DNA of 64,000 bases, taken from Alkalicoccus halolimnae. GTDB taxonomy: Bacteria; Bacillota; Bacilli; Bacillales; Salisediminibacteriaceae. The stretch is taken from the NCBI RefSeq assembly GCF_008014775.2, contig NZ_CP144914.1:806001-870000 (forward strand), in the 5' to 3' direction. How positions within the stretch are numbered: the first letter of the stretch is position 1; each line of letters starts with the position of its first letter. Of the stretch, positions 1 through 64,000 are shown one piece after another. The position numbers and the translations under genes are program-made. Under the pieces are notes generated by a model. The model had not been told where the DNA came from and made no database searches. It saw only the letters and a program-made list of their open reading frames with translations.

Positions 1-606
1 CAGTCCGTCGGCAGCCATATACGTATGCGCAATGCCTGTCGGGCAGCCTGTAACTGCGACGAAAAACGGTGTGGAGGAATCAGTGACAGCCGCCCGCTGC
101 TTATCTTTTTCTGCCTGTTCAGCTTTTTCCGCTTCGGCTGCTGCGAGCTTTTCTTTTTCTTTGGAATCAACCGCTTTCAAAATCTCCTCTTCGGAATCAG
201 CTGAGAGCAGCGTCTGGCGGAAGTCTTCATCCATCAAAAGTGTTGAAAGGCGGGAGAGAGCCTGAAGGTGCGTTTCATTTGCGCCTTCACTTGCAGCGAT
301 CATGAAAAACAAATGTGCTTTTTCTCCGTCCAGGGAGTCGTAATCGATACCGTCCTGCGTTCGTCCGAAGACGATAGCAGGCTCCGTCACTGCAGCAACC
401 TTCGCGTGAGGAATTGCGACGCCTTCTCCAATCCCGGTGGAGCTCTGGGACTCTCTTTCTTTAATTGCTTCGATAAATGCATTTCGGTCTGTGAGGTGAC
501 CGGCTGTGTCCAGCTTCGCTGCAAGCTCATGGATAACATCTTCTTTGGAGCGGGCAGTTAAATCCAGAATCATCGTGTCCTTTTTCAACAGCTCTGTAAT
601 GTTCAT
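1..606 (-). CDS. fruA: PTS fructose transporter EIIABC, N-terminal part (cut by window edge)
   Basis: Membrane permease that imports fructose and phosphorylates it to fructose 1-phosphate. Only the first 202 codons are present. Residues 1-145 form the EIIA domain: the phosphoacceptor His lies in GIGEGVAIPHAK. An Ala/Glu/Lys-rich linker follows, and the EIIB domain begins with FFVAVTGCPTGIAHT, whose Cys is the second phosphorylation site. EIIC lies off the window. The ATG overlaps the fruK stop by four bases (ATGA), so translation is likely coupled. It is the last visible gene of fruR-fruK-fruA and should be controlled by FruR. Confidence 0.95.
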   Translation of the reverse strand, partial: MNITELLKKDTMILDLTARSKEDVIHELAAKLDTAGHLTDRNAFIEAIKERESQSSTGIGEGVAIPHAKVAAVTEPAIVFGRTQDGIDYDSLDGEKAHLFFMIAASEGANETHLQALSRLSTLLMDEDFRQTLLSADSEEEILKAVDSKEKEKLAAAEAEKAEQAEKDKQRAAVTDSSTPFFVAVTGCPTGIAHTYMAADGL

Positions 607-1532
607 GTCTTTTCCCCCTTTTTAAAGTGCGTGACTTGAATCTCCGGAAGCAGCTGCTCCATCGACTCACGGGTAACAAAATTTTGTGAAAAAGCGGTGG
701 CGGAACCAAACGCTGTAGAGTATTGAAGCGCTTTTTCTATATCCTGGTGCTGCTCGTAGCTGTAAAGAAATCCCGCAACCATCGAATCGCCGGCGCCGAC
801 CGAGTTTTTCACCGTTCCATTTGGAATGGTAGCTGTCAGCACGGCATCAGCTGTAACAAGCAGGGCCGGTTGTCCACCGCGGGAGACGAGAACGTTTTCA
901 GCTCCGTCCTGAACGGCTTTTTCAGCGAGCATGATCACTTCTTCTATAGTTTCGGCACGCTCGTTGTATAATCCTTCCAGTTCGGCGATGTTCGGTTTAA
1001 TCAGAAAGGGTTCTGCCTGCAGGGCGAGTCGGAGAGGTTCTCCGCTCGTATCCACGACTGTTCTGACTCCGTTTGCTTTTGCTTCTGCCGCCAGTTTGTA
1101 ATAAGCGTCCGGCGGGAGCGTACCGGGCAGGCTTCCGGAAAGAACGAGTGTATCTCCGGAAGCTAAAGAGGCAATCTGTTGCTGAAGGCTCTCGACATCC
1201 GCTTCAGAAATATCCGGGGACATGCCGTTAACTTCTGTTTCTGATTCCGTTTTCAGCTTCACATTGATCCGTGTCGTTCCTTTTACAGGGACGAAAGCAG
1301 TATCGAGACCCTGCTGACGGAGTTCCGTTTCGATAAATGTACCTGTGAAGCCAGCCGTAAAACCAAACAGTTTTGTAGGAATGCCGAAAGAGTCGAGCAC
1401 TTTCGATACGTTAATACCTTTTCCCCCGGGAACGATATACTGATCGACGGCCCGGTTCGTTTCCCCAAGCTTGAAATTGTCTACTCGAACAAGGTAATCA
1501 ATCGACGGGTTCAAGGTTACTGTGTAGATCAT
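603..1532 (-). CDS. fruK: 1-phosphofructokinase
   Basis: PfkB-family sugar kinase, 309 residues, normal length. It phosphorylates fructose 1-phosphate, the product of FruA, to fructose 1,6-bisphosphate in the cytoplasm. The N-terminus MIYTVTLNPSIDYLV is typical, the first PfkB signature is GGKGINVSKVL near residue 38, and the second, with the catalytic Asp, is NSVGAGDSMVAGFL near residue 245. Its ATG overlaps the fruR stop by four bases and its stop overlaps the fruA start, giving a tight three-gene operon. Confidence 0.96.
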   Translation of the reverse strand: MIYTVTLNPSIDYLVRVDNFKLGETNRAVDQYIVPGGKGINVSKVLDSFGIPTKLFGFTAGFTGTFIETELRQQGLDTAFVPVKGTTRINVKLKTESETEVNGMSPDISEADVESLQQQIASLASGDTLVLSGSLPGTLPPDAYYKLAAEAKANGVRTVVDTSGEPLRLALQAEPFLIKPNIAELEGLYNERAETIEEVIMLAEKAVQDGAENVLVSRGGQPALLVTADAVLTATIPNGTVKNSVGAGDSMVAGFLYSYEQHQDIEKALQYSTAFGSATAFSQNFVTRESMEQLLPEIQVTHFKKGEKT

Positions 1533-2287
1533 GTTTTCACCGCCTCAATAGAAGTATATTCTGAGAGCTGTTCGAGATACTCAGCCGTTTCTTCACTGGC
1601 TTCGGTAATTAAATCGGCTTCCTCAAGGGAGGCAAAACGGGTAAACGATGTGCGGTCGAGCTTCGAGGCATCGGCGAGAACGTAGGCCTGCTGGGCTTCT
1701 TCGATCGCCAGCTGTTTAATGTAGGCTTCCTCAGGATCGGGTGTGGAATAGCCGAACTCCTGGTCGATTCCGTTCGTTCCAATAAATGCTTTGTCGAAGC
1801 GGTATTGTCGCATGGCTTCCTGTGCTGTTTTGCCGACGAAAGCATGTGTGCCTGTTTTGACATAGCCTCCGATAACATAAGTGCGGAAGCCATAATGGAT
1901 AGCAGTTTCTATAATATTCAGTCCGTTAGTGACAATGGTGACGTTTTTTGCCTGAATGTGACTGATTATTGCTTCTGTAGTAGTGCCGGCGTCAATATAA
2001 ATCGAATCGCCATCTTCTACAAGCTTTGCGGCCAATTGGCCTATGCGCCGCTTTTCCTCAGTGTAAGACACCTTTTTCTCCGTCATGTCCGGTTCATCGG
2101 ACTTACGGGAAGGGAGGGAGGCACCTCCATGTATGCGCTTTAATTTCTGCTTACGCTCGAGCTCACTTAAGTCGCGGCGGATCGTTGACTCTGATGCGCC
2201 GGTAGCCTGAGTGAGTTCGGCAAGCTTGGCAACCTTCTGCTGCTTCAGGATGGAAAGAATGATATCCTGGCGTTCAAACGTTAACAT
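1529..2287 (-). CDS. fruR: DeoR-family repressor of the fructose operon
   Basis: 252 residues, normal for the DeoR family. An N-terminal winged helix (about residues 1-57, with the STIRRDLSELE recognition region) is followed by a DeoR-type sugar-phosphate sensor domain (IYIDAGTTTEAI near residue 95 and VLADASKLDRTSF near 205). The sensor probably binds fructose 1-phosphate or fructose 1,6-bisphosphate. First gene of fruR-fruK-fruA; the ribosome site GAGGTGATGG lies just upstream. Direct repeats over its promoter suggest autoregulation. Confidence 0.93.
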   Translation of the reverse strand: MLTFERQDIILSILKQQKVAKLAELTQATGASESTIRRDLSELERKQKLKRIHGGASLPSRKSDEPDMTEKKVSYTEEKRRIGQLAAKLVEDGDSIYIDAGTTTEAIISHIQAKNVTIVTNGLNIIETAIHYGFRTYVIGGYVKTGTHAFVGKTAQEAMRQYRFDKAFIGTNGIDQEFGYSTPDPEEAYIKQLAIEEAQQAYVLADASKLDRTSFTRFASLEEADLITEASEETAEYLEQLSEYTSIEAVKT

Positions 2288-2314
2288 CTGCCATCACCTC
2301 GTTTTCTTATCCTT

Positions 2315-2366
2315 ATCATAAAACACAAAGCGGTCAAAAGCAATCATTATTTATCAAAAACAATCA
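2315..2366 (-). promoter_or_regulatory. fruR promoter with two direct-repeat operator candidates
   Basis: On the minus strand a sigma-A promoter can be drawn as TTGCTT (2338-2343), 17-bp spacer, TATGAT (2315-2320). Two near-identical 13-mers, TCAAAAGCAATCA at 2334-2346 and TCAAAAACAATCA at 2354-2366 (plus-strand reading), lie 20 bp apart, about two helical turns. Direct-repeat operators fit DeoR-type FruR repressors. The promoter is inferred, the repeats are visible. Confidence 0.6.
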
Positions 2367-2510
2367 GTTATTTTTAAAAACTTTCATCAATAGAATAAAA
2401 TTCCCTTTCTCTTGTTGTAAATCCAGGGGAAATCGCTGCAGATCTGCCGGGGAGGATTCCCTCGGATGCTACTGAAGTTCTTGTGGGGCCACTTCTTCTA
2501 CAGACATGTT

Positions 2511-2606
2511 TTCCGATTCGTTTTGATTTTCAATGACAGAAAGCCCGATGGTTGAACGAAGAATGTACAAAGGTAGAAATCTGAACCAGGGCAGAAACGC
2601 CTGTGC
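2511..2606. repeat. Dispersed repeat fragment (module E)
   Basis: Part of the 2.3-2.8 kb gap between fruR and galK. The stretch is clearly similar to 51651-51745, sharing GTACAAAGGTAGAA / GTACCAAGGTAGAA and CCAGGGCAGA. At 51.7 kb the module is joined to a complete family A repeat; here it stands alone with degraded flanks to about 2670. No coding potential was seen. Confidence 0.6.
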
Positions 2607-2722
2607 GCAGATTTTCCCGGATGTCAGGGAAGTCCCATGCTTTCTCCGAGGGAGGTTTCTATAATTCGTCCTCCACTTTCGAGGAGATATAAAATAACGT
2701 TTTCTTTTTTTTAAAGATGCGT

Positions 2723-2761
2723 TATACTAACAGTAATTCATTTATTAATTAATTTAATTAA
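2723..2761 (+). promoter_or_regulatory. galK promoter region with 8-1-8 palindromic operator
   Basis: A -10 hexamer TATACT sits at 2723-2728; the -35 is weak. Immediately downstream, at 2745-2761, lies the perfect palindrome TTAATTAATTTAATTAA (8-1-8). AT-rich palindromes of this kind are typical operators of ROK/XylR-type repressors, and a ROK regulator closes the galactose operon. The galK ribosome site AGGAGG follows about 20 bp later. Confidence 0.55.
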
Positions 2762-2796
2762 GTTGATAAAGCGATTACGAATAGGAGGCATTATTA

Positions 2797-3960
<1,164 letters not shown>

Positions 3961-4037
3961 AGCTGAAAGCTTTTTCTTCGACAGACCGGCAGTGACTTTT
4001 CTCAGTAACAACACCTACTATATGAGGAGGAATAAAT

Positions 4038-5042
4038 ATGGCGGTATTAATATGTGGAGGAGCAGGGTACATTGGCAGCCATGCCGCTGCCGAACTTCTC
4101 GAACGAAACGAAGACGTGATTATTATTGATAACCTGCAGACCGGTCACGTGGAATCCGTACTTAAGGGAGCCGTTTTTTATGAAGGGGATCTCCGGGATG
4201 AGAAAATTATGGACGAGATTTTTTCCGCTCACGATATTACGGACGTGATGCATTTTGCAGCGGATTCGCTCGTCGGTGTGAGCATGAAAGAACCTCTCGA
4301 ATACTATGATAATAACGTTTACGGAGCGCTCTGCCTGCTTAAAAAAATGTACCAGTACGAAGTGAAGCGGATTGTTTTTTCTTCGACCGCGGCGACTTAC
4401 GGAGAACCGGAAACGGTCCCGATTACAGAAGAAACGCCGGCAAAACCGACAAATCCTTACGGTCAGACGAAACTTGCAATGGAAGATATGATGCACTGGT
4501 GCAGCGAAGCCTACGGGATGGAATTTACGGCGCTCCGCTATTTTAATGTAGCAGGTGCTCATCCGCATGTTGATATTGGAGAAGATCATAAGCCGGAAAC
4601 GCACCTCATTCCTATTATCCTTCAGACAGCTCTTGGACAGAGGGAAAAAATATACGTATTCGGCGATGATTACCCGACAGAAGACGGGACGTGCATCCGT
4701 GACTACATTCACGTTAAAGATTTGATCCAGGCTCATATCCTTGCTCTCGACTACCTTCGGGATGGAGGAGCTTCGGACGTATTTAATCTTGGCAACGGCA
4801 GCGGATTCAGTGTGCAGGAAGTTATTGATACGGTGGAAAAAGTGACTGGAAAAACCATTCCCCGTGAAATAGCACCGAGACGTGCCGGGGATCCGCCGGT
4901 CCTGATTGCTTCTTCTGAAAAAGCAAAGCGCGTTTTAAACTGGAAGCCGGAATACGCCGATCTGGGATCGATTGTGCAGACGGCCTGGGACTGGCACCGC
5001 AGACATCCACAAGGATACAGCGAAGGAGATGATTCCAAATGA
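4038..5042 (+). CDS. galE: UDP-glucose 4-epimerase
   Basis: 334 residues, extended SDR family. It interconverts UDP-galactose and UDP-glucose using bound NAD. The NAD-binding GGAGYIGSHAAAEL is at the N-terminus, the catalytic Tyr-Lys pair is in NPYGQTKLAMEDM near residue 147 with the Ser/Thr in FSSTAATYGE, and the C-terminal part carries GDPPVLIAS. The ribosome site ATGAGGAGG precedes the ATG. Its end overlaps galT by four bases, so the two are probably translationally coupled. Confidence 0.97.
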   Translation: MAVLICGGAGYIGSHAAAELLERNEDVIIIDNLQTGHVESVLKGAVFYEGDLRDEKIMDEIFSAHDITDVMHFAADSLVGVSMKEPLEYYDNNVYGALCLLKKMYQYEVKRIVFSSTAATYGEPETVPITEETPAKPTNPYGQTKLAMEDMMHWCSEAYGMEFTALRYFNVAGAHPHVDIGEDHKPETHLIPIILQTALGQREKIYVFGDDYPTEDGTCIRDYIHVKDLIQAHILALDYLRDGGASDVFNLGNGSGFSVQEVIDTVEKVTGKTIPREIAPRRAGDPPVLIASSEKAKRVLNWKPEYADLGSIVQTAWDWHRRHPQGYSEGDDSK

Positions 5043-6550
5043 TTGATGCGGCATTAAACGAACTGACGGCTTACGCGGAGGCGAAACAGCTGATCACGGA
5101 AGAAGACATGATCTACAGTAAAAACCAGCTTCTCGAAGCGCTGCACCTGGATGAATCGGCAGAAAATCCGCAGCCGCAGAAGCCAAAACGGAATCTGCCT
5201 GAAATAATGAAGGATATTCTTGACTGGGCGGCTCAAGAGGGCGTACTCGAAAATGATACCGTCACAGAACGGGATCTGCTGGACACAAAGCTCATGGGCA
5301 TTTTTACCGACCGCCCTTCAGCAGTTACTAAAACTTTCCGAAGTATTCAGGATAATTCGGGAATAGAAGCAGCTACAGCCTGGTTTTACGAATGGAATCA
5401 GGATGTTCACTATATCCGGCGCGACAGAATCGCTAAAAATATGAGCTGGAGTACGCCGACCGATTATGGTGATCTGGATATTACAGTTAACCTCTCCAAA
5501 CCGGAAAAGGATCCAAAGGAAATTCAGAAAGCGAAAAATGTTTCCACGGCGAATTACCCGCTCTGCCTGCTCTGTAAGGAAAACGTCGGCTATGCAGGGC
5601 GGCTGAATCATCCGGCACGCCATAATCTGCGGACAATTCCGGTTACCCTGAACGGGGAAGACTGGCACGTGCAGTTTTCTCCCTATGTCTATTACCATGA
5701 ACATGCGATCGTTTTAAAAGCCGAGCACGATCCGATGAGGATCACAAAAGAAACGTTTCAGCGGCTTCTCGATTTTGTCGAGCAGTATCCGCACTATTTC
5801 ATCGGTTCCAACGCCGATCTTCCTATAGTAGGGGGCTCGATTCTGAGCCACGATCACTACCAGGCAGGCAGGTACGAATTTCCGATGGCGAGAGCAGCGG
5901 AAGAAGAAACAATCCCTCTCTCCGGATTCGACGGGGTCACAGCTTCAAAAGTGAAATGGCCGATGTCCGTCGTCCGCGTAAAAGGACCAGATAAACGCTC
6001 CGTCGTTCTTGCGAGTGACTATATTCTGAAAGAATGGAAAGAATACGAAGATGCTTCTGTTGGAATTTATCCTTACTCCGGTTCGGAGCCGCACCATACG
6101 ATCACTCCGATAGCAAGATACCGGAGCGGAATGTTTGAAATTGATCTTGTCCTGCGGAATAACCGGACATCCGAAGAGCATCCGATGGGAATTTTTCATC
6201 CGCACGAGGAAGTCCATCATATTAAGAAAGAAAATATTGGACTAATTGAAGTGATGGGACTGGCTGTCCTGCCGGGCCGTTTAAAACAGGAGCTGCAGGA
6301 AACAGGAGAAGCGCTTTTGACAGCAGACCCCGAAGCCGAGCTCCAAAACAATGAGCTTATATCCAAGCATAAAAACTGGGCTCTGAAAGTCAAAGCGGGG
6401 CACCCGGAATTTTCCGAAGTGACACAGGAAAAAATTCTTCAGCAGGAAACAGGACTCGTATTTGCAGAGATTCTCAGCCATTCCGGCGTGTTCAAAAGAG
6501 ATGAAGCCGGCCAGCAGGCATTTTTGAAATTTTTGAAGTCACTCGGGTAG
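5039..6550 (+). CDS. galT: UDP-glucose--hexose-1-phosphate uridylyltransferase, Firmicute type
   Basis: 503 residues, the long GalT type of Bacilli, unlike the roughly 350-residue enterobacterial form. It transfers UMP from UDP-glucose to galactose 1-phosphate, completing the Leloir pathway. Conserved stretches include CKENVGYAGRLNHPARHN, HEHAIVL and GGSILSHDHYQAGRYEFP, the last probably holding the histidines of the uridylyl-transfer site. The start overlaps galE by four bases. Confidence 0.95.
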   Translation: MIDAALNELTAYAEAKQLITEEDMIYSKNQLLEALHLDESAENPQPQKPKRNLPEIMKDILDWAAQEGVLENDTVTERDLLDTKLMGIFTDRPSAVTKTFRSIQDNSGIEAATAWFYEWNQDVHYIRRDRIAKNMSWSTPTDYGDLDITVNLSKPEKDPKEIQKAKNVSTANYPLCLLCKENVGYAGRLNHPARHNLRTIPVTLNGEDWHVQFSPYVYYHEHAIVLKAEHDPMRITKETFQRLLDFVEQYPHYFIGSNADLPIVGGSILSHDHYQAGRYEFPMARAAEEETIPLSGFDGVTASKVKWPMSVVRVKGPDKRSVVLASDYILKEWKEYEDASVGIYPYSGSEPHHTITPIARYRSGMFEIDLVLRNNRTSEEHPMGIFHPHEEVHHIKKENIGLIEVMGLAVLPGRLKQELQETGEALLTADPEAELQNNELISKHKNWALKVKAGHPEFSEVTQEKILQQETGLVFAEILSHSGVFKRDEAGQQAFLKFLKSLG

Positions 6551-6565
6551 GAAGGAGGAAGCAGC

Positions 6566-7765
6566 ATGGCATCGCAGCACACGGGCAGTTTTCATATGAT
6601 GAAATCACTCAACCGCTCCCTTATATTAAATACGATACGCCAAAACGGTGCTATTTCCCGCTCAGAGATTGCCAAAGCAACAAAGCTGACTCCACCGACC
6701 GTCACGAACCTTGTCAATGAACTGCTGGAAGAAAATCTCGTTTATGAAAGCAGTGCCGGAGAGTCAAAAGGCGGGAGAAAACCTATCCTGTTAAAAATCA
6801 AATCCGACAGCCGGTTTATTATCGGCATCGATATCGGAGTGCGGAAGATGCGGATCGCCCTAAGTGACATGGATGCCCGTCTTCTTAAGCAGGAGCTGAT
6901 TCCTATGCCCGGGTCCCTCACGAAAACAACCTTCCTCGAATTTCTGCAGCATCACGTCGGGACGTTTATGAGAAGTATCGACGAACGCCGGGAGAAGCTG
7001 ATCGGCATAGGTGCCGCGATGCATGGAATAGTCGATCACCGCACGGGCAATTCAATCCACGCCCCTACGCTCGGCATAAGAAACATTCCTGTTAAAGAAG
7101 CACTGGAGGAAGTATCCGGACTGCCGGTGCGGGTGGAAAACGACGCGAAAGCAATGGCTCTAGGGGAAAAATGGTTTGGTGCCGGAAGAAATGTCGACAG
7201 CTTTCTCTGCTTAAATATAGGGGAAGGTATTGGAGCAGGACTGGTTATCGATAACACTCTTTTTCACGGCCATAACAGCCTCGCCGGGGAAATCGGCCAC
7301 ATGATGATAGAGAAAGACGGCCCTGTCTGTTCCTGCGGCAGAAGCGGCTGTCTGCAGACATTTGCATCCGGGGAAGCGATGAGACGCCGCATGAAAGCAA
7401 AACTGGAAACAGGAGCGGCTTCTTCCTTGAAAGCCGCGGACTCTCCGGACGGCGCAGCTATTTTTGAGGCGGCGGAGAAAGGCGATGAATTAAGCCGGGA
7501 AGTCCTTTCGGAAACAGGTGACTATCTCGGTACAGGGCTCGTAAACGCTGTCCATTTCATCAACCCGCCATTAATCATTCTCGGCGGGGGAGTCGCAAAG
7601 GCAGGGAAGTATCTGCTTCCATCTATTAAAAAAGTGATGAAGGACCGGGCTTTAAGTGAAGAAGCCGGAGAAACGGAAGTAGAAGTTTCGTATTTGGGAG
7701 AAGAAGGGTCGCTCATTGGCGCCTGTACGCTCATTCTCGCCGAACTTTTTGAAATCCCGGATTAG
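6566..7765 (+). CDS. ROK-family transcriptional regulator of the galactose operon
   Basis: 399 residues. An N-terminal winged helix (about 10-70, LTPPTVTNLVNELLEENL) precedes a ROK sugar-kinase-like domain with a phosphate-binding loop (IGIDIGVRKMRIAL), the ROK zinc motif CSCGRSGCL near residue 255, and INPPLIILGGG. This is the XylR/NagC layout of a sugar-sensing repressor. The gene follows galT by 15 bp with a GGAAGGAGG ribosome site, so it is probably cotranscribed. Its likely target is the palindrome before galK; the effector (galactose or an operon intermediate) is inferred only from position. Confidence 0.88.
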   Translation: MASQHTGSFHMMKSLNRSLILNTIRQNGAISRSEIAKATKLTPPTVTNLVNELLEENLVYESSAGESKGGRKPILLKIKSDSRFIIGIDIGVRKMRIALSDMDARLLKQELIPMPGSLTKTTFLEFLQHHVGTFMRSIDERREKLIGIGAAMHGIVDHRTGNSIHAPTLGIRNIPVKEALEEVSGLPVRVENDAKAMALGEKWFGAGRNVDSFLCLNIGEGIGAGLVIDNTLFHGHNSLAGEIGHMMIEKDGPVCSCGRSGCLQTFASGEAMRRRMKAKLETGAASSLKAADSPDGAAIFEAAEKGDELSREVLSETGDYLGTGLVNAVHFINPPLIILGGGVAKAGKYLLPSIKKVMKDRALSEEAGETEVEVSYLGEEGSLIGACTLILAELFEIPD

Positions 7766-7780
7766 TGGGCAGGCAACTTC

Positions 7781-7828
7781 TTTTCATCAATCTCTAAATC
7801 CGCTACAATGGAAAGAAGGATTTAGAGA
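7781..7828 (+). promoter_or_regulatory. Promoter of the LOV-STAS gene inside an 11-bp inverted repeat
   Basis: TCTCTAAATCC (7791-7801) and GGATTTAGAGA (7818-7828) are a perfect 11-bp inverted repeat with a 16-nt centre. A -10-like TACAAT (7804-7809) lies in the centre and TTTTCA (7781-7786) is a possible -35 at 17 bp. No T-run follows, so an operator bracketing the -10 is more likely than a terminator of the preceding operon. Confidence 0.5.
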
Positions 7829-7846
7829 AGGAAAAGGGGAGATCTC

Positions 7847-8614
7847 GTGGTAACCGATTTACAGGATTTGAAAAATAAAGTGCTGGAAAAGACGCAGCTG
7901 GTGTTTATCATCAGCGATCCGAATCAGCCGGATAACCCAATTATTTACGCGAACGAAGGATTTGCAAATTTGACGGGGTACAGCCAGGAAGACATTATCG
8001 GGCACAACTGCAGATTTTTGCAGGGAAAAGACACCGACCCGGATACGGTGCAGGAAATCCGTGATGCCATCCATAACAAAAACCCCGTCTCTGTAGAAAT
8101 TCTTAATTATAAAAAAGACGGCACGCCGTTCTGGAATCTGCTTCATATTGACCCGATCTATCTGGAAAAAGAAGCACAGTACTATTTTGTAGGAATCCAG
8201 AAAGATATTGATGAATACAAAACAGCGCAGGAAAAGCTGAAAAAATACGATAAAGAAATCGAACTTCTTTCCACGCCGCTCGTACCTGTAAAAGATGGAA
8301 TTTCTGTCCTGCCGTTAATCGGCAGCATTGATCAGGAGAGAATGGACCTGATTGTCGACCGGGTCATTCCGGAACTTGAGAAGTGGGACATCGAGAAGTT
8401 GATTCTTGATTTATCCGGCTTTCAGGATATAGACGAGGCGGCGATGCGCGGGATTTTTCAGCTTGGCGATATATTGAAGCTGAAAGGCATTTCCATGATC
8501 ATTACCGGCATTACTCCTAAAATTGCAATGCGGACACGCGGACTCGATATCGATTTTTCGTCGCTGGACACGTATGGATCAGTGAAGCAGGCGATAGAAT
8601 CTCTGGAAATATAA
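7847..8614 (+). CDS. LOV-STAS blue-light photoreceptor (YtvA/PfyP-like)
   Basis: 255 residues, close to B. subtilis YtvA. The LOV (PAS) domain spans about residues 10-125, with the flavin-adduct motif GHNCRFLQG and its photoactive Cys at residue 55. A helical J-alpha-like linker (about 125-145) leads to a C-terminal STAS domain. In B. subtilis such proteins sit in the stressosome beside RsbR proteins and raise sigma-B activity in blue light; a complete rsb operon lies at 55 kb. GTG start with GGGGAG spaced correctly. Monocistronic, followed by a shared terminator at 8886. Confidence 0.92.
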   Translation: MVTDLQDLKNKVLEKTQLVFIISDPNQPDNPIIYANEGFANLTGYSQEDIIGHNCRFLQGKDTDPDTVQEIRDAIHNKNPVSVEILNYKKDGTPFWNLLHIDPIYLEKEAQYYFVGIQKDIDEYKTAQEKLKKYDKEIELLSTPLVPVKDGISVLPLIGSIDQERMDLIVDRVIPELEKWDIEKLILDLSGFQDIDEAAMRGIFQLGDILKLKGISMIITGITPKIAMRTRGLDIDFSSLDTYGSVKQAIESLEI

Positions 8615-8689
8615 GATGCAGCTTCAAAGATTTTAAAAATATTTACTTATCCACGTGGTTCTCGATACTTCTTTGAAAACATGCGTTTT

Positions 8690-8876
8690 TCTTCTTTCCT
8701 GTGTTTACCAGCGGAGGCTTTCCCTGGAGTCTGTTTTCAGCTGTTTCCGGCTCGCTGGATAGGGGCGTCAGACTTCACTTGATCCCGAGGAAGTCCCCGT
8801 CGTCCGCTCTGGAAAGCGTTCCTATGGAAACGAAAGCGTACGTTTATCGCTTATCTGCTTTATTTTCAAGGCAGCT
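8690..8876. repeat. Dispersed repeat family A, degraded copy with intact right end
   Basis: The right half (from about 8811) carries the family signature GGAAAGCG, ATGGAAACGAAAGCG, then TTTATTTTCAAGGCAGC. The left half has the CCAGCGGAGGCTTTCC-type sequence seen in other copies in altered form. It abuts the terminator at 8886. Short open frames inside it are products of the repeat, not genes. Confidence 0.75.
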
Positions 8877-8885
8877 AATAAAAAA

Positions 8886-8924
8886 AGAGAAGCCCTGGCC
8901 GATTTTTCCGGTCAGGGCTTCTCT
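8886..8924. terminator. Bidirectional rho-independent terminator
   Basis: Stem AGAGAAGCCCTG / CAGGGCTTCTCT (12 bp, perfect) with an A-run before and T-rich tract after it. It lies between the convergent LOV-STAS gene and the small membrane-protein gene and can serve both. Confidence 0.85.
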
Positions 8925-8975
8925 TTCTTGTTTATAAACATTTTCCATTGTTTCAGTCCTGAAGCAGCAGGAGCT

Positions 8976-9362
8976 TCAAATATCGTCCGGTGTTTTTATA
9001 GCTATAACGAGAAACAAAAAGAAACTGACAGTGAGAACGGTTCCGCTGATGATGTAATAAAGAAGCGTGAAGAGTTCTGGTAAAGGAACGACATCCATCA
9101 TAAAGACGTACATACCGGAACAAAGGCCGATCGTGCCGATAAGGCCGGTCCAGACGTGGATAGTGGTGAGAAGTCCTTTTTTAGGCTTGTATACTTTGTA
9201 GTAAATTGCCCATGAGAATAAAGTCAGCCAGCCGACAACAAGTACGTGGGCGTGAATCGGGCGGAGAGCCGGAGAGCCGGAACCGGCCATGTGGCCTCCC
9301 ATAAACGTACCGATAACACCGAATACTGCTGCAGCGATTAACAGCATTTTACTATGAGACAT
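8976..9362 (-). CDS. Small four-helix membrane protein, haem-copper oxidase subunit I-like
   Basis: 128 residues with four predicted membrane helices. The pattern RPIHAHVLVVGWLTLFSW in helix 2 resembles a haem-ligand helix of the haem-copper oxidase / nitric oxide reductase subunit I family, but the protein is only a quarter of the usual length, so function is open. It is not an obvious fragment: it has its own ribosome site and terminator. ATG 9362 is preferred over ATG 9368 because the GGAG lies only two bases from the latter. No partner oxidase genes lie nearby. Confidence 0.7.
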   Translation of the reverse strand: MSHSKMLLIAAAVFGVIGTFMGGHMAGSGSPALRPIHAHVLVVGWLTLFSWAIYYKVYKPKKGLLTTIHVWTGLIGTIGLCSGMYVFMMDVVPLPELFTLLYYIISGTVLTVSFFLFLVIAIKTPDDI

Positions 9363-9788
9363 GTGCATTGCTCCTTTTTTCGCAAATAATCATACCTTCT
9401 CCAGTATAGTAAAAACTGTCGTGAAGCGCCAAAGAACTTTCTGTGACAGGGAGGTTGATAGTATAATAGACCGACGGATAGATTACTGTACCTGCTTTCC
9501 GATGAATCGGCCTCCATTTTATTAAATACAGGTACCGTTCGGCGTTTGGTCAGGAGCAGGAGCTTCTTATTCACTATCCTGCCTTGAGGAAAACAGGGTT
9601 TACGAAAGAGGTGCATCACCAAAGAAAAAAAGTCCGCTGGAGGAAATAGGCGGAATAATACATAACGATGGCATAAAAATCAGATAATAATAAAGGTTTT
9701 TTATTTGTAATTATTAAAAATAAGCATGTATAATACAAACTGCAGGTTAAAATTAAGATGCACATTTTAAAAGGAGGTCAAACTACAT
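9363..9788. other. Intergenic region upstream of the catalase gene
   Basis: About 425 bp between divergent genes. Apart from the catalase promoter and PerR-like box at its right end I see no coding potential, strong hairpin or family A repeat. A minus-strand open frame here has no ribosome site and unnatural composition. Confidence 0.5.
9705..9734 (+). promoter_or_regulatory. Catalase promoter with PerR-like box
   Basis: TTGTAATTATTAAAA at 9705-9719 matches the PerR consensus TTATAATNATTATAA at 12 of 14 defined positions. It overlaps the likely -35 (TTGTAA, 9705-9710); the -10 TATAAT is at 9729-9734 with an 18-bp spacer. Repressor binding here would block RNA polymerase, matching the known peroxide control of vegetative catalases in Bacillus. 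Confidence 0.65.
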
Positions 9789-11249
9789 ATGAATAGAAAA
9801 TTGACTACAGGACAAGGGGTTCCCGTCCGCGACAATCAAAATTCCCGTACTGCCGGCGAGAATGGACCGATTCTGCTTGAGGACTATCAGCTGATTGAAA
9901 AGCTTGCCCATTTTGACCGGGAGCGCGTACCGGAGCGTGTCGTTCACGCACGCGGATTTGGTGCTCACGGAACATTTAAAGTGGCAAACAGCATGAAAAG
10001 GTATACGAAAGCTGCATTTTTACAGGAAGAAGGGCAGGAAACGCCGATTTTCACACGTTTTTCTACGGTAATTCACGGCAATCATTCTCCTGAAACACTT
10101 CGTGATCCGCGCGGTTTCTCAGTGAAATTTTACACGGAGGAAGGCAACTACGACTTTGTAGGAAACAATCTGCCGGTGTTCTTTATCCGTGACACGATGA
10201 AGTTCCCGGATGTCATTCACTCCCTGAAGCCTGATCCTCGTACAAACGTGCAGGATCCCGACCGTCTGTTTGATTTCATGTCTCTTACTCCGGAATCCAC
10301 CAATATGCTGATGCACCTTTTCTCAGACGAAGGAATTCCGAGAAGCTACCGGACGATGCGCGGTTCCAGTGTCCATGCCTTTAAATGGGTCAATGCCCAG
10401 GGCAACTACGTGTATGTGAAATACAGATGGGTGCCGAAAGAAGGTATTCATAACCTTTCTGAAGCACAGGCAGAAGAAATTCAAGGGAAAGATTTCAACC
10501 ATGCTTCCGTCGACACGTACACGGCGATTGAAGAAGGAAATTATCCGGAATGGGATTTATACGTGCAGATTCTGCAGCCTGAAGATCTCGATGAATTTGA
10601 CTTTAATCCGCTCGATGCTACAAAGGACTGGTTTGAAGACGATTTCCCTTATCACCACGTCGGGACGATGCAGCTGAACAAAAACGTAGATAACTACTTT
10701 GCAGAAACAGAGTCCGTCGGGTTCAACCCAGGAGTGCTCGTTCCGGGTATTGAACCATCTGAAGATAAGATGCTTCAGGGACGTCTTTTCTCCTATTCGG
10801 ATACGCAGCGCCACCGCGTAGGACCAAACTATCTGCAGCTGCCGATCAACTGCCCGTTTGCGCAGGTAAACAACAATCAGCGGGACGGGTTCATGCCTTT
10901 CCGGCAGCAGGAGGATCGTATCAACTACGAGCCGAACCGCTATGAGGATACTCCAAAAGAAGATATGAGCCAGAATGACCATCAGGCTCCGGTTGGTCCT
11001 GTGGCAGGCCGTCAGCCGATCGAAAAGAAAGCAGACTTTCTTCAGCCGCAGATCGTGTGGGATAACTACACGAAAGAAGAGCAGGATGGTCTCGTCAATA
11101 ACCTGACCGGTGCTTTGGGAGATGTACGGGAAGATACACGCCTTCTGCAGATCTGCAACTTCTACCGCGGGTGTGAAGAGCTCGGACGCCGCCTTGCAGA
11201 AAATCTCAATGTAAACCTGGATGAGTATCTGCAGAATATGCACAAATAA
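9789..11249 (+). CDS. katA: Haem catalase, small-subunit type
   Basis: 486 residues, standard length for clade 3 monofunctional catalases, which split hydrogen peroxide to water and oxygen in the cytoplasm. The distal His is in RVVHARGFGAHG (near residue 55), the active-site Asn in YDFVGNNLPVFFIRD, and the proximal haem-ligand Tyr in RLFSYSDTQRHRVGPNY (near 340). A perfect ribosome site (AAAGGAGG) precedes the ATG. Single gene with its own terminator at 11330; PerR control is likely. Confidence 0.97.
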   Translation: MNRKLTTGQGVPVRDNQNSRTAGENGPILLEDYQLIEKLAHFDRERVPERVVHARGFGAHGTFKVANSMKRYTKAAFLQEEGQETPIFTRFSTVIHGNHSPETLRDPRGFSVKFYTEEGNYDFVGNNLPVFFIRDTMKFPDVIHSLKPDPRTNVQDPDRLFDFMSLTPESTNMLMHLFSDEGIPRSYRTMRGSSVHAFKWVNAQGNYVYVKYRWVPKEGIHNLSEAQAEEIQGKDFNHASVDTYTAIEEGNYPEWDLYVQILQPEDLDEFDFNPLDATKDWFEDDFPYHHVGTMQLNKNVDNYFAETESVGFNPGVLVPGIEPSEDKMLQGRLFSYSDTQRHRVGPNYLQLPINCPFAQVNNNQRDGFMPFRQQEDRINYEPNRYEDTPKEDMSQNDHQAPVGPVAGRQPIEKKADFLQPQIVWDNYTKEEQDGLVNNLTGALGDVREDTRLLQICNFYRGCEELGRRLAENLNVNLDEYLQNMHK

Positions 11250-11329
11250 GAGCTTATCCGTAGAATCTATGCTCAGGCGCGTGCATCAGAAAAGATACAA
11301 AAGACCGGTATATAACCGGTAAATAAAAA

Positions 11330-11362
11330 ATGGCCCCTGCCGATTTTTGAAGGCAGGGGTCA
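11330..11362 (+). terminator. Terminator of the catalase gene
   Basis: Stem ATGGCCCCTGCC / GGCAGGGGTCAT, with one wobble, about 80 bp after the katA stop, preceded by an A-run and followed by a T-rich stretch. Between here and 11593 I see only a weakly conserved stretch near 11410-11450 (ACACCTGCGGCTCCTATG), related to one at 45.88 kb. Confidence 0.75.
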
Positions 11363-11593
11363 TTTCTGTATCTGCTATAAAAAAGTTTGACTCTCTTAAA
11401 ATCGAATGTTGATTAAAGAACACCTGCGGCTCCTATGCCTGCCAGGGTGAAAAACCTTCATTAAAATGAATTATCGGCAGTTTCTGTTTTATCCGGTTTC
11501 TTTACAGGGTTGTCCCCTGAATACGTTTTGGTGTTTCGAAAAAACGAAAGGAAGGAAAGATAGTACAATAGATGAAAAGAAGGAGGAATTTGA

Positions 11594-12550
11594 ATGGGAA
11601 AAACGATAGTCATTGCACAGAATATAGGCGAAACGCTCACGAAAGAGGTGGAGCAGGAAGTACCCGGCTGGAAAGTTATCACGGGGAAAGAAAAAGAAGA
11701 CTGGGAACCTTACATAAACGAAGCAGATATTGTAGCAGGCTGGAAACCGGAAATGTTTGAGCAGCTAGCTGACAATGCGCCGCTGAAATGGATACAGACG
11801 TGGAGTGCGGGTGTTGATAATCTGCCGCTTACCTCGTATGAACAGGCAGGATTCTTACTGACCAGTGCGAATGGGGTGCATGCTTATCCGATATCCGAGA
11901 CAATATTCGCTTTTCTTTTAGGATGGACGAGAAAAATGCACGCCTATATCCGTCAGCAGCAGAAAAAAGAATGGCATCATGCGCATTTAAAAGGAGAAAT
12001 TCACGAAAAAACGATTCTCATCTACGGGGTAGGGGCGATTGGAAAAGAAACGGCGAAAATAGCGAAAGCGTTCGGGATGCACGTTATTGGAGTCAGACGT
12101 ACGAAAAAAGAAACGCCTGAAGCAGACGAGACACTTACGTTTGAAGAAGCGTCCTCCAGGCTTGCGGAGTGCGATTATGTCGTTAATACGCTGCCATCTA
12201 CAGAAGAGACAAAGCAGTTGTTTACGAAAGATTTATTTGAAAAAATGAAAGAGGAAACCTTTTTCGTCAACATTGGACGGGGAGACACCGTGGACGAAGA
12301 AGCGCTGCTGTCTGCTTTACAGAAGGGAGACATCGCAGGAGCCGGACTGGACGTCTTTTCAGAGGAGCCCCTTCCCGAAGATCATCCGTTCTGGACGATG
12401 GACAATGTCATCATGACCCCCCATACAGCTGGATCGACAGGGATTTATCACGAGCGTGTTATCCGGGACATTTTTATTCCCAATCTTCGTTCCTATGTAA
12501 ATGGCAGAGAGCTGCCGGTGAACCGGGTCGATTATAAGGCCGGATATTAA
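11594..12550 (+). CDS. D-2-hydroxyacid dehydrogenase
   Basis: 318 residues of the NAD-dependent D-isomer 2-hydroxyacid dehydrogenase family. The Rossmann motif GVGAIGKETAKIAKAFG lies near residue 143, the substrate-binding Arg is in NIGRGDTVDEEALL (near 230), and the catalytic His in MTPHTAGS (near 279). It probably reduces a 2-keto acid to a D-2-hydroxy acid; the exact substrate is not visible and there is no pathway neighbour. AAGGAGG ribosome site, monocistronic. Confidence 0.9.
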   Translation: MGKTIVIAQNIGETLTKEVEQEVPGWKVITGKEKEDWEPYINEADIVAGWKPEMFEQLADNAPLKWIQTWSAGVDNLPLTSYEQAGFLLTSANGVHAYPISETIFAFLLGWTRKMHAYIRQQQKKEWHHAHLKGEIHEKTILIYGVGAIGKETAKIAKAFGMHVIGVRRTKKETPEADETLTFEEASSRLAECDYVVNTLPSTEETKQLFTKDLFEKMKEETFFVNIGRGDTVDEEALLSALQKGDIAGAGLDVFSEEPLPEDHPFWTMDNVIMTPHTAGSTGIYHERVIRDIFIPNLRSYVNGRELPVNRVDYKAGY

Positions 12551-12587
12551 AAGATCGCAGAGCAGACTCTCCGGCATACTTTCAGAG

Positions 12588-12780
12588 TGTTGATTAAGTA
12601 AAGAAAGAAGTCTATGTATTCTATTCCGTGTATTTTCTCCTTCGCTTACCGGCGGAAGCCTGCCGTGGGGCTTGTCTTCAGCTCTTTTCAATGCCTGACT
12701 GCATTGGAAAGGATCTTCAGACGGCGCTACCAACCCACTGGCGTCCCCGCCGGACACGGCAGAGAAAATCACCTTTTTTA
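12588..12780. repeat. Dispersed repeat, type B copy
   Basis: It begins TTGATTAAGTAAAGAAAGAAG, then CCTTCGCTTACCGGCGGAAG, and ends GAGAAAATCACC, as does the copy at 36375-36600. The centre has a perfect stem CTTTTCAATGC (12684-12694) / GCATTGGAAAG (12701-12711), one wobble, followed by GGATCTTCAGAC, the same layout as the hairpin in the 51.5 kb copy but with a different stem sequence. Confidence 0.7.
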
Positions 12781-12940
12781 TAGGAGAAACCTGTCGTACG
12801 CTTGTTCTCGCAGCAAAGTCTTTCTTTTTGTTCAAATGCTGGCTGGAGCTGTAGAAGATGACTCCGGAAAGCGGCTCTTCGAAAGTGGACACAGCCGACT
12901 GTCTACTTATACAGGAAAAATTACTTTGTAAACAGCCTGG

Positions 12941-12974
12941 AAAGCCTTCATGACAAACGTCATGAAGGCTTTTT
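12941..12974 (+). terminator. Hairpin with T-run in a repeat-rich gap
   Basis: Stem AAAGCCTTCATGAC / GTCATGAAGGCTTT followed by T residues. It is a good terminator by structure but lies about 390 bp beyond the nearest gene end. Similar hairpins occur at 15561 and 36343, each also next to repeat copies. Confidence 0.6.
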
Positions 12975-12987
12975 AACGTCCTTTTTT

Positions 12988-13478
12988 GAAGGCTGTGTTT
13001 AAGTCTGTGGTTCTTACACAAAAAAGGGAACTTGGCTTTCCGACTTACGATTACAGAAGGTAACTTCACTTAAAAAGCTGGTGGGGCAGGCTTAAACGAT
13101 AGAGGTTTTAAGGGGGGAATTATCTTTTTGTCAAATATAGTTTATTTTCCCGGGAATGCGTAAGAATCAAGTCTGTTGTTGATACATGTAGAACACTCCG
13201 CTTCAGCTCTGCCGTGGAGGAGATCTCCGGAAGGCATACGTCCTGCGGGATCTTCCAATCTCCTTCTACCACGAGCACGTTTCTGCTTTGTTATTCTTCA
13301 TGGAACGAGAAGTCCTTCTGTTTTTCATGAGCTATATTTTTCATTCCGTAAAACGGGTGTCAGGGCAGAGATGCCTTTGGAAAAAGAAAGCGGGAAAGTC
13401 CTCCCGGAAAGCGTTCCCAAGGAAACGAAAGCGTACGTCTATCGATTATCTACTTTATTTTCAAGGCAGCCTGCCGGT
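12988..13478 (+). repeat. Dispersed repeat family A copy, split by a 160-bp element
   Basis: The left end (CTGTGTTTAAGTCTGT) is separated from its continuation (AAGTCTGTTGTTGATACATG) by the inserted element at 13009-13168. The rest runs through a central variable part, GGAAAAAGAAAGCGGGAAAG (shared with 51.75 kb) and the right-end signature CCCGGAAAGCG, GGAAACGAAAGCG, TACTTTATTTTCAAGGCAGCC. Open frames inside are not genes. Confidence 0.75.
13009..13168 (+). mobile_element. 160-bp MITE-like element with 8-bp target duplication (copy 1)
   Basis: Terminal inverted repeats GGTTCTTACACA (13009-13020) and TGCGTAAGAATC (13157-13168). The 8-bp direct repeat AAGTCTGT flanks it at 13001-13008 and 13169-13176. 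The interior is non-coding and resembles 35766-35902 and, inverted, 48614-48774. TIRs starting GGYTCTT with 8-bp duplications are typical of the ISL3 family, so this is probably a non-autonomous derivative moved by an ISL3-type transposase. Confidence 0.8.
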
Positions 13479-13698
13479 TCTTCATAAACCTTACATAAAG
13501 GATAAAACCAAGAAAGATTGACTTATTATTTCGGTTGTCGTAATATTAGGAAGCGAATTAATTATTGTCAAAATGCAGAAAGATTCACTTCTTAATTTAA
13601 AAGGGAATCTTCGTTACCGCCTTGAATTTCAGCTCAGCTGCGAAAGCGGCAGAGCAGATTCAGCCGGTGCTTTTAAACGTGAAGGGTGTTTTATAAAA

Positions 13699-14151
13699 AT
13701 GAACAGAAAAATGAATGAAGTTATAGGCTACCAGCTTGGAGCGACGGCTCACCTGCTCCATAATGAACATAACCGCAGCCTTGCTGCACATGGCCTGACC
13801 CGATCCCAGGTGAAAGTATTGTATCTGCTTCAAAGCTACGGCCTGCAGTCCCAGGCGCAGCTGCAGAAACAGCTTTTTATCCAGGGGTCGACGATGAACG
13901 GACTGCTTGAATCGCTTTTGAAAAGTGAACTGGTTGAAAAAACGGCAAGCCGGAGCGACCGGCGTCAAAAACTGATCTCTCTTACAGAAAAAGGACGGAC
14001 GTTGGAAAAGACTGTCTGGAGAGAAGCGATGCAGATAGAGGAGAAGGTCACCGATTTTTTATCTGAGGAAGAAAAGCAGTATTTACTGCAGACACTAAAA
14101 ACCATGCAGGGAAAGCTGCAGAAAGAGACGGAGGAGCAGAGGAATGAGTAA
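13699..14151 (+). CDS. MarR-family transcriptional regulator
   Basis: 150 residues from ATG 13699. A winged helix with LTRSQVKVLYLLQSYG and the recognition helix QGSTMNGLLESLLKSELVEK, then the wing ending in SDRRQKLISLTEKG, is standard MarR. The open frame extends upstream to 13573, but that part is unlike any MarR N-terminus. It overlaps the MATE exporter gene by eight bases, so it probably regulates that pump in response to a toxic ligand, as MepR does for MepA in Staphylococcus. Confidence 0.88.
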   Translation: MNRKMNEVIGYQLGATAHLLHNEHNRSLAAHGLTRSQVKVLYLLQSYGLQSQAQLQKQLFIQGSTMNGLLESLLKSELVEKTASRSDRRQKLISLTEKGRTLEKTVWREAMQIEEKVTDFLSEEEKQYLLQTLKTMQGKLQKETEEQRNE

Positions 14152-15544
14152 TCAGAAAGAACAGAGTACAAGACTTGGGTCCGAACCGATTCCAAAGCTC
14201 CTGCGCAGCCTCTCCGTTCCGGCTATTGTCGGCATGCTTGTCATGTCGCTTTACAATGTCGTCGATACGATTTTCATTTCTTTTTTCGTCGGAATCGACG
14301 GCGTAGCAGCCGTTACCATTGCTTTTCCCGTGATGATCATTATGATGGCAGTAGCTGCTGCGCTTGGAATGGGAGGTTCATCGGTCATTTCGAGAAGACT
14401 CGGCGAAAACCGCGAAAAAGAAGCGAACCGGGTTTTCGGCAATATTATTACTCTCGTCCTGATGATGAGTGTCCTTGGAGTCGTGGGCTCTTTTACGATT
14501 CTTGAGCCGCTTCTTATGCTCTTCGGAGCGACTCCGAATATTCTCGGTCTTGCTCTCGACTACATTTTCCCGATCACGATGGCGACTGTCTTCTTTACCT
14601 TTTCCTTTACGACAAACGCGATTATACGTTCGGAAGGAAACGCACGTTTTGCGATGATGACGATGATTATTCCGTCTGTTTTGAATATCATTCTGGATCC
14701 GATATTCATCGTTGTGCTCGACATGGGCGTGCAGGGAGCGTCTATAGCGACGGTTATTTCGCAGGCCAGTATTTCCTTTATCGTTCTTTATTATTTTCTG
14801 AGCGGAAAAAGTTCTCTTAAAATCCGCATCAGCGAAATGTATCCTCAGCTTCGGATCGTCAAAGAAGTCGTTGTCGTCGGGATGCCGGCTTTTGTAAGAC
14901 AGGTAGCCGGCAGTGTCATGATGGTTGCTATCAATGCGATGCTGATTCAGTACGGTGGGGAATTCTACGTCGGGGTATTCGGTATCGTTCAGCGTGTAGC
15001 GATGATTACGCTTATGCCGATGATGGGAATTCTTCAGGGTATGCAGCCGATTGTCGGGTATAATTACGGAGCCCGGGATTTTGCCAGAATGCGGGAAACG
15101 ATCATTCTCGGATTGAAAGTGGTCACTGTGTTTTCGACTGCCGTGTTTGCGCTCGTGATGACTGTACCGGGGCTTCTTATGTCTGCTTTTACGTCCGATC
15201 CGGAAGTAATTGAGACAGGAATTGAAGGGATGCACATCATGTTTGCGGTAGCCTTCGTTATCGGTATTCAAATTGTCAGCGGCGGTCTGTATCAGGCTCT
15301 CGGAAAATCCAAGCCTGCTCTTATTTTATCGATGGCAAGACAGGTGCTGTTTTTAATTCCACTCGTCCTGATCCTTCCTCCGTTTATCGGAGTGTGGGGA
15401 GTCTGGCTGGCTTTTCCACTTGCAGATATTCTCGCTGTCGCCCTCTCTCTGTATTTTCTTTACCGGGATCGGAAATTATTCTTTCAGGGAGATTCCAAAG
15501 AGGATAAGGAAAATGAGGAGGAAATATACAGAGCTTCTTCATAG
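14144..15544 (+). CDS. MATE-family multidrug efflux transporter (MepA-like)
   Basis: 466 residues, about twelve predicted membrane helices in two MatE halves (roughly 15-230 and 240-440). The N-terminal IPKLLRSLSVPAIVGMLV and ISFFVGIDGVAAVTIAFP are characteristic of the MepA/NorM subgroup, which exports cationic drugs and dyes with Na+ or H+. Coupled by overlap to the upstream MarR gene and followed by a strong terminator. The transported compound cannot be read from sequence. Confidence 0.92.
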   Translation: MSNQKEQSTRLGSEPIPKLLRSLSVPAIVGMLVMSLYNVVDTIFISFFVGIDGVAAVTIAFPVMIIMMAVAAALGMGGSSVISRRLGENREKEANRVFGNIITLVLMMSVLGVVGSFTILEPLLMLFGATPNILGLALDYIFPITMATVFFTFSFTTNAIIRSEGNARFAMMTMIIPSVLNIILDPIFIVVLDMGVQGASIATVISQASISFIVLYYFLSGKSSLKIRISEMYPQLRIVKEVVVVGMPAFVRQVAGSVMMVAINAMLIQYGGEFYVGVFGIVQRVAMITLMPMMGILQGMQPIVGYNYGARDFARMRETIILGLKVVTVFSTAVFALVMTVPGLLMSAFTSDPEVIETGIEGMHIMFAVAFVIGIQIVSGGLYQALGKSKPALILSMARQVLFLIPLVLILPPFIGVWGVWLAFPLADILAVALSLYFLYRDRKLFFQGDSKEDKENEEEIYRASS

Positions 15545-15560
15545 CAGCTTCGTCGGCGTC

Positions 15561-15595
15561 AGGGGCCTTCATGAAATTTTTCATGAAGGCCCCTT
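15561..15595 (+). terminator. Terminator of the marR-MATE operon
   Basis: Stem AGGGGCCTTCATGAAA / TTTCATGAAGGCCCCTT, 16 bp and perfect, 17 bp after the stop codon. Confidence 0.85.
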
Positions 15596-15626
15596 CGTGC
15601 TTTCGTATTATCTGTGTTAAAGTCTG

Positions 15627-15818
15627 GGCTCTTACGCATATAATGGGAATCGTACCTGTTCTTTATTATTTACAGTCTGCTTCTTCTCTATAAAAGCCGC
15701 TCCATTCCGCCCGACCGAAGCGAGGACGGAATTAGCTGACTCCGGCCCGCCCGGAAAGCGTCCCCATGGAAACGAAAGCGCCCCTTTATCACTTATCAAC
15801 TTTTTTTCAAGGTAGCCT
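15627..15818. repeat. Repeat remnants: MITE end plus family A right half
   Basis: GGCTCTTACGCA at 15627-15638, preceded by TTAAAGTCTG, looks like a stranded end of the 160-bp element at the same target as copy 1. From about 15700 the family A right half follows: ATTCCGCCC / GGACGGAAT hairpin, TTAGCTGACTCCGGCCCGCC, CGGAAAGCGTCCCCATGG and TTTTTTTCAAGGTAGCC. From 15819 to the promoter of the next gene I see nothing recognisable. Confidence 0.65.
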
Positions 15819-15998
15819 TCGTATTAAATATATCTGTAACGAAAGTTTTTTATCAAGAGTTAGCTTTTCCATTAAATTACCGCTTAGGAGCGCTTCTGGC
15901 TGTCACAAGGGGTCTCATAATTTAAATTGTCTATTTCATCTTCCTGCAGAAGCGTCTATACTAAATAGATACAGGAATTTACAAAAAGGAGTGAGGTA

Positions 15999-16988
15999 AT
16001 GTCTAAAACGATCTCTATAGTGATCATGTTCAGTCTTATTTTCACGTTTTTTGCTCCAGCTCAGCAGGGGGAGGCAGCAGGAAGTCCATTTGATGACGTT
16101 GCAGGAATGGCATGGGCAGAAGAATCCGTGTCGAGTTTGAGTCAACAGGGTATTATTAACGGGTACGAAGACGGTACCTTTAGGCCGAATAACAATATAA
16201 GCCGCCAGGAGGCCGCAGTGATGATGGTCAGAGCCGTACTTTCTGATGAGGAATCCGGATTTCAGTCTGATTATACAGATGTTGATACTGGTTCCTTTTA
16301 TTATGAAGCGATTTCCGCCGCTTCCGAATATGCTTTGTTTAATGGGTATCCGGATGGTACTTTCCGTCCGCAAGAGAATATTACGCGAGCGGAATCAGCA
16401 AATATTTTAGTTTCTGCCTTTAACTTTACCGGCAGTGAAACAGTGTTCTCAGATGTGAACGGGCATTGGGCAGAGTCAGATATTACCGCCCTTCTGGCTA
16501 AAGGGATAACAACGGGTTACCCTGACGGCACATACAAGCCTGGCAGCTCCATTACGAGGGCGGAATTCGCTGTCCTGGTGGACCGCTCTTTAAAAGATGA
16601 GGGTGTATCGGTACAAAGGGAGATATTAAGGCTGACGAACGAAGAACGGGAAGCTCATGATCTCGAACCTTTAAAGCCGCACATCAACCTGCAGGCTGTG
16701 GCAGACGCGAAGGCAGAAGACATGTACGTGAACGACTACTTTGCGCATCAGTCGCCTGAACATGGCAGTCCTTTTGATATGATGAAAGCAGCAGGGATCA
16801 GCTATTCAGCTGCTGCTGAAAATATAGCCAGAGGCTACCATTCTGCGGAGACCGTTGTAGGGGGATGGATGGACAGCTACGGTCATAGAAATAATATACT
16901 GTCCGAGCGATATACCCATTTAGGAGTCGGATACACCAGCGAGGGAGCGAGAGGACCTTATTACGTACAAATGTTCATCGAAAAATAA
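15999..16988 (+). CDS. Secreted surface protein with three SLH domains and a C-terminal CAP domain
   Basis: 329 residues. A signal peptide (about 1-27) ends in QGEAAG. Three S-layer-homology domains follow (about 30-90, 90-145, 148-205), each with the pattern ITRAEFAVLV or similar, anchoring the protein to pyruvylated wall polymer. Residues 208-329 are a CAP/SCP domain (LRLTNEEREAHDLEPLK, YFAHQSPEHGSPFDMM, AENIARGY, HRNNILSERYTHLGVG), the CAP-domain type of YkwD-like and spore-coat-associated proteins. The biochemical role of bacterial CAP domains is largely unknown. AAAAGGAGTGAGG ribosome site. Confidence 0.9.
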   Translation: MSKTISIVIMFSLIFTFFAPAQQGEAAGSPFDDVAGMAWAEESVSSLSQQGIINGYEDGTFRPNNNISRQEAAVMMVRAVLSDEESGFQSDYTDVDTGSFYYEAISAASEYALFNGYPDGTFRPQENITRAESANILVSAFNFTGSETVFSDVNGHWAESDITALLAKGITTGYPDGTYKPGSSITRAEFAVLVDRSLKDEGVSVQREILRLTNEEREAHDLEPLKPHINLQAVADAKAEDMYVNDYFAHQSPEHGSPFDMMKAAGISYSAAAENIARGYHSAETVVGGWMDSYGHRNNILSERYTHLGVGYTSEGARGPYYVQMFIEK

Positions 16989-16993
16989 AGAAA

Positions 16994-17141
16994 GAGCTGT
17001 CCCGTAAGGATAAGGGGGGACGGCTTCGCACGGACAAAAGCCTGTTAGACAAATCGCTGTCTAACAGGCTTTTTTACATCTTGTCCGGCTCCGCGCGTGC
17101 TTTCCAGGCTGTCTCGATGTACCTTTTGAGACAGCCTCTTT
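16994..17141. terminator. Composite two-hairpin terminator unit (copy 1 of a 150-bp repeat)
   Basis: Begins GAGCTGTCC, then GGCTTCGCACGGACAA. First hairpin AGCCTGTTAGAC / GTCTAACAGGCT (perfect 12 bp) plus T-run; then TTGTCCGGCTCCGCG, which can pair back to CGGACAA; then a second hairpin AGGCTGTCTC / GAGACAGCCT. The same unit, diverged, is at 34336-34491. It lies between convergent genes and can stop both. Confidence 0.8.
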
Positions 17142-17161
17142 CCATTCGGAGCACAGGCATT

Positions 17162-17794
17162 CTACTCCTGCTTTTGGCAGACGGCAATGCCTATGGGATA
17201 TTTCCAGCCTTCACGTTTCTCCGCTTCGAAGCTGACCCCGTTTTGATAATAAAAACGAACGTCTGAAAAAGCGAACTGCTCTTCCTGAAATAGGGAAATA
17301 AACTCCGATTCTGTAAGCTGAAAGTAATGAAAAGGAGATCCGCACGGCTCTTCCCGGCCGGCGCCGAACGGGGTGGAAACGATAAGGGTTCCTCCGGGTT
17401 TTGTAAGATCACTCAGCCGGGCCAGCCCTTCCCGGTCATCAGGGAGGTGCTCGATCGTTTCAAAAGAAAGCACGGTATCGAAAGTGCCAAGCTTTTCGGG
17501 GAGAGAGGCGTCGCGCAGGTCGCCGGTCCGGTAAGCAACGTTTGGATGGTAGTGGGAGCCTCTCGCATACTCCACTGTTTCCTGGTTCAGATCAATACCG
17601 ACAGCTTCTGTTACTTCCTTTTTACGTCTTTTTATCGTAAGCTTCGTGCCGTATCCGCTTCCGCAGGCAATGTCGAGTACGCGCCCGTGGGCATAAGGTA
17701 GTGCGAAGTGGTATCTTGCCAGATGCTCCAGCCATAGGGCATTGTCTTCTGTCATATATTCGGGAATCACTCGTTCCCCGGTATCCTCCAGCAT
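17162..17794 (-). CDS. Class I SAM-dependent methyltransferase
   Basis: 210 residues from ATG 17794 (GTG 17803 is possible). SAM-binding motif I is VLDIACGSGYGTKL near residue 38, the acidic residue after strand 2 is in VGIDLNQETVEYA, and the post-motif region is FDTVLSFETIEHLPD, typical of Methyltransf_11/25 proteins such as those acting on small molecules or glycans. The substrate is not recognisable. No operon partner; convergent with the SLH-CAP gene. Confidence 0.82.
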   Translation of the reverse strand: MLEDTGERVIPEYMTEDNALWLEHLARYHFALPYAHGRVLDIACGSGYGTKLTIKRRKKEVTEAVGIDLNQETVEYARGSHYHPNVAYRTGDLRDASLPEKLGTFDTVLSFETIEHLPDDREGLARLSDLTKPGGTLIVSTPFGAGREEPCGSPFHYFQLTESEFISLFQEEQFAFSDVRFYYQNGVSFEAEKREGWKYPIGIAVCQKQE

Positions 17795-17879
17795 AAAAAG
17801 CACCGCTTTCTATAAATAATTTCGTCCAGTATATCATATTAAAAAGCTCTGTTTGTTATATAGAAAATTTGTTGCATGT

Positions 17880-18388
17880 GGAGGAGCTGCATGCGCTTTA
17901 TAACACCATCAAACTCTAACAGGGACAATCATGCAAAATAGCTGCATCATGATCGAAGAAAATGACGTTCAAAGTTTTATATTCAAGGCCGCCTTTGTTT
18001 TATAAGATAGCTCTGTTAAAATCCAGCATTGATAAATGTAGAAAACTTCGCTGCAACTCGGCAAGCGAAGAGACACTCATGCAGGATCGCTGCACCATGA
18101 CGGATGTAAATAGCCTTCTTCTATGGGAATGGAGCTTCCCCTATATTCAGAGGAATCACCGATGTTCAAGAAGGAGTTTCTTTATTAGAAGGCAGATGCT
18201 GTCCTGTCTTTTACCGTAAGCTGGAGTGGACATGGGGCGACTCCAGGGCGATGAAGGACGAGTTGAAGATCCATTCCGCCCGACGGAAGGGAGGACGGAA
18301 TTAGCTGAGGCCGGCCCGCCCGGAAAGCGTCCCCATGGAAACGGAGGCCCACGTTTATCGTTTATCTGCTTTATTTTCAAGACAGCCT
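17880..18388 (+). repeat. Dispersed repeat family A: left remnant plus a complete copy
   Basis: 17880-17950 resembles the middle module (AACAGGGACAATCATGCAAAA). ATTCAAGGCCGCC (17982-17994) is the right end of a lost copy. A full copy runs from about 18009 (AGCTCTGTTAAAATCC) through AGACACTCATGCAGGATC, TTTACCGTAAGCTGGAGTGG, hairpin ATTCCGCCC / GGACGGAAT, GGCCGGCCCGCCCGG, GGAAAGCGTCCCCATGG, to TTTATTTTCAAGACAGCC at 18388. Confidence 0.75.
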
Positions 18389-18480
18389 TAAAAAAGAGGT
18401 AAAAGACAGGCCAGCAGTTCATTCGATAGAAATAACAGATAGTTCCACTTTATTGTCTGCCTGTTAAAAAATCCTCTGCT

Positions 18481-18600
18481 CGGCCTCCTTCTTTCTGAAG
18501 TGAATGGCGGGGACTCCTGCGGGATTGAAGACGATCCCCGCGGAAAGCTTCCAGGGGTGAGAACAGGAAAGAAAAGAACCACTACTCATACAGAAAAAAG
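18481..18600. repeat. Dispersed repeat, type D-like fragment
   Basis: GGGACTCCTGCGGGATTGAA followed by GACGATCCCCGCGGAAAGC resembles the short type D module at 29523-29612. CTCATACAGAAAAAAGGAAA nearby recurs near 12.9 and 36.3 kb. Non-coding. Confidence 0.55.
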
Positions 18601-18640
18601 GAAACAGATGCAGAAAAGAAGAATTTGTTTACATACTAAA

Positions 18641-18664
18641 AGCTCCGCCGTGTTTGGCGGAGCT
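18641..18664 (-). terminator. Terminator of the sulP-usp operon
   Basis: Stem AGCTCCGCC / GGCGGAGCT with a 6-base loop, five bases beyond the usp stop on the minus strand, followed on that strand by a T-rich tract. Confidence 0.75.
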
Positions 18665-18668
18665 TCGT

Positions 18669-19094
18669 TTATTTCACCATAAGAACAGGCGCTTTCACGT
18701 ACTTCAGCACCTTGTGGCTGACGCTGCCGAGCACCATAGTCTGAACAGTGCTCAAGCCGCGGCTGCCGATAACGAGCGTATCGTAAGAGCCGTTATTCGC
18801 ATGCTCAATGATCGGCTCGGAAATCCCGTCCTGACCATGTAAAACGGTAATTTCAACAGGGATGCCGGCTTCGTTGATCATTTCTTCATACTTTGTTAAA
18901 ATCTGCTTTCGTTTTCTGGAAGCATTGTCCGAATCCCCGTAATGGAGCACGTCGGTTTTGGACTTGCTGCCGGCCACTACGTAAAGAATCTCAATAGAAG
19001 ATCCTTCCTCAAGCTTCGCGAGTTCAATGGCTTTTTCGGTTGCGCGGTTACTGTGATCGGATCCATCAATTGCTAAAAGCAGGTTTTTAAACAT
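18669..19094 (-). CDS. Universal stress protein, UspA family
   Basis: 141 residues, standard length. It starts MFKNLLLAIDGSDHSNRA and ends with the nucleotide-binding signature GSRGLSTVQTMVLGSVSH, the G-2X-G-9X-G-S/T pattern of ATP-binding UspA proteins. It follows the SulP gene by 15 bp in the same operon. SulP-Usp pairs are seen in several bacteria and suggest that Usp modulates the transporter according to energy state; that link is inferred. Confidence 0.92.
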   Translation of the reverse strand: MFKNLLLAIDGSDHSNRATEKAIELAKLEEGSSIEILYVVAGSKSKTDVLHYGDSDNASRKRKQILTKYEEMINEAGIPVEITVLHGQDGISEPIIEHANNGSYDTLVIGSRGLSTVQTMVLGSVSHKVLKYVKAPVLMVK

Positions 19095-19109
19095 CAGCTA
19101 TTCCCTCCA

Positions 19110-20573
19110 TTAATGACCGGAAGCCTTGCTTAAGCCGCCGATCTTATCCATGAGTTCCCGGCTGCCGCGGTCGAGGCCGGTCACTTCCACGTCGACCCTG
19201 CGCTGTTCGTACTTATGCTCGATTTTGTCGATCGCCCCGGCTGCGGAATCGTCCCACAGGTGCGCATTCGACAGGTCGAGGACGACTTTTTTCACGTCCG
19301 CCTCAAAGTCGAGGTCCTCGACAAAGTCCTGCACGGACGCAAAAAACAGCTGGCCGTGCACTTCATAGGTGAGCGTGCGTGCTTTCACGTCGAAGTGCTC
19401 CTCGACGTTGATCTTGGACAGTTTCCAGGCAAAGAAGATTGCACTTAAAATAATACCAGTGAACACCCCGATTGCCAAGTCGTGCGTGTAGACGACAGTG
19501 GACACGACGACGACCATGACGATCGCGTCGGTGCGCGGCAGTTTATGCAGGTTGCGGAGCGACGACCAGTCAAACGTACCGATTGAAACCATGATCATCA
19601 CCCCGGCAAGCGCCGCCATCGGGATCTGCAGCACGAGGTTGTTCATAAGCAGGATCATCGCCATGAGCACGACACCGGCTGTGAGCGAGGAGAGCCGTCC
19701 CGTGCCGCCGGACTTGACGTTAATCACGGACTGGCCGATCATCGCACAGCCGGCCATGCCGCCGAAGAAACCGGTCGTCACGTTGGCAATGCCCTGTCCG
19801 CGGCTTTCCTTGTTCTTATCACTTTCCGTATCCGTCATATCATCGACAATGTTCTGTGTTAAGAGCGACTCGAGAATACCGACAATGGCAAGCGCCATAG
19901 ACGTCGGGAAGATAATCGCGAGCGTCTCGAAGTTCAAAGGGATGTCCGGCAGCAGGAACACCGGCAGCGTACTCGGCAGTGTCCCCATGTCGCCGACGGT
20001 GCGCACCCCGAAGTTCATCGTAATCGCAAGGCCGGTGACGACGACAATCGCGACGAGGGTCGACGGGACCGCCCGCGTAAAGCGCGGCAGGATATAAATA
20101 ATCCCGAGCGTCAGCGCCACGAGCGCGTACATGACCCACGTTTCATCGACAAAATGCTGCAGCTGCGACGTGAAGATGAGGATCGCAAGCGCGTTCACGA
20201 AGCCGATCATCACCGAACGCGGCACGAACTTCATGAACTTCGAGAGCCGGAAGACGCCGAAGAGAATCTGCAGCACTCCGGTTAAAATCGTTGCCGCGAG
20301 CAGGTACTCGAGCCCGTGCTGGTCGACAAGCGTAATCATCAGGAGCGCCATCGCACCGGTCGCAGCAGAGATCATCCCCGGGCGTCCGCCTATAAACGCG
20401 ATCACCACCGAAATACAGAAGCTGGCATAGAGCCCGACCATCGGGTCCACCCCGGCAATGATCGAGAAGGCAATCGCCTCGGGGATGAGCGCAAGCGCGA
20501 CCACAATCCCGGCGAGCAAATCGCCTTTCACGTTAGAGAACCATTCTTTTTTCACTTTTTCCACTGTAGTCAA
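19110..20573 (-). CDS. SulP-family inorganic anion transporter with STAS domain
   Basis: 487 residues from TTG 20573 (GTG 20582 is also in frame, but the ribosome site AAGAGGTG overlaps it). About 10-12 membrane helices, with the SulP signature region [24 protein letters not shown] near residue 35 and GNMTG-type [21 protein letters not shown] near 265, then a C-terminal STAS domain (about 390-487). Members carry sulfate or bicarbonate with Na+ or H+; the small size and Usp partner resemble bicarbonate-type SulP proteins. The gene reads noticeably more GC-rich than its neighbours. Confidence 0.88.
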
Positions 20574-20979
20574 TCCGTGCACCTCTTTCTTTTATAGGAA
20601 ATTTGTTCTGTTTTCAGGAAAATGGGGAATTTTGCAGGAGCCTGCTGCCGATACCGATCAATCAGCGTAGAGCTGGCTGACGGAGAAAAACAAACGGTGT
20701 TTTTCGTTGTTATCAGGCAGTGGCTGCTTCAAAAAGAAAACCCGAATTATCCAATTTGAGAATCCTTCCGTGAAGGACTCAATCCGTAAAGAACAAAAGG
20801 ATTATATCAACTCAACAAAAAAAAGCAAATCCGGATGTAAGCGTAAGTCATAAGTTGAATACTTTTATATACGCTGATTTACTTCTTTTTACTTGCTTAG
20901 TTCTTTTTTGAAAAAAGTTTATAAATGAAACAATTTCATAATGGAAGGCTATCTTATAATAAACGAATAAGGTAGATGA

Positions 20980-21115
20980 CCTCCGGTTCAGACGGACACT
21001 TTCCCAAAGGCTTGTCTCCAGCTCTGTCTTTTTACCATAAGCTGAAGTGGACATGGGGCGACTCCGGGGCTATGAAGGACGAGCACCACCCCGCACGACC
21101 GCAGGAAGGAAAAAG
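20980..21115 (+). repeat. Dispersed repeat family A, central fragment
   Basis: CTCTGTCTTTTTACCATAAG, CTGAAGTGGACATGGGGCGA, CTCCGGGGCTATGAAGGACG are the central part of family A; the right end is missing. The rest of the 20574-21266 gap (20620-20970) is AT-rich with no feature I can name. Confidence 0.7.
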
Positions 21116-21266
21116 AGAATCTCATACACGAGAAAAGAAAACGACTCAGATAAAGATTTACAGGAAATTTACATAGTCAATTAATTCTTAAACTTTTCAA
21201 CATACCTGCTCAATAATGATTTCATATAATCGGAGTATAGAGATAAAAGGAGGGAATAATCAGCTT

Positions 21267-22064
21267 ATGAATATTAAAGCCGTGTTTCTGGATATGGATG
21301 GAACCCTGTTAAAAGCAAACAATACGATATCGGAAAGAACAACCCAGGTCATTCACGAATTAACCGAAAGAGGAATTTATGTGTTTCTGGCTACAGGCAG
21401 GCATATGGATATCACTATCCCTTACCACCGGCAGCTGCGCTTAAGAACACCGCTTATCTGTTTGAACGGGTCTGCTGTCTATCACGGGTATTCCCTGGAT
21501 CCGCTGCAGCTGCGTACGATTGCTCCAGATCAAAAACTTCACCGTGCTTTACTAAAAGAAGAAACTAGAAATATCATTCTTCATACGGCAGAAGGACTTT
21601 ACTGCACGCAGGAAGATGAGATAATAAAAACGTGGATAGAAGAAGGGAAAAGACGACCGCTTCACATCGGTCCGCTTTCTGAAGAGCTGCCCGCTGGCAT
21701 TTTAAAGTACAGCATCCGCTCTGATAAATTCCTGCACCTTCCCAAACATTTATATAAGAAGCAGTGTGATTTCATCCGCTGGAATGATGGTTTTGAACTT
21801 ATCCGCAGAAACGTTTCCAAATGGTCCGCTGTTGAATATGCGCTGAATCAATACGGAATAAAAAAAGAAGAGGCAATTTCGTTTGGAGATGGTCCGAATG
21901 ATTTCGAAATGATCAGAGGCTGCGGCACCGGCGTAGCGATGGGAAATGCAATTGCTCCGCTGAAAAAAGCTGCAGATTTCGTGACGTATCATCACGAGGC
22001 AGACGGTATTGCCCGTTTTCTGGAAGAGAAGGTATTAGGTACACCTCTGATAAAGGCATTGTAA
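21267..22064 (+). CDS. Cof-type HAD-superfamily phosphatase
   Basis: 265 residues. HAD motif I FLDMDGTLLK near the start holds the nucleophile Asp; motif II is LATGR; motif III Lys is in the KWSAVEYAL region; motif IV is ISFGDGPNDFEMI. The Cof (type IIB cap) subfamily dephosphorylates sugar phosphates, FMN or other small phosphates; the substrate here is unknown. The frame opens at 21216, but ATG 21267 with GGAGGG upstream fits the family start. Confidence 0.87.
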   Translation: MNIKAVFLDMDGTLLKANNTISERTTQVIHELTERGIYVFLATGRHMDITIPYHRQLRLRTPLICLNGSAVYHGYSLDPLQLRTIAPDQKLHRALLKEETRNIILHTAEGLYCTQEDEIIKTWIEEGKRRPLHIGPLSEELPAGILKYSIRSDKFLHLPKHLYKKQCDFIRWNDGFELIRRNVSKWSAVEYALNQYGIKKEEAISFGDGPNDFEMIRGCGTGVAMGNAIAPLKKAADFVTYHHEADGIARFLEEKVLGTPLIKAL

Positions 22065-22477
22065 AACGGATCTGTTAACGATCGTTCTTATGGTCAAGAG
22101 TAGCTGAGGATCTTCCACTGACCGTCCGCCGGCATGTTCAGGTTGATGAACTTACAACTCAAAACTTCGATGCCCGCGCCATAACTATTTGTTATGACGC
22201 TTTTTACTATGTTCGATTTAAAACGCTTTTCATTTAACTGCCTTGAAAATAGAACATCAATATATGCTGAACTTCATAATTCGTTTCCGCCTCTGTAAAC
22301 AACTGCCTTCGATTACATGGAGCAGCGATTTTGCATCAATGGCTCTCGTAGTGTTTAATGTCGTCTATTAATGCGCCTGCGCTTTCCCGAAAGCAGAGCT
22401 GCAGCGGAGCTTCCTTTACCAAGTCAGCAGGGAAAGCTTTAAAGGCGTTTATATGTTAGCGGATGTAAGCGGAATCA
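22065..22477. repeat. Intergenic region with a decayed, inverted family A copy
   Basis: ACTGCCTTGAAAATAGAACA near 22238-22257 is the inverted right end of family A, and GCGATTTTGCATCAATGGCTC near 22328 resembles its inverted middle module. The rest is too degraded to assign. No gene seen. Confidence 0.45.
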
Positions 22478-22486
22478 TGCTATGAT
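22478..22486 (+). promoter_or_regulatory. Extended -10 promoter of nagA-nagB
   Basis: TGCTATGAT is an extended -10 (TGn + TATGAT), 26 bp before the GTG start and just upstream of the AAAGGAGGTG ribosome site. No clear -35 and no recognisable GntR-type operator was seen. Confidence 0.5.
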
Positions 22487-22512
22487 GAATGGAAGAAAAA
22501 GGAGGTGCAGCT

Positions 22513-23685
22513 GTGGAAAAAACTTTTGAAAATACCATTTTAATAGACGGATACGGAAATAGAGTCCGTTCCCCAGCTATAGCCATCACAGAAGAAGGGA
22601 CAATTGCCTCCATTAAAGAAGGGGAAGCTGCCACCTGCACGAACTACCTTCTGCCCGGATTTATTGATACTCATATTCACGGGGCAGCAGGGGCAGATGT
22701 CATGGACGGAACAGCAGAAGCATTGAAAATAATGCAGCAGGCTCTTCCTAAAGAGGGGACGACAGGTTTTCTGGCTACGACGCTGACAGCGTCACCTGAA
22801 GCACTGAATAAAGCACTTACAGAAGCAGCAAAAGCCATAAAAGAATCACGAGGAGGAGCAGGTCTTCTCGGCATTCATCTGGAAGGTCCTTTTATCAATG
22901 TAAAGCGGGCAGGAGCGCAGCCGGTTCAATGGGTTCAGCTCCCGGATCGCAATCTTTTCAGGCAGTTTCAGGAAACTTCCGGGAAAAATATACGTATCGT
23001 TACATTAGCTCCCGAACTTGCAGGATCCAGCGGTCTGCTTGAAGAAATAAAAAAGAGCGGAGGAATTGCTTCGGCCGGCCATACTGATGCCGGGTTTGCG
23101 GAGATGGAAGAAGCTGTCGAAGCCGGTGTTTCCCAGGTTACGCATATGTTTAACGCGATGCGCGGCCTGCACCACCGTGATATCGGCACAGCCGGAGCCG
23201 CCCTTCTGAAAGATGAAATTTTTGCAGAGCTGATAGCAGACGGGATTCACGTTTCACCAGCTGCTGTTTCCCTGCTTTATAAAAATAAGGGAGCAGAAAA
23301 GGTTCTTCTCATTACCGATGCTATGAGAGCGAAAAGCATGGCGGAAGGGACCTATACGCTCGGCGGAAATAAGGTGCACGTTAAAAACGGCCAGGCCGTA
23401 CTCGAAGATGGTACTCTCGCAGGAAGTGTGCTGAAAATGAACGAGGCATGCAGAAATATGATGAGCTGGACCGGCTGTTCTATTGAAGAAATTGTTCAGA
23501 TGAGTGCGGTCAATCCGGCCCGGCGGCTGGGGTTATCAGATAGAAAAGGGCGCCTTTCCGCCGGGATGGATGCTGATTTTACGATAGTTGATGAAGATTG
23601 GAATGTGCTGGAGGTTTATATAGGAGGGAAAGCGATTTACAGGAGGGAGGAACAGCATGAGAGTCATTCGGACAGCGGATTATGA
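22513..23685 (+). CDS. nagA: N-acetylglucosamine-6-phosphate deacetylase
   Basis: 390 residues from GTG 22513, placed by AAAAAGGAGGTG. It removes the acetyl group from GlcNAc-6-phosphate, feeding NagB. Metal-site motifs: GFIDTHIHGAAGAD near residue 50, LGIHLEGPFIN near 118, SAGHTDA, the FNAMRGLHHRD segment near 215 and LITDAMRA near 270. Amidohydrolase fold, typical length. nagB begins 29 bp before its end, so the pair is translationally coupled. Confidence 0.95.
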   Translation: MEKTFENTILIDGYGNRVRSPAIAITEEGTIASIKEGEAATCTNYLLPGFIDTHIHGAAGADVMDGTAEALKIMQQALPKEGTTGFLATTLTASPEALNKALTEAAKAIKESRGGAGLLGIHLEGPFINVKRAGAQPVQWVQLPDRNLFRQFQETSGKNIRIVTLAPELAGSSGLLEEIKKSGGIASAGHTDAGFAEMEEAVEAGVSQVTHMFNAMRGLHHRDIGTAGAALLKDEIFAELIADGIHVSPAAVSLLYKNKGAEKVLLITDAMRAKSMAEGTYTLGGNKVHVKNGQAVLEDGTLAGSVLKMNEACRNMMSWTGCSIEEIVQMSAVNPARRLGLSDRKGRLSAGMDADFTIVDEDWNVLEVYIGGKAIYRREEQHESHSDSGL

Positions 23686-24385
23686 GGAAATGAGCCGGGA
23701 AGCACTCGTATTTGTTATGGAAAGACTTCCGCACATTCGGGTGCTTGGTCTCGCAACAGGCGGTACACCGCTCCGCTTATATGAAAAATTGATTGAAGCT
23801 GTTCATGCAGGCGAAACGACGATGCGCCACGTGCATACAGTCAATCTGGATGAATACGTAGGTCTGGCTGATTCCCACCCGCAGAGTTATCATGCTTTCA
23901 TGAAAAAAAAGCTGTTTGACCCTCTCAACCTGACTCCGGAACAGACTCACCTCCCCTCAGGCACCGCAGAGGATCCCGAAGAAGAATGCCGCTCCTATGA
24001 AAAATTGATCCGGAGTCTGGGAGGGATAGATCTTCAGATGCTCGGCATTGGAGAAAACGGCCACATTGCTTTTAACGAACCGGGAAGTGCGTTTGACGGC
24101 AGAACGTCTGTAGTAAAACTGGCTCCTTCCACAAAAAAAGCAAATGCCCGCTTTTTTAAAGGGAATGAATTTGTTCCTGACAGGGCTGTCACGATGGGTA
24201 TTGGGACGATTTTAGAGGCAGAAGAGATTCTTCTGCTTGCTTCCGGGGAGAGAAAAGCGCAGGCTGTCCGCTGCATGCTCGAGGAAGAACCAGCAGAAAC
24301 ATGCCCGGCTTCCGCGCTGCAGAAACACGGCAGAGTAACCGTTATCGCTGATGAAGAAGCCTTGTCTTTATGCCGCAGCAGATGA
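23657..24385 (+). CDS. nagB: Glucosamine-6-phosphate deaminase
   Basis: 242 residues. It converts glucosamine 6-phosphate to fructose 6-phosphate and ammonia. Motifs: LGLATGGTPLRLYEKL near residue 35, the catalytic Asp region VNLDEYVGL near 65, and LGIGENGHIAFNEPG near 130. The internal ribosome site AGGAGGGAGGAACAGC within the end of nagA supports ATG 23657. The GntR regulator that usually completes nagAB in Bacillus is absent here. Confidence 0.96.
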   Translation: MRVIRTADYEEMSREALVFVMERLPHIRVLGLATGGTPLRLYEKLIEAVHAGETTMRHVHTVNLDEYVGLADSHPQSYHAFMKKKLFDPLNLTPEQTHLPSGTAEDPEEECRSYEKLIRSLGGIDLQMLGIGENGHIAFNEPGSAFDGRTSVVKLAPSTKKANARFFKGNEFVPDRAVTMGIGTILEAEEILLLASGERKAQAVRCMLEEEPAETCPASALQKHGRVTVIADEEALSLCRSR

Positions 24386-24430
24386 GGGATCTTCCACGTA
24401 TGAACCGCCCGTAAAGAAGGAGGAAAACAA

Positions 24431-24874
24431 ATGAAGCTCTTAACATTCGGGCTTATAACAGCCGCAGTTATTACTTTTCGATCGTGTGATGAACCGCCCC
24501 CGTACGAGAACATAGCTCTTTCTCTCCAGGCAGAATACATAAACGGCACGCTTCAGATACAACCTGTCATCATCAATGAAGGCAGCGCAGATGAAACGAT
24601 CCACTTTAATGAAAGTATTGCCTGGATTTCTGAAGTGAGCAGCGGCGAGGAAAGTTTGTATGGAGGTGAAGAAAAGGATCAGGAAGAGGGCACTCAAATT
24701 CTTCTTGAACCGGATGAAGTGTACGAAGGGGACGCGGTAAACCTGGACATCGATCCGGGAACATATACGGTAACGGCAGAAGCCTATTTTTTCCTGAGCG
24801 GTGAGGAAGAGGAGGAGCAGCAGCCTTATTATCATGATGTCCGCCAGAATATAGAAATTGAAGGAGGAGAATAA
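24431..24874 (+). CDS. Small exported protein of unknown function, possible BsuPI-like fold
   Basis: 147 residues. A short hydrophobic N-terminus (about 1-18) precedes FRSCDEPP; the Cys could be lipid-modified but the -3 to -1 residues (F-R-S) are a poor lipobox. The rest is acidic and beta-rich: IQPVIINEGSADETIHF and PGTYTVTAEAYFFLSG resemble the Ig-like intracellular proteinase inhibitor (BsuPI) type, a tentative match. GAAGGAGG ribosome site. It follows nagB by 45 bp and could be cotranscribed. Confidence 0.55.
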   Translation: MKLLTFGLITAAVITFRSCDEPPPYENIALSLQAEYINGTLQIQPVIINEGSADETIHFNESIAWISEVSSGEESLYGGEEKDQEEGTQILLEPDEVYEGDAVNLDIDPGTYTVTAEAYFFLSGEEEEEQQPYYHDVRQNIEIEGGE

Positions 24875-24922
24875 GAACACTGCTGTGCCGGTTGTGACAG
24901 CGCTGTCAATAATTAGTTAATT

Positions 24923-24963
24923 CTCAATAACGTATTGAGTTAAAGTGGAATTTATGGTATTAT
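24923..24963 (+). promoter_or_regulatory. Cold-shock gene promoter with inverted repeat over the -35
   Basis: TTGAGT (24935-24940), 17-bp spacer, TATTAT (24958-24963). The perfect inverted repeat CTCAATA / TATTGAG (24923-24939) covers the -35. The transcript would have a leader of about 105 nt before the start codon, as expected for csp mRNAs whose folding controls cold induction. Confidence 0.6.
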
Positions 24964-25073
24964 TTCCAATGTAAATCACTTGAACATGGAAACATCTTCT
25001 CGGCCTCGTTCTATAAGCAAGGCAGGAAATGGTTCACGTGCTTCAAATATTTTTAATAAGGAGGCCGTTATTG

Positions 25074-25274
25074 ATGACTACAGGCACAGTAAAATGGTTT
25101 AATGCAGAAAAAGGTTTTGGATTCATCGAGCGTGAAGACGGAGACGACGTATTCGTACATTTCTCTGCGATCCAGGCAGAAGGATTCAAAACGCTTGAAG
25201 AAGGCCAGAACGTTGAATTTGAAATTGTTGATGGAGACCGCGGACCGCAGGCAGCAAACGTAACAGCTGTATAA
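25074..25274 (+). CDS. Cold-shock protein, CspA family
   Basis: 66 residues, one OB-fold cold-shock domain. The RNA-binding motifs RNP1 (KGFGFIE) and RNP2 (VFVHFS) are intact. It binds single-stranded nucleic acid and acts as an RNA chaperone. ATG 25074 follows AATAAGGAGGCC; the frame extends upstream to 25029, but that extension is leader sequence. Single gene with its own terminator. Confidence 0.96.
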
Positions 25275-25312
25275 TCAACTGCCGGTAACCCGGACTTAAC
25301 AGAAGCACAGAG

Positions 25313-25348
25313 AGGCTGTCCTGAACCTTTTCAGGGCAGCCTTTTTTC
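25313..25348 (+). terminator. Terminator of the cold-shock gene
   Basis: Stem AGGCTGTCCTGAA / TTCAGGGCAGCCT followed by six T, 38 bp after the stop. Confidence 0.85.
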
Positions 25349-25398
25349 TATAATTGAAGGGGAAAACGTGGTACGATTTTTAGAAAGGAGGGAAAACG

Positions 25399-26391
25399 AT
25401 GGTGACGATTAATGATATCGCGACGCGGGCAGGCGTTTCGAGAACTACTGTTTCGAGAGTAATTAACCAGTCAGGATATGTAAGTGAAAAAGCACGTGAA
25501 AAAATCCGGCTCGTCATTGAGGAAACCGGCTATGTTCCGAGTGAACATGCGAAGTCGCTGCGCCTGCAGCGGACGAAAGTTGTCGGCGTCATTCTGCCGA
25601 AAATCAGTACCGAGACCACGAGCCGGATTGTCGGTGGAATAGATAAAGAGTTGAGCGGGGAAGGCTATCAGATCCTGCTGGCCAATTCCAACCTGGAAAT
25701 GGCGAAAGAAATTGAACATTTGAAACTGCTGAAAAGCCGACGAGTGGACGGTATTATACTTATCGCTACCAATACAGAGCCGGAACTGCTGGAGACGATT
25801 GATTCGCTGAGTGTTCCAATTGTAGCAGTCGGCCAGGACATCCCCGGCATCTCTTCCGTCGTTTACGATGACTACAGGGCAGCAGCGATGCTTACTGAGG
25901 AAATTATAAAAAAGGGCCACACCCGCATCGCTTTTATCGGGGTGGAGAAATCTGATTACGCAGTCGGTGTTGTTCGAAAAAAGGCCTTTTTGGAAACGAT
26001 GGAGAAGTACCATCTTCCCGTGAAAGATGAATGGGTCCAGACAGCCACATTCAGCATAGCTGCCGGAGAAGAAGCTGCAGAAGCAATACTGAAAACAGAG
26101 CAGGAAGTACCAACAGCTATTTTTGCTGTTACAGACCGGCTGGCGGTCGGTGCCATGCAGACGCTGCGGAGGAAAAATTACCGTCTGCCGGAAGACATGG
26201 CGGTTGTCGGAATGGGAGCTTCGGACATGTCAGCCTATATAACGCCTGCGCTGACGACTGTTGACTATCATTATGAAGCAGCCGGCAGGGAAGCCTCACG
26301 AATGCTTCTGCAGACTCTAAAAAAAGGTGAAAAGAAAGTCGAAAAATCCCGAATGAAGTATAGACTTTTAGAAAGGAATAGTTTATCATAG
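25399..26391 (+). CDS. LacI-family transcriptional regulator, probably of the adjacent PTS gene
   Basis: 330 residues. The N-terminal helix-turn-helix MVTINDIATRAGVSRTTVSRVIN and hinge are standard LacI; residues 60-330 are a periplasmic-binding-like sensor (VVGVILPKISTETTSRIVGG and IFAVTDRLAVGAMQTLR). By similarity of layout to ScrR/SacR-type regulators it probably controls sucrose-type sugar uptake. Two palindromic sites lie between it and the EIIBC gene, the first overlapping its own stop region. Confidence 0.9.
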   Translation: MVTINDIATRAGVSRTTVSRVINQSGYVSEKAREKIRLVIEETGYVPSEHAKSLRLQRTKVVGVILPKISTETTSRIVGGIDKELSGEGYQILLANSNLEMAKEIEHLKLLKSRRVDGIILIATNTEPELLETIDSLSVPIVAVGQDIPGISSVVYDDYRAAAMLTEEIIKKGHTRIAFIGVEKSDYAVGVVRKKAFLETMEKYHLPVKDEWVQTATFSIAAGEEAAEAILKTEQEVPTAIFAVTDRLAVGAMQTLRRKNYRLPEDMAVVGMGASDMSAYITPALTTVDYHYEAAGREASRMLLQTLKKGEKKVEKSRMKYRLLERNSLS

Positions 26392-26453
26392 TGTTGAAAT
26401 CGATTACACAGTGATATTCTCTCTTTTTGAACAATGTGGAATCGATCACACAC
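26392..26453 (+). promoter_or_regulatory. Two LacI-type operators upstream of the PTS gene
   Basis: Both sites are centred on ATCGAT: TGAAATCGATTACA within 26395-26408 (centre 26401/26402) and TGTGGAATCGATCACACA (26435-26452, centre 26443/26444). Centre spacing is 42 bp, four helical turns, which favours cooperative binding. The palindromes resemble operators of sucrose-type LacI regulators. I could not place a confident -35/-10 pair. Confidence 0.6.
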
Positions 26454-26499
26454 CGTCGTTTTTGTCATCACAGACTGATAATCAGAAAGGGGTATGATT

Positions 26500-27879
26500 A
26501 TGGCAGATGAAAATCGTCAGATAGCAGAAGAGCTGATCGAAGCTGTCGGCGGCCAGGAAAACATTTCCTCTGTAGCCCACTGCGCCACGAGGCTTCGGAT
26601 CATGGTTAAAGACCGTGAAAAAATTGACCAGCCGCGCGTGGAGGAACTCGACAAAGTAAAAGGTGCTTTTTACAATGCCGGTCAGTTTCAGGTTATTTTC
26701 GGCACGGGTACTGTAAACCGCATTCACGAACAGGTCGTTGCATTAGGCGTATCGGAATCATCAAAATCCGAACAAAAAGAAGAAACAAAAAACCAGGGTA
26801 ATGCAATTCAGAGACTGCTGCGTACCTTCGGTGATATTTTCGTACCGATTATTCCTGTTCTTGTTGCTACTGGTCTCTTTATGGGACTTCGCGGACTTAT
26901 AACTAATCTCATGCCCGGAGCCCTTCCTGAAAACTTCATATTATACACGCAGGTTTTAACTGATACCGCCTTTGCTTTCCTGCCGGCATTAATCGCCTGG
27001 TCAGCTTTCCGGGTATTCGGAGGAAGCCCGGTTATTGGTATCGTACTTGGACTTATGCTCGTTAATCCGGCTCTGCCGAACGCTTATGATGTAGGTTCCG
27101 GAGATGCGGATCCGATTATGTTTTTAGGATTTATTCCTGTCATTGGTTATCAAGGCTCGGTTCTGCCGGCTTTCATTGCCGGTTACTTCGGGGCGAAGCT
27201 CGAAAAGTGGCTCCGCCAGCGAGTCCCGGAAGCACTGGATCTGATTTTAACTCCATTCCTCACGCTGCTTATTATGATTACAGCAGCCCTGTTTTTCCTC
27301 GGCCCGATTTTCTCTGCCGTAGAATCAGGAATAATGGTTGGAGCAACTTTTGTACTTGAACTGCCATTCGGTCTCAGCGGGTTAATTATCGGGGGGCTGC
27401 ACCAGGTTATCGTTATTACCGGTGTCCACCACATATTCAACCTCTTTGAGATTCAACTGCTTGCAGAAGACGGCTTGAACCCGTTCAACGCGCTTATCAC
27501 TGCCGGCATCGCAGCACAAGGCGGGGCGGCTCTAGCAGTTGGTCTGAAGACAAAGTCAAAAAAGCTGAAAACACTTGCACTGCCATCTTCTCTATCTGCC
27601 TTTTTAGGTATTACCGAACCGGCTATCTTCGGTGTTAACCTCCGGTACATTAAACCGTTTGCAATGGCACTGATCGGCGGTGCAGCAGGTGGATTTTTCG
27701 CAGCGCTGTTTAATCTGCAGGCAACAGGTATGGCGATTACCGTCATTCCCGGAACGCTTCTGTACGTAGACAGCCTCTTATCCGTTGCGCTTTACGCCCT
27801 GACAAACATTATTGCAGCAGGCGTAGCATTTGCACTTACCTGGACGGTCGGTTTCTCTGACGATATGCTTGATAAATAA
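26500..27879 (+). CDS. PTS transporter EIIBC, sucrose/trehalose class
   Basis: 459 residues from ATG 26500 (ATG 26494 is one base from the ribosome site). EIIB spans about 1-85 with the phosphorylated Cys in SSVAHCATRLRIMVKDR; EIIC follows with about ten helices and the conserved GVHHIFNLFEIQLL and TEPAIFGVNLR. The sequence is closest in pattern to sucrose-specific EIIBC. It lacks an EIIA domain, so it must borrow one (for example the glucose EIIA). No phosphosucrase gene lies beside it, so the sugar is uncertain. Confidence 0.88.
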   Translation: MADENRQIAEELIEAVGGQENISSVAHCATRLRIMVKDREKIDQPRVEELDKVKGAFYNAGQFQVIFGTGTVNRIHEQVVALGVSESSKSEQKEETKNQGNAIQRLLRTFGDIFVPIIPVLVATGLFMGLRGLITNLMPGALPENFILYTQVLTDTAFAFLPALIAWSAFRVFGGSPVIGIVLGLMLVNPALPNAYDVGSGDADPIMFLGFIPVIGYQGSVLPAFIAGYFGAKLEKWLRQRVPEALDLILTPFLTLLIMITAALFFLGPIFSAVESGIMVGATFVLELPFGLSGLIIGGLHQVIVITGVHHIFNLFEIQLLAEDGLNPFNALITAGIAAQGGAALAVGLKTKSKKLKTLALPSSLSAFLGITEPAIFGVNLRYIKPFAMALIGGAAGGFFAALFNLQATGMAITVIPGTLLYVDSLLSVALYALTNIIAAGVAFALTWTVGFSDDMLDK

Positions 27880-27886
27880 GGTACAG

Positions 27887-27929
27887 CTCTGGGTTTCGGA
27901 ATGTTTTCCGGCTCCCGGAGTTTTTTTAT
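27887..27929 (+). terminator. Terminator of the PTS gene
   Basis: Imperfect stem CTCTGGGTTTCGGAA / TTCCGGCTCCCGGAG followed by seven T, eight bases after the stop. Confidence 0.7.
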
Positions 27930-28041
27930 TTTTCCACGAATGCTTAGCGTTCACCCTCGACTGATAAATTCCCCGTTGAAGACCTTTATGGAGTTTGGTA
28001 TATTTATAAATAGTTTTCATTAAAAATACGGAGGTTATTTT

Positions 28042-29433
28042 ATGTCGTCAGCAGATAAATCGCAAAAAGACCAGCAGAATACGGAAACAGAGGAAAAAGA
28101 CACTCCTCCTTCAAAAAAAAGATTTTTAACATGTTCCCTTCTTGGTATTCTCCTTTTTCTTGTGCCTGTTCCTTTTGACGGAAGCATTACGATCGGGGTC
28201 GGAATACTTGCAGAATCACTCCAGAGTGCATTTGGAGCATATATCCCGGGATTTATGACAATCGTGATTGCTGTTTCTGCGGGAGGAGCTCTGGCCGTAT
28301 CGATATTTCAGCCTGCCTGGGTGCTTCGTAATGAAGCACTGAGCAGTCTGTTCTTCATTTCAAAAGCCTGGCTTATCGTAAGAATTATCGGTACAATTTT
28401 TGCCGTCATGACCTTATTTCAATTCGGTCCGGGAGTCATTACAGCAGATTTCACTGGTGGTACCGTCCTTAATGACCTCGTGCCTGTATTAATGGCCTGG
28501 TTCTTATTCGCAGCGCTGTTTATGCCGCTGCTTCTTTCTTTTGGCCTGATGGATTTCATCGGGACAGTGCTGCGTAAGTTTATGCAGCCGGTGTTTAAAC
28601 TGCCCGGCCGATCCGCTATTGATGCGACAGCTTCCTGGATGGGGGCAGGACCTGTCGGGGTGCTGATTACGACGCAGCAGTTTGAACAGGGCTATTATAC
28701 AAAGAGGGAAGCATCGGTTATCGCAACGAACTTCTCTATTGCTTCTATTGCATTTAGTCTCGTCATTATCAGTTTTATCGGGCTTGACGCTTACTTTGTT
28801 CCGTTTTATTTAACGGTGACGCTTGCCGTTGTTGTGGCAGCAATTATTATGCCGAGAATACCGCCGCTTTCTTTGAAAAAAGATGAATACCACGGTCCTG
28901 CCGGAAAACAAATTGATGAAGTGGTCCCGGAAAACGAATCAACATTTTCTTTTGGTATTAGAAAAGCAGTTGAAAAAGCGAACAGTGTGAAAAGCATGAA
29001 ACATGTTATGATAAGAGGGTTGACCAATGTAATGGATATGTGGCTCGGCCTCATTCCAATCGTTATGGCACTCGGAACTGTTGCATTAATACTGGCTGAA
29101 TTTACGCCTGTATTTGTCTGGCTTTCTGCACCCATTGTGCCTCTTCTTCAGCTGCTCCAGCTTCCGGAAGCAGCCCAGGCAGCCCCGGCGATGATCGTAG
29201 GCTTTGCGGATATGTTCCTTCCGGCAGTAATCGGAAGCAGTATTGAAAGCGAGCTTACCCGATTTGTTATTGCCGGAGTTTCAATTACGCAGCTTGTATA
29301 CATGTCAGAGATTGGTGTATTGATAATGCGTTCCAAAATTCCACTTAGCTTCTGGGAGCTTGCCGTGATTTTTATCCAGCGTACGCTTATTACACTGCCA
29401 ATCATCGCCGGAGTTGCTCATTTAATATTTTAA
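28042..29433 (+). CDS. YjiH-like membrane protein with nucleoside-recognition (Gate) domain
   Basis: 463 residues, about ten membrane helices after a charged cytoplasmic N-terminus (1-30). The segment DATASWMGAGPVGVLITTQQF near residue 193 and the Gate-like pattern in the last third match the YjiH family, whose transported compound is not established. Next comes a class III aminotransferase gene on the same strand 275 bp later; a link to amino-acid or amine uptake is possible but unproven. ACGGAGG ribosome site. Confidence 0.8.
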   Translation: MSSADKSQKDQQNTETEEKDTPPSKKRFLTCSLLGILLFLVPVPFDGSITIGVGILAESLQSAFGAYIPGFMTIVIAVSAGGALAVSIFQPAWVLRNEALSSLFFISKAWLIVRIIGTIFAVMTLFQFGPGVITADFTGGTVLNDLVPVLMAWFLFAALFMPLLLSFGLMDFIGTVLRKFMQPVFKLPGRSAIDATASWMGAGPVGVLITTQQFEQGYYTKREASVIATNFSIASIAFSLVIISFIGLDAYFVPFYLTVTLAVVVAAIIMPRIPPLSLKKDEYHGPAGKQIDEVVPENESTFSFGIRKAVEKANSVKSMKHVMIRGLTNVMDMWLGLIPIVMALGTVALILAEFTPVFVWLSAPIVPLLQLLQLPEAAQAAPAMIVGFADMFLPAVIGSSIESELTRFVIAGVSITQLVYMSEIGVLIMRSKIPLSFWELAVIFIQRTLITLPIIAGVAHLIF

Positions 29434-29522
29434 TCACCTGAATCAATTTCATACTATACTTTTCAAGTTATTTTAACGAACATGTTATCAGTTTATAATG
29501 TGAATATTCGTATATAAAATCG

Positions 29523-29612
29523 AATGATTGAAACGGCAGACGGCGGCTCCGGCGGGATGAAGACGAGCCCGCGGAAAGCGTCCGTCTGAAGTGGAAATCA
29601 TTCACCATGTTC
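29523..29612 (-). repeat. Dispersed repeat, type D (short form)
   Basis: Read on the minus strand it runs GAATGATTTCCACTTCAGAC, GGACGCTTTCCGCGGGCTCG, TCTTCATCCCGCCGGAGCC, then CCGTCTGCCGTTTCAATCATT. The copy at 51473-51615 is the same sequence with a hairpin-bearing insert. Sequences of this kind are common in Bacillaceae intergenic regions. Confidence 0.75.
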
Positions 29613-29708
29613 GTAAATCCCTTTCTAATAGCGACTTATGAAATTGATTCACCTGATAAATTAATTTATGTTTGTAATGAAATAAATAGATAGAAGGAGG
29701 TATTCTAC

Positions 29709-30995
29709 ATGACATCCAATGTTGATTCCCTGATGAAACGAATGGGAGAACGTCTTGCTCCAAGTATGGCAAAAGACCACCCGAACCTTCCCGTAATAAA
29801 AGAAGAAGGATGCTATTACTACGGAACGGACGGACGCACCTATCTGGATTTCTCTTCCGGAATCGCCGTCACCAATACAGGTCACAGACACCCGAAAGTC
29901 GTTGAAGCGATCAAACGAGGAGCTGATTCCCTCACACACGGACCTTCCGGGGTTATTATGTATGAGTCCATTCTCTCTTTAGCGGATAAACTCGCCGAAA
30001 TCATGCCCGGAGACATTGACTGCTTCTTTTTCGGAAACAGCGGTACAGAAGCGGTCGAAGGTGCATTGAAGCTGGCGAAGTATGTCACCGAACGTACTGC
30101 AGTAGTCTCGTTTAACGGCGGGTTCCATGGAAGAACGTTTGGGGCTATGGGAGTAAGTACTTCCAAAAGTAAATACCGTAAACATATGCAGCCGCAGATG
30201 AATGCCTATACTGTTCCTTATGCGGATCCTTCTTTGTCTTCCGAAGAAAATGAAGCAAAGCTGGAGAAGGATTTCGAGAATTTATTTGAGCATCAAATTA
30301 CCCCTGAAGAAGTGGCCTGCATGATCGTAGAGCCTATTCTTGGAGAAGGGGGCTACATTGTCCCGCCGGCATCCTGGCTTCAAAAAATAAGAGAAGTATG
30401 TACACAGCATGGTATTCTGCTGATTTTTGATGAAGTTCAGACGGGATTCGGCAGAACAGGAGACTGGTTTGCTGCGCAGACCTTCGGAGTGAATCCGGAT
30501 ATTATGGCAGTTGCGAAAGGGATTGCGTCCGGCATGCCGCTTGGAGCGACTGCTGCCAGCAAGGAACTGATGCAGAAATGGCCGCTCGGCACTCATGCTA
30601 CAACGTTTGGCGGGAATCCTATTGCCTGCGAAGCAGGACTGGCTACGATAGAAGTGCTAAAAGAAGAAAAACTGCCTGAAAATGCGGCAGCGATGGGAAA
30701 ATATGCAAAAGAAGAGCTTGAAAAAATGAAACAAAATCACCCGACTCTCGGCACCATCCGCGGGCAGGGACTGATGATCGGCATTGAAATTATTAACCCC
30801 GAGACCGGCGAAGCTGACGGGGGAGGGCTGATGGAAGTTCTCGATCTCGCTCTTGCCGAAGGTGTCCTGTTTTATTTCTGTGGAAATAAAACGGAGGTCA
30901 TGCGGATGATTCCGCCATTAATCGTTACGAAGGAGCAGGTTGATGAAGGTCTGGAAAAACTGGATCGTGCTCTTACCATTTTCGAAAAGAAATAA
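29709..30995 (+). CDS. Class III aminotransferase (4-aminobutyrate / omega-amino acid type)
   Basis: 428 residues, PLP-dependent fold type I. PLP-phosphate-binding [15 protein letters not shown] near residue 107, the Asp-Glu pair in [15 protein letters not shown] near 240, and the PLP Lys in [14 protein letters not shown] near 270. This pattern fits 4-aminobutyrate or related omega-aminotransferases rather than ornithine aminotransferase. No succinate-semialdehyde dehydrogenase is adjacent, so the true amine donor is open. AGAAGGAGG ribosome site. Confidence 0.88.
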
Positions 30996-31043
30996 TACTT
31001 TCTAGGTTATAGGATGAATTTTATAGGAAAGGAATTCGTTAAC

Positions 31044-31229
31044 ATGGAAGCAGAGAACTTTAAAGTGACACCCGAAAAACTGCAGGGCAGGACAGTGGAA
31101 GATGCTGCCATTACTGCTGATGCCGTAGTAATTAAATTTACTGATGGTACGTTTCTGGATGTGTATCTCGATAAGTCCGGACCAACATTGAAAACATCAA
31201 CAAACAAGCTGGAAGGCAAAAACTTGTAA
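31044..31229 (+). CDS. Small conserved-type hypothetical protein
   Basis: 61 residues from ATG 31044 (ribosome site AGGAAAGGA; an upstream ATG at 31014 has none at the right spacing). Predicted beta-rich: AVVIKFTDGTFLDVYLDKSGPT. No signal, membrane segment or known motif. It lies 48 bp after the aminotransferase and before a strong terminator, so it is probably the last gene of that transcript. Confidence 0.6.
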   Translation: MEAENFKVTPEKLQGRTVEDAAITADAVVIKFTDGTFLDVYLDKSGPTLKTSTNKLEGKNL

Positions 31230-31240
31230 TATAAGCAAAA

Positions 31241-31288
31241 AAGGCTGGCCCGGTCGATAATGTTCGACATGGGCCAGCCTTTTTTTTT
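31241..31288 (+). terminator. Terminator after the aminotransferase unit
   Basis: Stem AAGGCTGGCCC / GGGCCAGCCTT (11 bp, perfect) followed by nine T, 12 bp after the stop. Confidence 0.9.
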
Positions 31289-31290
31289 AT

Positions 31291-31687
31291 AGCTGTGTTA
31301 AAGTCTGTTTGTTGATACATGTAGAAAACTCCGCTCCAACCCGGCAGGCCCACCAATAACAACACGGAGCTTTAACAGAGACACTCATGCAGAAGCCTTG
31401 CACCATGAGGCATGAAAATGGCTTTCTTTGGGAATGGATCCCCCATCTATACAGGTGGAATCAATGATATCCAGAAGAGGTCTTCTTTATTAAAGATAGA
31501 CCTCCTGTTCTGTCTTTTTTACCGTAAGCTGCAGTGGACATGGGGCGGCTCCGGGGCGATGAAGGACGAGCCGAAGATCCATTCCGTCCGACCGCAGGGA
31601 GGACGGGATTAGCTGAGGCCGGCCCGCCCGGAAAGCGTCCCATGGAAACGAAAGCGCATGTTTATCTACTTAATTTTCAAGGTAGCC
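31291..31687 (+). repeat. Dispersed repeat family A, complete uninterrupted copy (about 397 bp)
   Basis: Best reference copy. Left end AGCTGTGTTAAAGTCTG directly after a terminator; CACGGAGCTTTAACAGAGAC (the site that carries a MITE at 48.6 kb); CACTCATGCAG; TTTACCGTAAGCTGCAGTGG; CATGGGGCGGCTCCGGGGCG; hairpin ATTCCGTCC / GGACGGGAT; GGCCGGCCCGCCCGG; GGAAAGCGTCCCATGG; right end TTAATTTTCAAGGTAGCC. No start codon with ribosome site or sustained open frame. Confidence 0.85.
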
Positions 31688-31703
31688 TTTTTAAAAGGAA
31701 TGC

Positions 31704-33545
31704 TTATTTTCGTTTCTTTTTATCAGTTTCATTATCTTCGTCCTTCAGCTGTTCTTCAAGGTCGTCACGAAGATCATTGTAAATTTTATCCTTAAACTCT
31801 TCGTAAACTTCTTCTTTAATATCGTCATAAACTTCATCTTTCACCTGTTCGTAAACTTCCTCTTTCATCTCCTCATATACATCTTCGCTGATGTATTCTT
31901 CCCGGAGGTTTTCTTTCATATCTTCTCTTATATCTTCCCTTACATCTTCACGGACATCATCATAGACGTTATCTTTCATACCGCCGTAAACTTCATCTTT
32001 CACACGGCGGCGTTCCTGTTTTCGTCCCCTCAGCTTTTCAATCTGTAAATCTTTCGTCATCATAATCAGCAGGGAAAACAGCATGACAATCATAATGACG
32101 GCAAAAGGGAGCGCCGCAACAATGGAGGCGGTCTGAAGGCCCTCCAGTCCACCGCTGAGCAGAAGCACGCTGGCTGTACCGGCAATGAGAAAGCCCCAGA
32201 TAACTTTAATGGAAAGCTTTGGACTCAGGCTGCCACTGCTCGTCATAGCTCCAAGCACGTAGGAGGCAGAGTCGGCAGAAGTGATAAAGAAAATAATAAT
32301 CAGAAAGACGGCGAGTGTACTCGTTATGCCAGCCAGCGGGAGTTCACCAAGGGTGGCAAACAGGGCCAGCTCCACTTCTTCCATAACGAGATCACCAATG
32401 ACATCGTTTCCTCCAATAATCAGATCAAGCGCTGTTCCGCCGAAAGCTGTAAACCATAGGGCAGCCAGCAGGGACGGAACGATCAATACGCCGGCGACGA
32501 ATTCGCGGATCGAACGTCCACGTGAAATACGGGCGATGAAAATTCCCATAAACGGAGCCCAGGAAATGTGCCAGGCCCAGAAGAAAATGGTGTTATTTCC
32601 GAGCCATTCTCCGTCTCCGAATGGATCAAGGTCGAGGCTCATCGTCACCACGTTGGATATATAGCCCCCGATAGTCGTTACAAAACTCTGCGCTATAAAG
32701 AGCGTTGGCCCGACGATAATAACAAATACGAGAAGCAGACCGGCAATGACGAGGTTAATGGAACTGAGAATTTTAATCCCTTTATTAACACCGGTAGCTG
32801 CAGAAAAGATAAATAAACAAGTGACAATAAAAATGATCGACATCTGGGTAAAGGCGTTGTTTTGAATTCCGTCAAATAAGTAGGACATACCGCCGGAAAT
32901 CTGCAGTGCACTAAGACCAAACGTCGTCGCTACCCCGGTGGAAGTTGCCAGTACAGCGAGAGTATCTATCCCTTTGCCGAAAGCTCCGTAGGCACGGTCA
33001 CCTAAAATAGGCTGAAAAGCAGAGCTTATCAGAGCAGGCTGATCCTTGCGGAATTGAACGTAAGCGAGTGTCAGCGCAACGAGGGAAAAAATCGCCCATG
33101 GATGCAGAGCCCAGTGAAACACGCCGTACCGCAGTCCTGCCGAAGCCTGGGTGGATTCACCGGTACCGACGTAATCCGGATGGGGATCAAAGAAATAAAG
33201 GACAGGTTCGGCCACTCCCCAGAAAACAAAGCCGACCCCGATTCCGGCAGCGAACAGCATGCCGAGCCATTGGAAGAAGTTGAATTCCGGTCTTTCATCC
33301 GGCTTACCAAGTTTTAATTTACCGAATGGACTTACAGCCAAAAAGAGTATAAAAGCAATAAAGAAAGCTGTTGAAAGCATGTAAAACCAACCGAAATTGT
33401 TAAGGGTGAAGGCAAGCCCCTCACTTGAACGGGCTGCCAGCGAGTCAGGGCCGAAGAAACCCCACACGACAAAAGCCGCAACCAATGGTGCTGAAATAAA
33501 AAACACAATACTTGGTTTTTTTGTTTCATACTCATACTGGCTCAT
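31704..33545 (-). CDS. BCCT-family glycine betaine/choline-type transporter with repetitive charged tail
   Basis: 613 residues. Twelve membrane helices span about 10-505; GIGVGFVFWGVAEPVLYFF near residue 98 and the Trp-rich substrate helix FFWAWHISWAPFMG near 325 are family signatures. It imports quaternary-ammonium compatible solutes with Na+ or H+. The last 110 residues are a cytoplasmic tail of tandem octads of the form VYxx(M/V/I)(K/R)x(E/D), for example VYEEMKEE, VYEQVKDE, VYDDIKEE. In BetP the C-tail senses osmotic stress; this one is longer and more regular. Confidence 0.92.
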   Translation of the reverse strand: MSQYEYETKKPSIVFFISAPLVAAFVVWGFFGPDSLAARSSEGLAFTLNNFGWFYMLSTAFFIAFILFLAVSPFGKLKLGKPDERPEFNFFQWLGMLFAAGIGVGFVFWGVAEPVLYFFDPHPDYVGTGESTQASAGLRYGVFHWALHPWAIFSLVALTLAYVQFRKDQPALISSAFQPILGDRAYGAFGKGIDTLAVLATSTGVATTFGLSALQISGGMSYLFDGIQNNAFTQMSIIFIVTCLFIFSAATGVNKGIKILSSINLVIAGLLLVFVIIVGPTLFIAQSFVTTIGGYISNVVTMSLDLDPFGDGEWLGNNTIFFWAWHISWAPFMGIFIARISRGRSIREFVAGVLIVPSLLAALWFTAFGGTALDLIIGGNDVIGDLVMEEVELALFATLGELPLAGITSTLAVFLIIIFFITSADSASYVLGAMTSSGSLSPKLSIKVIWGFLIAGTASVLLLSGGLEGLQTASIVAALPFAVIMIVMLFSLLIMMTKDLQIEKLRGRKQERRRVKDEVYGGMKDNVYDDVREDVREDIREDMKENLREEYISEDVYEEMKEEVYEQVKDEVYDDIKEEVYEEFKDKIYNDLRDDLEEQLKDEDNETDKKKRK

Positions 33546-33995
33546 AAATGTTTTTGCATCCGCGTATATTTATAGAAATGCGGACACTTCCCCCCTTCGT
33601 TATGTAATTTATCACTCTTCCTATACGGCTTTGTAAACGAAGATTGCTGAATTAAAATAATCCCATCATTTTACTGATCATCGTGGTACTGCGGCTTTGA
33701 ATGGAATCAGCAGGACTCATCCAAAAATGGTCCGGAGAGATAGTTATCATGAGAGCGGGCGAAGATAAAACACGAGGGGGACGGGAAATTCTTTAATTTC
33801 AACAGGAAACAAAGCTTTGTACTAATTAAAGAATCAGTGCTTATCTTACTTTTTAATTCCCTTGATGTCTACCGGGGAAACACTTTTTTACAGAATAATA
33901 TTTTTTAAAATCTTAAAAATAAAAATGAAGAAAAGAAGGAATCTTCTGCCCGGATAACAAAGTAGTGAAAGACACTATTGAAAAGGAGTATGAAG
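33546..33995. other. Divergent intergenic region with nested palindromes
   Basis: ATTCTTTAATT (about 33788) and AATTAAAGAAT (about 33824) are an 11-bp perfect inverted repeat enclosing the 12-bp palindrome ACAAAGCTTTGT (about 33809-33820). It lies between the divergent BCCT and CsaA-like genes and could be an operator or a cruciform. I see no family A repeat and no small gene here. Positions may be off by one base. Confidence 0.5.
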
Positions 33996-34328
33996 ATGGC
34001 AGAATTTGAAGACTTTTTAAAATTAGATATGAGAATTGGAACGATCCGGGAGGCAGAGAGACTGGAAGGAGCGCGGGTTCCTGCTTTTAAACTGAAAATT
34101 AATTTTGGAGAAGAAATCGGAATCAAGCAGTCAAGCGCTCAGATTACGAAAAGGTATGAAGCAAAGCAGCTGATCGGAAAGCAGGTCGCGGCAGTAGTGA
34201 ATTTTCCGCCGCGAAAAATTGCCGGATTCTCCTCAGAAGTGCTGGTACTCGGAGGAATGCCCGGCGAAGGGGATGTCGTGCTTCTTAAAACGGACGAACC
34301 TCTCCCGAACGGGACGAAAATAGGGTAA
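33996..34328 (+). CDS. csaA: CsaA-like tRNA-binding domain protein
   Basis: 110 residues, one EMAP/tRNA-binding OB domain: LDMRIGTIREAERLEGAR, FPPRKIAGFSSEVLVLGG. B. subtilis CsaA has the same size and pattern and acts as an export-related chaperone; a tRNA-binding role is also inferred for the fold. ATG 33996 is spaced correctly from AAAAGGAG; ATG 33990 is too close. Single gene, followed directly by a composite terminator unit. Confidence 0.88.
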   Translation: MAEFEDFLKLDMRIGTIREAERLEGARVPAFKLKINFGEEIGIKQSSAQITKRYEAKQLIGKQVAAVVNFPPRKIAGFSSEVLVLGGMPGEGDVVLLKTDEPLPNGTKIG

Positions 34329-34335
34329 TGAAAAC

Positions 34336-34491
34336 GAGCTGTCCGATAAGCACAGAGCACAGGGGCACGGCTTCGCACGGACAAAAAACCTGATAGACAA
34401 ATACTCGTCTAACAGGCTTTTCAGCACCTTGTCCGGCTCCGCGTGTGCTTTCCAGGCTGTCTCGATATTCCTTTTGAGACAGCCTTTTTTT
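34336..34491. terminator. Composite two-hairpin terminator unit (copy 2 of a 150-bp repeat)
   Basis: Same order as 16994-17141: GAGCTGTCC, GGCTTCGCACGGACAA, hairpin CCTGATAGAC / GTCTAACAGG (one mismatch), TTGTCCGGCTCCGCG, hairpin AGGCTGTCTC / GAGACAGCCT with a long T-run. The spacer sequences differ between the copies while the stems are kept. Confidence 0.8.
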
Positions 34492-34607
34492 AATGTTCAG
34501 ACCAGCCGTGGAAAATGGGTCCATGACCGGACAGACCAAGGCTGGTGATTCGCCAGACCGGCTTTAAAGACCATTATCTGAGATTTCATTTACGATTTTC
34601 CGCTCAT

Positions 34608-35465
34608 TTATGAGCCCGGATCAGGTTCTGTTATCGTGAAATTCTCAGAATCAAAAAGCGTGTCTTCTATATAGACATCGACCCGATACCGGCCGGTGTC
34701 CGTTGCCGGGTCTTCAGCATCAAGAATTTCGAGAGAGAGTTTATCTCCCGTAAAAAAAGAAACTGTCTCTTCCCTCACAGAAATCCATTCCCCGGAATAA
34801 TCATAATAAAGCTCGAACGTCAGGGACTGCTCGCCTATGAGATCACCTGTGTAAAACATGCTGATTCCAGTTTCATACTTTTCAAAAGCGGGATCGTTGG
34901 CAACATCGACTATTCCCTCGGGAGAAGGCTCATTGTCGCTGTAAACATAAACTCCATTTTCAAGCGGCGGGTTGTAGACCCACTGCTCGGCAGCCGCACC
35001 CGGATATGCGAGAAGAGCAGCGCATAAAACAGGTACAAGAACTCCTGTGACGAGATTAAAACCTGATTTATTAAATAATGGAGGGAGGATTTGTTTTCCT
35101 TCATGATGCTCCACAATACGTTTTATTTTCTGTGCGTACCATGCGTTGCCCAGCAGCCCAAAAATCGTGTGAATGATCAAGAAGGGCATAAGCTGAAGCA
35201 GCAGGGTGGGGGAAGCGTCTGCTCCGAGACCGAGCAGAGCTGGAAAAAAAGACTCTGCCGTTAAAACGGCGACGAAGAATAGAAAGTAGATAAAGCTCCA
35301 CCCGTACATGTGGCGGGAGGAAGCCCAGAAAGGGGCGAGCAAAAAAGCGGCTCCGTTCCATCCGGAAAAAGCAGCGGGTTTTTTCCACTTCTTCCACTTT
35401 TTCTGATAGTAGTCTGCATTTCTCCCAATGTATGATGCTGCCTTTGCAGTAAGTATAGATTCCAT
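34608..35465 (-). CDS. Membrane protein with DUF2628-like N-terminal domain
   Basis: 285 residues from ATG 35465 (AAAGGGAG upstream). The N-terminal region (SYIGRNADYYQKKWKKW, WNGAAFLLAPFWASSRHMYGW) matches the DUF2628 pattern of three to four membrane helices. A further helix near 150-170 leads to an extracytoplasmic beta-rich region (about 175-285) with ENGVYVYSDNEPSPEG and a C-terminal FTITEPDPGS. Function unknown; no operon partner. Confidence 0.68.
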   Translation of the reverse strand: MESILTAKAASYIGRNADYYQKKWKKWKKPAAFSGWNGAAFLLAPFWASSRHMYGWSFIYFLFFVAVLTAESFFPALLGLGADASPTLLLQLMPFLIIHTIFGLLGNAWYAQKIKRIVEHHEGKQILPPLFNKSGFNLVTGVLVPVLCAALLAYPGAAAEQWVYNPPLENGVYVYSDNEPSPEGIVDVANDPAFEKYETGISMFYTGDLIGEQSLTFELYYDYSGEWISVREETVSFFTGDKLSLEILDAEDPATDTGRYRVDVYIEDTLFDSENFTITEPDPGS

Positions 35466-35589
35466 GTTATAACTCCCTTTAACTTTCATAAATGCATAAT
35501 CATCATTTAGTGTAGCAGAAAAAATCAGTCATCATAAGGGAATAGACTTTTCATTTTCAAGGGTTCTGTGAACAGAAAAGCTCTCCTCT

Positions 35590-35697
35590 TCTCTCTAAAA
35601 TGGAGGGAGAGCGGGGTTAGCTGAGGCCGGGCCTGCCCGGAAAGCGTCCCCATGGAAACGAAAGCGCACGTTTATTGCTTATCTACTTTATTTTAAA
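35590..35697 (+). repeat. Dispersed repeat family A, right-end fragment
   Basis: GGGGTTAGCTGAGGCCGGGC, GGAAAGCGTCCCCATGG, AAACGAAAGCGCACG, TACTTTATTTTAAAG. It runs head-to-tail into the next copy, so two copies are tandem here. Confidence 0.7.
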
Positions 35698-36228
35698 GCT
35701 CTGTTAAAGCATTCTGTTGTTGATATATGTAAGAAAACTTTGCTTCAACTGACCTGCCGTGTAGGAGCTTTCCAACTTACGATTACAGAAGGTAACTTTA
35801 CTTTAAAAGTTGGTGGGCCAGGCTTAAACGAAAGAAGTTTTAAGGGTTAAATTAGCTTTTTTGTCAGATGTAGTTTATTTTCCCCAAATGTGCGTAAGAA
35901 CCTGAAGCTTTAACAAAGACACTCATGCAAAATCCTTGCACTATGAGGAATGAAAATGACCTTCTATAGGAATGGAATGCCCTCTATCCAGGTCGAATGA
36001 AGGATGGTCAGAAGGGGCTTCTTTATTAGAAGGCAGATCCTGGTCCATATTTTACTGGCCGCTGGAGTGGCCATGGGGTGACTCCAGGGCGATCAAGGAC
36101 GAGTCGAAGATCCATCCCGTCCGACCACAGGGAGGACGGGATTAGCTGAGGCCGGCCCGCCTGGAAAGCGTCCCCATGGAAACGAAAGCGCACGTTCACC
36201 GCTTCTATACTTTATTTTCAAGGTAGCC
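35697..36228 (+). repeat. Dispersed repeat family A, full copy carrying a MITE
   Basis: Left end GCTCTGTTAAAGCATTCTG, then the MITE copy at 35766-35902, then GAAGCTTTAACAAAGACACT, CACTATGAGGAATGAAAATG, the perfect hairpin ATCCCGTCC (36114-36122) / GGACGGGAT (36134-36142), GGCCGGCCCGCC, and right end ACTTTATTTTCAAGGTAGCC. Confidence 0.8.
35766..35902 (+). mobile_element. MITE-like element, left-truncated (copy 2)
   Basis: From AGCTTTCCAACTTACGATTA it follows copy 1 (13009-13168) closely, through GGCTTAAACGAAAGAAG and TAGTTTATTTTCCCC, to the terminal TGCGTAAGAACC at 35891-35902. The left terminal repeat and about 25 bp are missing, replaced by repeat sequence. The right flank TGAAGCTT resembles the target of copy 3. 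Confidence 0.7.
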
Positions 36229-36342
36229 TATTTTAAAGACAGCCTTAAAATAAGCTGTATACATGTAGAAAACTCCGATTCAACTCGGCAGTAGAAAGCA
36301 GCGAACCGTCTGCTTATACATAAAAACCACTTTATAAATAGA

Positions 36343-36381
36343 CTGAAGCCTCCATGAAAACGCTTGTCATGGAGGCTTCAG
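36343..36381. terminator. Perfect 15-bp hairpin downstream of the GerMN lipoprotein gene
   Basis: CTGAAGCCTCCATGA / TCATGGAGGCTTCAG without a long T-run. It may end minus-strand transcription from 36514 or be part of the type B repeat, since hairpins of this kind also occur at 12941 and 15561. Confidence 0.5.
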
Positions 36382-36600
36382 AGTATTGATTCAATAAAGA
36401 AAGAAGTACATTCATTCTATTCCTTGTATTTTTTCCCTTCGCTTACCGGCGGAAGTCTGCCGTGGAGGAGCTCTCTTCTTCCGTTAAGAAAGAGGAGAAC
36501 CGCACCAGCTTTTTTAATATTCTTCGTAGTTATCCGGGCTGTCTGCTTCAATCGGCCGGCTTAAATCAAGGTGGCCGAGAAAATCACTTGTTTCTTCCCC
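36375..36600. repeat. Dispersed repeat, type B copy
   Basis: GAGTATTGATTCAATAAAGA, then CTTCGCTTACCGGCGGAAG and TGCCGTGGAGG match 12588-12680. GAGAAAATCACTTG near 36575 matches the other end at 12770, but that part lies inside the 3' end of the GerMN gene, so the true right border is unclear. Confidence 0.55.
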
Positions 36601-37443
36601 GTCGATTAAAATCATCGTTTGAGAAGCTCCGAATTGTTCCATCATCATAGCGATATGGTCAGTAAGCATTCCTTCTCCAGTAGATCCCAGGTTAGCATCT
36701 TTAACATCAGGAGAAAGAGAAACATATGCCATTTCGTCTTCTAATTCCACGGACTGGACAGAAGCTCCTTCGGGAAGAAGACCGTAAAGTGTCTCTTCGG
36801 AAGGACCGGCTGCCCAGAGTTCCATCGCTTCCATCGCGCCGGCTTCGTCTTTAGAAACACTGTGATCTGCTTCAACTTTGTAGGTCGTTAACAGCTGATC
36901 ATCGGAGAAATAGAGGTAAAGCGGGCTGACAAGCGCAGCTTCTTCATCTGCTTCTGCATTATTACCTGCATTTTCTTCCGTTTCATTATCATGATTACTG
37001 CTGTTATTGGAAGAATTATCTGATGCATTGTTTTCCTCTGAATTAGACTCTTCTTCAGAAGCTTCCTCAGCATCGGAATCGCTGTTTGTATTGTTGGAGT
37101 CATTTTCTTCCGCGGATTCCTCAGAAGAAGAATCATTGTTTTGAGGCTCATTTTCAGCACCGTTGTTATTAGAAGCATTCTCAGACTCATTATTTTCTGC
37201 GTTATCTTGTTCCGATTCGTTATTCTGTGCGTTGGAATTGTTCTCTGTATTGGAATTTTCCTCCGCGCTGTTGCTCGCTTCGGCCATGTTTCCGCTCTCC
37301 GCTTCTTCGCTGTTCTCTGTGCTTTCATTAACCTCATTTGAGCCTGCATTATCGTTCCCCGTGTTCGGGTCTTCGCCCTGTCCGCATGCAGTGAGGGCTC
37401 CGATAGTTAATGTACTAAATAGAATAAAAGACATCCGCTTCAT
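36514..37443 (-). CDS. Lipoprotein with acidic linker and GerMN domain
   Basis: 309 residues from ATG 37443 (AAGGGAAGG upstream). Signal peptide with lipobox LTAC, so anchored to the outer face of the membrane. Residues 22-185 are low complexity, nearly all Asn, Glu, Asp and Ser. The C-terminal domain (about 190-295) reads YLYFSDDQLLTTYKVEADH, GPSEETLYGLLPEGASVQSV, AYVSLSPDV, a GerMN domain as in spore germination protein GerM and some anti-sigma factors. Function in wall or spore biology is inferred from the family. Confidence 0.85.
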   Translation of the reverse strand: MKRMSFILFSTLTIGALTACGQGEDPNTGNDNAGSNEVNESTENSEEAESGNMAEASNSAEENSNTENNSNAQNNESEQDNAENNESENASNNNGAENEPQNNDSSSEESAEENDSNNTNSDSDAEEASEEESNSEENNASDNSSNNSSNHDNETEENAGNNAEADEEAALVSPLYLYFSDDQLLTTYKVEADHSVSKDEAGAMEAMELWAAGPSEETLYGLLPEGASVQSVELEDEMAYVSLSPDVKDANLGSTGEGMLTDHIAMMMEQFGASQTMILIDGEETSDFLGHLDLSRPIEADSPDNYEEY

Positions 37444-37680
37444 AATTATTACCTTCCCTTCTTGTAATGAAATTCCGTACTTTGCTGACTGGGCTGTATG
37501 CACCCAATCGTAAAACAAAGCCAAAATTTATGTAATCTGCTATTATAGTCGCTTAATCATAAAAGATGTTACAAGTTTCAGGGTTTTAAATTGATTATTT
37601 AGAACATATGAAGCAGAAGGTTCGGAAAAGATAGCCGGACAGAGGTGATTTCCGCTATAATACTAGTCAGGAAGGCGGTG

Positions 37681-38328
37681 ATGGCATCGGCACGCAGCAG
37701 AGGCCCAATTGAGTTTATTTACGAAGGATTTATGGTTATTCTCGCTTTTGCAGCAGTGGCAACGATCTGGTACGAAACCCGGTATGAAGATGCCATTGTC
37801 TGGGGTACATGGGGGATCTTTTTTGGCGATTTCTGTATTCGTTTTTATAAAGCTCAAAAAAAGTGGCAGTTTATTAAAGCGCATCCTTTTATGGTTATAG
37901 CAGTTATCCCCCTGGACGCTATTTTTCAAATGGCACGAATCGCCAGGGTGCTCCACTTTCTCCGGCTGAAGGCTATGACAAAATATTATACAAAACCAGC
38001 TATTAAGCTGATTGAAAAACAAAAGTTAACACATATCATACCTGCAATATTTCTGATCGTTTTTATCAGTACGATTCCACTCTATATGGCAGAAGGGGAG
38101 AAGCTCAATCATTATGCCGAGGCATGGGTAGGGAGCATAGCTTCGATTATTTTCTTTGGATACGCTTATGTAGATCCTGAAACTACCATCGGGACGATTA
38201 TTATCACGCTTTTGAGTGTGTGTGGAGTTGTTCTTCATACAGTAGCGATCCGCTTTATTCTATACTGGATCCGGGATACTTATATAGGGAGAAAAGCAGA
38301 GAAAAAACTAAATGATTTTAAGAACTGA
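37681..38328 (+). CDS. Six-helix ion-channel-like protein with altered selectivity filter
   Basis: 215 residues from ATG 37681. Six membrane helices: S1-S3 about 10-80, an Arg/Lys-bearing S4-like segment (MARIARVLHFLRLK, about 84-97), S5 about 117-135, pore loop and S6 about 166-190. The overall plan is that of a small voltage-gated-type K+ channel, but where TVGYGD is expected the sequence reads FFGYAYVDPETT (158-169). Either it conducts a different ion, is non-conducting, or senses voltage or tension. No operon partner. Confidence 0.75.
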   Translation: MASARSRGPIEFIYEGFMVILAFAAVATIWYETRYEDAIVWGTWGIFFGDFCIRFYKAQKKWQFIKAHPFMVIAVIPLDAIFQMARIARVLHFLRLKAMTKYYTKPAIKLIEKQKLTHIIPAIFLIVFISTIPLYMAEGEKLNHYAEAWVGSIASIIFFGYAYVDPETTIGTIIITLLSVCGVVLHTVAIRFILYWIRDTYIGRKAEKKLNDFKN

Positions 38329-38373
38329 AGTTAAATTCCATTCCGCTGATAAAGAAGCACAGACCATAAAAAA

Positions 38374-38402
38374 AGCCGGATGCCTGAACAGGCATCCGGT
38401 CT
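38374..38402. terminator. Bidirectional terminator
   Basis: Stem AGCCGGATGCC / GGCATCCGGTCT with a 6-base loop, A-run on the left and T-run on the right, between the convergent channel-like gene and opuAC. Confidence 0.85.
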
Positions 38403-38413
38403 TTTCATGTCAT

Positions 38414-39442
38414 TTATTGAAGATCTTCGATAGAGTCAATGTCTACATATTCAGGAACAACAAGGCCGGTGCGGGCACCTTCCAGGTTAGCTCCAAGGTC
38501 TTCCATATCGTCGCCGTAATCTTCAACAAGATGTTCGTGCGTCAGTGGAAGCCATGCAGCTACCATTGCGTCCGCTTCACCTGTAGCAACTGCCTGGAAC
38601 ATGAAGTTCGCTTCCAGTGGATCCATCGTTACTTCATAACCGATGTCTTCAAGAACGTGTGCAATCATGTTCGTAGAAGCAATTTCAGAATCCCATGCTA
38701 CGAAAACAAGAGAAATTTCTTCGCCGTCAACTTCCTCGACACCGTCTGTCCATTCAGAAACAAGATCTTCGTTTTCATCAACCCATGTGCGGGCAGCTTC
38801 TGATTCATCTGTTCCTTCCTGGATGCTGCTCATGATTTCTCCCATATCTTCTTCAGACCACTCAAAGTTATCGAGAACTTCATAAGCCTCTGGCATTTCA
38901 TCACTCAGTCCGTCACGGACAAATGTGTGAATGTCTTCCGCTTCACCATAAACCGTTTCCGGATCGTCGAGGAATTTCAGGTCATATTCGGAAAACTTCC
39001 AGTGAGGAGTCCAGCCGGTTACGACAATTGGCTCTTCATTTTCAATAGCAGTAGCAAGCTCCTGTGTCATGGCAGAGTCGGAACTCGCCGTGATGCTCCA
39101 GTCATCAAGTCCATAAACTTCAAGCGCTTCGTCGGATGCTGACATAATACCAGCACCGGCATCGATACCAGTAATTGTGTATTCGATTTCTTCACCGATA
39201 TTACCGCCGGCTTCGCCGCCTGCATCGTCTTCTGTGTTTTCTTCTGCAGCATTGTTCTCCTCTGCAGTGTTGTTGCCCGTATTCTCTTCTGTATCTGCTT
39301 CTGTGTTGTTTTCTTCCGTATTTTCTGTGTTGTTTGCGGCCGGATCATTTTCTGTATTATTGCCTTCGTCCGCTCCGCATGCTGTCACGAGTAGACCTAG
39401 TGATAAACCAGCTGCTAAACCAAATGTGTGTTTTCTTTTCAT
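38414..39442 (-). CDS. opuAC: Glycine betaine ABC transporter, substrate-binding lipoprotein
   Basis: 342 residues from ATG 39442. Lipobox VTAC; an acidic Asn/Glu/Thr-rich linker (about 22-75) replaces the short linker of B. subtilis OpuAC. The ligand-binding part follows the B. subtilis order: TITGIDAGAGIMSASDEAL, VVTGWTPHWKF, then LVFVAWDSEIASTNMIAHVL and AWLPLTHEHL, including the Trp residues of the aromatic cage. It captures glycine betaine outside the cell for OpuAA-OpuAB. Last gene of the operon. Confidence 0.94.
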   Translation of the reverse strand: MKRKHTFGLAAGLSLGLLVTACGADEGNNTENDPAANNTENTEENNTEADTEENTGNNTAEENNAAEENTEDDAGGEAGGNIGEEIEYTITGIDAGAGIMSASDEALEVYGLDDWSITASSDSAMTQELATAIENEEPIVVTGWTPHWKFSEYDLKFLDDPETVYGEAEDIHTFVRDGLSDEMPEAYEVLDNFEWSEEDMGEIMSSIQEGTDESEAARTWVDENEDLVSEWTDGVEEVDGEEISLVFVAWDSEIASTNMIAHVLEDIGYEVTMDPLEANFMFQAVATGEADAMVAAWLPLTHEHLVEDYGDDMEDLGANLEGARTGLVVPEYVDIDSIEDLQ

Positions 39443-39509
39443 TATTCCAACCACTCCTTTAATATTTTTGTATCTATTTTCACCTTATTTAAAAGGGGAA
39501 AACTGTAGG

Positions 39510-40409
39510 TTATGCTTTCCGGTTAGCCGGATTAAGCGCCTGAGTCAGGCGGTCCAGGATAATAGCCAGGATAACAAGGCTGATACCAGCTTCAAAGCCC
39601 ATAGCCATGTCATTACGGCCGACCGCATAGTAAACTTCACGGCCGAGTCCATCGGTACCGATCATTGCGGCAATAACAACCATAGACAGGGCAAGCATAA
39701 TTGTCTGGTTAATACCGGCCATGATCGTCACTTTGGCCATTGGCAGCTGAACTTTCATTAGTTTTTGTCCCGGTGTGGAACCGAATGCGTCCGATGCTTC
39801 AATCATTTCTTTTGGCACCTGTCGGATACCGAGATTAGTCAGTCGTACGGTCGGCGGCATTGCGAAAATAACAGAAGCAATGACACCAGGCACAATACCG
39901 ATACTAAAGAAGGCGACGGCAGGTATTAGATAGACAAATGCGGGCATCGTCTGCATAAAGTCAAGCACGGGAGTTACAAGATCTTTCATTAAATCACTTC
40001 TGCCCATCCAGATACCGAAGGGCACACCGATGATAACGGAAATGAGTGTTGCAGTAAGGACCAGTGCGAGAGTCAGCATCAGCTGATCCCAGTACCCGAT
40101 ACTTTCGATGAAGAGAAGTCCTAAAAAGATTAGAATAGGAAGTCCGTATCTTTCCGTTTTTCGGATGAGTAAATATCCGATAACAGTTAAAATGAGTATG
40201 AACAAAATAGGTGGAATCAAACTGAAGAACCCGTTAAATAAGTTGGTTACCCAGGCTACTCCGGAGCGAATTCCATCGAAAATGAACTGCGCGTTCTGCA
40301 GCCATTCAACAAAGTCTTCTATCCATGTTCCGACCGGAATTTCCGGTATGAAATCAAGAATGGCTTCAAACCATGCGTAAATTGCTTCCCATGTTTCACT
40401 CAACGACAT
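39510..40409 (-). CDS. opuAB: Glycine betaine ABC transporter, permease
   Basis: 299 residues with about seven membrane helices and the binding-protein-dependent permease loop EASDAFGSTPGQKLMKVQLP near residue 205. The N-terminal amphipathic stretch IPEIPVGTWIEDFVEWLQN is typical of OpuAB/ProW. Overlaps opuAA by 14 bases, so it is translationally coupled to it; opuAC follows by 67 bp. Confidence 0.95.
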   Translation of the reverse strand: MSLSETWEAIYAWFEAILDFIPEIPVGTWIEDFVEWLQNAQFIFDGIRSGVAWVTNLFNGFFSLIPPILFILILTVIGYLLIRKTERYGLPILIFLGLLFIESIGYWDQLMLTLALVLTATLISVIIGVPFGIWMGRSDLMKDLVTPVLDFMQTMPAFVYLIPAVAFFSIGIVPGVIASVIFAMPPTVRLTNLGIRQVPKEMIEASDAFGSTPGQKLMKVQLPMAKVTIMAGINQTIMLALSMVVIAAMIGTDGLGREVYYAVGRNDMAMGFEAGISLVILAIILDRLTQALNPANRKA

Positions 40410-41592
40410 TCACCTCTTTTCCTGACAGCGCAGACAGAATTTTACTGCGGATCACGATACCGGCCAGCTTGTCGTTCTCTCCGAGCACCGCGATCGGTAC
40501 ATTGGACGTAGAAGAGAGATCAAAAAGGTCCTGCATCGGTGTATCAAGTTTACAAGTTGGCACATCGCGCTGAATATAGGGAGAAAATTCCCTTTCTTCA
40601 TTTTTAACAGCTGCGGCAATATCCGCTGCGTGAAGGATACCAAGCAGCTTTCGGGAACGGTCCACAACGTAGATGCTGGAAATACCTGCATCTCTCATCC
40701 GTTGAAGTGCCACTCGGGCACCGTCTTTTTCGACGTTGACAGTTTCCGGCCGTGTCATGATGTTTTCGGCGGTATATACTTTGGAACGGTCCACGTCTTC
40801 TACGAAACGACGCACATAATCGTCAGCCGGATTAATAAGAATTTCTTCCGGGGTTCCGATTTGAACTACCCCTCCGTCTTTCATTATCATAATACGGTCT
40901 CCAATGCGGAGCGCTTCGTCCAGGTCGTGGGTGATGAATACGATTGTTTTCTTCATAGACGCCTGCAGATCAAGCAGTTCATCCTGCATATCTTTACGAA
41001 TAAGCGGATCCAGAGCGGAAAAGGCTTCATCCATAAGCAGAATGGTAGGGTCATTAGCAAGTGCCCGGGCCAGACCGACCCGCTGCTGCATCCCTCCGGA
41101 AAGCTGATCCGGATACTGTTCTTCATATCCGTCCAGGCCGACAAGGGAAAGAGCCTTCATCGCTTTTTCACGTCTGTCACTTTTGTCTATGTTTTGTACT
41201 TCCAGTCCGTATTCCACATTCTGCAGTATAGTGCGGAATGGAAAAAGACCGAACTGCTGGAAAACCATGCTCATTTTTTTACGGCGTACTTCCCGGAGAT
41301 CAGTGTCATTCATCTTTGCCAGGTCGTCCCCGTCAATTTGAATCTGTCCGTCCGATGGATCTATCAGCCGGTTAAGCAGCCTTACGAGTGTCGACTTACC
41401 ACTCCCGGAAAGCCCCATAATTACAAAGACTTCGCCGTCATGTACGTCAAACGTGGCGCGGTTGACCCCGACCGTCAGCCCCGTTTTCGACAAAATTTCG
41501 TCTTTGGACTTTTGTTCTTTCAGCATATCGAGCGCCGGCTTTGGACGCTTCCCAAAGACTTTTGTTAAATTACGAACCTCAATCTTCGCCAA
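40396..41592 (-). CDS. opuAA: Glycine betaine ABC transporter, ATPase with tandem CBS domains
   Basis: 398 residues from TTG 41592 (in-frame GTG at 41601 possible). Walker A GLSGSGKSTLVRLLN near residue 60, signature LSGGMQQRVGLARAL, Walker B TILLMDEAFSALDP. The last 120 residues are two CBS domains (ENIMTRPETVNV, ADIAAAVKNEE), which in OpuA-type ATPases sense ionic strength and cyclic di-AMP. First gene of opuAA-opuAB-opuAC. Confidence 0.95.
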   Translation of the reverse strand: MAKIEVRNLTKVFGKRPKPALDMLKEQKSKDEILSKTGLTVGVNRATFDVHDGEVFVIMGLSGSGKSTLVRLLNRLIDPSDGQIQIDGDDLAKMNDTDLREVRRKKMSMVFQQFGLFPFRTILQNVEYGLEVQNIDKSDRREKAMKALSLVGLDGYEEQYPDQLSGGMQQRVGLARALANDPTILLMDEAFSALDPLIRKDMQDELLDLQASMKKTIVFITHDLDEALRIGDRIMIMKDGGVVQIGTPEEILINPADDYVRRFVEDVDRSKVYTAENIMTRPETVNVEKDGARVALQRMRDAGISSIYVVDRSRKLLGILHAADIAAAVKNEEREFSPYIQRDVPTCKLDTPMQDLFDLSSTSNVPIAVLGENDKLAGIVIRSKILSALSGKEVNVVE

Positions 41593-41701
41593 GATTACCA
41601 CCCCAATTTCTGTTTTTTTATTATTTCACATAAAAAATAGATCGAATGCCTGATGGAAAACGAATAATATCGTTTAGCCAATAAAGAAATCAACCTTTCA
41701 T

Positions 41702-41730
41702 ACTATACGCTGTTTAATAGAATTTTTCAA
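41702..41730 (-). promoter_or_regulatory. opuA operon promoter
   Basis: On the minus strand TTGAAA (41725-41730), 17-bp spacer, TATAGT (41702-41707), about 110 bp before opuAA. The hexamers and spacing fit sigma-A. The rest of the gap, 41735-42190, is AT-rich and shows no repeat or gene I can support. Confidence 0.6.
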
Positions 41731-42228
41731 ATTGATGATTGAAGCTTTTTTGACGGATGCGCCTCCACACAAATACCTGTATAAAACTGAAAGAAGAATA
41801 TCTTTATAATACTATATTTAGCTCTTAATAGCACCTTCATCTGTTTTTAAAGCGTTTACAAAGGACTTATTCAGTACGTATATATTAGAAATATTACGGA
41901 GAAAATAAAAACTTTCCTCTTTAAAAAACGTTGCAGGAAAAGGAGAATCTATTAAAATCCCATTATATGTATGCTGAAAAAGGCATAGGAAAAAAGAAAT
42001 TTAAAAAGTTTTTGTCATGCTGCACAAATAAAGCATTTTTTCTTCGTTTTATCCTTCAGTAATCTGGTGAAAAACGAGTGAGAAAGGCAGAAGCCCGGAA
42101 TTGAGCCTTACAGAGGGAGGAAGAGGGAATTATTTCAAAGGATAAATGAGAGGAAGAACGGATGCGAAAAGATTTCTGGTACAATAAAGAAAGCTTGTTT
42201 GAGACTCATACATATTTACACAAATTGG

Positions 42229-42255
42229 TGTAACATATTTCGGCCTTACAGCGAC
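42229..42255 (+). promoter_or_regulatory. Autoregulatory ECF promoter of sigX-rsiX
   Basis: TGTAAC (42229-42234), 17-bp spacer, CGAC (42252-42255), exactly the SigX-type -35/-10 of Bacillus, 28 bp before the sigX start. Confidence 0.8.
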
Positions 42256-42282
42256 AAATATATTAAGCAGGGAGGTAATGAT

Positions 42283-42831
42283 GTGCGAGAAGAGTTCGAA
42301 CGTCTGTACTCTGCCTACCATCAGCAGTTGTTCCAATACTTATTTTATCTCGTTCGCAGCCGTGAAACAGCGGAGGAACTGGTTCAGGAAGTATATATAA
42401 AAGTTCTTCACTCTTATGAAACCTTCGAAGGGAAGAGCAGTGAAAAAACCTGGCTTTATTCCATTGCAAAACACGTCGCAATTGACTGGATCCGCCGACA
42501 GTCGCGAAAGAAGCGGAAATTTGAAGGAAAGGAATATGAGTGGAGTGAGCGCGAATTCGAAATAGAGGATAAGCAGCCTCTCCCCGAAGATATCATTACC
42601 CAGCAGGAAGAAATTCAGCACGTGTACAAGATGATGGATAAATGCACCCCGGATCAAAAGCAGGTGCTGCTGCTTCGATATGTCCAGTCCTTATCGATTG
42701 CCGAGAGCGCCGATATTCTCGGATGGACGGAAAGTAAAGTAAAGACTACCCAGCACCGCGCACTTAAAGCGCTCCAAAAACATTTACAGAAACACGAAGA
42801 AACTTTCAGTGGAAAGGAGGATTCCCCGTGA
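42283..42831 (+). CDS. sigX: ECF sigma factor SigX
   Basis: 182 residues from GTG 42283, placed by GGGAGG. Region 2: FQYLFYLVRSRETAEELVQEVYIKVL and SSEKTWLYSIAKHVAIDWIR; region 4: DQKQVLLLRYVQSLSIAESADILGW, ESKVKTTQHRALKAL. The pattern matches B. subtilis SigX, which governs surface-charge and cationic peptide resistance genes. The next gene, overlapping by four bases, is its anti-sigma factor. Confidence 0.92.
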   Translation: MREEFERLYSAYHQQLFQYLFYLVRSRETAEELVQEVYIKVLHSYETFEGKSSEKTWLYSIAKHVAIDWIRRQSRKKRKFEGKEYEWSEREFEIEDKQPLPEDIITQQEEIQHVYKMMDKCTPDQKQVLLLRYVQSLSIAESADILGWTESKVKTTQHRALKALQKHLQKHEETFSGKEDSP

Positions 42832-44213
42832 GCAAAAACAAATGGACAGAAAAAGAAATTGAAAAAACGTTAACAAGGATGCCCAAAGTCGAAGACAGGC
42901 AGACGAAGGATGAACTTTTTCAGGCAGTGGAGCGGAGAAGGGCGAAAGGTCCCGGCCCCCGGAAAAAACAGTGGTTTTTTCCGGCAATGGCATCTGCGGC
43001 AGCTGTGCTGCTCATCGTTCTGATGCTTCCTTCCTTTATGAACAGCGGCCTTTTTATGAGCAGTGATAATCAGGCGCCGCAGAATAACTTTGGTTCGACT
43101 GCTCTAAATAACAATGAGGCGGCTGTTGAGGAAAATGGAGAGCCACAGCAGAATGAATCCGAAGAAGCGGCACCCGATCAGCCGGATAATGAGGGGGACA
43201 GTGAAGCGGATACCGAAAATAATGGTCCGCAGGAGAACAATGCGGATGCGGATGCAGAAGTTGCCGATGATAATAATGAAAATATGAACCGGGAAGAAAA
43301 CGACGAGGATAACCTTAATCAACCGGAAAACAATACGGCGGAAAATTCCGGCAGCAACAGCAGCAATTCGGAAAATGAAAACGAGGCGGATGTAAATGTC
43401 CGGGAAGCAGAAGAGAATGAGACGGACGAAAATGATAGCCAAGAGGAAGAGCCGGAGCAGCCGGACTATGCGTATGAAGAAGAAAGTTCTGTCTTTGTGA
43501 CGGCTGTCGTAAGCGAAGAAGAGTCCGGCCAGCGGATTATCGTCAATCCAGTAGAAACAGATGGTATTACTAATAAAGATCTCATCATTTCAGCTATTAA
43601 AGAAAGTGACCCTACTTCAGGCGGTTACTTCCAGGAGCTTGAAGACGTGATTTTAAATAGTCCCGGAGAAGGGGATGTCACGCTTGAATTTTCCGATAAC
43701 CAGCAGCTTGCTTCTTTAAGCAGCTACGAAAACATGGCTGCAGAAGAAGTACTGCAGGAAATACTTGCGATTTATCAGGCTTCCGAGGTTTATTTTACCG
43801 AAAATGACGAAGAAATAGGGTTTGGTCAGGGGGAATCTTCCTTTCCGATCTCTTCATTAAACCGGGGCTATTATGCAGCGGGGGAAAACCTCGTCAGTGC
43901 CAGAGCCGTCGAGGAACCAATGACAAACGGAGCGGGAGATCCGCTCAGCTTTGGAGAAACGCTGGAAGCAATGGCTGAGGTGGAGGAAGACAGCTGGTAC
44001 GAATCGGCGATTCCGGAAGAGCTTTCAATAACGGATGTCCGCTACGAAGAGGAAACTGCATATGTTTACTACGATTATGAAGAAGTGGAAGAAGCAGAGA
44101 TGGATCAGTTTAAAAAAGCTGTGCAGCTGACCGCGAAATATTTCACACTTGATACAGTGCAGCTCGTAAATGAAGAGCAGGATGAAGTGACCATACTCCC
44201 TGTGCGTCCTTAG
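42828..44213 (+). CDS. rsiX: Anti-sigma-X factor, membrane-bound, with acidic linker
   Basis: 461 residues, longer than the B. subtilis protein. Cytoplasmic residues 1-45 would bind SigX; one membrane helix (about 50-67, FPAMASAAAVLLIVLMLPSF); then an extracytoplasmic linker of about 140 residues rich in Asn, Glu and Asp (75-215); then a globular part with two repeats of GerMN-like character (TAVVSEEESGQRIIVNPV, ISDVRYEEETAYVYYDYEEV-like pattern). ATGA-type overlap with sigX. It should hold SigX inactive until a wall signal arrives. Confidence 0.87.
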   Translation: MSKNKWTEKEIEKTLTRMPKVEDRQTKDELFQAVERRRAKGPGPRKKQWFFPAMASAAAVLLIVLMLPSFMNSGLFMSSDNQAPQNNFGSTALNNNEAAVEENGEPQQNESEEAAPDQPDNEGDSEADTENNGPQENNADADAEVADDNNENMNREENDEDNLNQPENNTAENSGSNSSNSENENEADVNVREAEENETDENDSQEEEPEQPDYAYEEESSVFVTAVVSEEESGQRIIVNPVETDGITNKDLIISAIKESDPTSGGYFQELEDVILNSPGEGDVTLEFSDNQQLASLSSYENMAAEEVLQEILAIYQASEVYFTENDEEIGFGQGESSFPISSLNRGYYAAGENLVSARAVEEPMTNGAGDPLSFGETLEAMAEVEEDSWYESAIPEELSITDVRYEEETAYVYYDYEEVEEAEMDQFKKAVQLTAKYFTLDTVQLVNEEQDEVTILPVRP

Positions 44214-44282
44214 AAACGTCTGACTTTAACAGAACGCTGCCGAAAAAGCGCAGATGTTAACAACGCTCATAAGAAACTATTA

Positions 44283-44324
44283 AGCCGGCGCGGATCCCAC
44301 GAAGACCGCGCCGGCTCTTTTTTT
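44283..44324 (+). terminator. Terminator of sigX-rsiX
   Basis: Stem AGCCGGCGCGG / CCGCGCCGGCT, 11 bp and perfect, then seven T. Confidence 0.9.
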
Positions 44325-44329
44325 GGCTG

Positions 44330-44402
44330 TTTTGAAAATAAAGCAGGTAAGCACTGAACGTACGTGAGCTTTCGTTTTCAGGGGGACGCTTTCCGGGCAG
44401 GA
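44330..44402 (-). repeat. Dispersed repeat family A, inverted right-end fragment
   Basis: Read on the minus strand it ends CGGAAAGCGTCCCCC, GAAAACGAAAGC, ACCTGCTTTATTTTCAAAACAGCC. It is wedged between a terminator and the end of the RocR-like gene. Confidence 0.7.
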
Positions 44403-44405
44403 TCC

Positions 44406-45782
44406 CTAAAAACGAAGTCGTTTAATACGGTACTGGAGACTCTGGCGGCTGACGCCCAGTTCAGCAGCTGTTTTAGTGACGTGCTGGTTGTTTTTTTCGA
44501 GCATGGCGTGAATGTAATTTCGTTCTGCCTCTTCCAAATAGGTTTTCAATGGCTTTGCCGTAACGGTGGAGATTGAGACTTCCGGAGCGGTGAGAATTGG
44601 ACGCTCCTCCGAAAACTTCGTCCTGATATGAAGCGGCAGGTGGGTGTAATCTATCGGCTCTTCCCTATAAATTAAATTCATTGCGCCTTCAATCAGATGC
44701 TCCAGTTCCCGGACGTTTCCCGGCCAGTCATAAGCAGAAAAAATTTCTGCTACGTCTTCGGTAACAGAAGGCACCTGGAGCTGAAAGCGGGCGTTGTATT
44801 TTTCAATGAAATGCTCCGTAAGAACAGGGATGTCCTGTCTTCGCTGACGCAGCGGAGGAACGATAATCGAGACAACGCTCAGCCGGTAATAGAGGTCTTC
44901 TCTAAGGCGGTTTTCCCGCATGGCAGCGGCAGGGTCTTCATTCATCGTAGCGATAAGTCTTACATCAACCGGACGGTCTTTTACATCCCCGATGCGGCGG
45001 ATGGATTTTTCCTGTATGGCCCGGAGAAGCTTTGCCTGCAGCGGAGCGCTCAGTGAATTGATTTCGTCGAGAAGCAGCGTGCCGCCTTCTGCCTGTTCAA
45101 ACAGACCGGGATGGTTGGAGGATCCGGTAAACGCTCCTTTAACGGATCCGAAAAGCATGCCTTCAATCAGGGAGTCAGGGAGTGCTGCACAATTTTGACT
45201 TACAAAAGGATTCGGAGCTCTCGTGCCGGCATTATGAATGCTTTGAGCGAAAAGCTCCTTGCCTGTGCCTGTTTCTCCATAAATAAGGACAGAAGAGGAA
45301 GTGCGGGCCGCTCTTTCTGCATGATGAACGACTTCACGAAGGACAGGGCTTTGTCCGATGATCTGATCAAACGTAAATCCTGCTTCTCTTTTTTCGCGGG
45401 CATTTTCACGGGAAATGCGTTCCAGTTTCGTAATATCCTTGGCTATTTCCACAGCCCCGATCCGTTTTCCTTCAGAAACGAGAGGGAACGTATCATTAAT
45501 TGTCGTTATCTCCTGTCCCTTAAAATTGAAGTACGTCTGTTTTTCATTTTTATGAGCAGCTCCCCGTCTTAACGCCTGAAGCAGCCGGCTTTCTTCTTCG
45601 GATTGGAACATAAAAATCTCCATTACATTTTTCTTCAGTACTTCTGCTTTGTCCATATCCTCAATTTCAGACATTTTCCGATTATAGATAACCGAGCGTC
45701 CTTCCATATCGATAATATGAATGCCGACATCAACAGCATCAAGCAGCTGCCGGTAAACGTGAGGCATATCTGGTAAAGACAT
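44406..45782 (-). CDS. rocR: RocR-like sigma-54-dependent activator of arginine/proline catabolism
   Basis: 458 residues. N-terminal PAS sensor (about 1-115, VDVGIHIIDMEGRSVIYNRKMSEIE), central AAA+ domain (about 145-370) with Walker A GETGTGKELFAQSIH, the sigma-54 contact loop GAFTGSS and Walker B LLLDEIN, and a C-terminal Fis helix-turn-helix (TKTAAELGVSRQSLQYRIKR). B. subtilis RocR has the same plan and answers to ornithine or citrulline. The divergent putM-rocF operon with a -24/-12 promoter is the evident target. Confidence 0.87.
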   Translation of the reverse strand: MSLPDMPHVYRQLLDAVDVGIHIIDMEGRSVIYNRKMSEIEDMDKAEVLKKNVMEIFMFQSEEESRLLQALRRGAAHKNEKQTYFNFKGQEITTINDTFPLVSEGKRIGAVEIAKDITKLERISRENAREKREAGFTFDQIIGQSPVLREVVHHAERAARTSSSVLIYGETGTGKELFAQSIHNAGTRAPNPFVSQNCAALPDSLIEGMLFGSVKGAFTGSSNHPGLFEQAEGGTLLLDEINSLSAPLQAKLLRAIQEKSIRRIGDVKDRPVDVRLIATMNEDPAAAMRENRLREDLYYRLSVVSIIVPPLRQRRQDIPVLTEHFIEKYNARFQLQVPSVTEDVAEIFSAYDWPGNVRELEHLIEGAMNLIYREEPIDYTHLPLHIRTKFSEERPILTAPEVSISTVTAKPLKTYLEEAERNYIHAMLEKNNQHVTKTAAELGVSRQSLQYRIKRLRF

Positions 45783-46060
45783 CTAATAACCCCCATTAGC
45801 TTTTCTTGTGTATTACCTGTTTCTATAAATTCAGCTCTGTTAGTGCTTAGTATCATTATTAAAGAGTACCTGCCGCTCTTATGCGGAAGCATAGTCTGCC
45901 GTCACAAACAAAAGCTGAAAGACTTCAAATTGAATACGCTTCATTCTATTATATATGTTGAACAAAGGAACTGGAAAATCGTAATTACATCTTTCAGGAA
46001 AGCTGAGTAAAGTCTGTGGTTAATACGCATAGAAGACAGTGATCTTCTTTTATAATAGCT
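45783..46060. other. Divergent control region, left part
   Basis: Upstream of the RocR-like gene. Near 45870-45900 a stretch with ACCTGCCGCTCTTATGCGG resembles the one at 11.41 kb, probably a decayed repeat. No gene seen. Confidence 0.4.
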
Positions 46061-46165
46061 GCCTTGAAAATAAAGTAGATAAACGATGAACGGGCGCTTA
46101 CGTTTCCATGGGGGCTCGTCCTTTACAGCCCTGGAGTCGCCCCATAACCACTCCAGCTTACGGTA
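46061..46165 (-). repeat. Dispersed repeat family A, inverted, internally deleted
   Basis: GCTGCCTTGAAAATAAAGTAG at 46061 onward is the inverted right end; it jumps from CATGGGGGCTCG directly to TCCTTTACAGCCCTGGAGTC, skipping the hairpin, and ends ACTCCAGCTTACGG. Confidence 0.7.
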
Positions 46166-46196
46166 TATAAAGATAGTAGAAAGAATAAAAAGATAA

Positions 46197-46228
46197 TGCA
46201 AAAATTTTTTTCTATTAAGTGCAAAAAA
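46197..46228 (+). promoter_or_regulatory. Candidate upstream activator sites for the RocR-like protein
   Basis: TGCAAAAA occurs at 46197-46204 and again at 46220-46227, 23 bp apart and about 70-100 bp upstream of the -24 element. Activator sites at this distance are expected; the assignment to RocR is a guess from position and from the TGCA half-site. Confidence 0.35.
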
Positions 46229-46295
46229 ATCAGACACAGCCAAATTTTCAACCAACATTTGCTTTTGTAAACCCTTTCATGTACATAATTCGAGT

Positions 46296-46310
46296 TGGCA
46301 TCGATTTTGC
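46296..46310 (+). promoter_or_regulatory. Sigma-54 (SigL) -24/-12 promoter of putM-rocF
   Basis: TGGCAT (46296-46301), five bases, TTGC (46307-46310): the invariant GG and GC are in exact spacing. It lies about 170 bp before putM, downstream of the divergent sigma-54 activator gene. Confidence 0.82.
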
Positions 46311-46482
46311 AACAGTTAGAAATGGGACCCTGTATATAGATGGTACGACAAAGTAAGGCCGATTGAAACAGACTCAATCCGGGAATGGCATAAGTAGAGG
46401 CCAAATCAGATATCAGCAGTGCAGTGGCTCTTTTCAGATAGGAAAATAGAGAACACATAATGTGAAAGGGGATGGAAAGTGT

Positions 46483-47388
46483 ATGATTACAAGAAATTTC
46501 TTCCTGTTCTTAGCCCGTAATGATTTTGTGAAAAATAGAGCGTCGAAATGGGGCCCGAAACTGGGGGCGAAATCTGTCATTGCCGGAGAAACTATTGAAG
46601 AAGCGATGGAGACTGCGCGTCAATTAAATGAAAAAGGCCTCAGTGCGACTGTCGACCACTTAGGGGAATTCGTTTATAATAAAGCAGAAGCTCTTGAGGC
46701 GACGCATTACTGTGTTCGTACACTTACTGCTATGGAAGCGAGCGGAGTGGACTGCAACCTGTCGTTAAAACTGACGCAGCTCGGCCTGGACATTGATAAG
46801 GAACTTTGTCTCTCCAATATGCGGACGATCCTCGACACGGCTAAAAAATACAATAACTTCGTCCGTATCGACATGGAGGATTATTCCCACCTTGATCCGA
46901 CGCTGGAAGTGCTTCAGGAACTGCGTAAAGATTACGATAACGTTGGGACAGCGATCCAGGGGTATTTGTTCCGCGCCGAGCAGGATGTTGACAAACTGAA
47001 AGGGACAAACATCCGTTTAATTAAAGGTGCCTATAATGAACCTCCGGAAGTTGCCTACCAGGATGCGAAAGAAGTATATAATAATTATCTTAATATTATT
47101 AAAAGACATATGCTGAACGGGAGCTACGCTGCCGTGGCAACGCACGATCACAATATTATCGCCGAAGTTAAAGCTTTTGCGGAAAAGCACGGAATTGCCA
47201 AAGACCAGTTCGAATTCCAGATGCTTTACGGCTTCCGTTCCGAGCTTCAGGAAGAGATCGCGAAAGAAGGCTACAAAATGCGCGTGTATATTCCGTTTGG
47301 GGAAGACTGGTACGGCTACTTCATGCGCCGTCTCGCAGAGCGTCCGCAGAACATTACGTTTGCAGTAAGAGGATTGTTGTCAAAATAA
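46483..47388 (+). CDS. putM: Proline dehydrogenase
   Basis: 301 residues from ATG 46483, the stand-alone Gram-positive form. FAD-dependent TIM barrel oxidising proline to pyrroline-5-carboxylate at the membrane. Motifs: SLKLTQLGLDID near residue 95, VRIDMEDYS near 125, AIQGYLFRAEQDV, LIKGAYNEPPEVA near 180, and the C-terminal RVYIPFGEDWYGYFMRRLAERP. Cotranscribed with rocF 18 bp downstream. The P5C dehydrogenase needed next is not in the window. Confidence 0.95.
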   Translation: MITRNFFLFLARNDFVKNRASKWGPKLGAKSVIAGETIEEAMETARQLNEKGLSATVDHLGEFVYNKAEALEATHYCVRTLTAMEASGVDCNLSLKLTQLGLDIDKELCLSNMRTILDTAKKYNNFVRIDMEDYSHLDPTLEVLQELRKDYDNVGTAIQGYLFRAEQDVDKLKGTNIRLIKGAYNEPPEVAYQDAKEVYNNYLNIIKRHMLNGSYAAVATHDHNIIAEVKAFAEKHGIAKDQFEFQMLYGFRSELQEEIAKEGYKMRVYIPFGEDWYGYFMRRLAERPQNITFAVRGLLSK

Positions 47389-47406
47389 CAGATGGGATGT
47401 GTCAGG

Positions 47407-48309
47407 ATGAACAAAAAGATATCATTGATAGGAGTGCCGATGGACTTAGGTCAGATGCGGCGTGGGGTAGACATGGGACCGAGTGTGATCCGTTACGCCG
47501 GCGTCGTGGAAAGACTGGAAAACCTCGGTTACGAAGTGGAGGACCGCGGCGATCTCCGTATCGGACGTCCGCAGCGCTATGATGTAAAAGATAAAGATAA
47601 CCTGAAGGATCTTGATGTCGTGGTAGAAGCGAATCAAAAACTTGCTGACGAAGTAGTGGATGCGGTATCCGGAGGAGCTTTCCCGCTTATTCTCGGTGGA
47701 GATCACAGCATTGCGATCGGTTCTCTGGCCGGCGTCGCAAAAGACCGCAAAAATCTGGGTGTGATCTGGTACGATGCCCACGGAGATTTAAATACGGGAG
47801 AAACTTCGCCTTCAGGAAACATTCACGGGATGCCGCTCTCAGCATCAATCGGTCTCGGCCACGATCAACTTACAGGCATCGGCGGGTTCAGTCCGAAAGT
47901 AAAGCCGGAAAATGTCGTAATCATCGGCGCGCGTTCCCTTGATGAAGGGGAGAGGAAGCTGATAAAAGATAAAGGTATCCGGGTCTACACGATGCATGAA
48001 ATCGACCGCCTCGGCATGTCGAAAGTAATGGAAGAAGCAGCAGCTCATGTTACAAACGGGACAGACGGAGTGCACTTAAGCCTCGACCTGGATGCCCTTG
48101 ATCCTCATGATGCTCCTGGAGTCGGTACTCCGGTAATGGGCGGCCCGACGTATCGGGAAACGCATCTTGCGATGGAAATACTTGCTGAGAAAAACATCAT
48201 TACCTCCGCCGAATTTGTAGAGGTAAATCCAATTCTCGATGTGAAAAACCAGACAGCAGAAGCTGCCGTGGCTCTTATCGGATCCCTTTTTGGAGAGAAA
48301 CTTCTATAA
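47407..48309 (+). CDS. rocF: Arginase
   Basis: 300 residues. Mn-dependent hydrolysis of arginine to ornithine and urea. Metal motifs GGDHSIAIGS near residue 96, WYDAHGDLNTGETSPSGN near 120, and SLDLDALDPHDAPGVGTPV near 223 are all intact. The start at ATG 47407 fits the family start MNKKISLIGVP; the ribosome site is weak (CAGG). Paired with putM rather than with rocD-rocE as in B. subtilis. Confidence 0.96.
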   Translation: MNKKISLIGVPMDLGQMRRGVDMGPSVIRYAGVVERLENLGYEVEDRGDLRIGRPQRYDVKDKDNLKDLDVVVEANQKLADEVVDAVSGGAFPLILGGDHSIAIGSLAGVAKDRKNLGVIWYDAHGDLNTGETSPSGNIHGMPLSASIGLGHDQLTGIGGFSPKVKPENVVIIGARSLDEGERKLIKDKGIRVYTMHEIDRLGMSKVMEEAAAHVTNGTDGVHLSLDLDALDPHDAPGVGTPVMGGPTYRETHLAMEILAEKNIITSAEFVEVNPILDVKNQTAEAAVALIGSLFGEKLL

Positions 48310-48359
48310 AAAGCAATAAAAGCAGAGGCCAGCAGAGCTGCAAACTTTATTCATACACC

Positions 48360-48393
48360 GAAAGCCCTGATGAGAACCTTCATCGGGGCTTTC
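48360..48393 (+). terminator. Terminator of putM-rocF
   Basis: Stem GAAAGCCCTGATGA / TTCATCGGGGCTTTC, one wobble, about 50 bp after the stop. Confidence 0.8.
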
Positions 48394-48473
48394 TAATACT
48401 GCAGTACAACATGTTGGCGGATTCATTCACCCTGTTTAAAAATGAACGTAAAACAGTGCCTTATAAAATGGCT

Positions 48474-49088
48474 TTGTCAAGTCTGTTGTTGATAAATACA
48501 GAAAACTCCGCTGCAACCCGGCAGGCTTGACGTGGAGGAAATTTCCATCTTCCTCAGGCTTTCTCCGCGGCAGTCGGAGGAGCCGCAGGCACGCCAAAAA
48601 TAAGCCGCAGCTTGGTTCTTTAGCACTTTTAGGGAAAATAAACTATATTGACAAAACAGCTAATTTAATTCTTAAAACTTCTTTCGTTTAAGCCTGGCCC
48701 CCAGTTTTTTAAATAAAGGTATCTTCTGTCATCGTAAGCCGGAAAGCCAACTCCTCCTTTTTCGCGTAAGAGCCCGGAGCTTTAACAGAGACATTCATGC
48801 AACATCTTTGCACCATGAGGCATGAAAATGGCATTTCCCTCTGTACAGGCAGAATCAGTGATGTTCAAGAAGGGGGTTTTTTAGGAGAAGGCAGATGCTG
48901 CCCGGTCTTTTTACCGTAAGCTGGAGTGGACATGGGACGACTCCGGGGCGGTCAAGGCCGGGCTGAAGATCCATTTCTTCCAAACTGAAGGGCGGAAGAA
49001 ATTAGCTGAAGCCGGCCCGCCCGGAAAGCGTCCCTATGGCAGCGAAGGCGGAGGCTCATCGCTTAAATGCTTTATTTTCAAGGCAGTC
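48474..49088 (+). repeat. Dispersed repeat family A, full copy carrying an inverted MITE
   Basis: Left end TTTGTCAAGTCTGTTGTTGA, a variable GC-rich part with GAGGAGCCGCAGGCACGCCA (also at 51.8 kb), the MITE at 48614-48774, CGGAGCTTTAACAGAGACAT, TTTACCGTAAGCTGGAGTGG, the perfect hairpin ATTTCTTCC (48973-48981) / GGAAGAAAT (48994-49002), GCCGGCCCGCCCGG and right end TTTATTTTCAAGGCAGTC. Confidence 0.82.
48614..48774 (-). mobile_element. 161-bp MITE-like element with 8-bp target duplication (copy 3)
   Basis: Ends GGTTCTTTAGCA (48614) and CGCGTAAGAGCC (to 48774) are inverted repeats. Flanks CGCAGCTT (48606-48613) and CGGAGCTT (48775-48782) match at 7 of 8. Read on the minus strand it aligns over its whole length with copy 1. 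The same host site without insertion is seen at 31369-31384 and 51835-51850. Confidence 0.82.
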
Positions 49089-49176
49089 TATGAAATAAAT
49101 AATATAAGTTAGGAAGCGGCCCTTTATTTCAAATGGACCTGCTTGTGACGTTTATATGAAATGGAAGCGTACGTCA

Positions 49177-49231
49177 TTGACCTTTTTAAAAAGTATGTGC
49201 TATACTTCAATAGAAATGAAAATCATTCTCA
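49177..49231 (+). promoter_or_regulatory. Promoter with Fur box before the iron-type ABC ATPase
   Basis: TTGACC (49177-49182), 18-bp spacer, TATACT (49201-49206). TGAAAATCATTCTCA at 49217-49231 matches the 7-1-7 Fur box TGATAATNATTATCA at 12 of 14 defined positions and covers the start of transcription, so iron repression is likely. Confidence 0.72.
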
Positions 49232-49352
49232 ACTACATTTTAACGATTCTAAATAAGCTTTTTTATCCGCTTCGTACATAGAAAGCGGGTTTCTCTATGA
49301 AGGCCTGTCGTGTTTTATAAATCGGATTGCAGGAAGTACAGGGGGAAATGGT

Positions 49353-50411
49353 ATGAGCTTTATTCAACTTGATAATATTACGAAAGCATTTTCAGATAAG
49401 GGCCGGCCCGCCGTTGATAAACTTAGCCTGAAAATAAACCAGGGTGAAATTGTTTCTCTCCTTGGACCGAGTGGCTGCGGCAAAACGACCACTCTCCGGA
49501 TGATTGCCGGTTTCGAAAACCCTTCAAACGGCAGAATAAGCATCGATGGAGCAGCAATCGTTAACGAAGCAAGAGCTCTTCCACCGGAGAAACGCGGCAT
49601 TGGAATGGTGTTCCAGGACTATGCTTTATTTCCGCACATGACGATCGCTAAAAATGTTATGTTCGGACTTAATAAATGGAAAAGCCGAGATAAAAAAGCG
49701 AGGGCACAGGAAGTGCTGGAGCTGGTCGGGCTGGAAGAATATGCTGATAGGTTTCCAACGCAGCTTTCAGGCGGTCAGCAGCAGCGGGTAGCTCTTGCAA
49801 GAGCGCTCGCTCCGAAGCCCCACGTCGTACTGATGGATGAACCGTTCAGTAATCTCGATGCGGGACTGCGCGAAAAAATGCGCTTTGATGTGACGAACAT
49901 TCTCCGCCGCGCCAACACGACTGCAATTATCGTCACACATGATCAGAAAGATGCTTTTGCTGTTTCCGACCGGGTTGTCGTCATGAATGAAGGCGTTATT
50001 CAGCAAATTGCAGCACCTAAAGAAATGTACCGCTGTCCGAAGAACTGTTTCGTCGCCCAGTTTGTCGGCAAGACAAATCTCCTGACCGGGAAAATGGATC
50101 ATGATCTTCGTAACATTCATACTCATATAGGGAAAGTGGCACTTCCGGAGGAGTCGAAGGAACGCCTCGAAAGCGTGACGCTTTCTATCCGGCCGGAAGG
50201 GTGTATGCTTTCAGAACAGGGAGCTTTCTGCGGCGTTGTGGAAAGAGTAACTTACGGCGGGGAGTATCAGGAGCTGCACGTACGGCTTCATAATGAACCG
50301 GAATTATCGAAGGCTCCAATGATTATTTACGCGCCGGTAGAACAGGACGTAGAAATAGGTGCGATAGTTTCTTTCGATATTAAGCCCGAACTTGTAGCTA
50401 TGGTAGAGTAA
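49353..50411 (+). CDS. ABC transporter ATPase, Fe3+/spermidine/putrescine type, orphan
   Basis: 352 residues. Walker A GPSGCGKTTTLRMIAGFE near residue 38, Q-loop in GMVFQDYALFPHMT, signature LSGGQQQRVALARAL, Walker B VVLMDEPFSNLD, then a C-terminal TOBE-like domain (about 240-350) as in FbpC and PotA. The Fur box points to ferric iron import. Its binding protein and permease are not adjacent, so they must be encoded elsewhere or be supplied by another system. Own promoter and terminator. Confidence 0.88.
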   Translation: MSFIQLDNITKAFSDKGRPAVDKLSLKINQGEIVSLLGPSGCGKTTTLRMIAGFENPSNGRISIDGAAIVNEARALPPEKRGIGMVFQDYALFPHMTIAKNVMFGLNKWKSRDKKARAQEVLELVGLEEYADRFPTQLSGGQQQRVALARALAPKPHVVLMDEPFSNLDAGLREKMRFDVTNILRRANTTAIIVTHDQKDAFAVSDRVVVMNEGVIQQIAAPKEMYRCPKNCFVAQFVGKTNLLTGKMDHDLRNIHTHIGKVALPEESKERLESVTLSIRPEGCMLSEQGAFCGVVERVTYGGEYQELHVRLHNEPELSKAPMIIYAPVEQDVEIGAIVSFDIKPELVAMVE

Positions 50412-50421
50412 TAAGAGGTTG

Positions 50422-50455
50422 AAAACGATCCCTTGTCGGGGATCGTTTTTTTTTT
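50422..50455 (+). terminator. Terminator of the ABC ATPase gene
   Basis: Stem AAAACGATCCC / GGGGATCGTTTT followed by a run of T, 11 bp after the stop. Confidence 0.9.
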
Positions 50456-50565
50456 GCTGCGGATATGCTGAATGAAGAGATACGATAGCTTTCCTAATAC
50501 AGACAGCGTCTGAATATCTGTATGTCCCGCGTGAAAAAAGACAATGGAATACGAGACTGATTCAA

Positions 50566-50607
50566 AAAAGATGCCGGTTCAGGACTAGTCCTGAACCGGC
50601 ATCTTTT
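50566..50607 (-). terminator. Terminator of the rhomboid gene
   Basis: Near-continuous 18-bp palindrome AAAAGATGCCGGTTCAGG / CCTGAACCGGCATCTTTT with a 6-base centre, just beyond the rhomboid stop on the minus strand. Confidence 0.88.
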
Positions 50608-50616
50608 GTAATCCAT

Positions 50617-51381
50617 TCAGCGGAAAAACAAGGTATCTATGACAAAGAAAAAGGCGATCATAAGCAGAGCGGTACCAGCGATATAGTACCAGATTCTCTT
50701 TTTAAAACGAGCCTTCTTGCGCCAGCGGTCCGGATCAAATCCGATATCATCAGGATCATGAATATTCCTTGTTACGAACTGATCCTCGTAGCGGACCCGC
50801 GAAAGGAAAAGAGGGGCAAGGAGAGCGCCGGAAATAAGGCCGAAGATGTGAGCGATAATATTGATTCCCGGGTTTATAAAAGTCATGATAACACCGACAA
50901 TGATAATAACTGTAATCATCTGGGCGTTTACATTGGAAATCAGGTCTTTACGTACGAGCACCATGTAGATGTAAACTCCGAAAAGGCCGAAAACTGCTCC
51001 GGAAGCTCCCAGGTGGTAAGTCATTGGATTGCCGAGAAATAAATAGACGATATTGGCAAGGATGCCTGTACCCAGGTAAATAAGCAGAAAGCGTAAGCCT
51101 CCGAGCATCCGCTCCAGTGCCGGGCCGAACAGGAAAAGCGCAAAAGAGTTGAACGCGACGTGCGCGAGGCCGCCGTGCAGGAAAATAGGGGTGACGAGGC
51201 GCCACCATTCCCCTAAGGAAATGAAGAAGTTATTGCCAATACCGAGCATCCGGATCTCGGCCCCGCCAAGAAACGTAAAAATATCTGTCCATATATAGAA
51301 AAATAAATTAATTGCAATAATTACAGTGACTACTTTATAAAACCTTATGTATTCACTGAAACTTTCGTTACGGAGAAACAA
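50617..51381 (-). CDS. Rhomboid-family intramembrane serine protease (YdcA-like)
   Basis: 254 residues, six membrane helices plus a seventh near the C-terminus. The catalytic Ser is in LGASGAVFGLFG (helix 4, near residue 130) and the His in INIIAHIFGLISGALL (helix 6, near 178); the L1 loop has EWWRLVTPIFLHGGLAHVAFN. It cleaves membrane proteins within the bilayer; the substrate is unknown. B. subtilis carries a rhomboid gene, ydcA, just before acpS, so the position is conserved although here it is on the opposite strand. Confidence 0.9.
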   Translation of the reverse strand: MFLRNESFSEYIRFYKVVTVIIAINLFFYIWTDIFTFLGGAEIRMLGIGNNFFISLGEWWRLVTPIFLHGGLAHVAFNSFALFLFGPALERMLGGLRFLLIYLGTGILANIVYLFLGNPMTYHLGASGAVFGLFGVYIYMVLVRKDLISNVNAQMITVIIIVGVIMTFINPGINIIAHIFGLISGALLAPLFLSRVRYEDQFVTRNIHDPDDIGFDPDRWRKKARFKKRIWYYIAGTALLMIAFFFVIDTLFFR

Positions 51382-51472
51382 AATATCACATCCTTAATAG
51401 AATAGGGTTCTGTTTGCTGTCTTTATTTACTTGAACCCATTTCAAAAGTCGCTGTAAGAAAAGGGTTTCCGG

Positions 51473-51615
51473 ACATGATGAATGATTTCCACTTCAGGCG
51501 GACGCTTTCCGCGGGGCTCGTCTTCAACTCATTCTTCCAGTGCTGTGCAATGGAAGAATGGATTTTCAGACTTCGCTCAATTCCGCCGGAGCCCCCTTCT
51601 GCCGCTTCAATCATC
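51473..51615 (+). repeat. Dispersed repeat, type D with hairpin insert
   Basis: Matches 29523-29612 (minus) as AATGATTTCCACTTCAGGC, GGACGCTTTCCGCGGGGC, then at TCTTCAACT the two diverge: here about 54 bp are inserted, holding the perfect hairpin CATTCTTCCA (51530-51539) / TGGAAGAATG (51551-51560) and GGATTTTCAGACTTCGCTC; after that TCCGCCGGAGCC and GCTTCAATCAT resume. Confidence 0.78.
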
Positions 51616-51650
51616 CGACTTGATATACGAATAGTTTCCTAAGGCGTCCG

Positions 51651-52168
51651 CCGGTTTCCGCTTCGTTTTGACGGTCGATTACAGAAAGGCCGTATATTGA
51701 ACAAAGAATGTACCAAGGTAGAAGCCAGTGCCAGGGCAGAGACGCTGCGGAAAAAGAAAGCGTGAAGATCGTCCCGGACGCCAGGGGAGCCGCGTGCCCG
51801 GCAGGCGGAGGAGCCGCAGGCACTCCAAAAACAACACGGAGTTTTAACAGAGACCCTCATGCAGGATTGCTGCACCATGAGGCATGAAAATGGCCTTCTA
51901 TAGAATAGAAAGGGAATTTATCCTCTATACAGACGGAAGGAGGTCAGAAGGGGGCTTCTTTATTTAGAAGGCAGCTCCTGCTCTGTCTTTTTACCGTAAG
52001 CGGAAGAGGACATGGGGCGACTCCGGGGCGATGGAGGACGAGCCGAAGATCCATCCCTCCCGACTGCAGGAAGGAAGGGATTAGCTGAGGCCGGCCCGCC
52101 CGGAAAGCGTCCCCATGGAAACGAAAGCGCACGTTCATTGCTTCAATACTTTATTTTCAAGGCAGCCT
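51651..52168 (+). repeat. Dispersed repeat: module E joined to a family A copy
   Basis: 51651-51745 matches 2511-2606. Then GGAAAAAGAAAGCGTGAAGA (as at 13.38 kb), GAGGAGCCGCAGGCACTCCA (as at 48.57 kb), the uninterrupted site CACGGAGTTTTAACAGAGAC, the central block with hairpin ATCCCTCCC / GGAAGGGAT, GGCCGGCCCGCCCGG, GGAAAGCGTCCCCATGG and right end ACTTTATTTTCAAGGCAGCC. From 52169 to 52350 no further repeat was seen. Confidence 0.8.
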
Positions 52169-52367
52169 GAAAAAAGGACAGTTTACTTCTGAAAAGCATT
52201 CACGTGGACTGAAAATCATTCCTTCTGGTCGAAAACAAATACAAAATATGAAATTGATTCGTGAATATACGAAACGCATGCTTTATAATATACGAAAGGA
52301 ATCTTTCATTATTTTAGCATAGAACAACTTCATAAAGCAGGAATGAAAAGCTGGAGGCGGAAGAATT

Positions 52368-52739
52368 GTGATTAGAGGAATTGGAATAGACATTACCGAA
52401 CTGGACCGGATAGGGAAAATCTCCGCTCGTCTCGCGGAACGAGTATTAACGAAAAGCGAAAAAGAAATTTATGCAGAACTTCCGCCAAAAAGACGGACGG
52501 AATTTCTGGCAGGACGTTTTGCCGTAAAAGAAGCTTATGCGAAAGCGTGCGGGTGCGGCATTGGCAGCCGGCTTTCGTTTCAAGATATAGAACTTTCCAA
52601 TGATGAACTGGGGAAGCCGGTGCTTCAGGCGGTGGGGGAAAATGATACGGTACATGTCTCGATTTCTCACAGCCGGGAGTTTGCGTGCGCTCAGGTCATC
52701 ATAGAAAAGAATGAAAATATGGCGGGTGAAAAAGCATGA
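52368..52739 (+). CDS. acpS: Holo-acyl-carrier-protein synthase
   Basis: 123 residues. It attaches phosphopantetheine from CoA to ACP. Motifs: IGIDITELDRI at the N-terminus with the Mg-binding Asp, RRTEFLAGRFAVKEAYAKA near residue 45, and VSISHSREFACAQVI near 100. GTG start with GGAGGCGG. Its stop overlaps the alr start (ATGA). In B. subtilis ydcC lies between acpS and alr; here it is missing. Confidence 0.95.
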   Translation: MIRGIGIDITELDRIGKISARLAERVLTKSEKEIYAELPPKRRTEFLAGRFAVKEAYAKACGCGIGSRLSFQDIELSNDELGKPVLQAVGENDTVHVSISHSREFACAQVIIEKNENMAGEKA

Positions 52740-53929
52740 ATCAAAGAGAGAATGTGAAAACAACAGCCCTGTTTTACCGGGATACGTGGGCGGAAGTTGA
52801 TTTAAGTGCGATTAAAAACAACCTTGCCGGTATCAAAAAACAGCTGGAAGACGGAATAGAGGTCATGGCAGTCGTGAAAGCGGATGGCTACGGCCACGGG
52901 GCGCGGGAAACAGCAGAAACCGCATTGGAAGCAGGCGCTTCTTATTTAGGTACTGCCCTGCTTGATGAAGCAGTTGCTCTAAGACGAAATGGCATTGAAG
53001 CTCCTATTCTCGTACTTGGTGTAACGCGTCCGGAAGATGCGGTGGTAGCTGCGGAATACGGAATTACGCTCACCGTCTTTCAGGCGGACTGGGTCAAAAA
53101 GGCGGAAGTTTTTCTGGCATCTTCTTTAAAGCAGGTCAGCTGCCACGTGAAACTGGATTCCGGTATGAACCGGATCGGCATGAAGCAGGAGGCAGAAATT
53201 GAAGTCTTTGCTGAGGTTGTGAAAGCCTGCCGTTTTCTGGATATCACCGGTGCTTACACCCACCTTGCTACAGCAGATGAGCTGGATCCCACTTACACGG
53301 ATGAGCAGCTGGAGCGTTTTAAAAACATGGCGGACCTCCTTGAAGCGGAACTCGGTAAAAAAATTCCCTGCCGGCACAGTGCCAACAGTGCCGGGGCCAT
53401 GCTCCACCGGAAAGCGGGCTTTAATATGGCACGGATCGGGATATCCATGTACGGACTTGCTCCGTCACCGGCCGTGAAGCCTGTGCTGCCGGTCCGGCTC
53501 CAGGAAGCCTTCTCCCTGCACAGTCAATTAACGCATGTGAAGCAGCTCCATAAAGGAGAAACCGTGAGCTACGGACGAACGTATACGGCAGAGGAAGAGG
53601 AATGGATCGGGACCGTGCCCATTGGTTACGCCGACGGCTGGATCCGGGCCAACCAGTCCGGGGATGTGCTTGTAAACGGCAGGCGCGCTCAGATTGTCGG
53701 ACGAATCTGCATGGACCAAATGATGGTGAAACTTCCCGGCTATACGGAACCGGGGACAAAAGTCACGCTTATCGGCAGACAGGGAGAAGCATATATTCCG
53801 GTTGATGAAGTGGCAGAAAGACTGGGGACGATCAATTATGAAATACCTTGTATCATCAGCTTCCGGGTGCCCCGGGTAGTCAAGAGAGCGGGGGAAATTA
53901 CCGCGGTGCACAATAGAGCCCTTGATTGA
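52736..53929 (+). CDS. alr: Alanine racemase
   Basis: 397 residues. PLP enzyme making D-alanine for peptidoglycan. The PLP Lys is in MAVVKADGYGHGA near residue 43, the catalytic Tyr in VSYGRTYTAEE near 280, and RICMDQMMVKLPG near 323. Coupled to acpS by a four-base overlap. Normal length. Confidence 0.96.
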   Translation: MNQRENVKTTALFYRDTWAEVDLSAIKNNLAGIKKQLEDGIEVMAVVKADGYGHGARETAETALEAGASYLGTALLDEAVALRRNGIEAPILVLGVTRPEDAVVAAEYGITLTVFQADWVKKAEVFLASSLKQVSCHVKLDSGMNRIGMKQEAEIEVFAEVVKACRFLDITGAYTHLATADELDPTYTDEQLERFKNMADLLEAELGKKIPCRHSANSAGAMLHRKAGFNMARIGISMYGLAPSPAVKPVLPVRLQEAFSLHSQLTHVKQLHKGETVSYGRTYTAEEEEWIGTVPIGYADGWIRANQSGDVLVNGRRAQIVGRICMDQMMVKLPGYTEPGTKVTLIGRQGEAYIPVDEVAERLGTINYEIPCIISFRVPRVVKRAGEITAVHNRALD

Positions 53930-54077
53930 ACAGCAGAGTAAGCGGATACATTGTGAAAAAACCAGCCGCTGAGAAAAATGTCTGTTCTTAAAAACAGCTT
54001 TGCATTCATGATTGTCAAATGATATGATTAATCTGGAAAAGATTTTGGTTGAGAGTTACAGGAGGTGTTTGGTACCA

Positions 54078-54350
54078 ATGAATGAGAACAAATATATCAC
54101 TGTAAGCTTACCGCAGCAGCTGGTACACAAACTTGACGCTTTAACTGGAGGGGATGTTTTGGAACGCAGCGACGCTATGAAAAACGCAGCAAACCATTAT
54201 GTACAGGAGCATAAGACAGAAAACATTCGTGAAACGATGCAGCAGGGCTACATGGAAATGGCGAAAATCAATTTAAACATTGCCACGGAGTCCTTTTTAG
54301 CTGAAGAGGAGGCTGAAAGCACGCTGGACCGCCTAGTAAGCGGGGTGTAG
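54078..54350 (+). CDS. ndoAI: EndoAI-type antitoxin (MazE-like)
   Basis: 90 residues from ATG 54078, fixed by AGGAGGTG. Ribbon-helix-helix N-terminus ([17 protein letters not shown]) and the toxin-binding C-terminus [19 protein letters not shown], which is nearly invariant in Bacillus EndoAI. It neutralises the RNase encoded directly downstream. The N-terminal half is more diverged than the C-terminal half. Upstream open-frame codons from 54012 are not translated in this reading. Confidence 0.92.
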
Positions 54351-54355
54351 CGGAG

Positions 54356-54706
54356 TTGATTGTCAAACGTGGTGACGTGTATTTTGCGGATCTATCTCCT
54401 GTAGTCGGATCAGAGCAAGGTGGAGTAAGGCCGGTTCTCGTAATCCAGAATGATATCGGCAACCGTTTCAGCCCGACCGTTATCGTTGCGGCCATAACAG
54501 CGCAGATACAAAAAGCCAAGCTTCCGACTCATGTAGAAATCAATGCCGAGCGATACGGCTTTGACCGCGATTCAGTCATTTTACTCGAACAAATCAGAAC
54601 GATTGATAAACAAAGGCTGACAGATAAAATCACGCAGCTGGACGACAATATGATGTTAAAAGTGAATGACGCGTTGAATATAAGTATAGGCCTTATTGAC
54701 TTTTAA
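54356..54706 (+). CDS. ndoA: EndoA mRNA interferase (MazF-like toxin)
   Basis: 116 residues, TTG start. PemK/MazF fold: [40 protein letters not shown] and [14 protein letters not shown] are almost identical to B. subtilis EndoA, which cuts RNA at UACAU. It lies five bases after the antitoxin. A terminator at 54720 separates it from the rsb operon. Confidence 0.96.
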
Positions 54707-54719
54707 ATATCATCTGAGA

Positions 54720-54756
54720 AGACCGGACGCAGCGAAACTTCAGCGTCCGGTCTTTT
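54720..54756 (+). terminator. Terminator after ndoA
   Basis: Stem AGACCGGACGC / GCGTCCGGTCT then TTTT, 14 bp after the stop. Confidence 0.88.
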
Positions 54757-54844
54757 ATCGTTCTCTATAGGTAAAAACGACTCTACAGGACTTCACGTGT
54801 ATATTTGGCAGTTTTATGTTATATTCATTTTCGTTACAAAAAAA

Positions 54845-54897
54845 TATAGGTTTAATTCACATTATTCCCCATCTGAACGTTTGCATAAACCTATAAT
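54845..54897 (+). promoter_or_regulatory. rsbR promoter region with 10-bp inverted repeat
   Basis: TATAGGTTTA (54845-54854) and TAAACCTATA (54886-54895) are a perfect inverted repeat with a 31-nt centre. The right arm overlaps a -10 TATAAT (54892-54897). The -35 is poor, which fits a promoter controlled by another factor. Confidence 0.5.
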
Positions 54898-54948
54898 CAA
54901 TGAAATAATAGAAGCACAACTTTGTCGCAGGAGTGGAGGAGTAGGAGC

Positions 54949-55770
54949 ATGATCCCGAACGTACGAGAAGACATTCTTCAGCATCAGGAAAAAATTATAG
55001 AAACCTGGCTCGAAGAAATTATGAAATTTCATTCAGATGATTCTCTGCAGAACATTTCGGCAGCTGTATATGAAAGCACAAGCCGGGATTTTGTGCATAA
55101 ACTATTAATCACAATAGAAGAAAATGATCTCACGGATAAAAAGCTCAATCAGTTTGTTGAGAGACTGATTCAGATGGGCTGGCCGCTCAACTATATAACG
55201 AAAGGCCTGCAGGAATTCCGTAAAGCTTCTGTCAGAACCATTCTCAGCGAAGATATCGGCCGTAAGGAACAGTTTGACGCCATTGAGGAAATTGAAGACT
55301 GGGTGGATGAAGTCGTGAATCTTCTCGTCAACCAGTATTCCGGTTCCTGGGAAAATACGGTTTTTCTACAGAAAATGGCCTTAAAAGAACTTTCTGCGCC
55401 GTTAATTCCAGTATTCGATAAAATCAGCGTAATGCCTCTCGTAGGTACGATCGATACGGAGCGGGCGAAGCTGATCATGGAAAACCTGCTTGACGGGGTG
55501 ATCGAGCACCGTTCGCAGGTCGTTCTGATTGATATTACCGGTGTGCCTGTGGTGGATACTATGGTGGCACATCATATTATCCAGGCTTCAGAAGCGGTAA
55601 GGCTTGTCGGTGCTACGTGCATTCTCGTAGGTATCCGACCAGAAATTGCACAGACTATCGTTAATCTTGGGATCGATCTCGGGAAATTCCCGACGAAAAG
55701 CACATTAAAAAAAGGTGTGCAGACCGCGCTCGCGATGACGAAGCGTGAAATTGTGGATCTAGAGGAATAG
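54949..55770 (+). CDS. rsbR: Stressosome protein RsbR
   Basis: 273 residues from ATG 54949. The N-terminal non-haem globin-like domain (about 1-140) is the presumed sensor; the C-terminal STAS domain (about 150-265) has the two phosphorylatable Thr regions [14 protein letters not shown] and [13 protein letters not shown]. With RsbS it forms the megadalton stressosome that holds RsbT. First gene of rsbRSTUVW-sigB-rsbX. Confidence 0.95.
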
Positions 55771-55783
55771 GGGGGGACTGAAA

Positions 55784-56140
55784 TTGCGGATTCCGATTTT
55801 GAAATTACACGATTACTTATTAATTTCAGTACAGGTGGAGCTGGATGACCAGACTGCACTCCGGTTCCAGGAAGATGTGCTTGAAAAAATACACATCGAA
55901 GGATCGCGCGGCGTGGTTATTGACCTCACCTCTGTAGAAATGATCGATTCCTTTATCGCTAAAGTACTTGGAGACGTGGTGGACATGTCCAATCTTATGG
56001 GAGCAAGAGTGGTGCTTACGGGCATCCAGCCTGCCGTAGCCATTACATTAATCGATATGGGCATTGTTTTGGATGAAGTCCCGACTGCACTGGACCTTGA
56101 ACAGGGGCTGGAACGTTTACAGCTCGAATTGGAGGGGTGA
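55784..56140 (+). CDS. rsbS: Stressosome scaffold RsbS
   Basis: 118 residues, one STAS domain, TTG start after a G-rich ribosome site. The Ser phosphorylated by RsbT is in [15 protein letters not shown] near residue 59. It anchors RsbT in the stressosome in unstressed cells. Confidence 0.95.
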
Positions 56141-56142
56141 AT

Positions 56143-56544
56143 ATGCAAGTTCAGACCCATGTTGACATAAACAGCGAGTGGGGGATAGTCGCCGCGAGGC
56201 AGGCCGGCCGCAAGCTGGCACGTGAAGTCGGATTCGGTTCCGTTGACCAGGCAAGAATTACCACAGCTATCTCGGAGCTTGCACGCAATATTTACCTTTA
56301 CGCCAACCAGGGGCAGATTAGAATTGAAGAAGTGGCTGAATCCGGGAAGCGGGGGATGAAAATCATCGCTTCGGACGAAGGGCCGGGTATTAAAGATCTG
56401 CGCCGTGTGATGGAAGATGGATTTACGACATCCGGCGGTCTCGGTGCGGGCCTGCCGGGAGTGAAACGTCTTATGGACGACTTCGGTATTGAATCGGAGC
56501 CGGACCAGGGGACGGTTATAACAGCAGTGAAATGGCTTAGATAA
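56143..56544 (+). CDS. rsbT: Switch kinase RsbT
   Basis: 133 residues from ATG 56143. GHKL-type ATPase: N-box ISELARNIYLYA, G1 SDEGPGIKD and G2 GGLGAGLPGVKRLMD. It phosphorylates RsbR and RsbS on stress, is released, and then activates RsbU. It overlaps no neighbour but is only two bases from rsbS. Confidence 0.95.
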   Translation: MQVQTHVDINSEWGIVAARQAGRKLAREVGFGSVDQARITTAISELARNIYLYANQGQIRIEEVAESGKRGMKIIASDEGPGIKDLRRVMEDGFTTSGGLGAGLPGVKRLMDDFGIESEPDQGTVITAVKWLR

Positions 56545-56559
56545 AGGAGTTGTACCAAC

Positions 56560-57573
56560 TTGGAAGATATGAAGGTATCAATGTACCAGTTGTACAAAGA
56601 TATGCTGACAAGCTACCTTGAAGATAAAAGCGAACACGCACTTTATCATGCTCAGCAGTTCAGCAAACAGATGATGGAGCAGGATATGTCTCCGGAAGAG
56701 ACAGTCAGCCTTCATCTGTCTGTATTCCAGGATCTGGCTCATGATCTTCCGGAAGAGGTAACTGATTCTTTTGATCTTCTGCTTGAAGTCATGATTGGAT
56801 ACGGTCTTGCCTACCGGGAGCATCAAAGCCTGCGGGACAGGCAGCAGGAGCTGGAGTCCGAATTGAATATTGCTGCACAGATGCAGCGTACGCTTCTTCC
56901 GGACAAACAGATATCGCTCGATTCTGTTGATTTCGGAGTCATCAGCGTTCCCGCAGGGAAAATGAGCGGCGATTATTACCACTATGACCTGGACGATCAC
57001 GGCAACCTTGCAGTTGCTGTGGCCGATGTCATCGGTAAAGGCGTTCCGGCAGCTATGTCGATGTCCATGATCAAGTATGCGATGGACACACTTACCGACA
57101 AGCAGATGCAGCCGGCGAAAGTACTGGAAAGTCTGAACAGGGTTGTAGAAAGAAATATCGATGAAGATATGTTCATAACGATGATGTACGGTGTGTATCA
57201 TCCGACAGAACATCATTTTTATATATCAAGCGCTGGTCACGAGCCAGGGTTTATTTATAATGCAGAGAAAGATTCCTTCGATGCGCTGGAATCAAAAGGG
57301 CTTGTTCTCGGTGTGTCACCGAGGATTTCTTATGAAGAAAAGTCTTTCCCGCTCGACCCCGGGGATTTCGTAGTTTTCCTCTCTGATGGAGTAACTGAAA
57401 GCCGGGTGGAAGGAGAATTTATTGAACGGGACCAGATTATACAGATGATTCGGGAACGGCTTCATCTGCCGGCTCAGAATATTGTTGAAGAAGTATATCA
57501 GCAGCTGGAAAAAGCCCAGGAATTTCAGCTCCGCGATGATTTTACGCTCATGATTCTGCGGAGAAAGGTTTAA
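56560..57573 (+). CDS. rsbU: PP2C-type phosphatase RsbU
   Basis: 337 residues, TTG start (ATG 56569 possible). N-terminal four-helix RsbT-binding domain (about 1-85), helical linker ELESELNIAAQMQRTLLPD, then a PPM phosphatase domain (about 120-337) with MSGDYYHYD, VADVIGKGVPAAMSM and FLSDGVTESR carrying the metal Asp residues. When bound by RsbT it dephosphorylates RsbV. Confidence 0.95.
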   Translation: MEDMKVSMYQLYKDMLTSYLEDKSEHALYHAQQFSKQMMEQDMSPEETVSLHLSVFQDLAHDLPEEVTDSFDLLLEVMIGYGLAYREHQSLRDRQQELESELNIAAQMQRTLLPDKQISLDSVDFGVISVPAGKMSGDYYHYDLDDHGNLAVAVADVIGKGVPAAMSMSMIKYAMDTLTDKQMQPAKVLESLNRVVERNIDEDMFITMMYGVYHPTEHHFYISSAGHEPGFIYNAEKDSFDALESKGLVLGVSPRISYEEKSFPLDPGDFVVFLSDGVTESRVEGEFIERDQIIQMIRERLHLPAQNIVEEVYQQLEKAQEFQLRDDFTLMILRRKV

Positions 57574-57593
57574 GCCTCAGTAAAATGTGGTAA
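57568..57593 (+). promoter_or_regulatory. Sigma-B promoter in front of rsbV
   Basis: GTTTAA (57568-57573, overlapping the rsbU stop), 14-bp spacer, TGGTAA (57588-57593). The -35 is a perfect sigma-B match and the -10 keeps GGTA of GGGTAT. B. subtilis has its autoregulatory sigma-B promoter at the same place. Confidence 0.75.
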
Positions 57594-57636
57594 AAGAGAT
57601 TAGAATGTACAGCACCAGCTTTATAGGAGGGTAACT

Positions 57637-57966
57637 ATGAACTTAGATATTCAGATAACAGAAGACGACAACAAAAGCGTGGCGGAAGTTTCAGGAGAAG
57701 TGGATGTATATACAGCGACCAAACTGAAGGAAACACTGATCCCGCTTGCTGAAAAAGAGGACAACCAGCTTATCATTGATCTTACAAATGTTGAATATAT
57801 AGACAGCACCGGACTGGGAATTTTTATCGGGGCGTTAAAAGCAGCGGAGAAATCCGGCAGCACGCTGAAACTGATTGGTCTTAACGAGCGGGTTAATCGA
57901 CTGTTTGAAATCACCGGCCTGCACGAAGTCATCGATATCGAACCAGCGAAGAGGGAGGAAGCATAG
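57637..57966 (+). CDS. rsbV: Anti-anti-sigma factor RsbV
   Basis: 109 residues, STAS domain. The Ser phosphorylated by RsbW is in VEYIDSTGLGIFIGAL near residue 57. Unphosphorylated RsbV binds RsbW and frees sigma-B. Ribosome site AGGAGGG. Confidence 0.96.
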   Translation: MNLDIQITEDDNKSVAEVSGEVDVYTATKLKETLIPLAEKEDNQLIIDLTNVEYIDSTGLGIFIGALKAAEKSGSTLKLIGLNERVNRLFEITGLHEVIDIEPAKREEA

Positions 57967-58466
57967 TGATGACACAATCAACAGAAGTCATTGAAATGAA
58001 ACTTCCGGCAAAGCCGGAGTATGTTGGAGTGGTGAGGCTGGCAGCTTCCGGCCTCGCAAGCCGCCTTGGGTACACGTACGATGATATAGAAGACATTAAG
58101 ATTGCAATAGCAGAGGCCTGTACCAACGTTGTAACACATGCTTATCCGGCCGAGTCAGACCTGGAGAACAATATGCACGTTAATTTTACGATGTATGCAA
58201 ACCGGCTGGAACTTACGGTTTCGGATCAGGGCGGAGCTTTTGATGCGGATTTACTCAACAAGGAACGCGGCCCGGTTTCCAAAGACCAGCCTGTAGAAGA
58301 GTTGAAGGAAGGAGGGCTTGGGCTCTTCCTTATTGAAACATTGATGGATGAGGTTGAAATACGTGGGGAAAAAGGCGTCATGATCATCATGACAAAGTTT
58401 CTTCAAAGAGATGAGGTGGAACCAGATGGCAGAAGAACCTCAGAAGAATCACCAGAACACCAGTGA
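57966..58466 (+). CDS. rsbW: Anti-sigma-B factor and kinase RsbW
   Basis: 166 residues, GTG start overlapping the last base of the rsbV stop (ATG 57969 also possible). GHKL kinase: N-box IAIAEACTNVVTHAY, G1 VSDQGGAFD, G2 EGGLGLFLIETLMDEV. It binds sigma-B or phosphorylates RsbV. Its end overlaps sigB by 41 bases. Confidence 0.95.
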   Translation: MMTQSTEVIEMKLPAKPEYVGVVRLAASGLASRLGYTYDDIEDIKIAIAEACTNVVTHAYPAESDLENNMHVNFTMYANRLELTVSDQGGAFDADLLNKERGPVSKDQPVEELKEGGLGLFLIETLMDEVEIRGEKGVMIIMTKFLQRDEVEPDGRRTSEESPEHQ

Positions 58467-59223
58467 GGCAAAGAAGCGCAACCTGGAAAAGATTGCGGAA
58501 TTTCAGGAGACAAATGATGAAGCGCTGCAGACTGAACTTGTTCTGGAATACGAAAATCTCGTTCATGCACTGGCGAGGAAATTCTCACGCGGACAGCGGC
58601 ACGATGAAGATCTGATCCAGGTAGGGATGATCGGTCTGCTTGCTGCACTCCGCCGGTTTGACCCGTCTTTTGCAAGAAGTTTTGAATCGTTTGCAGTCCC
58701 GACGATTGTCGGGGAGATCAAACGGTTTATCCGTGATAAAACATGGAGTGTTCACGTCCCCCGGCGCATTAAAGAACTCGGTCCTAAAATCAAAGCCGCT
58801 GTGGAAGACCTGACGACGACGCTTCAGCGTTCTCCGAGCGTGCATGAAATAGCGGAACATCTCGGCGTTTCAGAAGAAGAAATTCTTGAAACGATGGAAA
58901 TGGGCAAAAGCTACCAGGCTCTGTCCGTCGACCGCTCGATTGAAGCGGATGATGAAGGCAGCGCTGTTACTCTGCTTGATCTTGTTGGTCAGGAAGAGGG
59001 CGGCTATGAACAGACGGATCAGCAGCTCCTTCTCGAAAAAGCGTTCGCTGTGCTCACGGAAAGAGAAAAGCAGATACTGCAGCTCACATATTTCGAAAAC
59101 ATGAGCCAGAAAGAAACCGGGGAACAGCTCGGTATTTCCCAGATGCACGTATCAAGACTGCAGCGCCGTGCCCTCCAAAAACTCCGTGAATCCATTCGAA
59201 TTGAAGCAACGGAGGCCTTTTAA
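58426..59223 (+). CDS. sigB: General stress sigma factor SigB
   Basis: 265 residues from ATG 58426 (GAGGTGG upstream). Region 2 YENLVHALARKFSRGQRHDEDL, VGMIGLLAALRRFDP and FESFAVPTIVGEIKRFIRD; region 3 HVPRRIKELGPKIKAA; region 4 LTEREKQILQLTYFENMSQ and GISQMHVSRLQRRAL. It directs the general stress regulon once RsbW is titrated. Confidence 0.96.
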   Translation: MAEEPQKNHQNTSEAKKRNLEKIAEFQETNDEALQTELVLEYENLVHALARKFSRGQRHDEDLIQVGMIGLLAALRRFDPSFARSFESFAVPTIVGEIKRFIRDKTWSVHVPRRIKELGPKIKAAVEDLTTTLQRSPSVHEIAEHLGVSEEEILETMEMGKSYQALSVDRSIEADDEGSAVTLLDLVGQEEGGYEQTDQQLLLEKAFAVLTEREKQILQLTYFENMSQKETGEQLGISQMHVSRLQRRALQKLRESIRIEATEAF

Positions 59224-59225
59224 CG

Positions 59226-59831
59226 ATGTTTGATCACTTACATCTTGAAGATGCAGAGATCAGTGTCTTTCAATCGGCAAAAGAGGGTAACTGGTGCAAC
59301 GGTGATGATTATTACGGTGTGAAAGCGGATGGGTACGTACTTATCGCCGTTGCTGATGGTCTCGGCAGCGGCGAGGAAGCCCGGACGGCTTCGCATAAAG
59401 CAATGGAAGTTATCGAACAGAACCACGACCTCGGTCTTCAGTCCCTGCTTGAACGGTGCAATGAGCAGATGTGGGGAACCCGGGGGGTTGTTATATCGAT
59501 CCTGCGCATATATATAGAAGAAAAGTTTTGCGAATACGTTAATGTAGGGAATATTACATGCAACTTCTACCATCCTGACGGCAAAATGATCCGTCCGGTG
59601 CCGAAACGGGGCTACCTGTCGGGAAGAAAACAAAAAGTCCGTGTCCAGACGTGGCCGTATAAAGAAGGAATGGTTTTCAGCATGTATTCAGACGGGTTCC
59701 CACAGGATCCGCTCGCAAACCGTGTCTTCGACAAAAGCGATACGCCGGAAGAAATCATGAACCGTATTTCTGACCTGTTCGAAAACGTGAATGATGATGC
59801 CACAGTTATGATCGGAAAAGCATACGTATAA
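59226..59831 (+). CDS. rsbX: Phosphatase RsbX
   Basis: 201 residues, small PPM phosphatase. Metal-site patterns VADGLGSGEEARTASHKAM and MYSDGFPQDP. It dephosphorylates RsbS and RsbR to reset the stressosome. Two bases after sigB, last gene of the operon. Confidence 0.93.
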   Translation: MFDHLHLEDAEISVFQSAKEGNWCNGDDYYGVKADGYVLIAVADGLGSGEEARTASHKAMEVIEQNHDLGLQSLLERCNEQMWGTRGVVISILRIYIEEKFCEYVNVGNITCNFYHPDGKMIRPVPKRGYLSGRKQKVRVQTWPYKEGMVFSMYSDGFPQDPLANRVFDKSDTPEEIMNRISDLFENVNDDATVMIGKAYV

Positions 59832-59848
59832 AGATGTAAGAAAATTAA

Positions 59849-59884
59849 CCCGCCGTCCCAGAAGAGGGAATGGCGGTTTTTTGT
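59849..59884 (+). terminator. Terminator of the rsb-sigB operon
   Basis: Stem CCGCCGTCCC / GGGAATGGCGG with one bulge, followed by six T. Confidence 0.8.
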
Positions 59885-59957
59885 TTTCAGCAGGTGGAGA
59901 CCTCCGCTGGAAACATGTATACTGAATGCAGACTGTCAGCACAATGGAGGAATACAT

Positions 59958-62117
59958 ATGAATGAAGAACATTTACAGCTCGTCCATAAAGAAACAGCTC
60001 TGCCTAAAGGGCAGGTTACGAAAGTTATTGAACTTTCCGAAGAAGGAAACACTGTCCCCTTTATAGCCAGATACCGAAAAGAAATGACGGGCGGACTTGA
60101 TGAAGAACAAATCCGCGCCATCCTGGAATCGTGGAATTATGTCCAGGCACTATCCAAACGGAAAGAAGAAGTGATCCGCCTCATTGAAGAACAAGGAAAG
60201 CTCACCGAGGAGCTGCAAACGTCTATTTCTTCGGCAGTAAAGCTTCAGGAAGTAGAAGACTTGTACCGTCCGTACAAGCAGAAACGGCGCACGCGGGCTA
60301 CGAACGCTAAAGAAAAAGGGCTTGAACCGCTTGCGGAATGGATTTATTCCATTCCGGCCGAAGGAGATCCTCACGCGGAAGCCTCCGCTTATATTGACGA
60401 AGAAAAAGAAGTTCTTTCAGAGGAAGACGCTCTTCAGGGAGCACGTGACATCATCGCGGAATACATAGCCGATGATCCTGATATCCGCAAGCAGCTGCGT
60501 TTCCTCACCTGGAAAGAAGGGACTTTTCAGGCAGAGAAAAAGCCGAAAGCGGAAGATGAAAAAGAAGTGTTTGCGATGTACTATGATTACGAAGAGCCGG
60601 TAGCAAAAATGGTTCCGCACCGGGTTCTTGCCGTGAACCGAGGGGAAAAAGAAAACGTCCTCCGGGTCAAAGTGAATCCGCCTGCAGAGAAAATTTTAAA
60701 CGATCTCGAAAAAAAGCTCATCGGAAACAGAGCGACGCCTGCAGAAAAGCAGCTTAGAGAAGCGTGGGAAGACAGCTTCAAACGACTGCTTCACCCTTCT
60801 ATTGAGCGGGATATCCGCAGCGAACTCAACGAAAAGGCAGAGACACATGCGATCGACATTTTTTCTCAGAACCTGCGGCAGCTGCTCCTGCAGCCGCCCC
60901 TTAAAGGCAATGTCGTCCTCGGCGTGGACCCGGCCTACCGCACCGGGTGTAAGCTCGCTGTCGTCGATGCGACCGGCAAAAAGCTTTACACCGGCGTCAT
61001 CTACCCGACAGCTCCATGGAAAAAGACAAAAGAAGCGGCCGCTGCCGTAAAAAAAGTCATAGACGAATACAGCGTTACGATGATTGCGATCGGTAACGGC
61101 ACAGCTTCCCGGGAAACGGAGCAGTTTATCGCCGATATAATGAAAGAGACAGAAGAAGACATTTACTACCTGATCGTTAACGAAGCAGGAGCGAGTGTGT
61201 ACTCGGCTTCAAAAACAGCAAAAGAAGAATTTCCGGATCTGCAGGTGGAAGAGCGCAGTGCCGTGTCCATAGCAAGAAGACTGCAGGATCCGCTCGCTGA
61301 ACTTGTGAAAATCGATCCCCAGTCTGTCGGGGTCGGCCAGTATCAGCACGACGTGACTCAGTCGAAACTCGGAGACAGCCTGACGTTTGTCGTGGAGACC
61401 GTTGTAAACCGGGTCGGTGTCAATGTCAACACGGCTTCGGCTTCTCTGCTCCAGTACGTGTCCGGCCTTTCTAAAAGCGTGGCAAACAACATTATCAGCG
61501 CGCGGGAAGAAGCGGGGACGTTCAATGACCGGAAGCAGCTGAAGAAAGTACCGCGGCTTGGCGCTAAAACTTATGAACAAAGTATCGGGTTTTTAAGAAT
61601 CAATGAAGGCAAAGAGCCTCTGGATGCAACGCCTGTTCACCCGGAAAGCTACCCGGCAGCCAAGAAACTGCTCAAAAAACTGGGGCTTGATGCTTCCCAG
61701 ATCGGAAGCGGAGCAGCAGTGGAAGCCGTACAGAATCTGAACACGCGGGAAACAGCAGACGAACTCGGCATCGGCGTTCCGACTCTTCAGGATATTATCG
61801 ACGCTGTGCAGCAGCCGGGCCGGGATCCGCGTGACGACGTTCCGAAACCGCTGCTCAAACAGGACGTTCTCTCTATGGAGGACCTCACGCCGGGTCTCGA
61901 ACTGGAAGGGACCGTGCGAAATGTTGTAGACTTTGGGGCCTTCGTTGACATCGGCGTTAAGCAGGACGGACTCGTGCATATTTCCAAGCTGGCCCAAAAG
62001 TTCGTTAAACATCCAATGAATATCGTTGCGGTCGGCGACGTCGTGACAGTATGGGTGGAAAACGTAGATGCGAATAAAGGACGGATAGCACTTACGATGC
62101 TGAAACCGTCAAAATAA
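59958..62117 (+). CDS. tex: Tex-family RNA-binding transcription accessory protein
   Basis: 719 residues. N-terminal Tex helical domain (GQVTKVIELSEEGNTVPFIARYRKEMT), YqgF/RNase-H-like domain near residues 325-450 (VVLGVDPAYRTGCKLAVVD), helix-hairpin-helix motifs near 495-560 (NTASASLLQYVSGLSKSVANNI) and a C-terminal S1 RNA-binding domain (about 645-715, GTVRNVVDFGAFVDIGVKQDGL). Cytoplasmic, influences transcription and RNA turnover. Same place as ydcI in B. subtilis. Confidence 0.95.
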   Translation: MNEEHLQLVHKETALPKGQVTKVIELSEEGNTVPFIARYRKEMTGGLDEEQIRAILESWNYVQALSKRKEEVIRLIEEQGKLTEELQTSISSAVKLQEVEDLYRPYKQKRRTRATNAKEKGLEPLAEWIYSIPAEGDPHAEASAYIDEEKEVLSEEDALQGARDIIAEYIADDPDIRKQLRFLTWKEGTFQAEKKPKAEDEKEVFAMYYDYEEPVAKMVPHRVLAVNRGEKENVLRVKVNPPAEKILNDLEKKLIGNRATPAEKQLREAWEDSFKRLLHPSIERDIRSELNEKAETHAIDIFSQNLRQLLLQPPLKGNVVLGVDPAYRTGCKLAVVDATGKKLYTGVIYPTAPWKKTKEAAAAVKKVIDEYSVTMIAIGNGTASRETEQFIADIMKETEEDIYYLIVNEAGASVYSASKTAKEEFPDLQVEERSAVSIARRLQDPLAELVKIDPQSVGVGQYQHDVTQSKLGDSLTFVVETVVNRVGVNVNTASASLLQYVSGLSKSVANNIISAREEAGTFNDRKQLKKVPRLGAKTYEQSIGFLRINEGKEPLDATPVHPESYPAAKKLLKKLGLDASQIGSGAAVEAVQNLNTRETADELGIGVPTLQDIIDAVQQPGRDPRDDVPKPLLKQDVLSMEDLTPGLELEGTVRNVVDFGAFVDIGVKQDGLVHISKLAQKFVKHPMNIVAVGDVVTVWVENVDANKGRIALTMLKPSK

Positions 62118-62120
62118 CAA

Positions 62121-62160
62121 AGATCCCTGTTCTGCTTTAAAAGTGGAACAGGGATTTTTC
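62121..62160 (+). terminator. Terminator of tex
   Basis: Stem ATCCCTGTTC / GAACAGGGAT with T-run, a few bases after the stop. Confidence 0.85.
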
Positions 62161-62239
62161 TGGATAATCCTTTTCAATCACACAGGGCTGGTGATATGAT
62201 AGAAAAAACAAAACCATTCAGAGACGGAGTTGGCCCGAG

Positions 62240-62725
62240 ATGAACGATCAATCCCTGCAGCGTTTAACTGAACAGATATCGAGAGACTGCTTTGGGAAAG
62301 CATTCAGGCACCGGGCTTATTTCAACAGGCGTCTCCGTACGACGGGCGGACGCTATGCGCTTCACAGCCATGATATAGAAATCAACCCGAAGCACTTTGA
62401 ATACTACGGCACGGAAGAAGTCATCAGCATCATTAAGCATGAACTGTGTCATTATCATCTTCATATAGAAGGGAAAGGCTATCAGCACCGGGACCGGGAA
62501 TTTAAGAAACTGCTCAAACAGGTGGGAGGATCCAGGCACTGCCAGCGTCTTCCCGGGGCTCGAAGCAGTTCGCTTAAAATTCATATTTATCAATGCCGTG
62601 ACTGCAGTTCGGAATATGAAAGAAGACGCCGGATGAATACCGAGAAATATGTATGCGGGAAGTGCCGGGGGCCCCTGAAAAAAATAGCTGAAAAAAATAT
62701 AGAAAAAACATTGACTGCTTTTTAA
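62240..62725 (+). CDS. SprT-like zinc-metalloprotease-fold protein (YdcK type)
   Basis: 161 residues. The HExxH-like motif is IKHELCHYHLHIEG near residue 68, followed by a zinc ribbon (YQCRDCSSEYERRRR and YVCGKCRG). SprT-like proteins are predicted proteases; bacterial substrates are unknown. Position after tex is conserved with B. subtilis ydcK. A promoter for the tRNA cluster follows. Confidence 0.92.
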   Translation: MNDQSLQRLTEQISRDCFGKAFRHRAYFNRRLRTTGGRYALHSHDIEINPKHFEYYGTEEVISIIKHELCHYHLHIEGKGYQHRDREFKKLLKQVGGSRHCQRLPGARSSSLKIHIYQCRDCSSEYERRRRMNTEKYVCGKCRGPLKKIAEKNIEKTLTAF

Positions 62726-62806
62726 GGTCTATGGTACATTATAAAAGTCGCCGAAACGGAACGCACAAATTCCGGCCTTCGAAACAAAAAAAGATATAAA
62801 ATAATA

Positions 62807-62836
62807 TTGACATAACATTTTCAAAGGTGTTAAGAT
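62807..62836 (+). promoter_or_regulatory. tRNA operon promoter
   Basis: TTGACA (62807-62812), 18-bp spacer, TAAGAT (62831-62836), about 33 bp before the first tRNA. A strong -35 is typical of stable-RNA promoters. Confidence 0.7.
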
Positions 62837-62868
62837 GTTACTTGTCCCTCTTAAGGGAAATACATTAT

Positions 62869-62943
62869 TCCACAGTAGCTCAGTGGTAGAGCAATCGGCT
62901 GTTAACCGATTGGTCGTAGGTTCGAATCCTACCTGTGGAGCCA
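62869..62943 (+). tRNA. tRNA-Asn (GTT)
   Basis: Cloverleaf complete: acceptor TCCACAG / CTGTGGA, T-arm GGTTCGAATCC, anticodon loop CTGTTAACC with GTT, encoded CCA end. Confidence 0.96.
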
Positions 62944-62948
62944 TTTCT

Positions 62949-63039
62949 GGAGAAGTACTCAAGTGGCTGAAGAGGCGCCCCTGCTAAGGGTGTAGGTCGC
63001 GCAAGCGGCGCGAGGGTTCAAATCCCTCCTTCTCCGCCA
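62949..63039 (+). tRNA. tRNA-Ser (GCT)
   Basis: Acceptor GGAGAAG / CTTCTCC, long variable arm (class II), anticodon loop CTGCTAA with GCT, encoded CCA. Five bases after tRNA-Asn. Confidence 0.95.
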
Positions 63040-63055
63040 GTTCAGACTCTAGTAC

Positions 63056-63130
63056 GGCCCGTTGGTCAAGTGGTTAAGACACCGCCCTTTCACGGCGGTA
63101 ACACGGGTTCGAATCCCGTACGGGTCACCA
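63056..63130 (+). tRNA. tRNA-Glu (TTC)
   Basis: Acceptor GGCCCGT / ACGGGTC, anticodon loop CTTTCAC with TTC, T-arm GGTTCGAATCC, encoded CCA. Confidence 0.95.
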
Positions 63131-63184
63131 TTACTTACTTACGTACGATTTTCAAAACTGAAATAATAATTTTCAGGTTAAGAT

Positions 63185-63260
63185 GGAGGATTAGCTCAGT
63201 TGGGAGAGCACCTGCCTTACAAGCAGGGGGTCGGCAGTTCGAGCCTGTCATCCTCCACCA
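63185..63260 (+). tRNA. tRNA-Val (TAC)
   Basis: Acceptor GGAGGAT / ATCCTCC, anticodon loop CTTACAA with TAC, encoded CCA. The T-loop reads AGTTCGAGCC. Confidence 0.95.
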
Positions 63261-63277
63261 TCGAATATTTCTTTTAA

Positions 63278-63353
63278 GGTCCCGTGGTGTAGCGGTTAAC
63301 ATGCCTGCCTGTCACGCAGGAGATCGCGGGTTCGATTCCCGTCGGGACCGCCA
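63278..63353 (+). tRNA. tRNA-Asp (GTC)
   Basis: Acceptor GGTCCCG / CGGGACC, anticodon loop CTGTCAC with GTC, encoded CCA. Confidence 0.95.
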
Positions 63354-63387
63354 TTTAAACTTTACAGTAAGCTCTTTACAAATGTAT

Positions 63388-63472
63388 GCGGGTGTGGCGG
63401 AATTGGCAGACGCGCTAGATTTAGGATCTAGTGTCTTCGGACGTGGGGGTTCAAGTCCCTTCACCCGCACCA
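63388..63472 (+). tRNA. tRNA-Leu (TAG)
   Basis: Class II cloverleaf, acceptor GCGGGTG / CACCCGC, anticodon stem CTAGA / TCTAG with loop TTTAGGA giving TAG, encoded CCA. Confidence 0.94.
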
Positions 63473-63496
63473 TACAAACAACGACAAGTACTGCAG

Positions 63497-63582
<86 letters not shown>

Positions 63583-63609
63583 TCTACTTATTTTATAGAC
63601 GAGCGAAAA

Positions 63610-63686
63610 CGGGAAGTAGCTCAGCTTGGCAGAGCACTTGGTTTGGGACCAAGGGGTCGCAGGTTCAAATCCTGTCTTCCCGACCA
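63610..63686 (+). tRNA. tRNA-Pro (TGG)
   Basis: Acceptor CGGGAAG / CTTCCCG, anticodon stem CTTGG / CCAAG with loop TTTGGGA giving TGG, encoded CCA. Confidence 0.95.
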
Positions 63687-63728
63687 TTTACACGCTCTTT
63701 CCATCAATTAAATAAGTTTCTTAACTAC

Positions 63729-63802
63729 GCGGGTGTAGTTTAGTGGTAAAACCTCAGCCTTCCAAGCTGATGATGTGGGTTCGATTCCCATCACCCGCTC
63801 CA
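63729..63802 (+). tRNA. tRNA-Gly (TCC)
   Basis: Acceptor GCGGGTG / CACCCGC, anticodon loop CTTCCAA with TCC, encoded CCA. Confidence 0.95.
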
Positions 63803-63823
63803 TTTTTATGCTTACAAAGCGTT

Positions 63824-63903
<80 letters not shown>

Positions 63904-64000
63904 TTATAAACAGAAACGTTCTATAATATTTGCCCTTTGAAAACTAAACAAAAGACGATTGTGAAGGAAAAAAGAGAATGAATCATTCTCTGTCAATTTA
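63904..64000 (+). other. Probable leader of an rRNA operon
   Basis: CTTTGAAAACTAAACAAAAG (63942-63961) resembles the boxA-containing leader found before 16S rRNA and in the spacers of Bacillus rrn operons. The window stops before any mature rRNA sequence, so the 16S gene is inferred to begin shortly after. Confidence 0.6.

What the first reader, a model, noticed from the sequence alone, without database searches (positions are those of the whole stretch)
8690..52168. Mosaic dispersed repeat superfamily fills most long intergenic gaps
At least eleven gaps carry the same right-end signature (CGGAAAGCGTCCCCATGG, GAAACGAAAGCG, TTTATTTTCAAGGCAGCC), with full copies of about 400 bp at 18009, 31291, 35697, 48474 and 51780 and fragments at 8690, 13400, 15700, 20980, 35590, 44330 and 46061. 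Modules are recombined: modules B, D and E occur with or without the A block. None has a sustained open frame, and the copies occur in both orientations. Function and mode of spread are not apparent.
Basis: seen in the sequence. Interest (0 to 1): 0.78.

Follow-up and report, generated by a model that had tools for sequence, protein, structure and literature searches.

The report
Mobile repeats with shared folded core
The gaps between genes hold many small transposons that were probably moved by an enzyme this genome no longer has, and many of them carry a folded, conserved core that recurs in unrelated mobile elements of related bacteria and whose job is unknown.

Summary
The repeats are real: 175 copies of the 29-base signature (up to 3 mismatches) in the 3.69 Mb genome, 0 in the reversed control. 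The shell is a MITE family: inverted ends GGCTCTGTTAAAG (alpha) and GGCTGCCTTGAAAATAAAG (beta), 8-bp target duplications (19 of 86 facing end pairs exact; 43 of 20,000 random pairs). In two sister genomes alpha ends with exact 8-bp duplications bound IS1595-family insertion sequences; this genome has no match to that transposase. An ISL3-type MITE nested in an alpha end explains part of the mosaic. The unexpected part is inside: a ~114-base core with strong compensatory changes (27 of 29 pairs). A model of it matches in 80 of 150 genomes of the order and 32 of 200 of the class, in shells with unrelated ends, behind an IS66 transposase, and as a bare ~125-base repeat. No Rfam family reaches threshold; the S. 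aureus sRNA entry tsr24 matches below threshold. G-U pairs are rarer than in ten tRNAs, which hints at selection on DNA or both strands; other counts are less clear. MITE/IS1595 reading firm; structured core firm; its function and means of spread open.

The parts
2407..2655 (+).
   Evidence: profile match, E 1e-35
8704..8806 (-). divergent core
   Evidence: model R1, 39.4 bits
8804..8875 (+). beta-end fragment
   Evidence: profile match
   Evidence: model R1, 69.5 bits
12991..13471 (+). composite: alpha-like end, nested ISL3-type MITE, A-block part, beta-end part
13009..13168 (+). nested MITE with ISL3-like ends (GGTTCTTACAC ... GCGTAAGAATC), flanked by AAGTCTGT at 13001-13008 and 13169-13176
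   Evidence: read from the sequence; ends as in ISL3 elements
15610..15817 (+). 208-bp alpha-beta element with exact 8-bp duplication TTCGTATT
17872..17970 (+). fragment
   Evidence: profile match
18010..18387 (+). composite copy with internal deletion; core at 18228-18341
18501..18558 (+). weak core-like match
   Evidence: model R1, 26.2 bits
21017..21111 (+). fragment of the core region
   Evidence: model R1 21.5 bits at 21049-21109
29438..29652 (+). second MITE shell (inverted ends TTGAATCAATTTCATAA-like) with a core remnant at 29534-29592
31291..31687 (+). 397-bp alpha-beta element, duplication 6 of 8; core at 31536-31648
35592..35698 (+). core/beta fragment
35697..36228 (+). 532-bp alpha-beta element with exact 8-bp duplication TATTTTAA; core at 36069-36182
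44325..44401 (-). beta-end fragment
46058..46176 (-). copy with internal deletion
   Evidence: two profile matches, 46058-46115 and 46113-46176
48475..49086 (+). composite; core at 48928-49042
51491..51604 (-). core of the 'classic' type, 90.8 bits
51635..52167 (+). longest composite in the window; core at 52008-52121, 132.1 bits

Best explanation
Two layers. (1) Shell: a non-autonomous transposon (MITE) family with alpha and beta inverted ends and 8-bp target duplications, moved in trans by an IS1595-family transposase that two sister genomes still carry and this genome does not, so the copies here are probably stranded and decaying. Nested ISL3-type MITEs, internal deletions and recombination between copies give the mosaic. 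Shown: ends, duplications, autonomous IS1595 elements with alpha ends in the same genus, the nested insertion. Inferred: that this transposase moved the MITEs, that it accepts the beta end, and the recombination. (2) Core: a folded module of about 114 bases (closing stem, conserved GACTCC and GGAAAGC strands of an internal loop, conserved GAAGATCC-like and TAGCTGA-like strands, variable hairpin) under selection for pairing and loop sequence. It is a passenger of this shell: A-only copies without it have exact duplications. It also occurs in other shells, behind an IS66 transposase, and bare. My best guess for how it works, about 0.4, is as folded single-stranded DNA recognised by an unknown protein; an RNA role is next at about 0.3.
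For: Ends and duplications: 19 of 86 exact, 7 more at 7 of 8; sister genomes: 3 of 10 facing pairs at 7 or 8 of 8. Autonomous partner: L128 (alpha both ends, TTTAAATT twice, 363-aa frame) and L127 (TTTTCATA twice, 367-aa frame); alpha-ended elements with exact duplications and IS1595 transposases in Bacillus T33-2 and Priestia abyssalis. Five A-only elements with exact duplications. Core: covariation; spread; carriers. DNA hint: 7 G-U against 490 Watson-Crick cells in 19 cluster consensuses, 15 against 204 in ten tRNAs (Fisher p 0.00025).
Against: No IS1595 transposase in this genome, so the partner is inferred from sisters; the beta end was not seen on an autonomous element; one of the three sister IS1595 loci (L126) has other ends. 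The ends were found by eye first: seven of the 19 exact duplications had been seen. Against DNA: in the own-genus alignment G-U exceeds A-C (37 to 16, plus one column with 31 G-U), in the wide set 23 to 15; tsr24 is catalogued as an sRNA. The G-U control is ten tRNAs only. No protein that binds the core is known; the covariation alignment is fitted to the model.
Confidence: 0.6

Rival explanations
1. The core is a functional RNA (regulatory RNA, mRNA-stability or terminator-like element, or part of a transposon's own control) carried by MITEs.
For: Strong covariation; conserved loops; homology to the S. aureus sRNA entry tsr24; G-U above A-C in the own-genus set; position behind an IS66 transposase frame.
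Against: G-U pairs scarce in consensuses; no transcript data here; orientation to genes not analysed.
Confidence: 0.3
2. The pairing is kept by DNA repair, not selection: template switching within imperfect palindromes corrects one arm from the other and mimics compensatory change.
For: Near-exclusive Watson-Crick pairing; the mechanism is recalled, not tested.
Against: Asymmetric internal loops and bulges stay conserved in sequence across genera, which arm correction would tend to erase.
Confidence: 0.15
3. The cores are large REP-like elements moved by a RAYT (Y1-type) transposase.
For: One RAYT-like protein in this genome (L031, Y1_Tnp 20.7 of 23 bits); core and RAYT co-occur somewhat (56 both, 24 core only, 36 RAYT only, 34 neither; odds ratio 2.2, p 0.029).
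Against: 7 of 17 genomes with 20 or more core matches have no RAYT match; the shell has 8-bp duplications.
Confidence: 0.07
4. The alpha-ended MITEs derive from an ISL3-family IS.
For: An ISL3 element in L085 lies between two GGCTCTGTTAAAG sequences.
Against: Its ends are GGTTCTTACG; read from that border, three ISL3 copies (L111, L112, L117) lie inside alpha ends with their own 8-bp duplications.
Confidence: 0.03

Closest known systems
IS1595-family insertion sequences and their MITEs
   Same: 8-bp, A/T-rich duplications and GG-starting inverted ends; IS1595 transposases bounded by alpha ends in two sister genomes; passages on the family and on ISApl4
   Different: no transposase in this genome; a second end type (beta); heterogeneous insides with a foreign folded core
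bcr1-bcr3 repeats of the Bacillus cereus group
   Same: interspersed, mobile-looking, high-copy repeats of a Bacillus group (passages)
   Different: bcr1 mobility is tied to TTTAT repeats in the passage; sequences not compared
Bhal-1 stem-loop family of B. halodurans
   Same: 74-bp intergenic folded repeat, 36 copies (table passages); may be part of the core
   Different: sequence not seen, so the link is untested
Rfam RF02577 tsr24 (S. aureus sRNA)
   Same: its consensus contains the core motifs in order
   Different: below Rfam's threshold (35.9 of 50 bits); described as one sRNA, not as a dispersed element
REP/REPIN-RAYT systems
   Same: many folded repeats per genome
   Different: core is high-copy in genomes with no RAYT match; recall only for the system's details

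Membership tests
MITE | terminal inverted repeats | tested here: met
   alpha-alpha strong, alpha-beta imperfect
MITE | target-site duplication of fixed length | tested here: met
   8 bp; 19 of 86 exact against 43 of 20,000 random
MITE | short and without a transposase gene | tested here: met
   174-839 bp among exact or 7-of-8 pairs; no transposase domain was sought in every copy
IS1595-related MITE | autonomous IS1595 with the same ends | tested here: met
   L127, L128; L111, L117
IS1595-related MITE | movement by that transposase | not testable with these tools
   needs an experiment
IS6-related | IS6 transposase in the genus | tested here: not met
   0 of 8 genomes
ISL3-related (alpha shell) | ISL3 element ends equal to alpha | tested here: not met
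   ends are GGTTCTTACG
REP/RAYT | RAYT present wherever the repeat is abundant | tested here: not met
   7 of 17 high-copy genomes lack a match
Rfam family (any) | match at gathering score | tested here: not met
   window: tRNAs only; 16 other loci below threshold
Functional RNA | transcript of the core | not testable with these tools
   no RNA-seq here
Functional RNA or ssDNA | compensatory pair changes beyond controls | tested here: met

The most novel reading that the evidence does not exclude
The core is a mobile unit in its own right: a folded single-stranded DNA module of about 115-125 bases, recognised by an unknown protein, that spreads through chromosomes of Bacilli and boards unrelated DDE transposons (IS1595-type MITEs, an IS66 element, others) as vehicles.
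Probability: 0.2. Interest if true: 0.9.

Novelty: new variant of a known kind. Interest (0 to 1): 0.66.

Why it matters
If it is an RNA it would be among the more numerous structured RNAs of Bacilli; if it acts as DNA it points to an unknown recognition system. Either way it makes testable why unrelated transposons carry the same passenger.

Tried and rejected
IS6 as partner: 0 of 8 genus genomes. ISL3 as partner: looked right, rejected. In one search the script's own duplication column, set 18 bases too far out, showed no match; read at the GGTTCTTACG border, 6 of the 8 loci with both ends have an 8-bp duplication (L111, L112, L113, L117, L120, L125), L110 and L114 do not, and only L111, L112 and L117 lie in alpha ends with a duplication. 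RAYT as required mover: rejected. RNA-mediated 5' truncation, suggested by copies that lack the left half: set aside when duplications appeared at both ends. Own core in plasmids and phages: no match at E 1e-5. Bare core of G343: 5 plasmid records; three were opened and look chromosomal in gene content, two were not opened; phages none. Core of G308 in plasmids: none. Clustering of cores: 8 adjacent pairs within 600 bases against 4.1 expected, not pursued. Duplication of the second shell: not resolved. Two genomes with single weak matches (G072, G114) show none, where fewer candidates were scored. Gene context of the cores and strand relative to genes were not analysed further. My notebook says 13 core matches in the window; the call shows 12.

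Papers: ten searches, seen as listings; only 15 of 68 papers were listed, 20 of 46, 10 of 39. Passages only were read of PMC2267715, PMC6542083, PMC8101967, PMC12561309, PMC10969869. 'Not in print' means not found by these. Recalled and not tested: REP/RAYT and quasi-palindrome mechanisms, IS66 end sequence, the guess that the genus is Alkalicoccus-like, f56 Staphylococcus-like and f49 Planococcaceae-like, and a memory of similar repeats in other Bacillaceae.

Full report
Observation. The 29-base signature with up to 3 mismatches occurs 175 times in the 3,694,897-base genome (92 forward, 83 reverse), and 0 times when the pattern is read backwards (100 places were listed). A profile of 18 long copies gives 24 matches in the window, 3,604 bp. 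It covers 22.9 kb of 464 kb, 4.9%; the stretches were not drawn at random. Rfam at gathering scores gives only ten tRNAs in the window.

Borders and duplications. Aligned copies reach 650-690 bp. The left end is [A/G]GCTCTGTTAAAG (alpha). A-only units end in CTTTAACAGAGCC, the inverted alpha; composites end in TTTTCAAGGCAGCC (beta). Of 86 facing end pairs 80-1500 bp apart in 572,713 bases, 19 have an exact 8-bp duplication, 7 match at 7 of 8 and 7 at 6 of 8. Of 20,000 random pairs of the same ends, 43 were exact and 94 matched at 7. Seven of the 19 had been noticed by eye before the test, so the ends were not chosen blind. In the window 15610-15817 and 35697-36228 have exact duplications and 31291-31687 matches at 6 of 8. 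In sister genomes 3 of 10 facing pairs match at 7 or 8.

Partner. IS6 (PF13610) has no match in 8 genus genomes. IS1595 (PF12762) has no match in this genome and three in two of the other seven. L128: 1,546 bp, alpha at both ends, TTTAAATT on both sides, 363-aa frame. L127: 1,813 bp, alpha at both ends, TTTTCATA on both sides, 367-aa frame and a further 179-aa frame. L126 has other ends. The left end of L128, GGCTCTGTTAAAGCCTGTTGTTGATATTAG, is close to MITE ends such as that of L042. In Bacillus T33-2 (L111) and Priestia abyssalis (L117) alpha ends with exact flanking duplications (TTTTGTTA, TATAAAAA, read) enclose IS1595 transposases (208.4 and 206.2 bits, cut-off 75). Passages give 8-bp duplications for the family and A/T-rich ones for ISApl4.

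Nested ISL3 elements. ISL3 copies with ends GGTTCTTACG lie inside alpha ends with 8-bp duplications of their own: AAGAACAA (L112) and AATAATAT (L117) in Priestia, ATTATATT (L111) in T33-2. The L085/L110 copy lies between two alpha ends without a duplication. Window unit C (13009-13168) has the same kind of ends and is flanked by AAGTCTGT on both sides. This explains part of the mosaic.

The core. In 38 own-genus sequences 18 of 21 predicted pairs show changes on both sides. Cells paired are 93.9%, against 38-56% when slid; cells changed on both sides 134, against 35.0 +/- 4.6 shuffled; covariation 0.530, against 0.199 shuffled and 0.06-0.12 slid; the structure was predicted on that alignment. 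In 49 distinct sequences from many genera the figures are 27 of 29 pairs, 277 against 68.7 +/- 6.7, and 0.501 against 0.142 shuffled and 0.06-0.09 slid; that alignment was fitted to the model. The model, from 29 sequences, gives 69 matches at E 0.01 in the 464 kb, 12 of them in the window. It matches in 80 of 150 genomes of the order, 49 of 83 genera (at most 25 candidates scored per genome), and in 32 of 200 of the class, 18 of 95 genera, 27 of the 32 outside the order. G007 has no BLAST match to the own core but 25 model matches, the cap, so different subfamilies seem to have expanded in different genomes.

Carriers. The core is not found in the IS1595 loci L126-L128, and five A-only MITEs have exact duplications, so it is not needed for the shell's movement. 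A second shell, with ends like TTGAATCAATTTCATAA, was seen at six places in the own genome, one in the window, and at one in G119. A third, with other ends, was seen at one place in each of G004 and G005, perhaps the same insertion. In G001 the core follows the end of an IS66 transposase frame (PF03050, 64 bits) and precedes an IS66-like right end; L228 holds a shortened form with GAACGACC on both sides. In G343 the aligned repeat is only 125 columns long. In G139 flanks look like terminator hairpins repeated on both sides (by eye). Own core in plasmids and phages: no match.

RNA or DNA. Consensuses of 19 clusters have 490 Watson-Crick, 7 G-U, 1 A-C and 20 other cells; ten window tRNAs have 204 and 15 (Fisher p 0.00025). 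In raw alignments G-U and A-C are 23 and 15 in the wide set and 37 and 16 in the own-genus set, where one further column holds 31 G-U. The first comparison leans to DNA or both strands, the last to RNA. Rfam tsr24 matched 6 of 10 loci below threshold and 2 of 6 at E 1.6-2.7; on L200 it aligns over its full length, 35.9 of 50 bits, E 1.4e-6 for 381 bases, with the core motifs in order. I read tsr24 as an S. aureus member of the core; its primary paper was not found.

RAYT. One RAYT-like frame lies in this genome. Over 150 genomes 56 have both, 24 core only, 36 RAYT only, 34 neither (p 0.029), but 7 of 17 genomes with 20 or more core matches have none.

Verdict. The shell is a new member of a known kind, an IS1595-type MITE family. 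The shared folded core, spread over Bacilli in unrelated carriers, is the new part. Its structure and range are shown; its function, and whether it moves by itself, are not.

Noticed in passing
L085, L111, L112, L113, L114, L117; own L091: The ISL3 transposase is split into two frames at about the same place in these copies, which suggests programmed frameshifting; own L087 has a stop there in one frame.
   Followed up: partly
L111, L112, L117; window 13001-13176: ISL3 elements and an ISL3-type MITE sit at a similar position inside alpha ends, as if alpha were a preferred target.
   Followed up: partly
L127 2114-2650; L117 3858-4271; L111 249-800 (-): Alpha-ended IS1595 elements carry extra frames of 179, 137 and 183 aa, possible passenger genes.
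   Followed up: no
L031 1429-2091: Single RAYT-like protein (220 aa) with a sub-threshold Y1_Tnp match and DVH where HxH is recalled as usual.
   Followed up: partly
window 17036-17141 and 34384-34489: Another repeat pair, 87% alike, not part of this family.
   Followed up: no
window 12581-12668 and 36377-36465: Another repeat pair (85-92%), next to the divergent core at 12645-12756.
   Followed up: no
window 31704-33545 (-): 613-aa frame with 24-base repeats (family D6).
   Followed up: no
window 62869-63903: Cluster of ten tRNA genes.
   Followed up: no
G264 contigs C8, C9, C24 at 32-137: Cores 32 bases from contig ends, as if the core lies near the end of a longer identical repeat.
   Followed up: no
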